A program made the translations under genes and the position numbers. Shown here piece after piece: positions 1 through 60,106 of a DNA stretch of 60,106 nt. The stretch is from Terramyces sp. JEL0728 (lineage: Eukaryota; Chytridiomycota; Chytridiomycetes; Rhizophydiales; Terramycetaceae). Each line of letters starts with the position of its first letter. The first letter of the stretch is position 1. The notes beneath the pieces are model-generated. The model was not told where the DNA came from, ran no database searches, and saw only the letters and a list, made by a program, of their open reading frames with translations. The stretch lies in NCBI GenBank assembly GCA_027603945.1, contig JADIIU010000082.1:1-60106 (forward strand), read 5' to 3'.

Positions 1-1022
1 GTATCTTGGTCTGTCAAGTGTGTGTATTTAGTTCTGCTTCTCATACCAAAGTTTTTAACTTGTAAAACACTTGGCATTGCAGTTCTATCTGCCATGTCTT
101 GGGCAGTAGGGGTAGCTTCATCAGTTTTGGCAAGTGCTTCCCCGACTTTACCATCTCCAACATAAAAAGCACCTTTGTGGTAGTACTTTTGAAGGAACCG
201 ATATTTCGTTTTTTCAACTCCAACTTTGCCGTCCGCTTTGTTTTCTTCCAATACTTGTTCGTCCGTCATTTCTCTTCGTCTTTCAATATCTTCTTCATCC
301 ACCAAGCGCATTTCTCGCTCTTCTCTGTCTCTCTTTATCCTGGACAATTCACGAATCTTCCACGCAAGTATTTCTGCATCTTCGTCTGCTCCATCTGTAT
401 CATCAATAAGCATGCTATCCATTTGCTGTTCCGCTAAGTTAAAAAGTAGATTACCTTCTGCAATTTCCTTTCTCAAGATTTCCACCACTAATTCAGACGA
501 TTCTGCCTTTCTTTCCTCTAGCATTTCCTTTCTTTTCTTTTCTGCTTCTTCTGCTTCTTTTGCTAGCCTTTCTTGTTCCAAAATCGTTTCCCTAGAATCT
601 TTCGGCACAAACACAGGTTTCAATAATACTCTTTTCGGATATGCGTCTTCCTCACTTTCCGATTCGGAGCCACTGGTATATTCTGACGATTCTTCTTGAG
701 GAACAGGAGCTGCATTTGGGACTTTAGCCTTCTTAATTGGCTGGATGACTTTGGGTTTCTCAACTGCTGCCTGGTTCTCTGCTTTCCTTCTTGCAAGTGC
801 TCTTTCCCTTATCCTTTGTCGATTGGCTTCCTCACTTTTTTCGTCCTCCTGTTCACCTTTCTCTGGCTGTACGTTTGGTTTCTGTTGCAACCTTTGTAAT
901 CTGCGATCCACCTTGACTGGCTCCTGAATTTGTTCCTGTTCGCTTTCTGATTCAGAGGAAGAGCTTTCTTCCAGTTTTGCACCATCAGGCGCAACTCCTC
1001 GTCTATATATTTTTGGGGGCAT
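1..1022 (-). CDS. MFAP1-family spliceosomal protein (3' end missing)
   Basis: One uninterrupted frame runs from an ATG at 1020-1022 to the left window edge (about 340 codons, no stop seen), so the C-terminus lies outside. The N-terminal half is acidic and rich in Glu/Lys coiled-coil stretches; the C-terminal part has the MFAP1 signature YHKGAFYVGDGK followed by VKNFG and RTKYTHLTDQD. MFAP1 is a component of the spliceosomal B complex in animals and fungi, acting in the nucleus. It is notable in a genome whose introns are only about 20 nt, although this gene itself has no intron in the visible part. It is followed upstream by a gene on the same strand. Confidence 0.9.
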   Translation of the reverse strand, partial: MPPKIYRRGVAPDGAKLEESSSSESESEQEQIQEPVKVDRRLQRLQQKPNVQPEKGEQEDEKSEEANRQRIRERALARRKAENQAAVEKPKVIQPIKKAKVPNAAPVPQEESSEYTSGSESESEEDAYPKRVLLKPVFVPKDSRETILEQERLAKEAEEAEKKRKEMLEERKAESSELVVEILRKEIAEGNLLFNLAEQQMDSMLIDDTDGADEDAEILAWKIRELSRIKRDREEREMRLVDEEDIERRREMTDEQVLEENKADGKVGVEKTKYRFLQKYYHKGAFYVGDGKVGEALAKTDEATPTAQDMADRTAMPSVLQVKNFGMRSRTKYTHLTDQD

Positions 1023-1113
1023 TAGTGATCGGATAAGAATTTGAAACTTTTTACAGTACAATTTAAAACTTCAAAGCTTCCTTTATACAGAGTAAATATA
1101 TTATTTCAATTAT

Positions 1114-3170
1114 CTAAGCAGCCCTAGCAGCATGGCCAAAACTAATAATATTATCTAAAAGTGTTGAATTTGCGACAAGCACGACCAATCGATCTGAAGC
1201 ACTAGTGTCTCCCCGCAGAGCTGCTCTTTCATACCATTCAATTGCAGTACTGAGGTCTGCAGGACAGCCAATACCATCTTCATGCAGTTTGCCGAGAGCG
1301 TACATGGCGGCAGCAGAGCCCTGCGCTGCAGCCTCGCTATACCAATGGATAGCTTCTTCTGAATTCTCCTCGCAGCCTTTTCCTTCGATATAAAGGTCAG
1401 CCAGTCTGATTTGAGCCCTGGAATGCTTTTGTTCAGCAGCTAGCTGGAAAAGCTTGAATGCCTCATCATAGTTTTGTTCCACACCTAAACCTTCATGGTA
1501 TAGAATCCCCAGGTTTGTTTGAGCCCTAAACATTAGAAATAAGCAACCAATAATTTCCTCGATTAGCACTCTGCTTGTACCAATATGCAGCTTTGGTAAT
1601 GTCTTGTTTGCAGCCTATACCTTCTTCGTACAAATGCCCCAATGTGTTTTGAGCGACGTCACTGTCACCTTTAGCGCATTGCTCAATCCAATAGAATGCT
1701 TTACCTTCGTTCACTTCAGTCCCAATGCCATTACGATAGCAATTAGCTAAATGTTAACGGTAATACGTACCTAATACCAGCTGGGCTGGATTATGTCCTA
1801 GCTTTGCAGATTCTTGGTATAATTCAAACGCCTTTTGCAGATTTAATTCAACGCCAATTCCATTTTGGTAGCCTAGACATTAGCGACCTATTACAGTAAC
1901 CTAGGGAATGCAGCGCAAAGCAATTTCCGGCGGCAGCAGATCTTTTGTACCACTCAATGGCCTTCTTTAGATCTTTTTCAGTGCCAAGTCCATATTGATA
2001 TAGATGACCCAAGTTGTGCTGAGCCCTCGATGTTACATCAAAAATACCTAGAGTGTCCTTGAACTGCAGCTTTATGGTACCAAAATGAGCCTAGAACCTC
2101 ATTTTTCTCAGTTCCAAGTCCGTTCTGGACACAGTACGCAAAATTGCACTGTGCCCACGGATATCCTTGCTCGGCAGATAGTTTGTAATATTTAGCAGCA
2201 AGAACTTCGTTTCTTTCAACGCCTTGTCCTTCTTCATGGATGTATCCCAGCGCATTTTGTGCATAGCAATTGCCATAGCTTGCGGATTTGCGGTACCAGT
2301 AGATTGCCTGGATTAAACTATACTTACTTCTTTCATGTTCTTTTGTACTCCTAGCCCTTGTTCGTAGCAGTAACCTAAATTGTACATTGAGACAGACTCT
2401 CCTTTGTGTGCTGCCAAGGAATAGTAATAAATTGCCTTGTCTTCATCTTTAGCTACTCCCAGGCCTTCTCCGTAGCAGTATCCAACCACTCCAAGTCCTC
2501 GCGGTTCTTGTAAATCTGCAGATCTCTTGTAATAATAAAATGCCAAATCCAAATCTTTTTCAAGTCCAGTTCCATCATGGAAGCATACTCCGTAGGCGTA
2601 ACATGCTGAATCAGTAACCAATTACCAGAAGGAATGTTATATTCAACTGCAGCGGTTTTTAACCATTGAACTGTCTCTGATCCTGCTTCGTTAGCCCTAT
2701 TCTTCCATTCTTCTGCTTCAACCCTGTCAATACAAACCGCTGGTCGTCCATAGTACCTCAAAAACGAGAGTCTAGCGTAAGCCATTGCACTCTTCTTTTC
2801 CGCTGCAATGAGATAGTATTTTTCAGCTTCCTTATAATTGTGTGCAACCCCAAGTCCAAATTCATAGCAAAATCCTAATAATGCCTACCATTAAGAATGC
2901 AATTACACAAGCTGGTCCGTATCCCTCAAATTCCTTTGCTGCCTTTGACAGGTATTCAACCGCTTCTGAATTATTGCCATTAAGCAGCAATTCGTTTCCT
3001 ATTTCAAACCATTCTTGCAGCTTGATCAATTTATCCCCTTCGATTATTGGAACTAAAAGTGGGTCCTCCTTTGATCCCCTTCTAGGGTGTTGTGAAATTG
3101 GTTCAGGAACAGATTCGTCGTTTATGTTACCTTCTATTGCTCCTCTTCGCTTGAAGAAATTGAAAGGCAT
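1114..3170 (-). CDS. Sel1-repeat protein, 8 exons
   Basis: Splicing seven introns (2885-2906, 2606-2625, 2308-2327, 2026-2047, 1873-1900, 1747-1770, 1526-1547; 20-28 nt) gives 632 aa in one frame. From about residue 55 onward it is an array of roughly a dozen Sel1-like repeats of the form A..WY..AA..G...A..NLG..Y..G, for example the motif NLGILYHEGLGV. Sel1 repeats form alpha-solenoid scaffolds for protein complexes; fungal examples include Skt5/Chs4 chitin-synthase regulators and Hrd3, but nothing here (no TM segment, no prenylation CaaX) assigns it to those. Start chosen at the ATG 3168-3170 (MPFNFF); the frame is open upstream to 3245. The exact function is unknown. Confidence 0.88.
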
Positions 3171-3219
3171 AGTTACAATCCAAAAAATTCCTAAACTTTT
3201 CGAGACCTTGCGTAACAGT

Positions 3220-3444
3220 ATGGTTTCACCAACGAAGCCCCCCAATCCGTTTTGGCAATGTGAAACTTTTATGGAAAAGATATGTCAATCAAGATCAAAA
3301 GAACTACAGGCGGTCGCTTGCAAGCGGAAAGCTAAAGTTGAGACTACTGCTGCTGTGAATTTTCTTGCTTGGGTTGTCCCAGATTGTGAATCATATGATG
3401 TGTATAGGGAGATGAAAATATCGTGCCCAACAACAGACATATGA
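3220..3444 (+). CDS. Possible small ORF, 74 aa
   Basis: An ATG-initiated frame of 74 codons lies in the spacer between the Sel1 gene start and the elongin C stop, on the opposite strand. It contains a plausible protein-like stretch with several Cys and Trp residues (for example NFLAWVVPDCESYD). I recognise no family, no intron is needed to read it, and there is no homology evidence, so it may be chance. The remaining spacer 3445-3582 shows nothing recognisable. Confidence 0.22.
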   Translation: MVSPTKPPNPFWQCETFMEKICQSRSKELQAVACKRKAKVETTAAVNFLAWVVPDCESYDVYREMKISCPTTDI

Positions 3445-3582
3445 TTGACAATGCACCTTAGATTAATTGAGCGTTGTTTCATCACAAACTTTATTTGGCT
3501 AGCACCAATTCGGTGGGAAACAACAAGATTCAACACAGATCAAAGTCCGCAAGGATTAATCTAACCGCTAAAATCATCTTTA

Positions 3583-3891
3583 TTAACATTCCAGGAAATC
3601 TGAGGCGTGCAACAGCTCCATGGCAATTTCCGGTTCAATTGGAAATTCTGGTATATCTGACAAGTTATTTGAATTAGCAATCTTATAATACAAATATTTG
3701 CAAACCTTTTCCAAGACAACTCCTTTGATATCTCTGAAATGGATTTCATTCTGTAAACTTTCGGTAAACTGTCCAGGCGACGAAAGCAGATTCTTTATGG
3801 TTCCTGATGCGAGTGCACACTTTCTATCGATGATAAATTCAAACATGTCTGACGAAATGAGCTTGACTGTCAAGAACTCTTCGGTGCTCAT
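3583..3891 (-). CDS. ELC1: Elongin C (ELC1)
   Basis: This is a complete intronless 102-aa ORF. It matches elongin C throughout: [19 protein letters not shown], then [13 protein letters not shown], then the C-terminal [20 protein letters not shown] and FLEC. The length is normal for the family (about 100-112 aa), with a Skp1/BTB-POZ fold. Elongin C is the adaptor in cullin-2/5-type (or fungal Cul3/Ela1) ubiquitin ligases and binds BC-box proteins; it also associates with transcription elongation factors. The start is the first ATG. It lies upstream of nothing related; neighbours are housekeeping genes on the same strand. Confidence 0.95.
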
Positions 3892-3961
3892 CTGATTTTC
3901 AAATGTCGAAAATTTTTTTACGTGAATTGATTTAAAACTCTTGGTTTATTAATTGAAAAAT

Positions 3962-4341
3962 TTAGTTGTTGGTTGCTTCCTTCAAATAGGCAATGACATC
4001 TACAATCAATATTCGAATTACCAGCACGGTCTTGTGGCTTTTTGAATCCAGCAAAGACCATCTTGGTTCCAGGAACATATTTCTTTGGGTTTTCGAGGTA
4101 GATAAACATTTCCTTTTCGTCCCATTTGACAGACTTTCCAGTCATGGCAGCAGAGTATGAATATCCGTCAGCAGTACCAGATTGTCTTTTAAATAATCCG
4201 TTAAGGTTTGGTCCAACTTTGTGTGGAGCTCCTGCTTCTACGACGTGGCATTGAGCACAGCGGGTTTTGAATAATTTAGCACCATTTGCAACGTTACCTA
4301 CAATATGAATGCAAATTTTTACCAGCTGGAATATCACCCAT
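3962..4341 (-). CDS. CYC1: Cytochrome c
   Basis: Two introns (4298-4322, 25 nt; 4000-4021, 22 nt) give a complete cytochrome c. The haem-binding CxxCH is CAQCH, and the typical [14 protein letters not shown] and the Met-ligand region [11 protein letters not shown] are all present. The tail reads [15 protein letters not shown], the expected C-terminal helix. The N-terminus MGDIPAG is split from NVANGAKLF by the first intron. It carries electrons from complex III to complex IV in the mitochondrial intermembrane space. Its presence, with a BCS1-like protein elsewhere in the window, implies a respiratory chain. Without splicing the ORF appears to have an odd N-terminus and a frameshifted tail; both disappear once introns are removed. 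Confidence 0.96.
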
Positions 4342-4613
4342 TTTTAAAAAAGATAGAATTTTTTAGATTCGTCATCTAATTAAGAAGGTGCAGGGTTAGG
4401 GCTGGAAAATATTGCAAAAACAAATAATAGCAAATTCACCCCCAAGTGTACGCCCGGTCCTGGATCCGTTCATTCGGATTACTCGTAAAGTGCACTGCCC
4501 GCTTCGTCTTCCATGTCCATCCTAGCTTCTAATACCAGATTCCATCCAGACTCACCCCCACCTGACTTTCACGCGGAGATGACTTTGAATTACTGTTTTA
4601 AAAAAATATCTCC

Positions 4614-5031
4614 ATGATGCGGTGAATTTTAACATTGTCTATCACCATATCGCTTTGCTCTCGTAGTGAATATTTGTCCAGGAATATAACTCCTTTGCTT
4701 TATGTGCCAGTAAACACAACAGACCTGCTATACAAGCATATATTTCATGGTATATGGAAATATTTGCAAATATGTAGGAATTCAAAAGTGGTTAAATGTA
4801 CCTTGGAACTGTTCCGTTCCTTCCGACGAATTCCGAGTTTATCAACCCGACATAACTGCTGGTAACGTCGTACAAGCACGACTATGTTTTATTCCATTTA
4901 AACTGCGAATTTCCAATCTTGGCATGTCCAGATATTTAACAATGTCTTTGTGTAGAACGGGATCTCAAGGATCCTGGTGGATAACGATAAGGGAGACAGA
5001 GTTTATTAACCATCAAAGGCAGATTCGCTAA
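4614..5031 (+). CDS. Unresolved candidate gene in 4342-5005 spacer
   Basis: The 660-bp stretch between cytochrome c and the ADCK1-like gene holds no recognised gene. The best plus-strand model starts at ATG 4614, removes 4622-4666 (45 nt) and 4750-4777 (28 nt, GT...TAG), and then reads through to 5029-5031, overlapping the end of the convergent ADCK1-like gene by 26 bp. Fragments such as LYVPVNTTDLLYKHIFHGIQ and WWITIRETEF look protein-like, but I recognise no family and the exon borders are uncertain. On the minus strand a short candidate ending at 4396 (with a 23-nt GT-AG intron) is an alternative. Treat the model as a placeholder. Confidence 0.25.
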
Positions 5032-6682
5032 TAGTCATTCCTGGGAACATTGTTTCGAGATTTTTTCGCATGTTACTGTCCATGATGTCTTCAAATCCGC
5101 TGCCTTTGCCTTTGAAAAGGTTGCCTAAATATTGTAGCACTTGGGTAATTCTAAATGACAACGAAATCATTGCAAGTGTTGTTTGGAAAAGCAGTTTACT
5201 GAATCCTGCACGGATATTGTAAAGTATTCCACCAGCCTGCATTTTGTATGTATTACCACTTGATTGCCAATGCAAACCTGCATTTTCAGCTGCAGAGTTG
5301 GCCATTATGTTGATTCTATTGACCGGAGAACCAAGAAGTTTGTTGTTGGCTCTGACACAACTACGATTAAATTGGTTTACTTTAGGTTCCTACCAACGAA
5401 TATCAATTCTTTTGGCAGCGTCTGGGTATTCTTCAAGAATTTAGAAAGACGATTTTTTGAATTCTTTTGAGCTTCAAAAATATCGGTAATTGTGATTTTC
5501 GTTGAATGGATCGGCTTTCCAGCTTTCCAAGGCCGTGCTAGAGTAGCAGTTGCGATCACATTTAAATCTCCAATTCCCCAACTTTTGGCGATTCTTGAGG
5601 AGGTCTCAATGTCTAAACTAAACAACGATTTCCAAAATGAAGCATATTCCGTAACGAATTTTGGGCTGCACCGAACATACAAACCGTGATCTAGCAATAC
5701 TACCTGAGGCTTCCCATTGAGCTTTCTAACCAAAATATTTCCTGGATGAGGATCACAGTGGACAAACCCGACTCTGAATATTTGCTACAATTAAAGAAAC
5801 AGTACGTCTGCAAATACTTTGACAATTGTATCCATTACAAAGGCTGGAGATATTTGGTTTTTGACAAGCTCTTCCTTTTTGGCTAATGAATAGCCATCAA
5901 TCCACTCTGCAGTCATGACCCTCTTGCTTGAATAATCATGATATACTTTTGGCACATGAACCTTGTTCTTTAGATCGGTTTGGTTGATATGGTGCAGACA
6001 TATTTCAGAGTTTTTTGCCTCATTAATAAAATCCGTTTCCTACATTAAGAAAACCTACTTGGCGCAAATGGAATTCTATATAATCCGCAGACCAATATAA
6101 TGGCAGCTCAAATAGCTTTTCCAGCGCAAAAATAACTACTCTGTAGCACATCATGTCCCAATATATTTGCTTTTGGATTTCAGGTTTCTGAACCTTGACA
6201 GCAACAACTGTGCCGTCCTTCAGAGTTGCTTTATGTACTTGCGCAATGGATGCACTTGCGATTGCCTTGTAATCGAACTCTTCAAATATATCTTGCGGCA
6301 AAGTTCCAAATTCCTCCAAAAATATCTGTTCGACAACTTGCTTTTCAACACAGGGAGCATTATCGAATAGCGTTTTGAATATATTGTATTGTGGTGGTAG
6401 AACTGGAACCGATGCTATTTGTTGCCCAAATTTTATGTACAATCCGCCATTATCTTTACACAAGTTTAAAATCAAATTGGCTACTCTAGTATGCAGTCTG
6501 TTGATATCTGAATGTTCATTGAAATTCAGCTTGAAATCGATTGAAATCATAGCACCTGTAATTAGTGTCTTGACATTTCGCTGGATCGTAGAATAGTAAA
6601 AGTGCTTGTCAAATGCCCATCCTGCTACTCCTACACTGCCAATCAGAGCCAATCGTCTGGCTATTTTCAAATATCTAGTCAT
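5006..6682 (-). CDS. ADCK1/Mcp2-like ABC1 (UbiB) family kinase
   Basis: Three introns (6040-6058, 19 nt; 5785-5805, 21 nt; 5361-5380, 20 nt) give a complete protein of about 540 aa. The UbiB features are present: the KxGQ-type motif YIKFGQQIASVPVLPP, the A-rich loop ASASIAQVHKA followed by VAVKVQKP with the conserved Lys, HCDPHPGN (catalytic loop) and LLDHG in place of DFG. The N-terminal hydrophobic segment LALIGSVGVAGWAF fits a mitochondrial membrane-anchored protein. Family members (yeast Mcp2/Cqd2, human ADCK1) act at the inner membrane in lipid and coenzyme Q homeostasis. The C-terminal SPVNRINIMAN region resembles ADCK1. ADCK1 versus ADCK5 cannot be settled without alignment. Confidence 0.92.
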
Positions 6683-6802
6683 CGAAAAAAGTTAAATTTT
6701 TTCCTCCCGCCAATTAGAATCATTTATCTGCGATACTAACTTAATGGGCAGAATTTCGGACCCATAATAGGCGAAATTAACATTGGCTAAAGTTCCTTTA
6801 TT

Positions 6803-9185
6803 TTAAGCAGATTTTTTGTTATCTTCTTTCAAAGTGACAGTACGGTTTATCACCAAGTGATTCTTTTTAGAATCCTTGTCAACGCAGAAATAACCAACAC
6901 GAACAGCTTGGAATTTGAATCCCACCGGTTTATCAACAATTGAAGATTCAATCTTTGCGTGCTTGATAATTTCCAATGAGTTTGGATTGATATCGCTTAG
7001 CCAGCCATTAGGAACTTCTTCCTTCGATTGTGGGTTTGCATGGAGAAAGAGTTTGTCATACAGTCTGGTTTCAATGTCCACAGAGCTAGCGTCGCTCAAC
7101 CACTGAATATAAGTTTTTGGTTTAATTTGGCCAATTGTCTCGTAGAAAGCAGTAACTTCCACGATTTTTCCATTCTTGTCCTTTTTAACACCAGTGCATG
7201 TAATTGGATATGGGACACTAAGCAACCCAACTGATTTTCCAGGTGAGAGGCGGTAAAAGTTGGGATCCTCGTTTTCCTTAAAATCGCTGGCATCAATGTA
7301 AATGGTTCTTGTAAATTTGAGCGTACGATCTTTGTCTGAATTTGATACTTTAGCATTAATCACGCAGTCCAAAGAGAACGATGGATCCAAATTAGTGATG
7401 GTAAGTTTCAATGGTTCAGGCAACAAGAACAGACGAGGAGCAATATCATTCAGGTGATTGCGGACATAGTTTTCCAGTCTATCAACAGGGATAACAGTGT
7501 TTGCTGTTGTAACACCTAGTTCGCGAACAAAGGCATTGACAGCTTCTGGGGTGAAGCCCCTTCTTCTGATAGATGCGATGGTATACAATCTAGGATCATC
7601 CCAGCCGTCCACATGTCCATCAGTTACCAGTGCATTCAGTTTTCTTTTGGATAAAACTGTGTTGGTCAAACTTAATCGGCCATATTCCCATTGAACTGGC
7701 TTGTATAATTCAAGAGCGTCAACGAGCCAGTAGTATGATTCTCTTGAAAGCTGGAATTCAGTGGTGCACATTGAGTGGGTAATATCTTCAAACGAGTCGC
7801 AAAGACAGTGAGTATAGTCATAGGTTGGATAGATGCACCATTGCTTTGCAGTGCGGTGGTGAGGAGTGTACAAAACTCTATAGGCTACCAAATCCCAGAA
7901 TTGCGGGTTTGGGTTTTGCATATCCATCTTCATTCTAAGAATGGCCACTCCTTCAGGGTACTTTCCGTTCTTCATCTTTTCAAATTCGTCCAATGATTCC
8001 TTGATTGGCCGATTTCTGTGAACACAATCTGATCTAGGGCCTTTTTGTTCGCCTCCTCTGTGTTCCTTCATCTGTTCAGGGGTGCACACGCAGACATATG
8101 CCTTATCCTTCTTGATCAATTGAACAGCCAATTCGTATAGTTTTTGGAAATGATCTGAAGAATAAGTGATTTTGTATGGCTCAAAACCTAACCACTTGAC
8201 AGTGTCCAAAATAGCATCAAAATATTCTCCTTCCTCTGCTTCTGGATTTGTATCATCGTATCTAAGATACGTAATTCCATCATGTGCTTTTGCATATCCA
8301 AAATTGATATTGATTGCTTTGGAGTGTCCAATGTGCAAATAGCCATTCGGTTCTGGTGGAAACCGAGTCACAACTTTGCCGCCAGTTCTTTTCAAGTGTT
8401 CCTTCATTAATTTTGCATTGATTTGTGGGTTTTCACCAGGTTTATGAAGCCTTGCTAACTCTCCTTCGAAAACGTATTTCAAACTCTTTGCGATATCTTC
8501 AACTTTGTTGTTGGTTTCCACAGAGGCAGCAGGATCTGCAGCTTTAGCGGCCTTTTCCTTCTTTTTCTAATATTATATGCAAGTACCAGTGCCTTCAAAT
8601 CATCGCGTTCATCTTTTGGACCTAAATAAGACAGCAATTGTGCGTCTAACTCTTCTTTGACAAACATTGGGTTTGCCCATTTCAACTCATTTCTTAGCGC
8701 ACCCAATAAAACACCCAGCATCTGATATCTCTTGGCATCCAAATCCGCCTTCTTTTTGGCAAATAAACCCTTCACTGCTTTTGCAATTTCTTCCTTTGTA
8801 ACAACAACACCTGATGATTATTTTCAAGTTACCGACACCACACGCGACATCAAATTCCTTATCAGTGATCTTGGAAGCTTTATCGCAAAATTTGATTGCA
8901 GCTGGAAATCAACTGGAAACTACCTGAAACTTGTTCCCCGCTAGCCAATCGATCACCTGCGATCGCCTTTGCAATATATGGTAAGTGCGGAATTGTGTTC
9001 TTTGTACAGGTAGACGCCAAAGTGTAAAGTAAAGCTCCTTTGGATTTTTCTACCCCGTTGTTTGCGTTTGCATGCCCAATCACTGTTTCCAAATTTGGAG
9101 CCAACTTTTTGTTTGCTGCAGTTTCTTTTGCTTTTTGTTCCGTCAGACCAATGCCAATAAACAGCTGTTCTAGATTGTCACTCAT
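6803..9185 (-). CDS. GLN4: Glutaminyl-tRNA synthetase (cytosolic)
   Basis: Three introns (8902-8923, 8811-8832, 8567-8586; 20-22 nt) yield 772 aa. The N-terminal appended domain (LFIGIGLTEQKAKETAANKK, then KFCDKASKITDKEFDVACGVG) is the eukaryotic GlnRS N-terminal domain. The class I signature PPEPNGYLHIGHSKA (HIGH motif) and the KMSKS-equivalent VLSKRKL are intact, followed by the beta-barrel anticodon-binding domains. It charges tRNA-Gln with glutamine in the cytosol. The start is the ATG at 9183-9185 (MSDNLEQLF), in line with the family; an in-frame upstream ATG at 9200 is less likely. A 264-bp spacer with divergent transcription separates it from the VPS3-like gene. Confidence 0.96.
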
Positions 9186-9449
9186 TTGTAATTTTTTCAA
9201 AGTGGGAACGGAGAATTTTTAAGCGAAACCTGACTCACTAGATATTGAACAATCGCTGTGGTTGTGCATCTGTTCAAGGTATTAGAGTTGCTTTTTCGAT
9301 GAGCAGCTGTCCGCAATACACTGTATTTCTGGCGAATAAAAATAATAATGAGCACCTTAAATTTAAAAACAAGAATCGTAATTCTCTAAGCTCGAAAATA
9401 TTTGTAATTTGTTCTCTTTCTTTTTTCAGTTCAAAAAACCTAATCCAGA

Positions 9450-12363
9450 ATGAAACCGTTTGTGGTTCTAAGAATTACCCTGGAACCAGTCAATAACGCT
9501 GAGATTCAATCCAATAATGCACTATCAAGACTTGCTCCTTCATTTTGGAATCAAGAACAGCAATCGGTTAAATTTGAAGGAGGTGAATTATGTGGATCGG
9601 ATCTTTACATTGGATTGTCTGATGGGACAGTAGCACATTACAGTTTAGGGAATCTGCTTGAAAAAGATAGCCACGTATTCGATTTTAAATCAAGGTTAAT
9701 TCAATGTTGCTAAAGAGAATTTCAGTTGGAAGAACTGGCTGCACAAAGATCGTAGCTGTACCATCCGAATCCAAGCTGCTCGTACTAACAGGTAATTGCA
9801 ATTCAAATATAGATGCGTCATTGAATTTCTATAATCTGGATCACAGTTTAACTCAAACAAATATTTCGCCGTTGAAAGGCGTGCTGTCTTACTGCATAGA
9901 TAGGAACATCAAGTCACCAATCGGACTCTGCGTTTCCAGCAGAAGGGGAATATCGTATTTTGAATTGGATGAAAAGCTGAATTTGAAAAAGAACGTCCCA
10001 ATGGAAGGAGGTGCGATTGTAGTTTGCTATTAATCATAGGCGATGTGTCAGTATTGGGGGAATATATGTGCTGCAGACGCCAAAGTGTATAATCTTGTCT
10101 CTTTACGAACAAACAAAATCAACCCTCTTTTCCCCTACGACTCTACCTTGTTGTCGCCTGCAGTGATCAATATATCTGAAAATGAATTTCTGTTGGTCAC
10201 TGCATCTGCGCAAGGGTTTGGTATAGGGGTATTCATCTCATCCAATGGCGATCCTATCCGAGGAACACTGCAGTGGCCAGCTGTCCCAATAGCCCTGGGT
10301 ATTTCTCGGTTGATTGTAGAATTTCAATATCCGTACATAATTTCGTTGCTAAAGAACGCTTCTGTTCAAATTCATAACCTGGAAACTCAACACTTGGTGC
10401 AGTCCATCGATTTAGCAACGGCCCATCCGCCAAAATTTATGACTGTTGCTTCCTTTCCAATGGATTTAAATTCAGAAACAGATGGGAAAACAGAATATGG
10501 AGGTGCAATTCAAGTGATAATTGGAACTGCAACAGATATATTCGGCCTAATGATGCTTCCGTGGGACGTGCAGCTAAAAGAGTTATTTGATTCCAACCAA
10601 ATAGAAGAGGCTGTTGTTCTTTTAGATAAAATGAGTAACGGCGAAGAATCCGAATCTCAGGTAAACAGTTAATTTATACTAGTTGGAACGGCGGGCACTT
10701 TTCCATGTACAAGCTGCGTTGTACTATTTGGAAAATATTAATTTCGAAAAAGCACTGGACCATTTCCAAAGAGGGAATATCGACCCTCGGTTACTAATCG
10801 CGCTGTATGATATCAAGCCAGCCAATGATCTTTTAGACATAATCGAGTCGCCTTTGGTAGAAAACGTAAGAATGCTGGAATCCATGGATAGCCTGAGTAC
10901 AATTTCCTAATATAGTTACAATGCACTTCAAGAAAGAACGAAACTTGAACGGAATAACGTCGAAACAAGAACTAATAGAGTCCGTGCACGAACAGTCGGA
11001 CAAAATGCTGATAGACTACCTGGAATTCACCCGTTACAATCAAAAGTTTCAACAGTATCGAGAAAACATCGACACTGCATTATTTAAATTATACACAAAA
11101 CATGACATTGAGCATTTATACAGCTTGATCAACGCGGAAAACCTCTGCAGCATTGCAGAACTTGAAGCATTTCTTGAAAAGCACAAGAAATTCTACGCAT
11201 TGTCCCTGATTTACAAAAACCAAAACTTGACAACAAAGGTTTTGGATTTGTGGATAAAGTAATTGGTGTTTAAACAAAGGATAAATCTCGGAGAGTATGT
11301 TGATCAGGATTTCAAAGGAATTACGGAAATGGTGGATTATCTCAAGGCTCTGGGAGATAAAGAAGTTGTTTTAAAGTACAGTAACTGGGTGTTGAGGAGG
11401 GATCCTGCTAGAGGAGTGCAGGTAATTGCTTATTCACAAGATTTTTACCCAGCGCAAGGATAATCTTTTTGAAACAGGAGAAATATTAGATTATCTGGAA
11501 ACATTTGGGTCTAAAGCGAGGAGGAAATATCTGGAACATTTGATTTTGGATAAATCAAATAATGAAAAATCTCTCAACACTAAACTTGCAATCATATACC
11601 TAGAAGATATCATCAGACTTACAACAACCCCACTAATTGAAGAGACTGAACAGTTATTCCTGCTTTCAGAAAATTACATTTCTTTTGCAAAATTCCTAGA
11701 ACAGCGAGGAGATCCTTTCTGTTTGGCCAAATTGCACTTTTTCCATTTCACTAAAAGCACAGATGTCGAGACTCGGCCAATTTTAGATATCATTGAAGCC
11801 CAAACACTGCCATTTCATTTTGAAAAATTGGCAATTTCAATCAAAAATGGCAATATTCAGGAAATAATCTCATATTATGTTCAGTATATCAAGGATCCAG
11901 TTGGGGCATATGAATATATAGTGCAATCTAACGGAAATATTGAATATATCCATCAGCTGATAGAAGAATGCTTGAAGGCAGAGTAAGAATGACTAATCTA
12001 GGAAGAACTTTGCTGAATTTGTTATCTATGTCATCAATGAACATAAATCAGACTTGGATTTAATATGGATGCTGGAAAGTTTACCGGGAAATTGGTCAGT
12101 GAGCATCGTGGAGTATATTTTGATGTGGAATACCCATAAATTCGTGCAGCGGTCGAATATGCTTAATATGAACTACTCCTTGGCAAAAGTGATAAATTTA
12201 GATGTAATTCAAGTTAATTTAGAAAAGGAAAGAGTTGCTAAAAGCGCAGCAAAGGAAGCCTGTCATGCTGGATGATATAGTGTGCGCAGTGTGCAAGCTC
12301 TCCATCTCCCCCACAAACTTTGTTGAATCGGATAGCAGGATAATACATAGCCATTGTAAATAA
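9450..12363 (+). CDS. VPS3/TGFBRAP1-like CORVET subunit (VPS39 superfamily), 10 exons
   Basis: Nine introns (9695-9717, 9792-9812, 10019-10039, 10661-10682, 10897-10915, 11259-11279, 11422-11440, 11983-12001, 12204-12222; 19-23 nt) give 909 aa. The N-terminal part is a CNH (citron homology) domain, including [19 protein letters not shown]. It is followed by a clathrin-heavy-chain-like alpha-solenoid ([29 protein letters not shown]) and a C-terminal zinc-finger-like end with CAVC and HSHC. That layout is VPS3/TGFBRAP1 or VPS39, tethering subunits for Rab5/Rab7 on endosomes and vacuoles. The IFTQR...YLEHL region is closest in my memory to TGFBRAP1. Intron 2 is 21 nt without an in-frame stop, so retention would insert 7 aa; the spliced form fits the CNH fold better. 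Confidence 0.9.
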
Positions 12364-12383
12364 ACTATTAAACAAAATGTTTA

Positions 12384-13794
12384 TTAATGCTGGGACCATT
12401 TGATACTCTTGAGATCGATTCCATCTTGCACCTATAATAAAACACAAACTCACCATTTCCCATAGAGGGCTCATTTCTCTCAACCTTTCGACATGCTGAG
12501 TTACTTTGTTAATGGTAAATTCAATTTCTTCTTTGGTGGTGAATCTGCCAATGCCAAATCTGATGCTGGAGTGAGCTGTTTCATCGTCAGCACCCAAAGC
12601 TCTTAATACATAAGACGGTTCTAAAGATGCGGAAGTACAGGCAGAACCGGACGAGAGGGCAATATCTTTTAGAGCCATCAATAACGATTCTCCTTCAACG
12701 TATTGAAATGAAAGGTTGACACATCCTGGGTAATGGTGTTCTGGGTCTCCATTGCGGATGACATTTGGCACTTTTGAAGTAATTGAATCAATCAAGTGAT
12801 TTGACAGTTTGGTGATCCTATCAGAGTCGTACTATCGTTAATACATTTGAAAATTAAATTCAGCTCTCGACATGTATGTTTTTGCATAAAAGACCAAATC
12901 TTTTCAACCACGCAATTGAGTCATCATTATTTCAAGTTTTACTTACTTTCATTTCGAGTTTCGCAACCCGTGCAGCTTCCCCAAGTCCGACAACAAGTGG
13001 GGTTGGCACAGTTCCACTTCTCAAGCCTCTTTCTTGTCCCCCACCAGAAATCAATGGTTCTAAACGGACCCTAGGTCTTCTACGAACATACAAAGCCCCG
13101 ACACCTTCATCAAGTGAAAAATACCTTTTGGCCCATATAATTTATGGCCGGAAATAGACATTAAATCAATCTTCATTTCTTCAACATCAATCTTGATCTT
13201 TCCGATAGCTTGTGCAGCATCAGTGTGGAAAAACACTTTTCTTTCTCTGCATATTTCGCCAATTTCCTTCAAAGGTTGTATAACCCCAATTTCATTGTTT
13301 ACAGCCATAATTGATACTATACTAGTTTCGTTAGTGATGGCTTTCTTCAAATCCTCCAAATTTATCAATCCGTTGGAGTTTACTGGCAAGTACGTTACTT
13401 TGAATCCATCCTCTTGCAATGTTCGGCAACTTTCCAAAACACATTTATGTTCCGTTTGGGTAGTGATGATGTGATTCTTTCTGGATTTGTAAAAGTTTGC
13501 TACTCCTTTAATTGCAGTATTGTTTGATTCAGTTGCTCCGGAAGTGAAAACAATTTCTTTTGCATCAGCATGAACTAAATCCGCAACTATCTGTCTGGCA
13601 TCTTCAACTGCATGCTCACTTTCCCATCCATATTGATGAGTCCTTGAATGTGGATTTCCGAATTGGTTTGTAAAGTACGGAAGCATTTTGTCCAACACCC
13701 GTGGATCCATTGGAGTAGTTGCTTGCGCATCCAAATAAATCGGTCTTAGAGTTGATGAATGTCTTGATATAATGCGAATGAAACTTTTGTTCAT
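12384..13794 (-). CDS. NFS1: Cysteine desulfurase NFS1 (mitochondrial)
   Basis: Introns at 13105-13124 (20 nt), 12832-12946 (115 nt) and 12432-12453 (22 nt) give 417 aa. PLP-site residues are present: [10 protein letters not shown] with the PLP-stacking His, [10 protein letters not shown] with the PLP Asp, and [10 protein letters not shown] with the Schiff-base Lys. The catalytic-Cys loop is [11 protein letters not shown], and the conserved tail [18 protein letters not shown] is complete. It removes sulfur from cysteine for Fe-S cluster assembly in the matrix with Isd11/Isu1. The start [14 protein letters not shown] gives a short basic mitochondrial presequence; the frame is open upstream to 13881 but that would run into the neighbouring duplication boundary. 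It converges with the VPS3-like gene, with 20 bp between stop codons. Confidence 0.97.
12845..12940 (-). ncRNA. Candidate box C/D snoRNA inside NFS1 intron 2
   Basis: The 115-nt NFS1 intron is the only long intron among 83 and carries, on the transcribed strand, a perfect C box ATGATGA (plus-strand 12921-12927) and a D box CTGA (12860-12863), 68 nt apart end to end. The flanks can pair: TTGAAA just 5' of the C box with TTTCAA a few bases 3' of the D box, a terminal stem as expected. The guide stretch before the D box reads ACATGTCGAGAG. No C'/D' pair is obvious, and I cannot match the guide to rRNA without this organism's rRNA. Intronic snoRNAs are common in eukaryotes; here an unusually long intron is the main circumstantial support. 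Confidence 0.42.
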
Positions 13795-13861
13795 TGTGAT
13801 CAAAAAATTTTCAAAGGATGGTTGATTTTCCGCAGAGCACCTCATAAGGGAAATGGTATAT

Positions 13862-14832
13862 CTATAGTTTATTATTTTCACGGATTAATAAATAATTTAA
13901 TCGGGACTGGATCAATTGCACAGCTCGATTGTTTGAATCAGCTGTCCCAGCTATGTGCGCTTCGTACTCGCCCCCTTCTTTGTTGCCGGATAATATGGTC
14001 TAGTTTAATACTAATTTACTCTACTGCCTGACAAGTTATTTATCTCCTTGATGTGAGCACCATTTTTCCCAATTATCCTACCGATTAGCCTTTCTGGAAT
14101 TGCTATTATCTGCGTTGAAATTCGAGCAGGGTCGTCATTGTCTTTAATATCTTGCTTGAATATCAAAGGTAGTTTTTCGGAACTATTGCTGCCAGGATGA
14201 TAAAAGACTGATGGTTGATGATCTTTCCGCAAATGATAGTCGCCAATTGACTGCGCAAAATGGTACCAGACTGCGGATACCTGTTCAGCGCTGCCTCGGA
14301 TTCCAATTATGCGCTCTGTCGAAAAGGAAAGTAAATCTCTGTGTGGATATATCTGCGCTCCTGTGTTGGAGTGTAAATCTTTGGTATCGGACAAAGATAT
14401 TCCTACCACCTCATCAAATTTTTGTTGCGGGACTAGTAACTGAAACGTCCAAGCGCTTTCGTTTCCTCTGTCCATTAGCCTTCTGGCAATCATTGATATT
14501 GCAACTTCAATTTGATCCAGAGGTCCATACAGCGTCATGACCCTCTCACGCCTAGAGTTTGCTCTTGAAGTGAAATTCAGCTTGAATCTTGATTTTTCCT
14601 TAATGTGCTTGAGGAATTTAGATTTTGATCCAATTACACATCCAACTTCATGGGTATCCATTATCGACCGCATAAGGACAGGTCTCTTTGGATTGATATA
14701 GCTATTCCCCTTTCGTAATTTTTCAATTTCTGCTTCACTCGTAAAAAATAATCTTTTCCAATTCCACTTTGGCCTCAGCAGCATATTTTTTTTCTCAATA
14801 ATTTTTTTTCGACTTGTGGAATGATTGTTCAA
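13862..14832 (-). CDS. KH-domain protein KH1, unit A (original 3' end)
   Basis: One 20-nt intron (14000-14019) gives 316 aa; exon 2 supplies the second half of the third KH domain ([20 protein letters not shown]). Three KH domains are recognisable in the same order as in the Hek2-like gene of this unit (22510-23682), so it is a diverged paralog. KH3 keeps a good IIGKNG (GxxG) loop, but KH1 has IGSKSK and KH2 has a broken VGISLSD, so RNA binding in those domains is probably weakened. The tail LLIRENNKL lies outside the duplicated unit and is the ancestral end. The first ATG overlaps the divergent NOL11-like start by 12 bp; an internal ATG at 14784 is a likely alternative start. The exact target is unknown. 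Confidence 0.82.
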
Positions 14833-17148
14833 GAGCTAATACCTCTCAATACTACTAAATTATTAGCCAACTATAAAAAGAATTCGTTTAATGCGAGTAT
14901 CAAATCCAGCGGGGACGAATACCTGACAGCTACAGTTCAAAATTCCAATATATCACTATACTCAGTAATTATAAATAATACTAGATGGAGACGTTGCAAT
15001 GCGTATTCTCTTATTCAGTGCCGCCTTCAAACCCCGAATTCAGCTGCCCCTGTGTGTATTCGGATGGACTTATTTTTGGATGCTTCGACTCTAAAATTCA
15101 TTCCTGGGATATTTCAAACAATGCTATTAGCAGCAAAGCAGTACATTCAAAGTAATTGTAGATTGGAGAAAGTTTAAAGGAGATTATTCCGTTTGATGGA
15201 TTGTTATGCTGTGTTTACGAAAACAAGGTTGATGTGCTAGAAAAGGACTTTACTCTCAGAAAATCCATTAACCAACCCGAAATCCTTGCATCCCATATGG
15301 GCAGATCCTTGTCCTTGGTTACTAAATCTGAGAATGGCGTCTCTTTGGTTGAAATTGATGTGAAATCTGGACTCGTCCTGAAGGAAAGACTGCTGACTAG
15401 CGAGATCCCAGAACATGCTTTGGTTGATTCTAATATCGTGTATCTGACCTGTATTACTTGCCTAACTTAGACTCTGCTACTTTGAAAGTAATCAAGGAAG
15501 ATGGAGAAATAGAAATCCCATTAGAAAAAGCAAAATCATTTGCCATCACTCCCTTACAATCTGGTATTGCAATTATTTCTCAAATTGAAGCCAAGACTAT
15601 CATTGCGCTGTGGGACATAAAGTATGGATCCAAGCAATTTGAAAAAGTAATTTTTGATGGGGCAAATCAAGATGTCCCGGATCTCAAAAGCACCAAAAGT
15701 TATTATTTATGCACCGCTTCTTCAAAAGTCCATGGAGATGTATTTGCAATTGCCACCTCGTCAGTAGAAAAAAAGGCTAAATCATTCTCTGTTCAATTTT
15801 CCATCCTCCCATTCCATGTTTCACCCGTCTCTCTGTTGTCTTCCCTTGGTAAGCTTTCTGTTGTGGATCACAGCTACAATCCAGTTACCACCGAAGGATT
15901 GGTCCATTCCGTTATTCCAACCAGACCTCCTTTAAGAGAAGAAAAGAAAGTATACAAATCCTGGAAAGCAAACATACAGAAATGGGACCAGGCTGACTGC
16001 AAGTATTTGGATAAATTATTGTCAATCAGCTCGGTAGCTGAATTTGAAAAACTATTTTTCGACTGGGTTGATGCCAAGCATGATCAACTACAAAAATGGA
16101 AGACAAATGATGGAACGGTTATTGGAGCCAAGTTTAAGTACAGCTCAGATCCCAAAAAGTATGTCAGACACACAGCGTCGTTCCAACTCTCGCAGGTAAC
16201 AAGTTTGGAGATCATAAAGAAATGCTTTGAACATCCAAAATCGTTCTGGCCAAGGCTTGCTGTTGAGTTTATGCTTTGGAATGGCTTCGTGTATTCATAT
16301 ATGGTTCCTACTGGAATTTTCGACATGCTTTTTGAAAAAAGAGATTACGAACTGGTTGTTCTAGCGACTGAAAAGGCTATTGATTTGACAGAAAAGGATT
16401 ATGTGTCCATATTGAAACGGGTATTGAGAGATGACGGGAGTGCTGAAGAACTCAAAATGCTTGACCAGTATGACTTTGGAAACGAAAAAACAAGACTGCA
16501 AGTTCCTCATTATTGTGTAGAGCCGTCGCACGAACTGCCAGCTTCAAATTTGAACCACATAATCAAAAAGTTTATCCTGTTTTGCTTCTCAGCACCAAGA
16601 TCTGATCAAACAATGGTTCAAGAACTAAAAGCATTGGAAACCAATCAAATTATGATGCTTTTTGACTGGATCAGACAGATTGTAAATCCTGCCTTTGATA
16701 AATTTCTGGTGAAAGACAGCTCAAAGTTTCCATTATATTGGCTCTGGAACGACTTGCCCCAAAACGAAGATTATAAGGAATCACTCAGCAAAGAATTTAA
16801 TATCTGGTCAACAGTAATAGTTTATTAACCTAGGCTATTGATGCGTTTGGATTATTGTTGGATGCTCATCTTATAACTATCCGTCTGTCGCCAGAGCTTT
16901 TGCAAATTGTTAATGAACTAACCCCACTAATCAGACAAAACGTAGAAACATTGACCGCAATGGAACTCAGACTCAAAGGACCGTTATACGGCACCGTCAG
17001 CGAAGCCAGAATCGCAAAGGCAAAGGCAGCTGCTAAATCTGAAAAGAAAAAGAAGAGCAGGGAAGTTTATGGTACCAGATTCGATACAGCTGTCGAGCAA
17101 ATGGAACTGGGGGTCGGCGAATATGCAGTTGAAGTTTTCTATGTCTAA
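14821..17148 (+). CDS. NOL11/UTP8-like t-UTP ribosome biogenesis protein, unit A
   Basis: Four introns (14965-14984, 15141-15161, 15451-15470, 16814-16833; 20-21 nt) give 748 aa. The N-terminal half reads as a degenerate WD40-like propeller (IIALWDIKYGSKQ; SLVEIDVKSG), and the C-terminal half is helical with FGLLLDAHLITIRLSPEL and a final ELGVGEYAVEVFYV. This matches the NOL11 family, a member of the t-UTP/UtpA complex that loads on nascent pre-rRNA for small-subunit processing and Pol I transcription in the nucleolus. The assignment is by pattern memory rather than search. It is divergently arranged with KH1 across essentially no spacer. Confidence 0.72.
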
Positions 17149-17229
17149 TAAACAAACACCAGTCAATTTCTATGTGCACTGTTTGAGGACAAGTTCCTAA
17201 AAATTTTCTCAACAATCCAGAATCGCAGG

Positions 17230-18959
17230 ATGAATAATCAGAATATAAACCTTAATCTCCTGAATATTTACCAGCGACAGCAAATGGATTGGAGAGTAGG
17301 AGTAGGTGAAGCAACCAGAAATGAAATTGTCAATAAATTATTCAATGCTGCGTGCGAGGCATTACCCCCAGACCAGCGCACACAGGTTGAAAAAAACAAG
17401 CTGCAAGAATTAGCAAAAGGATACGAAAAGAATATCTTTGAAAAGTCTGGATCTCAAGTACGAATTATGTTAATCATAGGAGCAATATATATTGGAGGCT
17501 AGAACCAGATTACAATCAATCCAAAACCGAGGAAAGGGAGGTATATTATTTGTGATTAATCAAAGCTCCGATGAATAATAGGCCGCAGATGAATACCGTT
17601 GCACCGCAAGCTGCTTCTATGAACCCATCTTTCAACCCGCTTGCTACTATCCCAGGAGGAATGACACCACAACAAGTCACCGCACTTTTAGCTAATTCGC
17701 AACGATTGCCACCTCAACAAAGGGCCCAGATGGAGCTTTTTGCAAAAAATTACTATGCCCAACTACAAAAACAGCCATCGGCAACAGCAACTTTAAACAA
17801 GGTTGGTATTCAAAACTTCAACAACCTGGCGGCAATGAGCAACATGCAACAAAATATAACCTCCACTCCAAAACATTTAGAGCAACCCATCACACTCAAT
17901 CTACCCGCTACCAGAAAATTTGACCCCGAAATTGTGCAAAAGATTATTGAACTTCAATCGAGTAAAAGTAGATTGTTGCTGATGTAGAAATTACACTGAA
18001 TGAACAAAATCTTCCTGCAAACGAAAAGGTTGCAATTTCAAAGCAAATGGGTACTATACAATCTGCATTTCAAAACATTGATGTTATGATATATGATCTA
18101 TTTCTACTCAAAGATCTGCCCGGTGGGAAAGACAAGCTGGAGAAGGCAATCGGAATGGTATGCGGATATTTAATTAGAAAAAAATACTCCAAGAGCAATA
18201 CCAAAGCTTGCCAAAGGGGATTTATTATGTAAAAGCTAATGTCACTGCTCAAATGATAAAGTTTTTGGAAGATTTTCAAAAGTTTATTGATGAGCAAAAG
18301 AGCAAAGAAAAGGAAGTGGAAGTAAAGAAATCACCAAAAAAGTCTGCATCGAATGCTGCGGATACTGAGCTAAAAGAAAAGATGGACAGTAGCCTTGAGA
18401 TGATTATCGAAAGAGATTTTGCCACTAAACCTCTGGAAGTCAATATTAAATCGATCTATGGAAATGACAGCTTCAAATACCCTCAGCTCCACTATGCAAA
18501 CTTTCCAGAACCTGCAAAATCAGCAGTGAGATTTTCTGCCTTGGGTATACTCAATCTAACAAAGATGATGCCCAGTTTTTATTTGGTCCATGTCAAATAT
18601 CCTCTACTCTGGAAGCAGTAGCAACTGACCCAAACATAAAATCGCTATTTAATAATGTTTTCGACACGCCAACGCTGGAGCAGGAACTCGAGACTTTGTC
18701 GCAAACCTTTGGCACTCAACATTCTGCAAAAACATTTGGCAAGCTTGTGAATGTAATTATTTCTAAATCCTCAACAATGATTTCGTTTACTATACCTGAT
18801 ATACTAGAGTATGGAAAGTATTCGAGGTCGAAATGTGTGAATATTGATGTTACTAGCGGCATCTCTACAGAAGCCGAAGCGGGAATCAAGAAATTAGTAT
18901 TGGATGGAAAAGGAATAAGCCCGTGCATCGAATACTTGTTTCCGGATGTAAAAATATAA
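17230..18959 (+). CDS. MED15: Mediator subunit Med15 (KIX domain), unit A
   Basis: Five introns (17458-17479, 17541-17565, 17962-17987, 18158-18177, 18545-18564; 20-26 nt) give 538 aa. The N-terminal 100 residues form a KIX domain (DWRVGVGEATRNEIVNKLF, then YEKNIFEKSGSQEQYILEAR), the activator-binding module of Med15/Gal11. It is followed by a Gln/Met/Asn/Pro-rich linker and a helical C-terminal region as in fungal Med15. It is a tail-module subunit that receives transcription activators in the nucleus. It is much shorter than many fungal Med15 proteins because the poly-Q tracts are reduced. It lies 81 bp after the NOL11-like stop, same strand, and converges on the BCS1-like gene (18 bp between stops). 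Confidence 0.88.
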
Positions 18960-18977
18960 ATTTATAATTGCAGTTTA

Positions 18978-20867
18978 TTATACCATTTCTTCTTGTAATT
19001 CCAGGTCCATAGGATCTCCAACTGCTTTGCCGCTCAGCAATTCTTCACATCTTTCGTGTAATTTCTGCGAAATGAACTGGGCTGATTCGGTTCTGAATAG
19101 TAACAGGATTCTCATTGCATCACAAGGTGGGAGAATGTGTTCAGGGATACGGCCAAGATCCAACTCACCACCAACAATCGTAGCATCTTCCACCGAATCA
19201 GATAGGCTGTCTTTTTCATCCTTCATGTCCATAACATTGCGATACATGTGGTTAAGCTGGTAGTGAGTACAGTAACCTAATTCCAAATGCAAGTCAATTC
19301 TACCAGGACGGATAAGAGCAGGATCCAGTAATTCTGGGTGGTTGGTAGTCATGATGATAATGATACCATCGTTCAAAGTGTACCCATCCAAACAATTCAA
19401 TAACGTGGACAATGAAGGGCCGCCAAACTTCATTCCGCCACCCAACCTTGGGCCAATAACATCCATACTCTTGTCGCTCTTTTCATCAGCCATATCTTCT
19501 CCGTCAGTAGAATCCTTTTCTTCAACTGGCGGTGGTGGAGGTGGAGTAAGATCTTTAAATAGACGAGAAAGATTGAAAGACTTTCTGGCGTGGACAATCG
19601 ACGACTGGGCATCCACATCTTCAAACACAGCAATAGAGTTCTTTGAAATGTTTGAAAATGCACTTTGCAGGGCAGCATCATTTTTGATTTCCTTGAGATT
19701 GACATAGTACAAATTCTTTTTGTAGCTGGCAGAGATTGCATTTATCAAAGAGGTTTTTCCCGTTCCTGGTTTACCAGACAGTAAATAACCTCTACGATAC
19801 GGCATGCCCATTCTGGTATAGAAATCTCTATCTTGCACAAATGTTTCAAGATCCTTTTTCAATAGTCTTTCTTGCGACCGGTCAAGGGACACTGCGCCAA
19901 GACCCCTAGAGACATGGAGAGTATTCGACTGAGTCCAACCATTTTCAGGATCATATTCGTATCTATATCTTTCGTCAAAGTTATCCAGGTATCTCTTGTA
20001 CAATCTAGTGATACGCAACAGCCATTCGTGCATCTCTTCGATTGTGGTATCCGATGGAGCACTGCTACCGGCTTTTGGCACTTTTTGCACAATCAGAGAA
20101 GGCTCCGAATGGATCTTTTCGGTTTGATTTCCTTTGTCAGTCTCTTCTTCCTGGTCAAACCAAACCAAAAACTCTCTGCCTTCATGATGGATAGAGATTT
20201 TTGCATCATCTCTTGGTAACAAATTGTAATCCAAAACAGACATATCGTCCACATTTTCAACATGGTTGAATTGAGAAGTAACAGATTTCAGCAGTCCATC
20301 ATCTTCGGCAATAGGGTTTTTCTCCAAGTATTTTTTCAAGGTATCTTTGGAAATATAGTCGTTCGTCACAATCATTCTATAATCTCCTACTTTTTGTTTA
20401 CTGGATAGTTTCGAAACCAACCACAACAAGGCTTCATAATGCGAATTGACTGTCTTGTCGCCCCAAGTTGTGATTCTGTGGTAATCCACCTTGATTGTTA
20501 GGGAATTGGTATTTGCAGGACTTGAATTTAAAAGGAACAGTTGTCCAATTTTCCCGCTCATACGTAGTAATGAAACAACTATTGTAGCGATTGTAGTAGT
20601 GACAAACATATCCACTGCAAAGATGCCAGTATTGATTCTAGCGCCGTATTTCACCGGAATCCAAGCAAGCAACATGGACTGTAACTGCGAGGAAGAGAAT
20701 AGCTCCACAATCGGCTGGAGTGCACCATTATCTCCGATTTGTTCGTTGACCAAGGTTTGCAGATTTTTGACTGCAGATTGAATCCGTAGTAGCAGCAGTT
20801 TGAAGTTTTCGATTGGCAAAACCCTTTTCAGCAACTGCACTATGTTGATGTACTTTGCTATTGACAT
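18978..20867 (-). CDS. BCS1-like AAA ATPase, unit A
   Basis: Intronless ORF of 629 aa. One hydrophobic segment lies at about 80-101. Walker A is GKPGTGKT at 365-372, Walker B FEDVD at 415-419, and the second region of homology TTNHPELLDPALIRPGRID at 507-525 includes the arginine finger. The spacing, the HYEALLWLVS/HHEGREFLVWF N-terminal domain and single TM segment match the BCS1 family, whose founding member inserts the Rieske Fe-S protein into complex III from the matrix side. Classic Bcs1 is about 450 aa; this one is longer, with an insertion carrying a poly-Pro run (6 Pro here, 7 in unit B) and an acidic loop at 441-470. Function as true Bcs1 versus a paralog is not certain. Confidence 0.85.
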   Translation of the reverse strand: MSIAKYINIVQLLKRVLPIENFKLLLLRIQSAVKNLQTLVNEQIGDNGALQPIVELFSSSQLQSMLLAWIPVKYGARINTGIFAVDMFVTTTIATIVVSLLRMSGKIGQLFLLNSSPANTNSLTIKVDYHRITTWGDKTVNSHYEALLWLVSKLSSKQKVGDYRMIVTNDYISKDTLKKYLEKNPIAEDDGLLKSVTSQFNHVENVDDMSVLDYNLLPRDDAKISIHHEGREFLVWFDQEEETDKGNQTEKIHSEPSLIVQKVPKAGSSAPSDTTIEEMHEWLLRITRLYKRYLDNFDERYRYEYDPENGWTQSNTLHVSRGLGAVSLDRSQERLLKKDLETFVQDRDFYTRMGMPYRRGYLLSGKPGTGKTSLINAISASYKKNLYYVNLKEIKNDAALQSAFSNISKNSIAVFEDVDAQSSIVHARKSFNLSRLFKDLTPPPPPPVEEKDSTDGEDMADEKSDKSMDVIGPRLGGGMKFGGPSLSTLLNCLDGYTLNDGIIIIMTTNHPELLDPALIRPGRIDLHLELGYCTHYQLNHMYRNVMDMKDEKDSLSDSVEDATIVGGELDLGRIPEHILPPCDAMRILLLFRTESAQFISQKLHERCEELLSGKAVGDPMDLELQEEMV

Positions 20868-21033
20868 TTTTCAAGTTTCAAAGAATTGTCACCCCTTAAA
20901 TATTTTTTTACAAGGGAGACCAAAGAAGGTTTCAGCAGTGACCACCATGACTCAGAAACGTACTGGGCAATCATAGGCCAAGATAAACTAGTGGAAAGTT
21001 TATTCCAATATTGCTTATAAATTAAACCGAACC

Positions 21034-22064
21034 TCATCCCAGTTTGCGGGATAATAATTCATAAGTGAGAAAGATAACACCACTTGACGGTGCGCTTCTA
21101 GCAACAGTAATTCCAAACCCTCTAAAGAACCCCCTGACGCCTTGTTGATGGTAGATTGACTTTGCGACAGTGCAGAAACTTTCGTTGTTGTGTAGCCCAG
21201 ACTGGATCCTGCTTTTAATTACATCTGATGGATATAAAGCTTGTTAGTAAATAGATACCTGCATTGTAGCTCATGCCAGCCAGAGCCCCAGCACCCATCA
21301 GTTGCCAGGCAGACAGGTCATGTTTTTTAGTTCCTTTTGGCGACATCTGAATCATCTTTTTAACACTCATTTCATATACACCTTGATTAATACTCAAATA
21401 CCAAACCAAGCAGCACCGCCAGCGACTTCTCTTAGGACCGTGCCTGTATGTCCTCTGTATAATCCTGATACCCCTTCGTTCCTGATGATATGTCTAAAGA
21501 GAGAGAGTGCACCACGATGTCTTTTACCGCCAGCAGCTAGTTCAGGAAGGTAATCCTGCATTTGCAATCTACATTTCAGCAATTCGACTGGTGTAAGGAC
21601 GTAAGACACTACTGCTCCTGACAACCCACCTGCAAAGCACAGCTGGGTGGTTGAAAGTGGATCAGCTTCCTTTGTTCCAGTCCCAAATCTAATCAATTGC
21701 TGGATTTGGCTATAAGCCAAAAACAATACCGCATTCTCCGCCATCGACCCTACAAGCGGAGCTGAAATTCCCTGTCATTAGAGCCCTGGTACCGTATAGA
21801 ACCCAGCGAATCCTTCCGTTTTGATGATGCTTCGAATGCAAGTCCACAGACTTTGATTTGGTTGCGTTTGCAAATGCACTTTAATGGTATCGAATGGGTA
21901 TTCAACTAGCTTGCCAGTGAATCCAGAAATCTGCACAATTAGCTTTGCATTACCGATCCAAAAACCAAGTCTCCTAGTCGCGAATCCTGTTTGATTTTTA
22001 CTTCTGGGGCAACAGCAATGGCTGTCAGAGTAGTCGCTCTATCCTTCCTTTGTGATAGTTCCAT
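21034..22064 (-). CDS. ORT1: Mitochondrial ornithine carrier (Ort1-like), unit A
   Basis: Four introns (21931-21953, 21772-21792, 21382-21401, 21240-21258; 19-23 nt) give 315 aa with three tandem mitochondrial-carrier repeats. Signature motifs are YPFDTIKVHLQTQ, TPVELLKCRLQMQ and YPSDVIKSRIQSG (Px[DE]xx[KR]). GISAPLVGSMAENA, LTPVELLKC and GGAAWFGVYE follow the yeast Ort1/human ORC1 pattern, so ornithine/citrulline or related basic amino-acid exchange across the inner membrane is likely. Substrate choice is inferred from motif resemblance only. The intron at WFG|VYE is 20 nt here and 19 nt in unit B. The start is ATG 22062-22064. Confidence 0.87.
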
Positions 22065-22509
22065 ACACTGTTTGAGTAGTGTCCGGTAATTTTCGGTTGT
22101 AATTTAGGAACTCTTAGTGGTCTGCAATTTTTTTATAGTGATACAGAGTTGTGGCTGAGGGTGGAACAAAAGGGTGGAAAATGTAAACTGAACCTGTACA
22201 AGGTGCGAGCACGACAGCAGCTATCCATTGGTGCTAAATTGCAAATGCCCGCCAAGTAATTCATACCAGGTGCAGATCTGCTGGACATTTTTTTATCTTG
22301 CATTTTGGAGACCAAACAATCCACTGTCACAAGACATAAAACACAATAGCACTCACCCGTCTTGTTTGGCTAATCAAAGTGATCTTCTGTTCCGCTTTTT
22401 CATTTTTCAATTTTTTGTTTTTGATCTGCTCTTAATGTATGTTTACTCTTCTTCCTTCTTCAATTCCGCTCCTTTGTCCTTTATATCTTTTTCTTATTCT
22501 TAGCTTATC
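22065..22509. promoter_or_regulatory. Divergent upstream region between ornithine carrier and 3-KH gene, unit A
   Basis: A 445-bp stretch with no ORF of substance separates two divergent genes, unusually long for this window. The part before the 3-KH gene ATG (about 22375-22508) is strongly pyrimidine-rich on the plus strand (runs of CTTTTTC and TTCTTCC), as often seen in promoters or leaders. No tRNA or other RNA gene could be recognised. The same region is preserved in unit B with few changes. Confidence 0.45.
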
Positions 22510-23682
22510 ATGGAAGACAAAAAATCGCCAAAGAAACGACACCTGGAAGACGACGATGATCTGGATACGAGGAAGCGGCAAGCACAGGAAGAACTAAGCG
22601 ACAAGGGGACTCCGTACTATTCCTCAAAGGACGATTCTCACCACAAGGGCGAGAGCAAGCAAATCAAGATGCGAGCTCTTGTTTCCACCAGAGAAGCAGG
22701 AATCATTATCGGAAAGGGAGGTGGTCATGTTGCGGAGATTAAAGATTTAACTGGTGTAAAAGTGATGGTGACTCCTCAAGTTCAAGGAGTTTCTGACCGT
22801 ATTATGACTGTTCTTGGTCCCCAGAATAACCTCGGAAACGCAATGAACATGGTCGTTACCAGGCTAATCGAAAAAGCAGATTACAATGACCGCGACTCCA
22901 AGGAAAACCAGATTACACTAAGAATACTGGTTCCTAGTCAAAAAATGGGCAGCGTCATTGGGAAAGGAGGTGCTAAAATCAAAGAGCTACAATCGGTTAC
23001 TGGTGCCACAATATTTACACATAATGAGAATCTTGGGAATTCAAATGAAAGGATTCTGAACGTAATTGGTGATGCAAATCAAATGGTTGACGCCTGGGAG
23101 GAACTGTCGCATATTTTTGGCGACTATCATCTAAGGAGAGATGTAGAACAGTGTATATTATACGAACCGGGCAGATCCCAAACAAATTACAACAGTCCGC
23201 CGCCAACCTATCCAACTGCCCAACCATTGAACCAGGCTCAGCTGTTGCAAATGGCAGAGTTGTATGCAAATTATTATCCTCAACTCCAAATGATGGCTCA
23301 AATGCAGGGCTATCAGATTCCAGTTCCTTTTGTACAACCCCAACTTTCTTTTCCAGCTTATTCTTCGTCTTATTCTGCACCTTATTCCCCTTCTATTCCC
23401 CAAGCAAAGAGTCCAGACACGCCTCAGACTCAGGAAATGACTATTCCAGCTGATTTAGTCGGAGCGATTATTGGAAAGAATGGCTCTAAAATTAAGGAAA
23501 TCAGGAGCACTTCTGGTAGTCAGGTTATCTTGATTTAAAAATAGGTAAAGTTTGCAGATCCCGTAGAAGGTTCACCAACAAGGACGGTGTGGATCATTGG
23601 CTCTCCAGAAAATAATGCGAGAGCGATATATATGCTTCATGCTAGAGTGGAAGCAGAGAAAATACGATATGGTAAAAACTAA
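22510..23682 (+). CDS. Three-KH-domain RNA-binding protein (Hek2/Rnc1/PCBP type), unit A
   Basis: One intron (23524-23544, 21 nt) gives 383 aa. The N-terminus is charged and carries a nuclear-signal-like SPKKRHLEDDDD. It is followed by KH1 (IIIGKGGGHVAEIKDLTGV), KH2 (VIGKGGAKIKELQSVTGAT), a Pro/Gln/Tyr-rich linker and KH3 (IIGKNGSKIKEIRSTSGSQV, then KFADPVEGSPTRTVWIIG). All three GxxG loops are intact. This layout is that of hnRNP K/PCBP and the fungal Hek2, Rnc1 and Pbp2 proteins that bind C-rich RNA and control mRNA stability or localisation. Without splicing the ORF stops inside the intron and loses the second half of KH3. Confidence 0.9.
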
Positions 23683-23740
23683 ATAAACTCGCTTGATTGG
23701 TATATTTATATACAATATTTGGACCAAGCTGCCGTACCAA

Positions 23741-24757
23741 TTATTCTTTAGACCCCCTTCCACTTCTTAATCTACCGCTAGTAACAAATGACGGGAAATA
23801 ATAGCCTACCTAAAATCAATAATAGTTACCAAGTATTCGTAATGTTTTTGTACCCGATCAACACGAATACCTGATCTAGTCAAACTCTGGAGCATGTCTT
23901 CCACATCCTTGTCCAGCACTTCCAGTGATAAGTAAGCCCCTTCTTCAGACTTTTCGAGTATTTCTTGAAACAGAGGAATAGGTTCATCGTCATCGTAAAG
24001 AGTATGTGCTGAATCCGAATGTTTTGCCAATGAATTTACGATATATTCCAAGTTGTGTCTATCTCTTGCAAGTTCTTCAGGGTTATCTGACGTTGGCCCA
24101 TAAGATCTTTTCGGCAAGATTTGCTTGAGTTGCCGAGGCGATTGAGAGCCTCGGTAGGATATAGGAGAATTTGTGATTGTTTTGCCAGATAGCGGAGATT
24201 CTATTGGGGTATACGTTGGTTTCAAATCTACAGGATTCTCAAGGTCTACATTTACATTAATAGCCAACTTTCGCTTTTTTGGTTGAGGGCCAGAGCCAAG
24301 ATCCTTTGTCTTTCCTCTAGTAGTTCTGGAAGGCTTTTCTTGTTCGCAATCTGATTCTTCGGTGGAAACTGGCTCCTGTTTATTGGCATCAAGCTGTTTG
24401 AGACTTTGCCGTCTGGGCCGTTCTTGGATAGTTTGCTTTTCTTGTATATGTACAATATCCGGCTGTTGCTCGCAGATCATTTCAATAATTTTGGATTTGG
24501 AGTCAAAAATATGATCTAGTTTAATCAGCAAGCGTTTGTTTTGGTCATTTGGAAGTAGTTCTTCGATTGAATTTACTAGATCTTCATAGTCAAGTCTATA
24601 TTAACACCAGAGACCTCTTTTTTGAGTATTTCTTGAACAGGAGGACGATCATTGCATAGGTATCTTTGTCGGATCCAAGGACTCCTTCTACTGATTGAAG
24701 CCAGCTTTGGGTGATCTCTAAAACGGCAGCGCTCTCTTGCATGTTGGGTAAAGTCAT
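23741..24757 (-). CDS. Unassigned nuclear-type protein with PAH-like N-terminus, unit A
   Basis: Two introns (24596-24614, 19 nt; 23778-23809, 32 nt) give 321 aa. Residues about 5-85 form a helical region (DTYAMIVLLFKKYSKKRLDY, then EDLVNSIEELLPND) that resembles a Sin3-type paired amphipathic helix (PAH). The middle is charged with a KKRK basic cluster and Ser/Pro-rich stretches. A conserved-looking helical block follows (NPEELARDRHNLEYIVNSLA; VLDKDVEDMLQSLTRSGIRV), and the tail is RLRSGRG. I do not recognise the family; PAH similarity is an inference from hydrophobic spacing. It converges on the 3-KH gene, with 58 bp between stops. The 32-nt intron is the second longest in the window. Confidence 0.7.
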
Positions 24758-24953
24758 TCTGAGTCTTTATCATTGTCACACTACAGTCACGTGTTTGCGG
24801 ACTGAGTTACAGATCGAAATGCAGATTATACAACCTTACTGGCCCATCGATATTAATAGCCAATCTCTCTATTCACCTAAATATTCATTACATTTCTCAC
24901 GTTTTGGTGGCCACTTTTAAATGTTTCAGTAGTTTAAATTTTTCACATTTTCC

Positions 24954-25892
24954 ATGGCGAATGCATTTGAAATAGCAATTCAACAAGCTACAGAAAGCAT
25001 AAGGGTTGCAGAAGAGAGACTGGCAACTTTTATGAATAGCAATCCAAATGACTATAGCAGTGCTGGATTTTTAACACTCTCTGGCATGGTAACAAATGCA
25101 CAAATAACACTTCAAGTTCTCGCAGCACAGAGCAGAGGTATTGTGAAATGTTTAACAACAGAGCATAGAATTACTTTACACCAGTATTTGCAAATAATTC
25201 CTCCTCCCCCAAATTATGCAAGAGCTTTACCAGGACCTTCTTCAACTATACCAGAGGATGTCAGAAACCCGCAGCTTACAGAGTATTGGGAGCAGTTTGA
25301 AGAGGATGTCATGCGGTTTATACAGAATGACATTGAACCTAATACAGAATTAGTTATACCACCTGTATTTGAAAACATTCGCACAACTATCACATCGGAA
25401 ATTCCAATGCTTCAATCCTTTATATCAAGCAATCTCTTTGAAACAGTGACTCTCCATATGGATTGTAAAGTCATTACTTCAGAATATGGCAGGTCAGTCG
25501 GCGATACAGACAGTCATATTGAAAAGAATGTTATTGAAATGAATGGTGATGTAAATACTAAGGTTGTCCTGGTAAATGAATACAAAGGTAAATGGACCCT
25601 CAATCCCGAATGGTTTCAAGATGGAAGGATAGATATGTTTGTTGGCAAAGAGCTTCTCTTAGGAACAAACCACAATTTTATCAGAAATGCTGTTAACCAA
25701 ATTTACTACTATATGACTATAAACCATCTGCAGTATGGAACCTTAACCTCATTTGAACATACTTTCTTTTTAAAGCGGGTTAAAGTAGAGGATGCTTGCG
25801 ATGGTTTGGAAACACTAGTGATTTCGAAAGGCATTCCATACAATTCCACCAATCCGACTATATTACAATGCATTGCATATATAATAATTTAA
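24954..25892 (+). pseudogene. Crinkler-like kinase gene truncated by duplication junction, unit A
   Basis: The first 309 codons correspond to the 551-aa gene at 36944-38599, with a handful of substitutions near the start. At 25883 the reading frame runs into the start of unit B and stops after three junction codons (III then TAA at 25890-25892). The whole kinase domain is lost, leaving only the N-terminal non-kinase region. The promoter is within the duplicated unit and intact, so a truncated 312-aa product could still be made. Whether it has function (for example as a decoy) is unknown. Confidence 0.93.
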
Positions 25893-26824
25893 TCGGGATT
25901 GGATCAATTGCACAGCTCGATTATTTGAATCAGCTGTCCCAGTTATGTGTGCTTCGTACTCGCCCCCTTCTTTGTTGCCGGATAATATGGTCTAATTTAA
26001 TACTAATTTACTCTACTGCCTGACAAGTTATTTATCTCCTTGATGTGAGCACCATTTTTCCCAATTATCCTACCAATTAGCCTTTCTGGAATTGCTATTA
26101 TCTGAGTTGAAATTCGAGCAGGGTCGTCATTGTCTTTAATATCTTGCTTGAATACCAAAGGTAGTTTTTCGGAACTATTGCTGCCAGGATGATAAAAGAC
26201 TGATGGTTGATGATCTTTCCGCAAATGATAGTCGCCAATTGACTGCGCAAAATGGTACCAGACTGCGGATACCTGTTCAGCGCTGCCTCGGATTCCAATT
26301 ATGCGCTCTGTCGAAAAGGAAAGTAAATCTCTGTGTGGATATATCTGCGCTCCTGTGTTGGAGTGTAAATCTTTGGTATCGGACAAAGATATTCCTATCA
26401 CCTCATCAAATTTTTGTTGCGGGACTAGTAACTGAAACGTCCAAGCGCTTTCGTTTCCTCTGTCCATTAGCTTTCTGGCAATCATTGATATTGCAACTTC
26501 AATTTGATCCAGAGGTCCATACAGCGTCATTACCCTCTCACGCCTAGAGTTTGCTCTTGAAGTGAAATTCAGTTTGAACCTTGATTTTTCTTTAATGTGT
26601 TTGAGGAATTTAGATTTTGATCCAATTACACATCCAACTTCATGGGTATCCATTATCAACCGCATAAGGACAGGTCTCTTTGGATTGATATAGCTATTCC
26701 CCTTTCGTAATTTTTCAATTTCTGCTTCACTCGTAAAAAATAATCTTTTCCAATCCCACTTTGGCCTCAGCAGCATATTTTTTTTCTCAATAATTTTTTT
26801 TCGACTTGTGGAATGATTGTTCAA
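25863..26824 (-). CDS. KH-domain protein KH1, unit B (chimeric C-terminus)
   Basis: Same structure as the unit A copy: intron 25992-26011 (20 nt), four amino-acid differences in the 271-residue first exon. Because the unit begins inside its last codons, the end is replaced: after SRLNY the frame passes through the junction into sequence antisense to the kinase gene and stops, giving YICNAL-like residues instead of the nine original ones. Total 313 aa. The KH3 domain is retained, so the product may be functional. Polyadenylation signals of the original gene are lost. Confidence 0.82.
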
Positions 26825-29140
26825 GAGCTAATACCTCTCAATACTACTAAATTATTAGCCAACTATAAAAAGAATTCGTTTAATGCGAGTATCAAATCCA
26901 GCGGGGACGAATACCTGACAGCTACAGTTCAAAATTCCAATATATCACTATACTCAGTAATTAAAAATAATACTAGATGGAGACGTTGCAATGCGTATTC
27001 TCTTATTCAGTGCCGCCTTCAAACCCCGAATTCAGCTGCCCCTGTGTGTATTCGGATGGACTTATTTTTGGATGCTTCGACTCTAAAATTCATTCCTGGG
27101 ATATTTCAAACAATGCTATTAGCAGCAAAGCAGTACATTCAAAGTAATTGTAGATTGGAGAAAGTTTAAAAGAGATTATTCCGTTTGATGGATTGTTATG
27201 CTGTGTTTACGAAAACAAGGTTGATGTGCTAGAAAAGGACTTTACTCTTAGAAAATCCATTAACCAAACCGAAATCCTTGCATCCCATATGGGTAAATCC
27301 TTGTCCTTGGTTACTAAATCTGAGAATGGCGTCTCTTTGGTTGAAATTGATGTGAAATCTGGACTCGTCCTGAAGGAAAGACTGCTAACTAGCGAGATCC
27401 CAGAGCATGCTTTGGTTGATTCTAATATCGTGTATCTGACCTGTATTACTTGCCTAATTTAGACTCTGCTACTTTGAAAGTAATCAAGGAAGATGGAGAA
27501 ATAGAAATCCCATTAGAAAAAGCAAAATCATTTGCCACCACTCCCTTACAATCTGGTATTGCAATTATTTCTCAAATTGAAGCCAAGACTATCATTGCGC
27601 TGTGGGACATAAAGTATGGATCCAAGCAATTTGAAAAAGTAATTTTTGATGAGGCAAATCAAGATGTCCCGGATCTCAAAAGCACCAAAAGTTATTATTT
27701 ATGCACCGCTTCTTCAAAAGTCCATGGAGATGTATTTGCAATTGCCACTTCGTCAGTAGAAAAGAAGGCTAAATCATTCTCTGTTCAATTTTCCATCCTC
27801 CCATTCCATGTTTCACCCGTCTCTCTGTTGTCTTCCCTTGGTAAGCTTTCTGTTGTGGATCACAGCTACAATCCAGTTACCACCGAAGGATTGGTCCATT
27901 CTGTTATTCCAACCAGACCTCCTTTAAAAGAAGAAAAGAAAGTATACAAATCCTGGAAAGCGAACATACAGAAATGGGACCAGGCTGACTGCAAGTATTT
28001 GGATAAATTATTGTCAATCAACTCGGTAGCTGAATTTGAAAAACTATTTTTCGACTGGGTTGATGCCAAGCATGATCAACTACAAAAATGGAAGACAAAT
28101 GATGGAACGGTTATTGGAGCCAAGTTTAAGTACAGCTCAGATCCCAAAAAGTATGTCAGACACACAGCGTCGTTCCAACTCTCGCAGGTAACAAGTTTGG
28201 AGATCATAAAGAAATGTTTTGAACATCCAAAATCATTCTGGCCAAGGCTTGCTGTTGAGTTTATGCTTTGGAATGGCTTCGTGTATTCATATATGGTTCC
28301 TACTGGAATTTTCGATATGCTTTTTGAAAAAAGAGATTACGAACTGGTTGTTCTAGCGACTGAAAAGGCTATTGATTTGACAGAAAAGGATTATGTGTCC
28401 ATATTGAAACGGGTATTGAGAGATGACGGGAGTGCTGAAGAACTCAACATGCTTGACCAGTATGACTTTGGAAACGAAAAAACAAGACTGCAAGTTCCTC
28501 ATTATTGTGTAGAGCCGTCGCACGAACTGCCAGCTTCAAATTTGAACCACATAATCAAAAAGTTTATCCTGTTTTGCTTCTCAGCACCAAGATCTGATCA
28601 AACAATGGTTCAAGAACTAAAAGCATTGGAAACCAATCAAATTATGATGCTTTTTGACTGGATCAGACAGATTGTAAATCCTGTCTTTGATAAATTTCTG
28701 GTGAAAGACAGCTCAAAGTTTCCATTATATTGGCTCTGGAACGACTTGCCCCAAAACGAAGATTATAAGGAATCACTCAGCAAAGAATTTAATATCTGGT
28801 CAACAGTAATAGTTTATTAACCTAGGCTATTGATGCGTTTGGATTATTGCTGGATGCTCATCTTATAACTATCCGTCTGTCGCCAGAGCTTTTGCAAATT
28901 GTTAATGAACTAACCCCGCTAATCAGGCAAAACGTAGAAACATTGACTGCAATGGAACTCAGACTCAAAGGACCGTTATACGGCACCGTCAGCGAAGCCA
29001 GAATCGCAAAGGCAAAGGCAGCTGCTAAATCTGAAAAGAAAAAGAAGAGCAGGGAAGTTTATGGTACCAGATTCGATACAGCTGTCGAGCAAATGGAACT
29101 GGGAGTCGGCGAATATGCAGTTGAAGTTTTCTATGTCTAA
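26813..29140 (+). CDS. NOL11/UTP8-like t-UTP protein, unit B
   Basis: Intact second copy of the gene at 14821-17148, 748 aa, with introns at 26957-26976, 27133-27153, 27443-27462 and 28806-28825, each the same length as in unit A. About eight amino-acid differences are visible between copies (for example an Ile/Thr, Gly/Glu and Lys/Asn change), with no frameshift or stop. Both copies therefore look expressible. Domain content and family argument are as for unit A: degenerate WD40-like N-terminus and helical NOL11-type C-terminus. Confidence 0.72.
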
Positions 29141-29212
29141 TAAACAAACACCAGTCAATTTCTTGTTGAGGGCAAGTTCCTAAAAATTTTCTCAACAATC
29201 CAGAATCGCAGG

Positions 29213-30942
29213 ATGAATAATCAGAATATAAACCTTAATCTCCTGAATATTTACCAGCGACAGCAAATGGATTGGAGAGTAGGAGTAGGTGAAGCAACCA
29301 GAAATGAAATTGTCAATAAATTATTCAATGCTGCGTGCGAGGCATTACCCCCAGACCAGCGCACACAGGTTGAAAAAAACAAGCTGCAAGAATTAGCAAA
29401 AGGATACGAAAAGAATATCTTTGAAAAGTCTGGATCTCAAGTACGGATTATGTTAATCACAGGAGCAATATATATTGGAGGCTAGAACCAGATTACAATC
29501 AATCCAAAACCGAGGAAAGGGAGGTATATTGTTTGTGGTTAATCAAAGCTCCGATGAATAATAGGCCGCAGATGAATACCGTTGCACCGCAAGCTGCTTC
29601 TATGAACCCATCTTTCAACCCGCTTGCTACTATCCCAGGAGGAATGACACCACAGCAGGTCACCGCACTTTTAGCTAATTCGCAACGATTGCCACCTCAA
29701 CAAAGGGCCCAGATGGAGCTTTTTGCAAAAAATTACTATGCCCAACTACAAAAACAGCCATCGGCAGCAGCAACCTTAAACAAGGTTGGTATTCAAAACT
29801 TCAACAACCTGGCGGCAATGAGCAACATGCAACAAAATATAGCCTCCACTCCAAAACATTTAGAGCAACCCATCACACTCAATCTACCCGCTACCAGAAA
29901 ATTTGACCCCGAAATTGTGCAAAAGATTATTGAACTTCAATCGAGTAAAAGTAGATTGTTGCTGATGTAGAAATTACACTGAATGAACAAAATCTTCCTG
30001 CAAACGAAAAGGTTGCAATTTCAAAGCAAATGGGTACTATACAATCTGCATTTCAAAACATTGATGTTATGATATACGATCTATTTCTACTCAAAGATCT
30101 GCCTGGTGGGAAAGACAAGCTGGAGAAGGCAATCGGAATGGTATGCGGATATTTAATTAGAAAAAAATACTCCAAGAGCAATACCAAAGCTTGCCAAAGG
30201 GGATTTATTATGTAAAAGCCAATGTCACTGCTCAAATGATAAAGTTTTTGGAAGATTTTCAAAAGTTTATTGATGAGCAAAAGAGCAAAGAAAAGGAGGT
30301 GGAAGTAAAGAAATCACCAAAAAAGTCTGCGTCGAATGCTGCGGATACTGAGCTAAAAGAAAAGATGGACAGCAGCCTTGAGATGATTATCGAAAGAGAT
30401 TTTGCCACTAAACCCCTGGAAGTCAATATTAAATCAATCTATGGAAATGACAGCTTCAAATACCCTCAGCTCCACTATGCAAACTTTCCAAAGCCTGCAA
30501 AATCAGCAGTGAGATTTTCTGCCTTGGGTATACTCAATCTAACAAAGACGATGCCCAGTTTTTATTTGGTCCATGTCAAATATCCTCTACTCTGGAAGCA
30601 GTAGCAACTGACCCAAACATAAAATCGCTATTTAATAATGTTTTCGACACGCCAACGCTGGAGCAGGAACTCGAGACTTTGTCGCAAACCTTTGGCACTC
30701 AACATTCTGCAAAAACATTTGGCAAGCTTGTGAATGTAATTATTTCTAAATCCTCAACAATGATTTCGTTTACTATACCCGATATACTAGAGTATGGAAA
30801 GTATTCGAGGTCGAAATGTGTGAATATTGATGTTACTAGCGGCATCTCTACAGAAGCCGAAGCGGGAATCAAGAAATTAGTATTGGATGGAAAAGGAATA
30901 AGCCCGTGCATCGAATACTTGTTTCCGGATGTAAAAATATAA
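29213..30942 (+). CDS. MED15: Mediator subunit Med15, unit B
   Basis: Intact second copy (538 aa) with introns at 29441-29462, 29524-29548, 29945-29970, 30141-30160 and 30528-30547. The KIX domain is identical to unit A; differences are conservative and mainly in the linker (Thr/Ala changes) and one Glu/Lys change near NFP(E/K)PAKSAV. Substitutions also fall inside introns 1 and 2 without disturbing GT, AG or the TAAT branch-like motif. Two copies of a Mediator tail subunit could alter dosage; whether both are transcribed cannot be seen here. Confidence 0.88.
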
Positions 30943-30960
30943 ATTTATAATTGCAGTTTA

Positions 30961-32850
30961 TTATACCATTTCTTCTTGTAGTTCCAGGTCCATAGGATCT
31001 CCAACTGCTTTGCCGCTCAGCAATTCTTCACATCTTTCGTGTAATTTCTGCGAAATGAACTGGGCTGATTCGGTTCTGAATAGTAACAGGATCCTCATTG
31101 CATCACAAGGTGGGAGAATGTGTTCAGGGATACGGCCAAGATCCAACTCGCCACCAACAATCGTAGCATCTTCCACCGAATCAGATAGGCTGTCTTTTTC
31201 ATCCTTCATGTCCATAACATTGCGATACATGTGGTTAAGCTGGTAGTGAGTACAGTAACCTAATTCCAAATGCAAGTCAATTCTACCAGGACGGATAAGA
31301 GCAGGATCCAGTAATTCTGGATGGTTGGTAGTCATGATGATAATGACACCATCGTTCAAAGTGTACCCATCCAAACAATTCAATAACGTGGACAATGAAG
31401 GGCCGCCAAACTTCATTCCGCCACCCAACCTTGGGCCAATAACATCCATACTCTTGTCGCTCTTTCCATCAGCCATATCTTCTCCGTCAGTAGAATCCTT
31501 TTCTTCAACTGGCGGCGGTGGTGGAGGTGGAGTAAGGTCTTTAAATAGACGAGAAAGATTGAAAGACTTTCTGGCGTGGACAATCGACGACTGGGCATCC
31601 ACATCTTCAAACACAGCAATAGAGTTCTTTGAAATGTTTGAGAATGCACTTTGCAGGGCAGCATCATTTTTGATTTCCTTGAGATTGACATAGTACAAAT
31701 TCTTTTTGTAGCTGGCAGAGATTGCATTTATCAAAGAGGTTTTTCCCGTTCCTGGTTTACCAGACAGTAAATAACCTCTACGATACGGCATGCCCATTCT
31801 GGTATAGAAATCTCTATCTTGCACAAATGTTTCAAGATCCTTTTTCAATAGTCTTTCTTGCGACCGGTCAAGGGACACTGCGCCAAGACCCCTAGAGACA
31901 TGGAGAGTATTCGACTGAGTCCAACCATTTTCAGGATCATATTCGTATCTATATCTTTCGTCAAAGTTATCCAGGTATCTCTTGTACAATCTGGTGATAC
32001 GCAACAGCCATTCGTGCATCTCTTCGATTGTGGTATCCGATGGAGCACTGCTACCGGCTTTTGGCACTTTTTGCACAATCAGAGAAGGCTCCGAATGGAT
32101 CTTTTCAGTTTGATTTCCTTTGTCAGTCTCTTCTTGGTCAAACCAAACCAAAAACTCTCTGCCTTCATGATGGATAGAGATTTTTGCATCATCCCTTGGC
32201 AACAAATTGTAATCCAGAACAGACATATCGTCCACATTTTCAACATGGTTGAATTGAGAAGTAACAGATTTCAGCAGTCCATCATCTTCGGCAATCGGAT
32301 TTTTCTCCAAGTATTTTTTCAAGGTATCTTTGGAAATATAGTCGTTCGTCACAATCATTCTATAATCTCCTACTTTTTGTTTACTGGATAGTTTCGAAAC
32401 CAACCACAACAAGGCTTCATAATGCGAATTGACTGTCTTGTCGCCCCAAGTTGTGATTCTGTGGTAATCCACCTTGATTGTTAGGGAATTGGTATTTGCA
32501 GGACTTGAATTTAAAAGGAACAGTTGCCCGATTTTCCCGCTCATACGTAGTAATGAAACAACTATTGTAGCGATTGTAGTAGTGACAAACATATCCACTG
32601 CAAAGATGCCAGTATTGATTCTAGCGCCGTATTTCACCGGAATCCAAGCAAGCAACATGGACTGTAGCTGCGAGGAAGAGAATAGCTCCACAATCGGCTG
32701 GAGTGCACCGTTATCTCCAATTTGTTCGTTGACCAAGGTTTGCAGATTTTTGACTGCAGATTGAATCCGTAGCAGCAGCAGTTTGAAGTGTTCGATCGGC
32801 AAAACCCTTTTCAGCAACTGCACTATGTTGATGTACTTTGCTATTGACAT
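30961..32850 (-). CDS. BCS1-like AAA ATPase, unit B
   Basis: Intact intronless second copy, also 629 aa because two length changes cancel: one Glu is lost from a Glu run near residue 241 and one Pro is gained in the poly-Pro run (7 instead of 6). Point differences include Asn/His near residue 21, Glu/Gly in the acidic loop and Ile/Val just before the MTTNHPELL motif. Walker A, Walker B and the arginine-finger region are unchanged, so the ATPase should be active. Confidence 0.85.
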   Translation of the reverse strand: MSIAKYINIVQLLKRVLPIEHFKLLLLRIQSAVKNLQTLVNEQIGDNGALQPIVELFSSSQLQSMLLAWIPVKYGARINTGIFAVDMFVTTTIATIVVSLLRMSGKIGQLFLLNSSPANTNSLTIKVDYHRITTWGDKTVNSHYEALLWLVSKLSSKQKVGDYRMIVTNDYISKDTLKKYLEKNPIAEDDGLLKSVTSQFNHVENVDDMSVLDYNLLPRDDAKISIHHEGREFLVWFDQEETDKGNQTEKIHSEPSLIVQKVPKAGSSAPSDTTIEEMHEWLLRITRLYKRYLDNFDERYRYEYDPENGWTQSNTLHVSRGLGAVSLDRSQERLLKKDLETFVQDRDFYTRMGMPYRRGYLLSGKPGTGKTSLINAISASYKKNLYYVNLKEIKNDAALQSAFSNISKNSIAVFEDVDAQSSIVHARKSFNLSRLFKDLTPPPPPPPVEEKDSTDGEDMADGKSDKSMDVIGPRLGGGMKFGGPSLSTLLNCLDGYTLNDGVIIIMTTNHPELLDPALIRPGRIDLHLELGYCTHYQLNHMYRNVMDMKDEKDSLSDSVEDATIVGGELDLGRIPEHILPPCDAMRILLLFRTESAQFISQKLHERCEELLSGKAVGDPMDLELQEEMV

Positions 32851-33015
32851 TTTTCAAGTTTCAAAGAATTGCACCCCTTAAATATTTTTTCACAAGGGAG
32901 ACCAAAGAAGGTTTCAGCAGTGACTACCATGACTCAGAAACGTACTAGGCAACCACAGGCCAAGATAAACTAATGGAAAGTTTATTCCAATGTTGCTTAT
33001 AAATTAAACCGAACC

Positions 33016-34045
33016 TCATCCCAGTTTGCGGGATAATAATTCATAAGTGAGAAAGATAACACCACTTGACGGTGCGCTTCTGGCAACAGTAATTCCAAAC
33101 CCTCTAAAGAACCCCCTGACGCCTTGTTGACGGTAGATTGACTTTGCGACAGTGCAGAAACTTTCGTTTTTGTGTAGCCCAGACTGGATCCTGCTCTTAA
33201 TTACATCTGATGGATATAAAGCTTGTTAGTAAATAGATACCTGCATTGTAGCTCATGCCAGCCAGTGCCCCAGCACCCATCAGTTGCCAAGCAGACAGGT
33301 CATGTTTTTTAGTTCCTTTTGGCGACATCTGAATCATCTTTTTAACACTCATTTCATATACACCTTGATTAATACCAAATACCAAACCAAGCAGCACCGC
33401 CAGCGACTTCTCTTAGGACCGTGCCTGTATGTCCTCTGTATAGTCCCGACACCCCTTCGTTCCTGATGATATGTCTAAAGAGAGAGAGTGCACCACGGTG
33501 TCTTTTACCGCCAGCAGCTAGTTCAGGAAGGTAATCCTGCATTTGCAATCTACATTTCAGCAATTCGACTGGTGTAAGGACGTAAGACACTACTGCTCCT
33601 GACAACCCACCTGCAAAGCACAGCTGAGTGGTTGAAAGTGGATCAGCTTCCTTTGTTCCAGTCCCAAATCTAATCAATTGCTGGATTTGGCTATAAGCCA
33701 AAAACAATACCGCATTCTCCGCCATCGACCCTACAAGCGGAGCTGAAATTCCCTGTCATTAGAGCCCTGGTACCGTATAGAACCCAGCGAATCCTTCCGT
33801 TTTGATGATGCTTCGAATGCAAGTCCACAGACTTTGATTTGGTTGCGTTTGCAAATGCACTTTAATGGTATCGAATGGGTATTCAACTAGCTTGCCAGTG
33901 AATCCAGAAATCTGCACAATTAGCTTTGCATTACCGATCCAAAAACCAAGTCTCCTAGTCGCGAATCCTGTTTGATTTTTACTTCTGGGGCAACAGCAAT
34001 GGCTGTCAGAGTAGTCGCTCTATCCTTCCTTTGTGATAGTTCCAT
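33016..34045 (-). CDS. ORT1: Mitochondrial ornithine carrier (Ort1-like), unit B
   Basis: Intact second copy (315 aa) with introns at 33912-33934, 33753-33773, 33364-33382 and 33222-33240. The intron at WFG|VYE is one base shorter than in unit A (19 versus 20 nt) yet keeps GT, TTAAT and AAG, so the splicing machinery tolerates the change. All three carrier signature motifs are unchanged. It is closely similar to the third carrier gene at 45417-46445, which lies outside the duplication. Confidence 0.87.
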
Positions 34046-34489
34046 ACACTGTTTGAGTAGTGTCCGGTAATTTTCGGTTGTAATTTAGGAACTCTTAGTG
34101 GTCTGCAATTTTTTTATAGTGATACAGAGTTGTGGCTGAGGGTGGAACAAAAGGGTGGAAAATGTAAACCGAACCTGTACAAGGTGCGAGCACGACAGCA
34201 GATATCCATTGGTGCTAAATTGCAAATGTCCGCCAAGTAATTCATACCAGGTGCAGATCTGCTGGACATTTTTTATCTTGTATTTTGGAGACCAAACAAT
34301 CCACTGTCACAAGACATAAAACACAATAGCACTCACCCGTCTTGTTTGGCTAATCAAATTGATCTTCTGTTCCGCTTTTTCATTTTTCAATTTTTTGTTT
34401 TTGATCTGCTCTTAATGTATGTTTACTCTTCTTCCTTCTTCAATTCCGCTCCTTTGTCCTTTATATCTTTTTCTTATTCTTAGCTTATC
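34046..34489. promoter_or_regulatory. Divergent upstream region between ornithine carrier and 3-KH gene, unit B
   Basis: A 444-bp copy of the unit A region 22065-22509, with the same pyrimidine-rich leader before the 3-KH ATG. A few substitutions and a one-base shorter T run near 34270 are visible. No RNA gene or ORF was recognised. Confidence 0.45.
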
Positions 34490-35672
34490 ATGGAAGACAA
34501 AAAATCGCCAAAGAAACGACACCTGGAAGACGACGATGATCTGGATACGAGGAAGCGGCAAGCACAGGAAGAACTAAGCGACAAGGGGACTCCGTACTAT
34601 TCCTCAAAGGACGATTCTCACCACAAGGGCGAGAGCAAGCAAATCAAGATGCGAGCTCTTGTTTCCACCAGAGAAGCAGGAATCATTATCGGAAAGGGAG
34701 GTGGACATGTTGCGGAGATTAAAGATTTAACTGGTGTAAAAGTGATGGTGACTCCTCAAGTTCAAGGAGTTTCTGACCGTATTATGACTGTTCTTGGTCC
34801 TCAGAATAACCTTGGAAACGCAATGAACATGGTCGTTACCAGGCTAATCGAAAAAGCAGATTACAATGACCGCGACTCCAAGGAAAACCAGATTACTTTA
34901 AGAATACTGGTTCCTAGTCAAAAAATGGGCAGCGTCATTGGGAAAGGAGGTGCTAAAATCAAAGAGCTACAATCGGTTACTGGTGCCACAATATTTACAC
35001 ATAATGAGAATCTTGGGAATTCAAATGAAAGGATTCTGAACGTAATTGGTGATGCAAATCAAATGGTTGACGCCTGGGAGGAACTGTCGCATATTTTTGG
35101 CGACTATCATCTAAGGAGAGATGTAGAACAGTGTATATTATACGAACCAGGCAGATCCCAAACAAACTACAATAGTCCACCGCCAACCTATCCAACTGCC
35201 CAACCATTGAACCAGGCTCAGCTGTTGCAAATGGCAGAGTTGTATGCAAATTATTATCCTCAACTCCAAATGATGGCTCAAATGCAGGGCTATCAGATTC
35301 CAGTTCCTTTTGTACAACCCCAACTTTCTTTTCCAGCTTATTCTTCGTCTTATTCTGCACCTTATTCCCCTTCTATTCCCCAAGCAAAGAGTCCAGACAC
35401 AAACACCACGCCTCAAACTCAGGAAATGACTATTCCGGCTGATTTAGTTGGAGCGATTATTGGAAAGAATGGCTCTAAAATTAAGGAAATCAGGAGCACT
35501 TCTGGTAGTCAGGTTATCTTTGATTTAAAAATAGGTAAAGTTTGCAGATCCCGTAGAAGGTTCACCAACAAGGACGGTGTGGATCATTGGCTCTCCAGAA
35601 AATAATGCGAGAGCGATATATATGCTTCATGCTAGAGTGGAAGCAGAGAAAATACGATATGGTAAAAACTAA
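34490..35672 (+). CDS. Three-KH-domain RNA-binding protein (Hek2/Rnc1/PCBP type), unit B
   Basis: Intact second copy, 386 aa, with one intron at 35513-35534 (22 nt; 21 nt in unit A because a T run differs by one). It has three extra codons (Asn-Thr-Thr) in the linker before KH3 relative to unit A. All three KH loops are identical. In this copy the unspliced frame happens to be open through the intron, which yields a false longer ORF with a different tail; the spliced tail (KFADPVEGSPTRTVWIIG) is the one that completes KH3. Confidence 0.9.
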
Positions 35673-35730
35673 ATAAATTCGCTTGATTGGTATATTTATA
35701 TACAATATTTGGACCAAGCTGCCGTACCAA

Positions 35731-36747
35731 TTATTCTTTAGATCCCCTTCCACTTCTTAATCTACCGCTAGTAACAAATGACGGGAAATAATAGCCTACC
35801 TAAAATCAATTATAGCTACCAAGTATTCGTAATGTTTTTGTACCCGATCAACACGAATACCTGATCTAGTCAAACTCTGGAGCATGTCTTCCACATCCTT
35901 GTCCAGTACTTCAAGTGATAAGTAAACCCCTTCTTCAGACTTTTCCAGTATTTCTTGAAACAGAGGAATAGGTTCATCGTCATCGTAAAGAGTATGTGCT
36001 GAATCCGAATGTTTTGCCAATGAATTTACGATATATTCCAAGTTGTGTCTATCTCTTGCAAGTTCTTCAGGGTTATCTGACGTTGGCCCATAAGATCTTT
36101 TCGGCAAGATTTGCTTGAGTTGCCGAGGCGATTGAGAGCCTCGGTAGGATATAGGAGAATTTGTGATTGTTTTGCCAGATAGCGGAGATTCTATTGGGGT
36201 ATACGTTGGCTTCAAATCTACAGGATTCTCAAGGTCTACATTTACATTAATAGCCAACTTTCGCTTTTTTGGTTGAGGACCAGAGCCAAGATCCTTTGTC
36301 TTTCCTCTAGTATTTCTGGAAGGCTTTTCTTGTTCGCAATCTGATTCTTCGGTGGAAACTGGCTCCTGTTTATTGGCATCAAGCTGTTTGAGACTTTGCC
36401 GTCTGGGTCGTTCTTGGATAGTTTGCTTTTCTTGTATATGTACAATATCCGGCTGTTGCTCGCAGATCATTTCAATAATTTTGGATTTGGAGTCAAAAAT
36501 ATGATCTAGTTTAATCAGCAAGCGTTTGTTTTGGTCATTTGGAAGTAGTTCTTCGATTGAATTTACTAGATCTTCATAGTCAAGTCTATATTAACACCAG
36601 AGACCTCTTTTTTGAGTATTTCTTGAACAAGAGGACGATCATTGCATAGGTATCTTTATCGGATCCAAGGACTCCTTCTACTGATTGAAGCCAGCTTTGG
36701 GTGATCTCTAAAACGGCAGCGCTCTCTTGCATTTTGGGTAAAGTCAT
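35731..36747 (-). CDS. Unassigned protein with PAH-like N-terminus, unit B
   Basis: Intact second copy (321 aa) of the gene at 23741-24757, introns 36586-36604 (19 nt) and 35768-35799 (32 nt). Amino-acid differences are few (for example Asn/Lys at residue 5, Ala/Val in SEEG(A/V)YLSLEV, Thr/Ala near the end). No known family is recognised beyond the PAH-like N-terminal helices. Both copies are complete. Confidence 0.7.
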
Positions 36748-36943
36748 TCTGAGTCTTTATCATTGTCACACTACAGTCACGTGTTTGCGGACTGAGTTAC
36801 AGATCGAAATGCAGATTATACAACCTTACTGGCCCATCGATATTAATAGCCAATCTCTCTATTCACCTAAATATTCATTACATTTCTCACGTTTTGGTGG
36901 CCACTTTTAAATGTTTCAGTAGTTTAAATTTTTCACATTTTCA

Positions 36944-38599
36944 ATGGCGAATGCATTTGAAATAGCAATTCGACAAGCTACAGAAAGCGTAAGGATTGCC
37001 GAAGAGAGACTGGCAACTTTTATGAATAGCAACCCAAATGACTATAGCAGTGCTGGATTTTTAACACTCTCTGGCATGGTAACAAATGCACAAATAACAC
37101 TTCAAGTTCTCGCAGCACAGAGCAGAGGTATTGTGAAATGTTTAACAACAGAGCATAGAATTACTTTACACCAGTATTTGCAAATAATTCCTCCTCCCCC
37201 AAATTATGCAAGAGCTTTACCAGGACCTTCTTCAACTATACCAGAGGATGTCAGAAACCCGCAGCTTACAGAGTATTGGGAGCAGTTTGAAGAGGATGTC
37301 ATGCGGTTTATACAGAATGACATTGAACCTAATACAGAATTAGTTATACCACCTGTATTTGAAAACATTCGCACAACTATCACATCGGAAATTCCAATGC
37401 TTCAATCCTTTATATCAAGCAATCTCTTTGAAACAGTGACTCTCCATATGGATTGTAAAGTCATTACTTCAGAATATGGCAGGTCAGTCGGCGATACAGA
37501 CAGTCATATTGAAAAGAATGTTATTGAAATGAATGGTGATGTAAATACTAAGGTTGTCCTGGTAAATGAATACAAAGGTAAATGGACCCTCAATCCCGAA
37601 TGGTTTCAAGATGGAAGGATAGATATGTTTGTTGGCAAAGAGCTTCTCTTAGGAACAAACCACAATTTTATCAGAAATGCTGTTAACCAAATTTACTACT
37701 ATATGACTATAAACCATCTGCAGTATGGAACCTTAACCTCATTTGAACATACTTTCTTTTTAAAGCGGGTTAAAGTAGAGGATGCTTGCGATGGTTTGGA
37801 AACACTAGTGATTTCGAAAGGCATTCCATACAATTCCACCAATCCGACTATATTACAATGCATTGCATATATTTTGTCATTGGCAGATGGTGCTCCCTTC
37901 TCTTCTCCACCAACATCTCCTGTAAGAATGCAATCGGTTTCTTTACCCAGAGAAGTTAACAGAGAGTCTTCAACTGTTGGTAGATATAACACCCTTGCAT
38001 CCAGAATTAATTCAGTTACAAATATCCAACATTCAAGTCAATATGATTCTCAACCAAACTCCGGAACTGATTTAACCCTCACTTTGACCGAAAATAATAC
38101 AAAAGACAATGAATCTCACTTCTCTTTGGAGGATTTCAGTATCAAATCAATCTTGGGATATGGAAGAACAAAGGTCTACTATGAAGCAAAACATCAATTA
38201 GCTCTTAAAGCAATTGACTTGTGGAAGCAGTCACATTTGCTCCCTGAATTACAAAACGAGGTTCAAGTATATAATTTACTTTTTGATTTGCAAGGTATAG
38301 GCATCCCTCAAATGGTTTTGCATGGTTATTGGGAAGGTGGAATGTATTGTTTGGGGTTTTCAATGTGTGGTAATGTTCCTCAAACACTCACGGAATCACA
38401 AAAGCAATCTATTTTATCAACTATTGACGCAATACACTCTCGCGGAATACTGCATAACGATATAAAAAAGGACAACATGTTGGTTGATGAAAATGGTAGT
38501 GTGTTTTTGATTGATTTTGGATTTGCTACCCAAAATGCATCAAAAGACAAACAGGAATATGAAAGAAAACAGTTGGTGAGATGCATTGAATGTCTATAA
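36944..38599 (+). CDS. Crinkler-like C-terminal protein kinase, intact copy
   Basis: Intronless ORF of 551 aa. Residues 1-310 form an unrecognised helical N-terminal region; a Ser/Thr-rich low-complexity linker follows at about 315-395. The kinase domain has a glycine loop (LGYGRTKVYYEAK), the ATP Lys in LALKAIDLW near 421, the catalytic loop LHNDIKKDNML near 503 and LIDFGFA near 523. The HxD-x-K-x-x-N spacing and the abrupt end soon after DFG resemble the minimal RIO/CRN-D2-type kinases common in oomycetes, Rhizophagus and Rozella, where they occur in host-directed Crinkler families. No signal peptide or LFLAK motif is seen, so effector status is an inference. Lack of introns contrasts with most neighbours. 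Confidence 0.75.
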   Translation: MANAFEIAIRQATESVRIAEERLATFMNSNPNDYSSAGFLTLSGMVTNAQITLQVLAAQSRGIVKCLTTEHRITLHQYLQIIPPPPNYARALPGPSSTIPEDVRNPQLTEYWEQFEEDVMRFIQNDIEPNTELVIPPVFENIRTTITSEIPMLQSFISSNLFETVTLHMDCKVITSEYGRSVGDTDSHIEKNVIEMNGDVNTKVVLVNEYKGKWTLNPEWFQDGRIDMFVGKELLLGTNHNFIRNAVNQIYYYMTINHLQYGTLTSFEHTFFLKRVKVEDACDGLETLVISKGIPYNSTNPTILQCIAYILSLADGAPFSSPPTSPVRMQSVSLPREVNRESSTVGRYNTLASRINSVTNIQHSSQYDSQPNSGTDLTLTLTENNTKDNESHFSLEDFSIKSILGYGRTKVYYEAKHQLALKAIDLWKQSHLLPELQNEVQVYNLLFDLQGIGIPQMVLHGYWEGGMYCLGFSMCGNVPQTLTESQKQSILSTIDAIHSRGILHNDIKKDNMLVDENGSVFLIDFGFATQNASKDKQEYERKQLVRCIECL

Positions 38600-38725
38600 C
38601 TTTCTGAATATATTGGCAGAATAATGAAATTTAGGGATACATTTATCATTTAAAATTTATTCAATAATCAGGATTCACAAATTTGGAAACGCTGAAATCA
38701 GATTCTAAAGTCGAATGATTTTAAT

Positions 38726-39025
38726 TTACACTTTAGATTTGAACAAAAGCTTTACATATTGGAGTTGGTCTGTCTTTGAAAAAAGACTGTCTAAATTTTG
38801 TAGTTCTAGTAAGTTGACTGGCGGAGGGCAGTTGAGGTTGTATAAGGCTGGGAGGTGTCTAATTTCATTTCGATTGAGCACAGCGGAAACTATTTCTTGT
38901 TGGCATGTCCGTTCCGGATACGCAGGATTAACACAGTCCAATTGGAAAGTAATAGAGTTGGGAATGCAAATTTCTAAGCAGAATAAAAGTTGAGTGACAG
39001 TTGAACATGGAAAGAATAAAGACAT
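38726..39025 (-). CDS. Possible small Cys-rich protein, 99 aa
   Basis: An intronless frame lies in the 434-bp spacer between the kinase gene and the ABC transporter, convergent with the kinase. The start (MSLFFPCSTVTQLLFCLEIC) is hydrophobic and could be a signal peptide or anchor, and the rest is Leu/Asn/Cys-rich (NEIRHLPALYNLNCPPPVNL) with a leucine-rich look. No family is recognised. It may be chance, but the spacer has no other content, and it starts only ten bases before the ABC transporter stop. Confidence 0.3.
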   Translation of the reverse strand: MSLFFPCSTVTQLLFCLEICIPNSITFQLDCVNPAYPERTCQQEIVSAVLNRNEIRHLPALYNLNCPPPVNLLELQNLDSLFSKTDQLQYVKLLFKSKV

Positions 39026-39034
39026 TTTTATTGG

Positions 39035-41337
39035 CTAAATTAATGTACGCTTAGCATTGCCCATCTCTTCTGTGGTTTTTACAGACAATCCAAGCTCCTT
39101 GTTGATATCAGTCAAGCGTGCTTGCAATCCGTCTAATTCAGATATTTGTTTTTCAAGCTTACGGGCTTCGGATTCAACAGACTGTGCAAGGGATTCAAAT
39201 GTTCCAATTTGTTTGAATTCCCAGCTCTTTCCTTTGGCACCTTCACCGATTTTTAGCAAATATGGATGGTATTTGAACAAGGATGGACGGTGAGAAATTG
39301 TAATCAATGTAATTCCTTGTTCTTTTGCGGAATTATACATCAACGCTTCAACATCAGTAGACACTGCAGAAGTAGCTTCATCGAGAACGGCAAATCTAGG
39401 TTTGTGATAGAATAATCTTGCTAATTGCATTCTTTGTTTTTCACCTTGTTCAGAAACAATTACCTCCAGAAAATACATCTTTCCACTCTTTAATTGCTTC
39501 CCATCCACCTTCTCTTGCTGGTATATAATCTAGATAAACAACCTTTAAAATTTCAGCAAGTTCTTCATCGGTTCTACCCGCGGATTTCATTTCTTCAACA
39601 GTATGTGGATAAATGACTTGTTCTCGTAACGTTCCAATTGCCAAATATGGTCTTTGTGGAACATAAAAGATACTGTCCAAATCTGGCTTTGTAATTTCTC
39701 CGGAAAAGTGGGGCCAGAGTCCTGCTAACACTCTGAGGATGCTTGATTTTCCCGACCCATTTGGTCCAGTAATCATTAAATGCTCACCAGGTGCGATTTT
39801 CACAGATAGCTTGTCAATCAACGAAGAATCACCCATTGGAGTGACAATATCGGTTGCGTCAAAGCTTACCACTGGCATTAATTTAATAGTACCGTCATTA
39901 TCAATATTCAACTTTCCTTTAATTTCATCGAGGGTGTATACAGGGTCAGTAACAGTATCCGGCTGCAAGTAGCGATTTGCTTTCAAGTCTTCAAACACGC
40001 GCAACATGTTGTACACTCTATAAGTATAGCCAGCCAATTCAGACAATTCCTTGTACGAATACATGACTCTGCCACCGGCATCAGCGAGGGAAACCATCAA
40101 TCTACATTAGGTTTAAATACCTCTTATTTGTAATGAATCGCTGGGTTCTACTTCCAGTTTTTGCATCGCTTATTGAAATTGAAGCTCCTTCAGACGACAT
40201 TTGCATTGTTGTTTCCAACAATGCTTCTTCTCTTTTAGTTCTTCCGCCAGCTCTGTCAGGGAAAAAGACTGGAATACTTGCCATAATCAAACCAACAGCA
40301 GACCAAGTGTACTTGACTATAAAGTCTTCCATCATGTTGTAAGTAATGCGAATTTGATCTAGAATCAACAAAAAAGTACAAATGTAGTTAATATGCTTGA
40401 TAAGTCTCGCATAGGTCTTGTCCAAGATGGATTTTTCAAGTTCTTCTCCGTTGTAGAATCCAATTTCTTCAGCATTGGTTATCAAACGAGAATGAGCACT
40501 TCGGAAATCACCTTCCAACTTTGCTTCTTCTGCTGCCAATTTACCAAATGGTGGTGTGATTGCCCGCAAAATAGTCGCAGTAATAACATAATTGAGCGTT
40601 AACCCCCACATTCCACTTAAACCGATACTTCGTCCAAGCTGATAATTGAAAATGACGATATCCAACATTGGTTTTCCGAGGTTAGAGTACAGGTTTGCTA
40701 ATGCGGTACAAAATCTGTTGATATCAGTGGTAATCAATTGGTCAGCACCATCAATACGGTTATCCAAGTTGATTGCTTTGTAGTAAGTGTTTTCAGACAT
40801 GTATAAATCGTGTACATGCTTGGTTAGTTTGGTGCGAAGCGAAAGCGCAAGTTTAGATTGCAGGTATCTAATCATACTGTTGGTGTAAGTCGCTGGTAAT
40901 GCAATTGTCATGAAAATTGCCAAAGTTCGTAGAAATGAACGTCCATCTCCGGCAACCATATCCTTGACAATTCTTCCATCAATACGGGCTACGACTACAG
41001 TCAAGTACGTCCTCATAATGAGAAAGAAAGTATGCAATGCTAAAATCCCAACCGTTCCAGACTTCCATGATGGAATACAAATTCTGAGAATATATTTCAA
41101 TTGATAGTAAAACTTTTTATCCACTCCAACCTATGATTAACTTGGCTTACTTTGAGAATGTTTTTGTTGATTCGCAACGGGCCCTCCGATTCTTGCGATT
41201 TAACTTTATGTTTCCTTGAAAGCACTTTTCGGAGAAAGTAAAAGCCAATACCTCCTGCCGCAGCTGCTTTACTGATATGCGATAATATCCGCTTCTGCTC
41301 TCTGATAGTTAGATTTACTTTACTGAGTGATGGACAT
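39035..41337 (-). CDS. ABCD-type (peroxisomal) ABC half transporter
   Basis: Four introns (41302-41323, 41131-41150, 40102-40120, 39445-39463; 19-22 nt) give 740 aa. The first exon is only 14 nt. An N-terminal [10 protein letters not shown] segment precedes a transmembrane domain with the ABCD hallmark [20 protein letters not shown] and the EAA-like loop region. The nucleotide-binding domain has Walker [10 protein letters not shown] near 503, signature SGGEKQRMQ and Walker [11 protein letters not shown]. This is the ALD/PMP70/Pxa family that imports very-long-chain or other acyl-CoAs into peroxisomes. The fourth intron interrupts the ABC signature motif. A coiled C-terminal tail follows. Two thioesterases of the peroxisomal type are encoded 11 kb away. 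Confidence 0.93.
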
Positions 41338-41492
41338 TTGAAAAGTGGGAAAACTGGCGGCTACATGTGACAGAAACCCAACATGATTTTGAAATGCTGC
41401 AATAATAGAGACTGAAAAATGAATCTGAATCGCATTTTAAATACTGCTAATTTTATTTTATGATTTTTTTACTAATCATTTTTGAAATTCTA

Positions 41493-42179
41493 ATGGCATC
41501 ACTAAAGGCAGCAATAGTTCAACCAACAGCAAAGCACACAGCGACAGTAATTTTCTTGCATGGACTGGGAGATACTGGTCTTGGCTGGGAACCAGTAGGC
41601 AGAATGTTGGCGCCAGCATTCCAAAATGTAAAGTGGATATTCCCCCATGCTCCACATAAAAAGGTTACATTGAACATGGGGATGGCCATGCCTGCCTGGT
41701 ACGACATTTATTCTCTGGACAAGGCAACTTCCAAAGAAGATGAATCTGGAATGATGGCATCAGTTGAGCAAATCAATACACTGATCAAGAATGAAGTTGA
41801 TGCTGGGATTAGTAGTGAAAAGATTGTCTTGGGAGGGTTCTCACAAGGGGCCGCAATGACCTTGCTGGCTGGATTAACTACTAGCTACAAACTGGGAGGG
41901 TTGGTTGCACTTAGCGGTAGTTGAAGAGTAATTGTAGGATATCTTCCACTCAGCGGAAAAATTGAATCCATCAAATCCAACACAAATGATAAAACTCCAA
42001 TATTCATGGGCCATGGTATTGAAGACCAGGTAGTGCAATTTGAATGGGGCCAAAAATCCATGGAGAAATTGAAATCTATGGGCTATGATGTGACTTTTAG
42101 ATCGTATGATGGAATGGGTCATTCTGCTTGCGATGCAGAGTTGAGAGACTTGTCTCAGTTCCTCACTTCCAAATTATAA
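41493..42179 (+). CDS. Acyl-protein thioesterase / lysophospholipase (APT1)
   Basis: One intron (41917-41937, 21 nt) gives 221 aa, the normal length. Motifs are FLHGLGDTGLGW (oxyanion region), the nucleophile elbow GGFSQGAA, the catalytic Asp in GIEDQVV and His in GMGHSACDAEL. APT1 removes palmitate from proteins in the cytosol and can hydrolyse lysophospholipids. The ATG at 41493 (MASLKAAIVQP) is chosen; an in-frame upstream ATG at 41460 would add the hydrophobic MIFLLIIFEIL, which is unusual for the family but could act as an anchor. Confidence 0.94.
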
Positions 42180-42373
42180 ATATCTATTTAAAAGTCTTTA
42201 TAAATATTTCCGTCCAATTACACAAGGAGGTATCTGCAGGATCGCGTCGATCAGGTGGAGAATTGGCAGATCCGATCCAAGGAGGTATTCCTTCCGTGAG
42301 TACATGCCAAATGACTTTCCAGCTGCTTGCTGCCAATCCAAACTTGAAAAAAAGTGGCGGTCGTTCTCTCCAA

Positions 42374-43096
42374 ATGAATCTGTTCGGAAAGGCAAAACAA
42401 ACCCAGGCAAACCCAAAGGATGCGATAATAAAACTCCGCGAGTCTCTAGAGATGTTGGAAAAGAGAGAAAAATACCTAGAAACAAAGATACAAGCAGAGC
42501 TCAAAATGGCAAAAGCAAATGCAACGAAAAACAAGAGAGGTATTTATATTTAACGAAGCGGCTCTGATGGCACTGAAGAGAAAGAAGGCTTACGAAGAAC
42601 AGATTAATAAAATATCAGGCTCCAGGTTAACATTGGAAACGCAAGTTATGGCAATAGAAAACGCAAACGTGAATTTGGAAACTATGAATGCAATGGCCGC
42701 TGGTGCAGCAGCAATGAAGTCTATCCATGGCAAAATGTATAGGTTTGCTAATACAGGAATATTGATAAAGTTGATGACACTATGGACGATATTCGCGAAC
42801 AGATGGATCTTGCAAATGAAATTTCTGATGCTATTTCGCAGCCTGTTGGGTTGGGGGTTGATTATGACGAAGACGAGTTGAATAAGGAGTTGGAGGATTT
42901 GGAACAGGAAGATTTAGATGCAAAATTGTTGGATACAGGTATTTCTATGCCTTCAGTACCCTCCACAAATATCCCTGGTAATTTTACATTTGATTTAGCT
43001 ATAGCTCAACCTCCACGTCCTGTAAAGAAGCCAGTTGAAACAGATGAAGTGGATGCGGAGTTGGCTGCTCTTCAAGCCAGTATGCAATTAAGCTAA
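42374..43096 (+). CDS. SNF7: ESCRT-III subunit Snf7/CHMP4
   Basis: Two introns (42540-42558, 19 nt; 42737-42756, 20 nt) give 227 aa. The basic N-terminal helix (MNLFGKAKQTQANPKDAI), ALMALKRKKAYEEQI, then MKSIHGKMNIDKVDDTMDDI and the acidic C-terminal half with ELNKELEDLEQEDLD are typical of Snf7. The C-terminal MIM-like region for Vps4/Alix binding (ELAALQASMQLS) is present. It polymerises on endosomal and other membranes for budding and scission. The frame is open upstream of the ATG but without family resemblance. Its stop overlaps that of a small convergent ORF. Confidence 0.95.
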
Positions 43097-43320
43097 TGTA
43101 ATAAAATGGTATTCAAGTTGCTTCTTTTGGGGTAGTTTTCGGTAAGATCCCAATCGCAGATCTCTCTTTTAGCAGGGCTACAGGATATTTCTTTGTGCTT
43201 CTGTTCTGGGACTGATCGGTACCTTTGTGCCGTAATTATTGTGTTATTTCGCAGCCTTCTGGTTTGAATCCAAGCAGAGATGCACCTTTTCACCAAATGA
43301 CCCTGGTTTACTATTTTCAT
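43093..43320 (-). CDS. Possible small basic protein, 75 aa
   Basis: An ORF from ATG 43320 ends with its TAG (43093-43095) interleaved with the Snf7 stop TAA (43094-43096), a packing seen elsewhere in this window. The N-terminus (MKIVNQGHLVKRCISAWIQT) is basic and could be mitochondrial; the C-terminus contains REICDWDLTENYPKRS. No family is recognised and upstream exons cannot be excluded. No stop-free alternative explains this 330-bp spacer better. Confidence 0.4.
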   Translation of the reverse strand: MKIVNQGHLVKRCISAWIQTRRLRNNTIITAQRYRSVPEQKHKEISCSPAKREICDWDLTENYPKRSNLNTILLH

Positions 43321-43425
43321 TACACCTGATACCACCACCCGATTGATCTAAATGAAAAGTCCGATTGCGCGATCAATTAAACACACAGATCATAACCTTA
43401 GATAGATAAATATATAATTATTTAT

Positions 43426-43839
43426 TTATACCGTTTGGTTAATTAAATTCCCACATTTTGTAATTAATTTTTTGATGAATTTCCCCATCCCCGACGGCTT
43501 TGGTTTCACTTCCACAAGGGTAGGAAGTTTCTTTTCCTCTGATTGTTTAATCACTTGTTCTATATCTATTAAAGGTTTCGACGGGATAGTCTTCTTTTTG
43601 GATTTTGGTTTCCTCTTTGGTTTCTTGCTTGTATCTGCAGAATACCTTCCCAGCGGAGGTGTGATTTTTTGAGTCCCGTTCTTGATATACCTTTCTAGTA
43701 ATTCTGAAGTATTGTTGGCGAGGTTTGTAGTCACGATAATTCGATGCATCTTCTGCAGAGCTACTTTGTCCTTCTTTAACTTTTCCTGCGACACTTGCCA
43801 GATAATTGACAGTGTAGTAAATTTTTCACTGTCGTCCAT
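43426..43839 (-). CDS. Small Lys-rich protein, 137 aa, unknown
   Basis: Intronless ORF. The first 60 residues form a helical region (LSIIWQVSQEKLKKDKVALQ, then NLANNTSELLERYI), followed by a strongly basic low-complexity part (KKPKRKPKSKKK) and a hydrophobic end (MGKFIKKLITKCGNLINQ). No family is recognised. A protein of similar size and design is encoded 400 bp away on the same strand (44257-44733), with the shared pattern N-(L/M)-A-N followed by a helix, so the two may be old tandem paralogs, possibly of a kinetochore or chromatin type; that last point is a guess. Confidence 0.55.
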   Translation of the reverse strand: MDDSEKFTTLSIIWQVSQEKLKKDKVALQKMHRIIVTTNLANNTSELLERYIKNGTQKITPPLGRYSADTSKKPKRKPKSKKKTIPSKPLIDIEQVIKQSEEKKLPTLVEVKPKPSGMGKFIKKLITKCGNLINQTV

Positions 43840-44256
43840 AGATTTTACAAGTTGTGGGAAAAAAAGACGAGTTTCCTTTTTTAAATAAACAGCTTGAATT
43901 TTATGGCTTGGGAAAAATTAGTGGCGGAGAAATCCTCGGAGATATGAAAATTTTCCGTCCTTAAGATCAAAAGGACATGAACATTGATCTATTCGGATTG
44001 AAATGGCTCATACTTGGCGAATAGTAAAACTAGATTTTTTTACATTTATCGCGGTTGGTTTTTTTCTTTTTTTGTAGTCAGGAAGTTTCAAAGTTTGCGG
44101 CTTGCCATCGCTAATTAATCTCATTTCTCTAGCCCACCAAATTGCGACATTATTCAATGAAAACACGTCGAGTCATGCCAAAACGTTCCAGCAAACACGT
44201 TTATCTGCTCCCAGCAACCACGTTTACATTCCGTGCAGTCAACATTTACCATTAGT
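43840..44256. other. Spacer between two small basic-protein genes
   Basis: A 417-bp stretch with no convincing ORF. It contains T-rich runs (around 44034-44076, including GGTTTTTTTCTTTTTTTG) that could be a polymerase III terminator or a promoter tract, and a GC-richer block before them (about 43920-44030). I looked for tRNA, U6, U1 and 5S signatures and did not find any. Confidence 0.35.
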
Positions 44257-44733
44257 TTATTTAAATAAGTTAGAAAGTTTGTAGATAATAAATTCAAGTT
44301 TCGTCTTTTGATTTGCAATAGTATCATCCAATAAATAATCGTTCTTGAAAGGGCTGACCTTGTTCCTTTTCAGACCAGGGAATCTGAAAGTTTTGCGTTT
44401 CTCTTCTTGAGCTGCTCCAGTTTCTTCCTTTGACTCTAGTGTTCGCAAGATGACTTTTCGGGAATATGCTTTTCCCCGCATTTGTTTTTGTTTTGGGTAT
44501 GGCAGTGAATATACAGTGGTAATTTGAGATGGAATCTTCTTTTTTGGAATGTACCCTTTGTTTGTCTTTGCAATAACCTTGTCAAGCGTCCCCAAGATTT
44601 CATTAGCCATGTTCAACGAGAGGACATTCTTGCGCAGCGAATTACTGTTTCTCTGTTTTTCATCCTCTACATTTCGTAGCGAAATCTGTAAAAGCGACTT
44701 GATGGTGGAGGCATTTTTCAGTTCGGTGGTCAT
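44257..44733 (-). CDS. Small Lys-rich protein, 158 aa, unknown
   Basis: Intronless ORF. An N-terminal helical region (TIKSLLQISLRNVEDEKQRN, then VLSLNMANEILGTLDKVIAK) precedes a basic segment (IPKKKIPSQI; EEKRKTFRFPGLKRNKVSPF) and a C-terminal helix. The arrangement parallels the 137-aa protein at 43426-43839. No known domain is recognised. The start is the first ATG; no introns are needed. Confidence 0.55.
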   Translation of the reverse strand: MTTELKNASTIKSLLQISLRNVEDEKQRNSNSLRKNVLSLNMANEILGTLDKVIAKTNKGYIPKKKIPSQITTVYSLPYPKQKQMRGKAYSRKVILRTLESKEETGAAQEEKRKTFRFPGLKRNKVSPFKNDYLLDDTIANQKTKLEFIIYKLSNLFK

Positions 44734-44797
44734 TGTTTTTTTACTTTTTGCGAAAGCTTTTTCTATTTATTTGTTTTTGGCCGATCGGGAACCGAAC

Positions 44798-45288
44798 ATG
44801 GACATTGACTTTTGTTGTGCAATCAGGTGTCAAAATTCGTATATTTCATGCAATGATGTCAAAAAAGTCCGACATTATTTTGTCTGGTACTTGCTGCATA
44901 AGTCCAGTTGCTGTATGATGATTATCAAAGGACCGTTTTTACTGGCCGTTTGGAGATTTCCCAAAGAGAACAGTGGCTGTCGACCGCATTTTTTTTGTAT
45001 CTACAGTTCCAGAAACCGGCTAATTCTCCAAATTAGTATTTTGAAGGATTCTATCAAAAAAGTGTTGATTAAGATTCCACTAAAATTGTCTCGTATGTTC
45101 TTGATGAATTGATCGCGAGAAACCAATGTGAGCCTTGGGAGTAATTTAGACTCGGCTTTGATGAGATTCTATATAATATGCTGTCCATCGATATGAAATG
45201 GAAATTTAATCAAACAATGTCCAAAACGAGCGGAGTGGTGGAATATCCATATAAAGCACAGAAGGTGGTGCGATTTATTAAAATGTAA
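44798..45288 (+). CDS. Unresolved candidate gene upstream of the third ornithine carrier
   Basis: Two protein-like frames occur: one from ATG 44798 with GPFLLAVWRFPKENSG and YSSRNRLILQI, and one ending at 45286-45288 with FDEILYNMLSIDMKWKFNQ and VVEYPYKAQKVVRFIKM. A third stretch (SYVLDELIARNQCEPWE) lies between them in another frame. Splicing models need longer introns (about 38 and 57 nt) than elsewhere, so either the exon structure is atypical or the gene is decaying. No family is recognised. The coordinates mark the region, not a proven CDS. Confidence 0.28.
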
Positions 45289-45416
45289 ATTAAGAATGGT
45301 GCGATTCATTAATCATCTCTTCAAATTGCTCGACTTTGATTTGGGTCCACAAGGAACACTTCAAGCCACTTGGATAGGTGGATCCTGTTCAAGTAGACAC
45401 TTCAACCAACATCCAT

Positions 45417-46445
45417 ATGCTGATACACCAACAAGAAGAAACACTGCCAACAATATCAGTACCACCGATAAAACCAGATTCGCATATAGCCGAATTGGTA
45501 TTTGGATCCGTAAGCCAAAATTTACATAGATTTCAGGGTTTGCTGGAAATTTAATTGAATACCCGTTTGATACAGTTAAAACGCACATGCAAACGCAGCC
45601 CAACCAAGGGCTATTGGCATGCATCAGAAATATAGTTAAAACTGAAGGATTCATGGGGTTTTATACAGTAATTGCATCTAATACAGGGTGTGTCTGCACC
45701 AATGGTTGGTTCAATGGCAGAAAGTGCTGTACTATTCCTGGCATACAATCAGATCCAAGATATAATTAGAAGCAACAGCAATATGAGCAAAGATGAAGAG
45801 CTAACGACAAAGCAGCTATGTTTGGCTGGAGGATTATCTGGAGCAGTCGTGTCGTATGTACTGACTCCTGTCGAACTGGTTAAATGCAGACTGCAGATGC
45901 AAGGCTACTTGCCTGAATTATCCAGGAGTGGTACCAAACATCGCGGCCCAATATCGCTCTTCCGCCACATTCTCAGACACGAGGGTGTATTTGGTCTATA
46001 CAAAGGCCATACGGGCACTGTTCTAAGAGAGGTCGCCGGCGGTGCAGCGTGGTTTGGTACTTGAACTTGACAAAGGTGTGTACGAAGCTTCAGTCAAAAA
46101 AATTATTGAAATGTCAAAAACAGCAAAGAAAAAGGAGGATCTGGCTCCTTGGCAGTTAATGTGTGCCGGTGGACTAGCTGGCATCGGATACAACGTAGGT
46201 ACTTGAAGTTTAAAAGCAGCTTTGTATCCGTCTGATGTAGTAAAGAGTAGGGTACAGTCTGGATTGCATAATGATGATACTTTTATCGGAGCAACTAAAT
46301 CTATTTACCAGAAACATGGCGTCAAAGGGTTTTTTAGAGGGTTTGGGATTACTGTTGCCAGAAGTGCTCCTGCTAGTGCTGTTATCTTTGCGACTTTTGT
46401 AACTAGAATTAACAGTAGGAAATGCTGTCGCGGAATTTTTCTTAG
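45417..46445 (+). CDS. Mitochondrial ornithine carrier paralog (Ort1-like)
   Basis: Five introns (45510-45529, 45668-45686, 46057-46075, 46199-46219, 46399-46418; 19-21 nt) give 309 aa. The three repeat signatures are YPFDTVKTHMQTQ, TPVELVKCRLQMQ and YPSDVVKSRVQSG. GVSAPMVGSMAESA and GGAAWFGVYE closely follow the duplicated carriers at 21034 and 33016, and four introns sit at identical positions, but the fifth (ATF|EMLSR) is absent in those. The last coding exon is only 27 nt. Intron 4 has tandem acceptors (AAG at 18 nt, CAG at 21 nt); the CAG one restores the family sequence NVALYPSD. The start ATG 45417 follows a stop in frame. Confidence 0.87.
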
Positions 46446-46476
46446 CGTAATAATAATATAATATTGATTTATTTGT

Positions 46477-47768
46477 TCATGCAGCACGATGCCACTGCAC
46501 AATGGTCCACCCATTGGTGTTTGGATTATATTCTGCTTCTGGATTGATGAGCTTGGTTTTGGTGAATGCAGCAATGTATCTAGCGGTTTGCAGTTTATCC
46601 TCTGCTCCCAATGCGATATCTCCTTTCTTGTTTCTAAATAATAAAATCTCGGTGGTGGAAAATTTGACTACTATTATAGGTATTTCTTCTTCAAGCATCA
46701 TCATCTTTTCAATTTCGCAGTTGCGGTAGTCAACCAGCTTGCAGTCCGAGATTAACCCTGCTTCTTTTTGGGCTTTGAATCCAAAGGATATACCAGCAAA
46801 GGCCTAAATTAGCAAAAGTTACAGCTTCGGTCAACCATTCTTGCAAAACAGCTTCGTCTGCTTTCAAATAAGCATCTAATAAATCTGGGACAACAAAATG
46901 GGCAGTTTCTTGCAAAAACTCGGACTGGTTGAATGTTGGGTCTACTGAACGGATAGCTTTGATTACTTTGACAGTTTCAGATTCCTCCATGACAGTTTTC
47001 TCTTTAAGATTTCTCCAGAATCTCAAGACCGCAGAGTCATTTTCCTCCATTGATTTAGAAAATGAAAATAGTTTTTGGGCAATTGGTGAATCTTGCTTGA
47101 ACTTTTCCCATGTTTCATTGAATTTACTGCTTTTGTGCAACACAACCCCGCTTGCTTCTTCATTCTCTTCGATTGGTCCTTCAACTCTAGGAATTCCGAA
47201 TTCATCAGTTGGGTTCACGGCTTTTCTCTTTGCGAGCAATTCTTCCTTTTCCTTCTCCCTAATTTCTTTCGGCTTGTATTCTGCAAAATAAGCATTTCCA
47301 GCAATACCAACAACATCCTTTTTGATTGAATCTACACCTTTAGCGACTGTTTTGGCAGCTTTAGTTTCCATAATTGGATCCGCAACCTAGAGTTAAACAA
47401 TCAGATACTTTGTGAGTAACTTCGGCAACAGTTTCTGCGGTTTTTGAAATAGCTTGTCCTGTAGCTTTTATAACAGGGTTGTTCATTGTTGCTTCAACTG
47501 CAGTCCCAACAGCCCCAATTACTTTAGCCGTTGCCTCGCTGGTAGCAGAAACAGCCTTCTTTGCATTCTTCATAGCCTCTGATTCCGTGACCTTTTCTGT
47601 CTCTGCAGACAGCATTTTAACATCTTTTTGAAAATCCTTGTTTTCTTCCACCTGTCTTTTTACTGATTTTGCAAATTCAGCAAATACATTGATATGGCGG
47701 GTTTGCTGCCTTGAGAATGCAGTCGTTGCTCTTTGAATTGGCCTCTGTAACAATCTGAGTTGGTTCAT
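46477..47768 (-). CDS. TIM44: TIM44, import motor scaffold
   Basis: Two introns (47387-47408, 22 nt; 46804-46822, 19 nt) give 416 aa. The N-terminus (MNQLRLLQRPIQRATTAFSR) is a mitochondrial presequence; a helical/charged middle follows (SVKRQVEENKDFQKDVKML; SKFNETWEKFKQ). The C-terminal Tim44 domain is complete: FQSEFL-like DPTFNQSEFLQE, FAGISFGFKAQKEAGLISDC, KLVDYRNCEI and the end NPNTNGWTIVQWHRAA. It docks mtHsp70 to the TIM23 channel in the matrix. The ATG at 47768 is chosen over the in-frame 47876 because it starts the presequence. The 46-48 kb genes are packed head to tail. Confidence 0.93.
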
Positions 47769-48051
47769 TATATTTTTTTGATTGTGTAAGAAAAAAGTTT
47801 TCCTGTCACTTTGAGGTGATTCAACATCACTTGACATGCAATATTCTCTGTTGACGGTATATTCTTCCATGTTCATCTAGTGGGAATACAACGGTAGTAA
47901 TTAACGGTTCAACATTAGTCAATCGCATTTGAAAATACATTTTACAGTTTAGTTCTTGCTGTTGTACCAATAGGGATATTTTAGTTTCGCTTAAATGTGT
48001 GGTAACCACAATATATGAGCAACAGGCACACTTGTATGAAAAACGACTTTA

Positions 48052-49434
48052 TTAAAGTACCTTTTGTGGACCAACGTTGAGAACCAAGGACACATAAACA
48101 TTTTCACCAACTTGTGATTCATTTCCAGTGTGTTCAATAAAACCAGTTTCTTTTATGCATTGAAACTCTGCATTTCCTGCACTGAATACTCTGGCAGTAT
48201 ATTTACCCTCTCCATGTTCAACATTTCGGTCCTCATAGCCGTTGGTGATTTCCCTATTCCCAACGGCAGTTCTTTCAACATAGTTTACTAGATTTCCAAC
48301 ATCTGAAAATGTAGAAACATGGAAAACGTTAGATCCTGCTGGTTCGTATTTACCCTCATAATCGGTGAAGCATGAGTTTACGAAATAGCCCAGATTCACT
48401 TCAAATTGGTCGGCAATTGTTTTGTAAAGGACGAGATCCCCGGCTTTCAAATGTTGTTCATTTGCAACACGAGAATACTTGTGTGTAAGCAAAATCGATA
48501 TTTCTGCACTGGGATTGTCTATCCGGTCTTTCTTCAGTGCATCGATCAACTTGTATTTGCTTTCTTCAATGTCCTGTTTTCTGTATTTTCTGGAATATCC
48601 CCTTTTTTGATAAAATGGAACAATTTCATAGTTATCGCCGCTAGTGTCATCATCATCAGTTTCTTCAGTATTTTCGGCAAAGTCAAGGAATCCTTCAACA
48701 CTATCATCAACGTCTTTGATGTAGAGATCAAATTGCATCGTTACTCTAGTCCCCTTTTTCACTGGCTCAATCCTATGAAAAACATCAGTCAAGAAGCATA
48801 CACTTTGAGCTGAATTAATATTGACTTCATGACCATCAATGTCAAGTATAAACGCTCCACCTGTAAAGTAAGAACGCCAGAATGGAACAATCAAAGTCGC
48901 ATAATGGTCAGTAGAATGAAGAGTATCCCGATGCTTTCCAAAATGCCCACCTTTTTCATAAATATGAATCTTGTAAAATTTGGCAACCAACTTCTTTCCA
49001 AGAGGCGCCAAGCGTTGAACTGCAGCTAATAATATACTCAACTCGACTTTATCATATTCAATTTCGCAATCTTGTGCAGGAATATCAAATGCCTTTCTTA
49101 CTTTTTCATCATAAACTGTTTCAGAGCCTTTACCGAATTTTGCTGCGGATGCATATTTCTTCAGATCGAAATCCTCTTCCCAACAGAAATAAGTCTCATC
49201 AAGTTTGCCCGCTAGATCACCTTTGATTCTTAGTTCTTTGATAATCTCCCATCTTCTCGCAAGGGCTTCATATTGCTTTGCAGAGCAAGTAATTTCTTTT
49301 GCTAATTCACTAACAGGATGGTTTTCAACAAAGGTGCCTTTTGAAACAAATCCTTTTGATTCAAAAACTTTGTTCAATGCAGAATAGGCTCTGTTGTAAC
49401 GGTCCATTGTTGGATAGGTATTCAGCTTTCCCAA
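48052..49434 (-). CDS. 2-oxoglutarate/Fe(II) dioxygenase, prolyl-4-hydroxylase-like
   Basis: Intronless ORF of 460 aa. The iron-binding HxD is H168-R-D170 (GGHFGKHRDTLH), the distal His is H220 (DVFHRIEPV) and the 2OG-binding Arg is R230 (KKGTRVTMQF). A predicted beta-strand core surrounds them (YKIHIYEKGG; ATLIVPF). An acidic stretch (EETDDDDTSGDN) and a C-terminal domain with AEISILLTHKYS follow, a DUF-like layout often seen in fungal and protist proteins. Substrate is unknown; no signal peptide or KDEL-like tail is present. The absence of introns, like the kinase gene, is unusual for a gene of this length here. Confidence 0.85.
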   Translation of the reverse strand: MGKLNTYPTMDRYNRAYSALNKVFESKGFVSKGTFVENHPVSELAKEITCSAKQYEALARRWEIIKELRIKGDLAGKLDETYFCWEEDFDLKKYASAAKFGKGSETVYDEKVRKAFDIPAQDCEIEYDKVELSILLAAVQRLAPLGKKLVAKFYKIHIYEKGGHFGKHRDTLHSTDHYATLIVPFWRSYFTGGAFILDIDGHEVNINSAQSVCFLTDVFHRIEPVKKGTRVTMQFDLYIKDVDDSVEGFLDFAENTEETDDDDTSGDNYEIVPFYQKRGYSRKYRKQDIEESKYKLIDALKKDRIDNPSAEISILLTHKYSRVANEQHLKAGDLVLYKTIADQFEVNLGYFVNSCFTDYEGKYEPAGSNVFHVSTFSDVGNLVNYVERTAVGNREITNGYEDRNVEHGEGKYTARVFSAGNAEFQCIKETGFIEHTGNESQVGENVYVSLVLNVGPQKVL

Positions 49435-49926
49435 ATCGCTCTTTAAATAGACGAGTGGCGTTCATTTAGGGAATGACTCATTTTATGGAACCGACTCTGA
49501 TTGGCTTATTGTAGTGAGCCCAAAATGTTCAATAATCTTCATACTAACTGGGAATAACCGACTCGTTAGCTCAAGTACGCATTTCTTTTTTGAAATTCCT
49601 CCATATCCAAATTGGATAATTCAAATACTATCGCTTGTAGTGTACTGCTGGTTCATACCGGAATATACGATGTGAGAACATTGAAAGTACTCATAGGGAT
49701 GAAATTAGCCAAAAAGAATGGTTCAGAAACTTTATATAAAGGCAATGCAAGCGTGGCATATTATACGGAAAGGGAATGTAATCTGCATTGAGGACTACGG
49801 TGATAATCCATTTTCAAAGGATACATTACAAACTCATTTATTTGATTACAGATCTATAGCGCTACTGCCAATGGGCACGACCGTTATCAAATTTTTGGTA
49901 ATCAAAGTTCTCCTACGCGTCCAGTA
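49435..49926. other. Spacer with a short ORF before the ankyrin gene
   Basis: A 492-bp stretch between the 2OG oxygenase start and the ankyrin gene. A 69-codon plus-strand frame at 49718-49927 (GNVICIEDYGDNPFSKDTLQ; SIALLPMGTTVIKFL) looks protein-like and its stop overlaps the ankyrin ATG (TAATG). I could not splice it in frame to the ankyrin exons with typical introns. It may be an upstream ORF, an unrecognised first exon or chance. Confidence 0.35.
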
Positions 49927-50684
49927 ATGCAAGAACTCAAACTCGCGATATGTAACGGGGATTTATCAGCAGTAAAATGGAAAATCATCAATAAAGGGTA
50001 TGAGTTTTCCATTCCAGATCCAAATACTGGAACACCACTGTTATTTGACGCGATAGAATACCACCAAAATGATATAGTAATGTACTTTCTCGATAACTGC
50101 TCTTCGCTATGGAAACTAAAAGTAGATTCATTTTCACATAGGATAATGAAGACAATACAGCGCTAATGGTCGCAATTGAAAACTTAAATGAAGTCGTCGC
50201 GCTCGAATTCATTGCTAAATATCCTAAACATATATCAACAGCCAATAAATACGGAAAGACTGCATTGCTACTAGCGTGCCAGTATGGTCTATACGATATT
50301 GCAAAGGTAAAGAGTCGATTGATTCAGGAATTATTGGAAAATGGAGCATCATTGAAAGAATGCGATTTGGAGGGATCTTATGCATTACACTAGTACTTTG
50401 CAACTAAATTAGCGCTACTTCGTGGGGAAGGTATGAGCTAATCCCACTATTGCTGGACAGGGGCTGCGATCATACGGTTTTAAATCAAAAAGGTTGGTCC
50501 GCTCTGGACTATTCATATTCTGCAAGGATACACAGCTACACAGAATGTAATTACCGCGGTAACTGTAGTGTGCATAAAGGCTCATTTGGAAAAGAAGGAA
50601 TATCCTCCTTTCAATCCAACCGAGCCGGAAAGGGTTTTGGATACAAGCTCAAAAAATATGTTTAGCGGAGAAATAAATTTATAA
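49927..50684 (+). CDS. Ankyrin-repeat protein, 224 aa, with a GC-AG intron
   Basis: Introns at 50122-50141, 50307-50327, 50393-50412 and 50522-50543 (20-22 nt) give 224 aa. Ankyrin repeats are clear: GTPLLFDAIEYHQNDIVMYF, NTALMVAIENLNEVVALEFI, KTALLLACQYGLYDIAK, GSYALHYATSWGRYELIPLL and GWSALDYS. The fourth intron starts with GC instead of GT; removing it joins DYSYS to NVITAV in frame and leads to a natural tail (HLEKKEYPPFNPTEPERVLD). Exon lengths sum exactly. Intron 2 is 21 nt with no stop, so its retention would only add seven residues. The stop codon overlaps that of the convergent thioesterase gene. A partner cannot be named. Confidence 0.8.
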
Positions 50685-51707
50685 TTTTGGCAGCAACTTT
50701 GCTTGCTCTTCACTTATTTTTGCCCTAACCACTCCTTCTTGAGCTGTAGAGAATACTAGCCTGCCGCTGGTATCAAATACTTTTCCGTTGCAAAACCCTC
50801 TGCCATTATTTGATTTTGTGCTCTTGGGTCATTCATAATTACCTCTAATTCAAATAATAGCCAATCATCTGCCCGAAATGGTTGATGGAACCACTTGATT
50901 AGCTCTATTTTACCATTGCATGATCCAAACTAGACATCATTGTAAGTGTCATTACCCTCTGTTCACTGGGCTTTGCCAGTCCAAAAGGTATCAACGCAGC
51001 ATTCAGCAGTTCGTACTACATCAATCGTTTAATACATCAGACAAGTAAGCTCCTACACATTGATGCAAAAACAATTCATCTGGTAACTCTCCTTTTGCTT
51101 TCATCCAAATTAAACTCTTGTTCTTGATATTCCCTTCCAGCGGTCTAGTATATTTGGAAGGCAGGATTTTCATCTCGATAGGAATTGGCTAATTAGACAT
51201 CTACTACCTGTTGCAGACGCATTCTTATAGAATCGTGAAAGAATTTGGCTTTTGGGTTATCCAATAATTCCCTCATCTGTTCTTCGGTTGATTTGAATTC
51301 GTGGGGAGACGGAACCGCTGGCATTTTAATCTGGAATTGGAGCAACGAAGTTTCAGGAATAGTAAACGAAGCCATCATTGAAAATATCGTCTTTCCTTTC
51401 TGCGTTGCTGTTACAGATCTTGTTGCATAGCTCCGTCCAGTTCTATCTTCTGCTACCCGAAATATAATTGGAATTTTGTGATCTCCAGGAAGCAAAAAGT
51501 AACAATGAAGGGAATGGACATGGAATTTATCGTCAATAGTCCTGGTTGCAGCTTTAAGTGCTAGTCCAATAATTTGTCCGCCAAATACTGCTCTCAATCC
51601 AACTGGAATCCAAAGTTCTTTTGAGCGAAATAGATTCACATCTAATTCTAATGTTATCATAAAGCACCTTCGACATCAATGGTTCTTTCAACCTCAGTGT
51701 CTGGCAT
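50679..51707 (-). CDS. Acyl-CoA thioesterase II (ACOT8/TES1/TesB family), copy 1
   Basis: Five introns (51648-51667, 51189-51207, 51016-51035, 50894-50913, 50823-50842; 19-20 nt) give 309 aa, a double hot-dog fold. Motifs: ELDVNLFRSKELWIP, FGGQIIGLALKAA, HVHSLHCYFLLPGD with the HSxHxYF signature, and in the second hot-dog LHQCVGAYLSDYELLN (Asp of the DQT-type site region) and SLDHAMWFHQPF. It hydrolyses acyl-CoA, typically in peroxisomes. The C-terminus ends PKL, near but not within the consensus PTS1 tripeptide, so peroxisomal targeting is plausible but unproven. It is a tandem paralog of the next gene, 28 bp away. Confidence 0.93.
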
Positions 51708-51735
51708 ACGCGTAAATGTAAGTGAAATAAATTTA

Positions 51736-52756
51736 TTATAATCTCGGTTTGAATGGCAATAATTTCACTTGCTCGTCGGTCAATTTAGCCCTTATAACTC
51801 CTTCTTGAGCGGTAGAGAAAACAAGATTGCCGCTGGTGTCAAATATTCTCCCGTTGGTAAATCCTCTTCCACTATTGGACCTTGTGCTCTAAAATTAGGC
51901 TTAAAGTACTTCTAATTCAAACAATAGCCATTCATCTGCTTTGAATGGTCTGTGGAACCAAATCGCGTGATCCAGACTAGCCATCATTGTAATAGTCATC
52001 TTGCGCTGTTCAGTAGGCTTATCTAATCCAAATGGAACTAGCGCTGCATTTAATAATTCATACTAGGGTTAAATCGACATACGTCAGATAAAAATGCTGC
52101 ACAACATTGATGCAAGAACAGATTGTCAGGCAGCTGTCCTTTAACTTTCATCCAGATGAGCTGTTTATTCCTTATGGATCCGTCGGCTGGCGTAGAATAT
52201 TTTGCAGGTAGAATTTTGATTTCCATTGCAATAGGCTATATTAAACCAGGAATTACTTGTTGCAAACGCAATCGTATTGTTTCATGGTATTTCTGTTGTC
52301 TGGGATCTTCTAATAATCCTCTCATGATTTCTTCTGTGCTCTTAAAGCTATCTGGAGGAGGCACTTTTGGCATCGGCACTTGAAAGTTTAGCTGGGATTC
52401 TTCTGGCACTGTAAATGAGACCATCATTGAAAAAATACGCTTTCCATTTTGCGTAGCAGTGACTGTCCTGATTGCATAGCTCTTTCCTGTTCGTTCGCTG
52501 TACACCCTGAATACAATCGGGATAGCATTGTCTCCGGCCAAAATAAAGTAACAATGGAGCGAATGAACATGGAAATGGGAGTCGATCGTTTTAGTTGCTG
52601 CATTTAGAGCGAGTCCAATAGTTTGCCCTCCAAAAACACCTCTTGCACCAATCGGTTTGAACAAAGTTTTTGAGCGGTAGAGATTCAAATCGAGCTCTAC
52701 TATTAGCGGCGATTACTTTCAAGGTCAAGGGTTTTTTCAATAACAGTTTCTGTCAT
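51736..52756 (-). CDS. Acyl-CoA thioesterase II (ACOT8/TES1/TesB family), copy 2
   Basis: Four introns (52697-52716, 52236-52256, 52063-52082, 51889-51909; 20-21 nt) give 312 aa. It shares structure and intron positions with copy 1, except that the intron at DHA(M/I)|WFH is absent here. Motifs GVFGGQTIGLALNAA, HVHSLHCYFILAGD, LHQCCAAFLSDYELL and SLDHAIWFHRPF are intact. The end is PRL, again PTS1-like without being canonical. Sequence identity to copy 1 is moderate, so the duplication is far older than the 12-kb one. It likely differs in chain-length preference or expression. Confidence 0.93.
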
Positions 52757-52930
52757 TTTGGAGAACTTGATTTGGTTCGACACGGTTCACCCGATGATAT
52801 TAACTTCATATGAAAAATCAGACAATAAATATCCGCAACTGAATATCAGGATTAAAACTTGCCAAGCTGCTCCCTTGGCTTACTATATCAATTGGAATCA
52901 ACCAAGTTGAAGACCTGGTGCCGAATATAA

Positions 52931-52994
52931 TTTCTCTGAATAATTTCATACGAGTTGGTTATAGTTTCTCTGAATAATTTCATACGAGTTGGTT
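52931..52994 (+). repeat. Direct repeat, 2 x 30 bp with 34-bp period
   Basis: The 30-bp sequence beginning TTTCTCTGAATAATTTCATA occurs at 52931-52960 and again, identically, at 52965-52994. A degenerate partial copy (TTTCTCTCTAAATC) follows near 53031. The repeat sits in the 322-bp spacer upstream of the bL27m gene; the rest of that spacer (52757-53078) has no ORF. Confidence 0.9.
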
Positions 52995-53078
52995 CTCTAA
53001 ATATCTTGATCAAAAGTATATCTGGTGTAATTTCTCTCTAAATCAAAAGTATATTTTTTGCAATTTTTTTTCTTGAAA

Positions 53079-53647
53079 ATGATTTCAATTCTCAATCTAT
53101 TCAAAAACCCTCTAATATCCAATTCGTTTAATTTACAAGTACGGTTTGCTTCCAAAAAAGCTGGAGGGTCCACATCAAACTATAGAGGGAAAAATCCAAA
53201 ATACAGAGGCTTCAAAAAGCTTCAAGGTGCAATGGTTGAACCAGGAAATATCATTCTAAGACAAAAAGGAACCAAATGGCACCCAGGAACTGATGTCGGC
53301 ATGGGAAAAGATTTTACTGTTTTTTCGCTAGTAAAAGGCAGAGTTCAAGTAATTCACTTTTAATTTAGATTCACTATGACTTGGCAAGACAAAGAAGATA
53401 TGTATCGGTAGATGATGGCACCAGGGATAAATTCTACTCTAGAGTCGAAATGAAAAGGAAACTAAGTGAATCTGTTGATCCATCGCATTACTTGACATTG
53501 GATGCTACTCAGAGATATCAATATGTCATGAACAAAGTTGAAGTCTTGACAAAATCAATGGAGCAGGAAAAAGCAGAAACCCTAAAGGAAAAACTTACTC
53601 AGCAAGGAAGAAGAAAGTTTTTGCTGAAGGACTTGACTCTTTTATAA
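53079..53647 (+). CDS. Mitochondrial ribosomal protein bL27m
   Basis: One intron (53349-53368, 20 nt) gives 182 aa. After a presequence ending near [14 protein letters not shown], the bL27 core follows: [20 protein letters not shown], then [20 protein letters not shown] and LVKGRVQIHYD. The long C-terminal extension ([20 protein letters not shown] and onward) is typical of fungal mitochondrial MRP7-type L27. It belongs to the mitochondrial large subunit near the peptidyl-transferase centre. Start ATG 53079 is preferred to the non-ATG frame upstream. Confidence 0.95.
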
Positions 53648-53669
53648 ATAAATCAAATAGGAATACATG

Positions 53670-55261
53670 TTATAATAGTGGCTCAGTGTCATTCCAGTCA
53701 ACATGGAGATCTTTTCCCCATTTGGTTTGGAGACAAAGTTCAATAGGAGGAATCAAATCCCTCTTGTCATTTTCGACTCTCCTTTTGCCCAGTGACAACG
53801 TCAGTCTAATTTCATCAGTTTGGTTGGCTAGACCGTCATAGTAGAACACATCAAATACTTTTCCTTCCGTGTCACTGGTTGCAAACATGCAAGTATAATG
53901 CGATTCAGAACAAATTACAAATATCGGGTGGTGAGGTTCCTTGGCGTTCTTTCCTATCTATATCAACAAAAGTTACCTTCAGGTTTTCATAGTACTCAAA
54001 TAATGATAGCTGTCCAACTTCGCACTTGTCGCTGATCCCTTTGAACAACTGCCCTCCCAAATCAATATTTCCGTCGTGTGGATTGGAAATTGCTTTTCCG
54101 ATTAAAATGAGATTGACCATATCTTGAGTGCAATAGGAGTGTTTGCCCATTAAGCATTCACTCATCTCATCCATATCCGATCTTATTTTATCCACTCCTC
54201 TGGATAGTATTGCAGATAGCAGGAACTGGATTAGCCCGTTTCCCCTTCCATCTGTATGCAAGAACTAGAATAAACTTGGAAATACTTGGCCAATATGAGA
54301 TTCGACTGAATCTCGCAAAGCTTGCTTGTGATTCACAGTCAAGTAACCAAGGCCGTGTGTTAGATCTCCAGCCCTATTATCTGTATATTGTAATACTAAA
54401 ATTGCCCTATTTTCTCCTGCTCTCCAAATAATTTCAGTTAAAGAGCCAATCAACGCGGTTTTTGCCTGTTGAAACGTTGGTTTTAAATGTTCATTTCTAA
54501 TTAGAGATTTCAGTTACTTGACAGCCTTCATTTCCAACAAGTGCTTTACAATTACAGCTTGACATGAAGCCAACAACCCACACGGCCCTCCCTTAGATTG
54601 AATTAACCCGTATTGCAAGGCAGGCAGAGTTTGAAAATTGAATCCTTTTCCTTTCCATTCTAGCGAAAACCCTGGTTTACCAGGTTTGGGAAACAAGATC
54701 GAATTCAATTCTTTTTCGGTAATCAACGAAATTTTTGACAGTACTACGGCATGCGAAACAGACGAACTTGCTTGCAGCGTGATTTCTGTGTCTGATATAT
54801 CCAAATCGTCGAAAATTTCCACGTCCTGCAGAATAGGTTTTCTTGGTTCTTGTTTGGAGAGTTGGTTTGTGAGAGAATTTTTGGTTTTAAATTTATTTGA
54901 TTGTGCTTGCGGAAGAATCATTTCTTTTTCTTTGTCAGAATCCTTCTTTGTGTCTTTTGACTTTGCTTTGCAGGTGATGTAGTCGACAAGAACTTGTAGT
55001 TGCGTTTCAAAAGGTGCGTCTATGTTATCATTCCGTACCTCTAAGCTTGTTCTTTGCAATCTGCTTTGAAATGCCCAAATGTTTGGCCAATTCCTTTCTA
55101 CTGGAGATTGTGCTATTATAGTAATCTGGGTCCAGCGATTCAGCTTCAGATTTAAATGCTTCCAGTGTATTTGTGAATCCGCCTGCAGACAAGAATTCTC
55201 GTATTAATGAAATGCAAAGGGTATTGACAGATGGTTCAGACATGGAAAATAACGCGTTCAT
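53670..55261 (-). CDS. MINDY-4-like (FAM188B) deubiquitinase with LisH
   Basis: Four introns (55020-55038, 54497-54517, 54265-54285, 53958-53976; 19-21 nt) give 503 aa. An N-terminal LisH motif (LCISLIREFLSAGGFTNTLE) precedes a low-complexity basic linker and then the MINDY catalytic domain: LQYGLIQSKGGPCGLLASCQ with the nucleophile Cys, FLHTDGRGNGLIQFLLSAIL, and FVICSESHYTCMF with the catalytic His. MINDY enzymes prefer K48-linked ubiquitin chains. The LisH plus MINDY layout fits MINDY-4. The 3' end of intron 4 has tandem acceptors (TATAG, then ATAG); the first restores the family sequence IGKNAKEPHHPI. Confidence 0.9.
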
Positions 55262-55385
55262 TAGTTGTACGAGATGAATTTTCCACCTGAAAGATTACGT
55301 ATTTGATATTTTAATTGATTCTGATACTTGTATACGATGTGCAGATCCTCATCAGCTTTGATGCATGACCTTATTCGTTTATATC

Positions 55386-58300
55386 ATGGTTAAACAATTG
55401 GGTGCATTGCAAAGTAATAGTTACTCATATCGAGCGTGATATATTTTTGTCCAGATTTTTAGCTTTAAAAATGCAATTTGTGATCTCGTCACAATTTTTC
55501 GATTATATATCTCACAACAGCGAGGACAACCCTAGAAAAAGACTGAAACAAGTCAACTTTTTACTAAAAGGTATCCTGAATATTAATCAAGAATACGGGT
55601 GCACTACAAAAATCAAAGATGATTTTGAAACAACTCCATTTCAAATTCAGTTTGCTTCAAATACAAATTCCGGTGTTTATATTGGAGATATTGAGTTTGT
55701 TGCAGATATCGATGATACCGGGGAAATTTCAACAGAATTGCCGTTGAGGATTAATATTGGAAAGGATTGTTTAAATATATACGAATATGCGAATGGGCGA
55801 TTCGACGAAGAATCGCTAGAGTTGGAAAACTATGGATTTATTGATTTTCAAGGCCACCCGCTGTTACAAGTATTTCGGGAAATGCACAACTTTCAAAATG
55901 AATTTTCAATAGGATCTACTCTGATAATCAAGCAAACCAAGCTGAAAATAGTTTTGATGATTGAAATGGACATTTCTGAATCTAAATATAATCAAAGATT
56001 AGAAATATTTTCGAAAATCTTACCAGCTTTATTCAACTGGGAAAGTGCTGCAGTGAATCCGCTCTTGAATACAGTAGTTGGAAAATTACCATATCACACC
56101 CCACTAGAGTTGTTACAGCCAACTAAATTGGTTGCAGAATTGCTGAAATTCCAAAGGCTATCATTGGAATGGATGTTATCAAGAGAAGGGGTCCAGATCA
56201 TTGACGAACAGACCAGAGTTAAATCAGCAGCAAAATCTCCAAAGCTGGAATCAGAGCAATTATTTGGAGATGGACTCAAATACATCAATTGGAAAAATTT
56301 TACAATAGCAGAAGATCAAGAGGAAAGCACCAGTGAAATGACAATTCAAGGTGGCCTTTTGTGTGATGAAATGGGGTTAGGAAAGACCTTGATGGTGCTA
56401 GCCCTGATCTTATTGAATCCACTTCAAGATTCATTTGCCTTTGAATATTTCAGTCCAAAGCTAATTAACAGTGGTGCTACTCTAATTATCACACCGATAT
56501 CTATTCTAGCCCAATGGAGAAGCGAAATTAAAACAAACGCACCACATTTGAAAGTGTTCTTGTTCGAAGGACAGGATATCAAGGCGGCCACGCTTGCGAA
56601 ATACGATATTGTCCTGTGTACCTATGTCCACTTGCAAAGAGAAATTTATGCTGCTTTGCCTGGAAGGGAAAAAACAACCAGGAGAGATACCGTTTATGAA
56701 AAAAGAACCTCCCCGTTTGTACAAATTAATTGGTGGAGAGTGGTTTTAGATGAAGCACAATTAGTCCAAGGAAAAAATAAAACGCTTGGTAGGATGCTCT
56801 AATGTAGAAATGGCATTGATGATACCTAGAATACACCCTTGGGCAGTTACTGGAACACCTGCATCCAGGAGAGGAAATTTAATGGATATTTTACAATCTC
56901 TAAATTTCATTCAAGCTGATGAATTGTTTGAAAATTTGGACAGCTTGGCGCATGTTCCTCAAAACTTTTTGAAAGGCATATTATCTTCGGTTGTTCGACG
57001 CAATATGAAAAAGGACGTTGAAGATGAATTGGTAATACCAAGCCAGCACAACAATATTATTAGACTTAATTATTCCCCAATTGAATATCAGTACTACAGC
57101 GATCTTTTGGATGAAGCTTGCACAGAAATTGGGTCAGAGCCTGCCCCGTTGGCCGGAAAACAAACAAAATCAGACTTGCACAAACACGATGCCAAGATTT
57201 CGAAACGGCTGGAAAAGATGAGGCATTGGCTATTGAGGTTGCGACAGACTTGGTATTTACTGTTGACTGTAGTTGCCATCCTCAAGTGTCAGTTGAAAAT
57301 AGAAAAGCCCTTGGCGGTAGATTGCAAAATATTGGAGAAGTTTTGGAAATCCTGATTGAAAAGTCGTACTCTACTATCATCAAGTTCCAAAGATTGAAAA
57401 TCTTGAATTACGTCGAGCAAGCACAAATCTTGGAGTAATTAATTGTAACAATAGACAGCAAAAGAATTACGACGAGCCTATTCAAAACCTTAAAGAAAGA
57501 ATTTTGTTTATTGATGATAAGCTAGTAGAATTCAAACGGCAGTATATTAATTTTGAAAAGTTTGAAAAGGAAAAGAAAGTGGAAGATGAAGTTCCGCAAA
57601 ATGATGAAGACGAATCGCCAAACATTCTCACTAAAATTACAAATAGGATGCGTGTATGGAAGGGTATGAAACACAAAGTATACTTTTACATTGCATCATT
57701 CTACAACGTCAAAGTAAGAGAAAACGAGAGCGACGAAGATGCCAAGAAAAATGAAACTCTACACTACGACTATGCTGCAAAAATTAGAGAAGATTTGCTT
57801 TCAGAATTTGTTGCAGATGTTATCAAAGAGTCCAAGAATTTGGATGCTGTTTTCAAAAAACATTCCAACTTTATGAAGAATAATGAAATGGATGTTCTCG
57901 ATCTGAGTGGAGGTATTGCAACAGAGCCTATTTTCAGCGCATTTGAAACTGTCGAAACTATTTTGGAAAAGCAATGGAAAAACATTGTTGAATGGCGAAA
58001 TAGGTTGAGATCTCTTTTGACTTCGCCATTAGAGGCTAGTAGCGACGAAAAGGACAAAGATGAACCCACTGGGACAGAATTCGAATACAGTATCATGGTT
58101 CAAGACACAGCTACAAAATACTTGGATTCCTTCATCTCTATTTTACGAGATAGAAGATTTACCATGACTGGAGTGAAGCAAACTTTTCCGTTTGGGATCT
58201 CTGCAGAGAGTGAGCTGCAAAAGAAACTTAATAATGAAAGGAAAGGGTTGGTAAACTACAATGGCGACGATTACAAGAGCTTGATTCAAAAGCTTACGGC

Positions 58301-59478
58301 AGTATTGCGGAAATCCCACCTTCCTAGAGCAGAAATTGAAATGGCAAAGATGGCGCTGAAGCACACTACCAAAGAATACGAAAAACAAATCAAAATATTA
58401 GTAAACTTGGAACAGTAGGCGTTTCTAATTTAGGGAAATTTCACTTTTCAGGCATTTGTTTAATTGTAGAGTAAAATATTACGCTCAATTAAACAAACTT
58501 TCTGATGATGTTACTGTCACTCAATTTCTAGATCCATTGCCGTATGAAATGCAAAACTTGAAGAATGAAGAAGCAGATCTGCAACGAAAGATTGTAATGG
58601 AAGAGGGTAGGATGCGATACTTGGTTGCTCTTTCCAGAGATACAGATAAAGCAGATGTGGAAACACAGTGCGCTACTTGCCAGTCTGATTTTACAAGCGG
58701 TGTACTTACTCCATGTGGACATTTTGCTTGTGAAGGTGATTTTGAGTTTATTTAGATTGTACAAAAGCCTGGCTGATACCCAAAAGAAAGTGTGCTCTCT
58801 GTACCCAACATTTTCATCCGACGGAACTGCAAAGGGTTTCGTTCAATAGAAAGAGAATTGTAAATACTGCTCCAACTTACTCTGATCAGCTATTGGAAAA
58901 AAATCAACAAATCCCAATCAAAGGGTCTAACGGTGTAAAGTTCGACTCTATTCTGAAACATATTATCATGCTTATACGGGAAGATCCGTTGGTGAAAATC
59001 ATTTGTTTTTCCCAATGGAGAGAAGTACTTGACATCTTTGCAAATATGCTTTTACAGAATGAAATTGGACACATTTCATTGGAAGGAAAAGGCTGGGATC
59101 CAGTGAATGGCAAAAAATCGAATTTCATGAAACGTAAAGGCAATTCTGTTATCGAATTCCAAACAAACCCGAATGTCAGTGTATTTATGTTGAACGCAAA
59201 GTCACAGTCGTCGGGATTAACTCTTGTATCAGCAACTCATATCTTTTTAATTGAGCCTGTACTTCAAAAAGGAGTTATTCAGCAAGGTATTTAGATCTGA
59301 CATAGCCATCAATCGAGTACATCGTATTGGGCAGGAAAAAGAGACTTTTGTTTGGCAGTATATTATCCAAAACACTGTTGAAGAAACCGTTAATCAACTT
59401 CAAACTGACGAAGACGGAAAGGAAGAACGTATTAGGAAGGAGTTGCTTCCAATGTTTTTCAAAAGAGAATCCTATTAA
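55386..59478 (+). CDS. SHPRH/Irc20-type SNF2 helicase with embedded RING
   Basis: Seven introns (55402-55420, 56789-56807, 57253-57272, 57435-57454, 58415-58433, 58736-58755, 59287-59305; 19-20 nt) give 1318 aa. The first exon is only 16 nt. SNF2 motifs: DEMGLGKT near 320 (Walker A), LDEAQL (motif II), ITPISILAQWRSEI and WAVTGTP. A helical insertion follows, with RLRQTCCHPQV as in SHPRH, then a RING finger near 1062-1100 (CATC, CGHFACEDC, CALC), then the second RecA lobe (KIICFSQWREVLDIF; SSGLTLVSATHIFLIEP; AINRVHRIGQEK). SHPRH polyubiquitinates PCNA; fungal Irc20 limits recombination. The H15 and PHD domains of human SHPRH are absent, as in Irc20. Confidence 0.94.
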
Positions 59479-59689
59479 TAATATAATATTGCAGTTTATT
59501 TCCTCTGTGCTGTATTGGCCAATCTACCATATTTGTTCCGGCCATGGTTATCCAACACATCCAGAGCTTCTATGCAAAGTATAGTGTGAGTCCACAAACA
59601 ATTTCAAGATTGGTGGAGCCGCGTCGGTTCCGAATTGGTGCCTACCAAGTCATCGCCACCTGATTCATAGATTTCATATAAATTTGGGC

Positions 59690-60106
59690 ATGAAAAGATT
59701 CGCCCGAAAAATGGTTGAATACAACTCTGACCTTTACAAGCGCTACAGACCGACCTACTCGAAAAAACTCTACGATATTGTGTACAAGTTCCACAACAAG
59801 CACGGAAATGCCGGGTATGATCTTGCTCTAGATGTGGGATGCGGGACTGGACAAACTGCAGTTGATGTCTCTGCTGCATTCAGAAAGGTTGTAGCTACAG
59901 ATTACAGTGAAAATATGCTCAAGGAAGCATTCAAAAAGGAGAATATTACATATAAAGTAGCTTCTGCCGAAAATCTATCGGAAATCACTGAACCGAAATC
60001 GGTAGATTTGATTGTGTGTTCCACTGCAGCGCATTGGTTCAACATGCCGTTGTTTTACAAAGAGTGCCAAAAGATTCTTAAACCAACAGGAACACTTGCG
60101 ATCTGG
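59690..60106 (+). CDS. SAM-dependent methyltransferase (trans-aconitate/Crg1-like), partial
   Basis: An open frame of 139 codons runs from ATG 59690 off the right window edge. The class I fold is clear: YNSDLYKRYRPTYSKKLYDI, motif I ALDVGCGTGQTAVDVS, VVATDYSENML, and the ending STAAHWFNMPLFYKECQKIL, which resembles the yeast Tmt1/Crg1/YHR209W group. That group methylates small acids or toxins such as cantharidin. The substrate is unknown. Upstream exons are possible because another ATG lies at about 59546 in the spacer 59479-59689, but no protein-like frame connects. Confidence 0.85.
   Translation, partial: MKRFARKMVEYNSDLYKRYRPTYSKKLYDIVYKFHNKHGNAGYDLALDVGCGTGQTAVDVSAAFRKVVATDYSENMLKEAFKKENITYKVASAENLSEITEPKSVDLIVCSTAAHWFNMPLFYKECQKILKPTGTLAIW

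Follow-up and report, generated by a model that had tools for sequence, protein, structure and literature searches.

The question raised by this locus is whether the segments of 19-22 nt that recur throughout its genes are real spliceosomal introns. The window, that is the whole stretch of DNA analyzed (60,106 nt), belongs to contig JADIIU010000082.1 of the chytrid Terramyces sp. JEL0728, whose genome assembly amounts to 15 Mb. A search for 18S gave no match, and the species was identified from a deposited protein that is identical. The main gene model gave flat weights to intron lengths over 12-60 nt and used the end dinucleotides as its sole signal. The wider sample consisted of the window and twenty 10-kb stretches from other contigs, making 21 stretches and 260 kb, or 1.7% of the assembly. 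Judged from sequence, the segments are very probably true U2-type spliceosomal introns that in this chytrid have shrunk genome-wide to near the functional minimum.

Ab initio reconstruction of the window yielded 99 introns before two manual corrections. The apparent 18-nt GC-AG intron at 58452-58469 was coding, with RHLFNC at the same place in Boothiomyces, and the 52-nt call at 1569-1620 was a coding Sel1 repeat, the true intron being 22 nt at 1526-1547. The curated list comprised 98 introns, or 82 non-redundant ones after 16 of a second gene copy (copy B) were dropped. Among the 98 there were 21 introns of 19 nt, 37 of 20 nt, 19 of 21 nt, 14 of 22 nt, 3 of 24 nt, 3 of 25 nt and 1 of 115 nt; as the first-pass annotation had stated, none was shorter than 19 nt. 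Of the 82 non-redundant introns, 77 were 19-22 nt long; the rest were two of 24 nt, two of 25 nt and one of 115 nt. The earlier figures of 83 introns (100 with copy B), with 74/83 at 19-22 nt, seven at 23-28 nt, one of 32 nt and one of 115 nt, were close to these and not identical, which was due to splice-site choice. One 32-nt call was also obtained in the gene at 45417 in an earlier run of ours, and the later model gave 20 nt (45510-45529). The length distribution, proposed earlier as a check, was sampled over the 260 kb: 383/424 ab initio calls were 19-22 nt, and some were present in every stretch. The peak therefore lay within the limit of about 25 nt that marks ultra-short intron genomes of the ciliate, nucleomorph and mikrocytid kind, and extrapolation gave roughly 24,000 near-minimal introns in the nuclear genome. 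Gene models averaged about 3 introns each. With two of the 99 window calls wrong, there must be errors among the genome-wide calls as well, most of all among the nine of 15-18 nt in the 260 kb, which include the false call at 58452-58469; introns of 15-16 nt in other contigs (6/424 calls) were not trusted. The pervasive 19-22 nt introns of the window were confirmed as a real observation.

Unless stated, the genes below rest on the ab initio model and the curated intron list; the MFAP1-like, Sel1-repeat, ABC1/ADCK-like, KH-domain, mitochondrial carrier, ABC transporter, first acyl-CoA thioesterase and mitochondrial L27-like genes were named by eye. On the minus strand lay an MFAP1-like gene (1-1022; intron 434-454, 21 nt, a stop-free multiple of three, or 3n, with motif support alone); a Sel1-repeat gene (1114-3170; introns 1526-1547, 22 nt, positioned by hand so that the Sel1 repeat is kept, 1747-1770, 24 nt, 1873-1894, 22 nt, 2026-2047, 22 nt, 2308-2327, 20 nt, 2606-2625, 20 nt, and 2885-2906, 22 nt); cytochrome c (3962-4341; 4000-4021, 22 nt, and 4298-4322, 25 nt); an ABC1/ADCK-like gene (5006-6682; 5361-5380, 20 nt, 5785-5805, 21 nt, and 6040-6058, 19 nt); and glutaminyl-tRNA synthetase (6803-9185; 8567-8586, 20 nt, 8811-8832, 22 nt, and 8902-8923, 22 nt). 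The TGFBRAP1/CNH gene followed on the plus strand (9450-12275; 9675-9694, 20 nt, 9792-9812, 21 nt, 10019-10039, 21 nt, 10299-10319, 21 nt, 10661-10682, 22 nt, 10897-10915, 19 nt, 11259-11279, 21 nt, 11422-11440, 19 nt, and 11983-12001, 19 nt), then cysteine desulfurase NFS1 on the minus strand (12384-13794; 12432-12453, 22 nt, 12832-12946, 115 nt, and 13105-13124, 20 nt).

Copy B (25863-38599, no strand given) is a second copy of about 13862-25892 with 16 introns at the same places. Copy A held a KH-domain gene (13862-14784, minus; 14000-14019, 20 nt); a gene at 14821-17148 (plus; 14965-14984, 20 nt, 15141-15161, 21 nt, 15451-15470, 20 nt, and 16814-16833, 20 nt, with copy B introns starting at 26957, 27133, 27443 and 28806); a gene at 17284-18959 (plus; 17458-17479, 22 nt, 17541-17565, 25 nt, 17968-17987, 20 nt, 18158-18177, 20 nt, and 18545-18564, 20 nt); a mitochondrial carrier (21034-21744, minus; 21240-21258, 19 nt, and 21382-21401, 20 nt, the latter being 33364-33382, 19 nt, in copy B through a 1-nt indel inside the intron); a KH-domain gene (22510-23682, plus; 23524-23544, 21 nt, against 35513-35534, 22 nt, in copy B, again a 1-nt indel inside the intron); a gene at 23741-24757 (minus; 23810-23829, 20 nt, and 24596-24614, 19 nt); and a gene cut at the end of the copy (24954-25892, plus; 25138-25161, 24 nt, 3n without stop, motif support alone).

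Beyond copy B were found an ABC transporter (39035-41337, minus; 39445-39463, 19 nt, 39872-39892, 21 nt, 40102-40120, 19 nt, 40359-40379, 21 nt, 41131-41150, 20 nt, and 41302-41323, 22 nt); genes at 41493-42179 (plus; 41917-41937, 21 nt) and 42311-43096 (plus; 42540-42558, 19 nt, 42737-42756, 20 nt, and 42978-42998, 21 nt); a mitochondrial carrier (45417-46445, plus; 45510-45529, 20 nt, 45668-45686, 19 nt, 46057-46075, 19 nt, 46199-46219, 21 nt, and 46399-46418, 20 nt) that has two exon contexts in common with its paralogue at 21034-21744; a gene at 46477-47876 (minus; 46804-46822, 19 nt, and 47387-47408, 22 nt); an acyl-CoA thioesterase (50679-51707, minus; 50823-50842, 50894-50913 and 51016-51035, each 20 nt, 51189-51207, 19 nt, and 51648-51667, 20 nt) and its tandem paralogue (51736-52756, minus; 51889-51909, 21 nt, 52063-52082, 20 nt, 52236-52256, 21 nt, and 52697-52716, 20 nt), with three exon contexts clearly common to both and different intron sequences; a mitochondrial L27-like gene (53079-53647, plus; 53349-53368, 20 nt); a gene at 53670-55243 (minus; 53958-53976, 19 nt, 54265-54285, 21 nt, 54497-54517, 21 nt, and 55020-55038, 19 nt); and an SHPRH-like helicase (55471-59478, plus; 55571-55591, 21 nt, 56789-56807, 19 nt, 57253-57272, 20 nt, 57435-57454, 20 nt, 58415-58433, 19 nt, 58736-58755, 20 nt, and 59287-59305, 19 nt).

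Gene models made without RNA can invent introns, as the two wrong calls among 99 illustrate, so the pattern might be an artefact in which chance GT..AG segments or sequencing errors mimic short insertions. No comparable peak was obtained with decoy dinucleotides or in E. coli. The window gave 62 GT-AG introns of 19-22 nt compared with 3-10 for eight decoy pairs, the 260 kb gave 249 compared with 24-33 for seven decoy pairs, and 50 kb of E. coli under the same model gave 0/27 GT-AG introns at 19-22 nt; the coding model in these runs had been trained beforehand on GT-AG gene models. With training restricted to plain ORFs, 72/227 introns were already at 19-22 nt in the first pass, and each single length from 10 to 18 nt had 0-4 introns. 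Introns of 101-300 nt (101/274 in the first flat-prior run) were rejected, as ten decoy pairs gave 109-125. All 383 short introns started with GT; the model required AG at the end and accepted GC at the start, at a penalty from the learned motif.

The two 12-kb copies served as an internal test. Substitutions between copies A and B reached 2.7% in introns (9/330) and 2.6% at codon position 3 (90/3424), with 22/3427 at position 1 and 16/3424 at position 2. Two introns differed by 1 nt in length; copy edges apart, 1-nt indels occurred solely in introns and between genes, and coding sequence inside the copies had three indels, of 3, 3 and 9 nt. The introns diverged neutrally, like third codon positions, which is the evolution of non-coding DNA.

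Removal of the introns restored conserved reading frames in NFS1, cytochrome c, the junctions compared with Boothiomyces, and the SF1-HH and Slu7 regions. Spliced cytochrome c aligned to solved 1ccr over residues 3-108 without gap across two introns, and residues 14-417 of NFS1 (404 residues) aligned without gap to solved 5wkp across all three. Predicted junctions in three genes were ungapped against Boothiomyces proteins in 16/20 cases, including 7/9 in the TGFBRAP1/CNH gene (P0121) and all three in glutaminyl-tRNA synthetase, where P0002 was continuous; 2/20 adjoined a gap in the Boothiomyces protein, and indels of Boothiomyces proteins mostly coincided with Terramyces intron positions. Proteins of relatives mostly ran on unbroken over the junctions. 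Deposited models of the same strain agreed with 5/10 short introns in two genes: HDV01_007339 (glutaminyl-tRNA synthetase) keeps 8567-8586 but has a single intron of about 113 nt in place of 8811-8832 and 8902-8923, at a cost of 23 aa, and HDV01_007366 (SHPRH-like helicase) agreed with 4/7 by protein comparison. Given the decoys, the neutral divergence and frame-breaking indels between copies, the gap-free alignments, this agreement and the branch motif at near-fixed spacing described below, an artefact is extremely improbable.

The motif YTRAY, complementary to U2 GUAGUA, occurred within the last 13 nt of 270/383 short introns compared with 5% before 13,761 exonic AGs. The TAAY ends with TGA variants reported earlier were recovered as a TAAY/TGAY branch site, and its position, also marked for checking, was determined: the branch A usually lay at nt 14-15, followed by 5-6 nt to the 3' end, which puts figures on the earlier remark that hardly any space separates the 5' site from the branch site or the branch site from the 3' site. 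No good branch motif was found in 129/403 introns of 17-27 nt, and in a separate run 17/256 introns had their last YTRAY at nt 8-12, leaving 8-13 nt to the intron end. The 5' splice site was G|GTAATT-like, with G favoured at the exon end and a loose intron consensus; the short introns would leave no polypyrimidine tract downstream of the branch, and the 115-nt NFS1 intron had ends of the same kind. A branch at nt 14 with a tail of 4 nt was short in number (1/113 vs 16/119, Fisher p = 0.0002), but this was not taken as a separate floor on total intron length, since 18 is a multiple of three and 3n classes are generally under-called. In an introner test, 20,739 same-length pairs from 369 introns contained no identical pair and no large family; 79 pairs differed at 3 or fewer places, and column shuffles, in which the two branch registers are lost, gave about 32.

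Retention of 89/98 window introns would cause a frameshift or introduce a stop; the other 9/98 are 3n, can be read through, and rest on motif or homology alone. Fewer 3n introns were seen than the two spacings would predict (45 vs 65 of 21 nt, 2 vs 9 of 18 nt), and avoided or stop-bearing 3n introns have been reported for Paramecium and some other ciliates. Such features would suit introns that are real but inefficiently spliced, with retention acting as a regulatory or decay switch, and the few Cryptococcus introns under 40 nt are poorly spliced according to excerpts of PMC11913375. However, the shortage of 3n introns may merely reflect missed calls, stop-free 3n introns being hard to detect, no clear enrichment of in-frame stops was found in 21-nt introns (52/76 vs 31 and 54 in the other frames), and housekeeping genes carry several short introns each. 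Inefficient splicing with a retention switch is considered very unlikely, and U2-type introns of near-minimal size are preferred.

Homologues of U2, SF1 and U2AF, whose inspection the first-pass annotation had proposed, were found, together with Slu7. The U2 snRNA was canonical (140 bits, GUAGUA intact), and the SF1, U2AF65 and Slu7 genes all carry 19-21 nt introns. When these were removed, the SF1-HH domain scored 113.5 bits compared with 66.2 and 42.9 in pieces, and Slu7 289.2 bits compared with 139.2 and 104.2. U2AF65 read in pieces scored 251.7 bits, under the NCBIfam cut-off of 310.3; its spliced protein matched solved U2AF65 best and has RRMs, the C-terminal domain and the N-terminal U2AF35-binding region. 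U6 was not found among the 48/1328 candidates scored, which gave two weak 27-bit look-alikes, nor was U1 among 41/233, in an assembly that may be incomplete. The look-alikes (L010/L011), 98.9% identical to each other over 3.1 kb, were without AGC triad and paired 5' stem and were not accepted as U6. A 19-nt U6 core pattern with two mismatches had no match, and the one match of a gapped pattern, inside an RD-rich repeat, was taken as chance. Short, uniform, AT-rich insertions also occur in translational bypassing, programmed frameshifting and excised DNA elements, but the GT...YTRAY...AG order, the complementarity to U2, the presence of U2, SF1, U2AF65 and Slu7, and the like ends of the 115-nt NFS1 intron make such non-spliceosomal handling hardly credible. 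The earlier reading as spliceosomal introns is supported by the GT-AG ends, branch site, neutral divergence, frame restoration, continuous proteins and these spliceosome parts, all evidence at the level of DNA.

In introns of 19-22 nt the 5' splice site, the YTRAY branch site, able to pair with U2 GUAGUA, and the AG stand almost head to tail, so the splicing machine would have to read three signals lying almost end to end. The short introns are presumably spliced efficiently, SF1 and U2 probably select the branch, and the nearest AG downstream would then serve as the 3' site. U1 and U2 could hardly sit on one intron together, and U2AF65, with no polypyrimidine tract to bind, would have to act otherwise or serve the few longer introns.

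The earlier statement that these introns are close to the smallest known was right, compared with 15-16 nt in Stentor, 16-17 in mikrocytids and 18-21 in chlorarachniophyte nucleomorphs. Nucleomorphs, relic nuclei of endosymbionts with genomes under 1 Mb in chlorarachniophytes, show nearly the same narrow length range and many introns, whereas Terramyces is a fungal assembly of 15 Mb. Over 800 nucleomorph introns of 18-21 bp are cited in excerpts of PMC10245619. The excerpts of PMC9505925 give Stentor coeruleus introns as 15-16 nt, with branch A at nt 10, a 5-nt tail and any intron in 18% of genes; GU-AG ends, canonical U2 GUAGUA, a nearly fixed branch position and a branch-to-3'-end distance of about 5 nt are common to both, while Terramyces has a 5' side 4-5 nt longer, a clear YTRAY, G favoured at the exon end and more introns. 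Introns in mikrocytids, 16-17 bp long and numbering 224 in Mikrocytos (PMC10245619, in part), are likewise extremely short and uniform, but these parasites are described as having a reduced spliceosome and introns whose sequences are highly conserved, unlike the loose consensus and SF1, U2AF65 and Slu7 of Terramyces. Dicyemids, also opisthokonts with short introns genome-wide, have introns averaging nearly double the Terramyces length, with a mean of 38 bp in Dicyema japonicum, and a reduced, parasitic genome in the excerpts of PMC6736024; they come near enough that priority among opisthokonts is not claimed. Introns are 55-333 nt in Blastocladiella (PMC2773782) and 56-63 nt on average in Cryptococcus, where a minor class of 20-40 nt is spliced poorly (PMC11913375, PMC8476143); going by these excerpts, both have GT-AG introns and some Cryptococcus introns fall in or near the Terramyces range, but 19-22 nt is the exception there and the rule here. 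Ultra-short introns as the rule were already known from ciliates, relic nuclei and reduced parasites and here appear in a fungus; no other such fungus was found in the literature searched.

We tentatively suggest, while leaning somewhat to doubt, that Terramycetaceae may be the first fungi in which nearly all nuclear introns are close to minimal size, shorter than in any other opisthokont found, and in which the early recognition set (SF1, U2AF65, Slu7) is kept and introns are defined by an order of events unlike the textbook E/A complexes; the different order would follow from the lack of a polypyrimidine tract after the branch and from the scant room for U1 beside U2. If true, an unusual intron definition would exist in fungi whose closeness to yeasts allows biochemical dissection. 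As a practical warning, the deposited models examined, of the Terramyces strain and Boothiomyces, drop or add residues at short introns. The results suggest that, with SF1, U2AF65 and Slu7 still in place, a spliceosome of the animal-fungal lineage can cope with about 14 nt ahead of the branch A and 5 nt beyond it, giving a concrete estimate of the smallest distances from 5' site to branch and from branch to 3' site, and a system nearer to yeast for how U1, U2 and U2AF may share a 19-nt substrate.

The observation of pervasive ultra-short introns was confirmed with a gene model written for this work, in which a phase-specific coding model was combined with explicit introns. The DNA sampled comprised the window and a 10-kb stretch from each of 20 other contigs (260,106 bases, a non-random 1.7% of the assembly of 231 contigs and 15.0 Mb). 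In the first test, the length prior was flat from 10 to 300 nt and the end dinucleotides were the sole splice motif. Under this prior, introns of 19-22 nt accounted for 72 of 227 calls in the first pass, with the coding model taken from plain ORFs, and 105 of 274 in the third, compared to 6-14 calls of that size for ten decoy dinucleotide pairs. With the refined coding model and a flat prior of 12-60 nt, the GT-AG count at 19-22 nt was 249 versus 24-33 for seven decoys; in the window alone, the counts were 62 for GT-AG and 3-10 for eight decoys. When 50 kb of E. coli K-12 was analyzed with its own coding model, 0/27 GT-AG calls fell at 19-22 nt, and decoy pairs gave 1/29 and 0/32. The lower edge was sharp, with 3 introns at 18 nt against 84 at 19 nt in a flat-length run.

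With learned splice motifs and lengths, a total of 424 introns were detected in 140 gene models, including 383 of 19-22 nt (92, 169, 82 and 40 at 19, 20, 21 and 22 nt, respectively), nine of 15-18 nt, seventeen of 23-25 nt, four of 31-34 nt and eleven of 41-115 nt. The 15-16 nt calls outside the window (6/424) were not trusted. Each of the 21 stretches contained at least five short introns, and the 19-22 nt peak first described in the window was thereby extended to 20 further contigs. Intron density was 2.1 per kb of CDS, and the median spacing of gene models was 135 nt. Extrapolation to 15 Mb, in an assembly that seems to hold some uncollapsed copies, would give about 24,000 introns genome-wide. 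The 99 model introns of the window became 98 after two hand corrections; without the second 12-kb copy there were 82 (77 of 19-22 nt, two of 24, two of 25 and one of 115 nt). The first-pass annotation had counted 83 by eye, with 74 at 19-22 nt.

Protein continuity was evaluated across the predicted junctions. Spliced NFS1 aligned with solved NFS1 over 404 residues, gap-free across its 20-, 115- and 22-nt introns, and the 115-nt intron is therefore real. Spliced cytochrome c was likewise gap-free against a solved structure across 25- and 22-nt introns. Among 20 predicted junctions in the glutaminyl-tRNA synthetase, TGFBRAP1/CNH and SHPRH-like helicase genes, 16 were ungapped against Boothiomyces proteins. 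The remaining four were one false 18-nt call, one junction that this call disturbed, and two adjoining a gap in the Boothiomyces model.

The 12-kb unit lies in tandem at 13862-38599 (97-99% identity in eight 300-base samples), and the joint of the copies cuts genes (KH gene, 25863-26776; 24954-25892 versus 36944-38599). Between copy A (~13862-25892) and copy B (25863-38599), substitutions at codon positions 1, 2 and 3 were 22/3427, 16/3424 and 90/3424, and differences amounted to 9/330 in introns and 17/1363 in intergenic DNA, leaving out 73 aligned columns labelled differently in the two copies. The ten indels under 200 nt comprised two at copy edges (16 and 4 nt), three coding ones away from the edges (3, 3 and 9 nt), three intergenic ones (9, 1 and 1 nt) and two of 1 nt in introns (20 versus 19 nt; 21 versus 22 nt), both of which would be frameshifts if translated. 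The copies may be uncollapsed haplotypes joined during assembly and not true duplications, because kinase matches outside the window were paired on single contigs with equal or nearly equal score (C3, C18, C26 and C42) and loci on C111 and C199 were 98.9% identical across 3.1 kb. Thioesterase tandem paralogues (50679-51707, 51736-52756) and carrier paralogues (21034-21744, 45417-46445) had common intron positions by exon context and unlike intron sequences.

All 383 short introns started with GT. The commonest donors were GTAATT (70), GTATTT (30) and GTAAAT (21), with GTAAGT in only 13; donor +5 was T in 197/383 and G in 72/383, and A-A-G was favoured on the exon side (0.47, 0.59, 0.56). The 3' ends were TAG (236), CAG (81), AAG (55) and GAG (11). 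Among the 403 introns of 17-27 nt, 274 had a good branch motif, with the branch A at nt 14 (126), 15 (102) or 16 (26), followed by 5 (112), 6 (119), 4 (18) or 7 (18) nt. The branch-like motif reported a few bases from AG was located, with the usual branch A at nt 14-15 and 5-6 nt after it. The two distances were uncorrelated in a core of 265 introns (Spearman 0.06, p = 0.36). A length of 19-22 nt therefore comes mostly from adding two spacings, each close to binary, and the edge at nt 14 is sharp; these 14 nt would be almost taken up by a 5' site of 6 nt plus a branch site of 7 nt. A second run, with the acceptor model blind to the branch region, was in agreement: the branch A of 256 YTRAY introns was at nt 14 in 114, at 15 in 89 and at 13 in none. 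In 17/256, however, the last YTRAY was at nt 8-12 and left 8-13 nt to the 3' end, which points to chance motifs or to a second arrangement. Intron-intron comparison revealed no large group of near-identical introns, and close intron pairs were somewhat commoner than in column shuffles. The sole long intron of the window (NFS1, 12832-12946, 115 nt) carried the classical GTAAGT donor, mostly absent from the short ones, and a branch-to-3' spacing of 6 nt as in short introns.

Of the U2, SF1 and U2AF homologues to which the first-pass annotation had pointed, U2 snRNA, SF1 and U2AF65 were present in the assembly. U2 snRNA gave a single match (140 bits) with the branch-recognition GUAGUA unchanged, and SF1 contained helix-hairpin, KH and zinc knuckles. 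In U2AF65, the two RRMs and the C-terminal part matched solved U2AF65 chains, and the N-terminal part matched a U2AF59 chain; the score in six-frame pieces was below the NCBIfam cut-off. The whole Pfam domain of Slu7 was present, which is of interest because budding yeast Slu7 is reported to be unnecessary for introns with a short distance from branch to 3' site. The SF1, U2AF65 and Slu7 genes themselves carry 19-21 nt introns, one with a GC donor; this 21-nt GC-AG intron (GCAAGTGTTTATTAAAAATAG) lies inside SF1 (L042:221-1672), which encodes the very protein that binds the branch site. In the 15-Mb assembly, with part of the candidates scored, U1 snRNA was not found by Rfam model and loop pattern, while +5 G was in the donor minority (72/383). 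Canonical U6 was not found in the assembly either, again with part of the candidates scored; it may be absent from the assembly, interrupted by introns or atypical. Two weak U6-like matches of 27 bits (L010:1501-1606, L011:1501-1605) contained ACAGAGA but had neither the AGC triad nor a paired 5' stem.

These sequence features supported the earlier reading of spliceosomal introns with almost no room between signals. Most likely they are introns of the major spliceosome and of minimal size, a state probably brought about by deletions that continued until the recognition elements abutted. Beside the observed anatomy, evolution and named factors, efficient splicing is predicted. Branch choice would be led by U2/SF1 with the first AG used, U1 and U2 would exchange rather than co-occupy the intron, and pyrimidine binding by U2AF65 would be used little, if at all, on these introns.

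Ultra-short introns have been described in Stentor (15-16 nt, branch A at nt 10, 5-nt tail; PMC9505925), mikrocytids (16-17) and nucleomorphs (18-21; both PMC10245619), and short ones in Trichomonas (three of 23 nt; PMC12316389), Paramecium (25-45 bp; PMC5014332) and the animal Dicyema (mean 38 bp; PMC6736024). Among fungi, Blastocladiella introns are 55-333 nt (PMC2773782), and those of Cryptococcus average 56-63 nt and include a minor class of 20-40 nt that is spliced poorly (PMC11913375, PMC8476143). Two Chytridiomycota are included in a table of PMC8476143, and nothing on chytrid intron length was found in the parts of PMC11649378 or PMC3569864 consulted. No report of a fungus, chytrid or other, with such introns as the rule was found among the matches listed, which were judged mostly by title or start of abstract and drawn mainly from open journal full texts. 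The Terramyces introns are thus of the known ultra-short kind, in a host group for which no report of them as the rule was found; some are already public in the deposited annotation but, as far as seen, unremarked. Terramyces adds measured branch geometry to this kind.

Chytrids like Terramyces are free-living saprotrophs; the genus belongs to the order Rhizophydiales, family Terramycetaceae. The ORF at 6803-8566 (-) was 100% identical to the deposited glutaminyl-tRNA synthetase HDV01_007339 of Terramyces sp. JEL0728. For this protein, Boothiomyces macroporosus came next at 94%, followed by Globomyces pollinis-pini at 77%. This model and that of the SHPRH-like helicase, HDV01_007366, matched 5 of 10 true introns in the two genes. 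Elsewhere, two introns were replaced by one of ~113 nt with 23 aa lost, one 21-nt intron was retained as 7 aa, and 12 and 4 aa were lost at two further introns; the deposited annotation therefore partly caught and partly mangled the short introns. In five Boothiomyces proteins of the three genes, 5/6 internal indels of at least 4 aa lay no more than 1.5 aa from the position of a Terramyces intron (chance expectation 2-6% per indel). The pattern was slight in more distant chytrids, with 1/3 in Polyrhizophydium, 1/6 in Kappamyces, 0/2 in Globomyces (such indels being absent from one of the two proteins) and 0/4 in Batrachochytrium dendrobatidis. These protein comparisons indirectly suggested that Boothiomyces has introns at Terramyces positions, mis-modelled likewise. 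Residues dropped or added at ultra-short introns were seen in HDV01_007339, HDV01_007366 and the Boothiomyces proteins P0121, P0122 and P0139. If these few models are typical, such errors would be common across Terramycetaceae proteomes.
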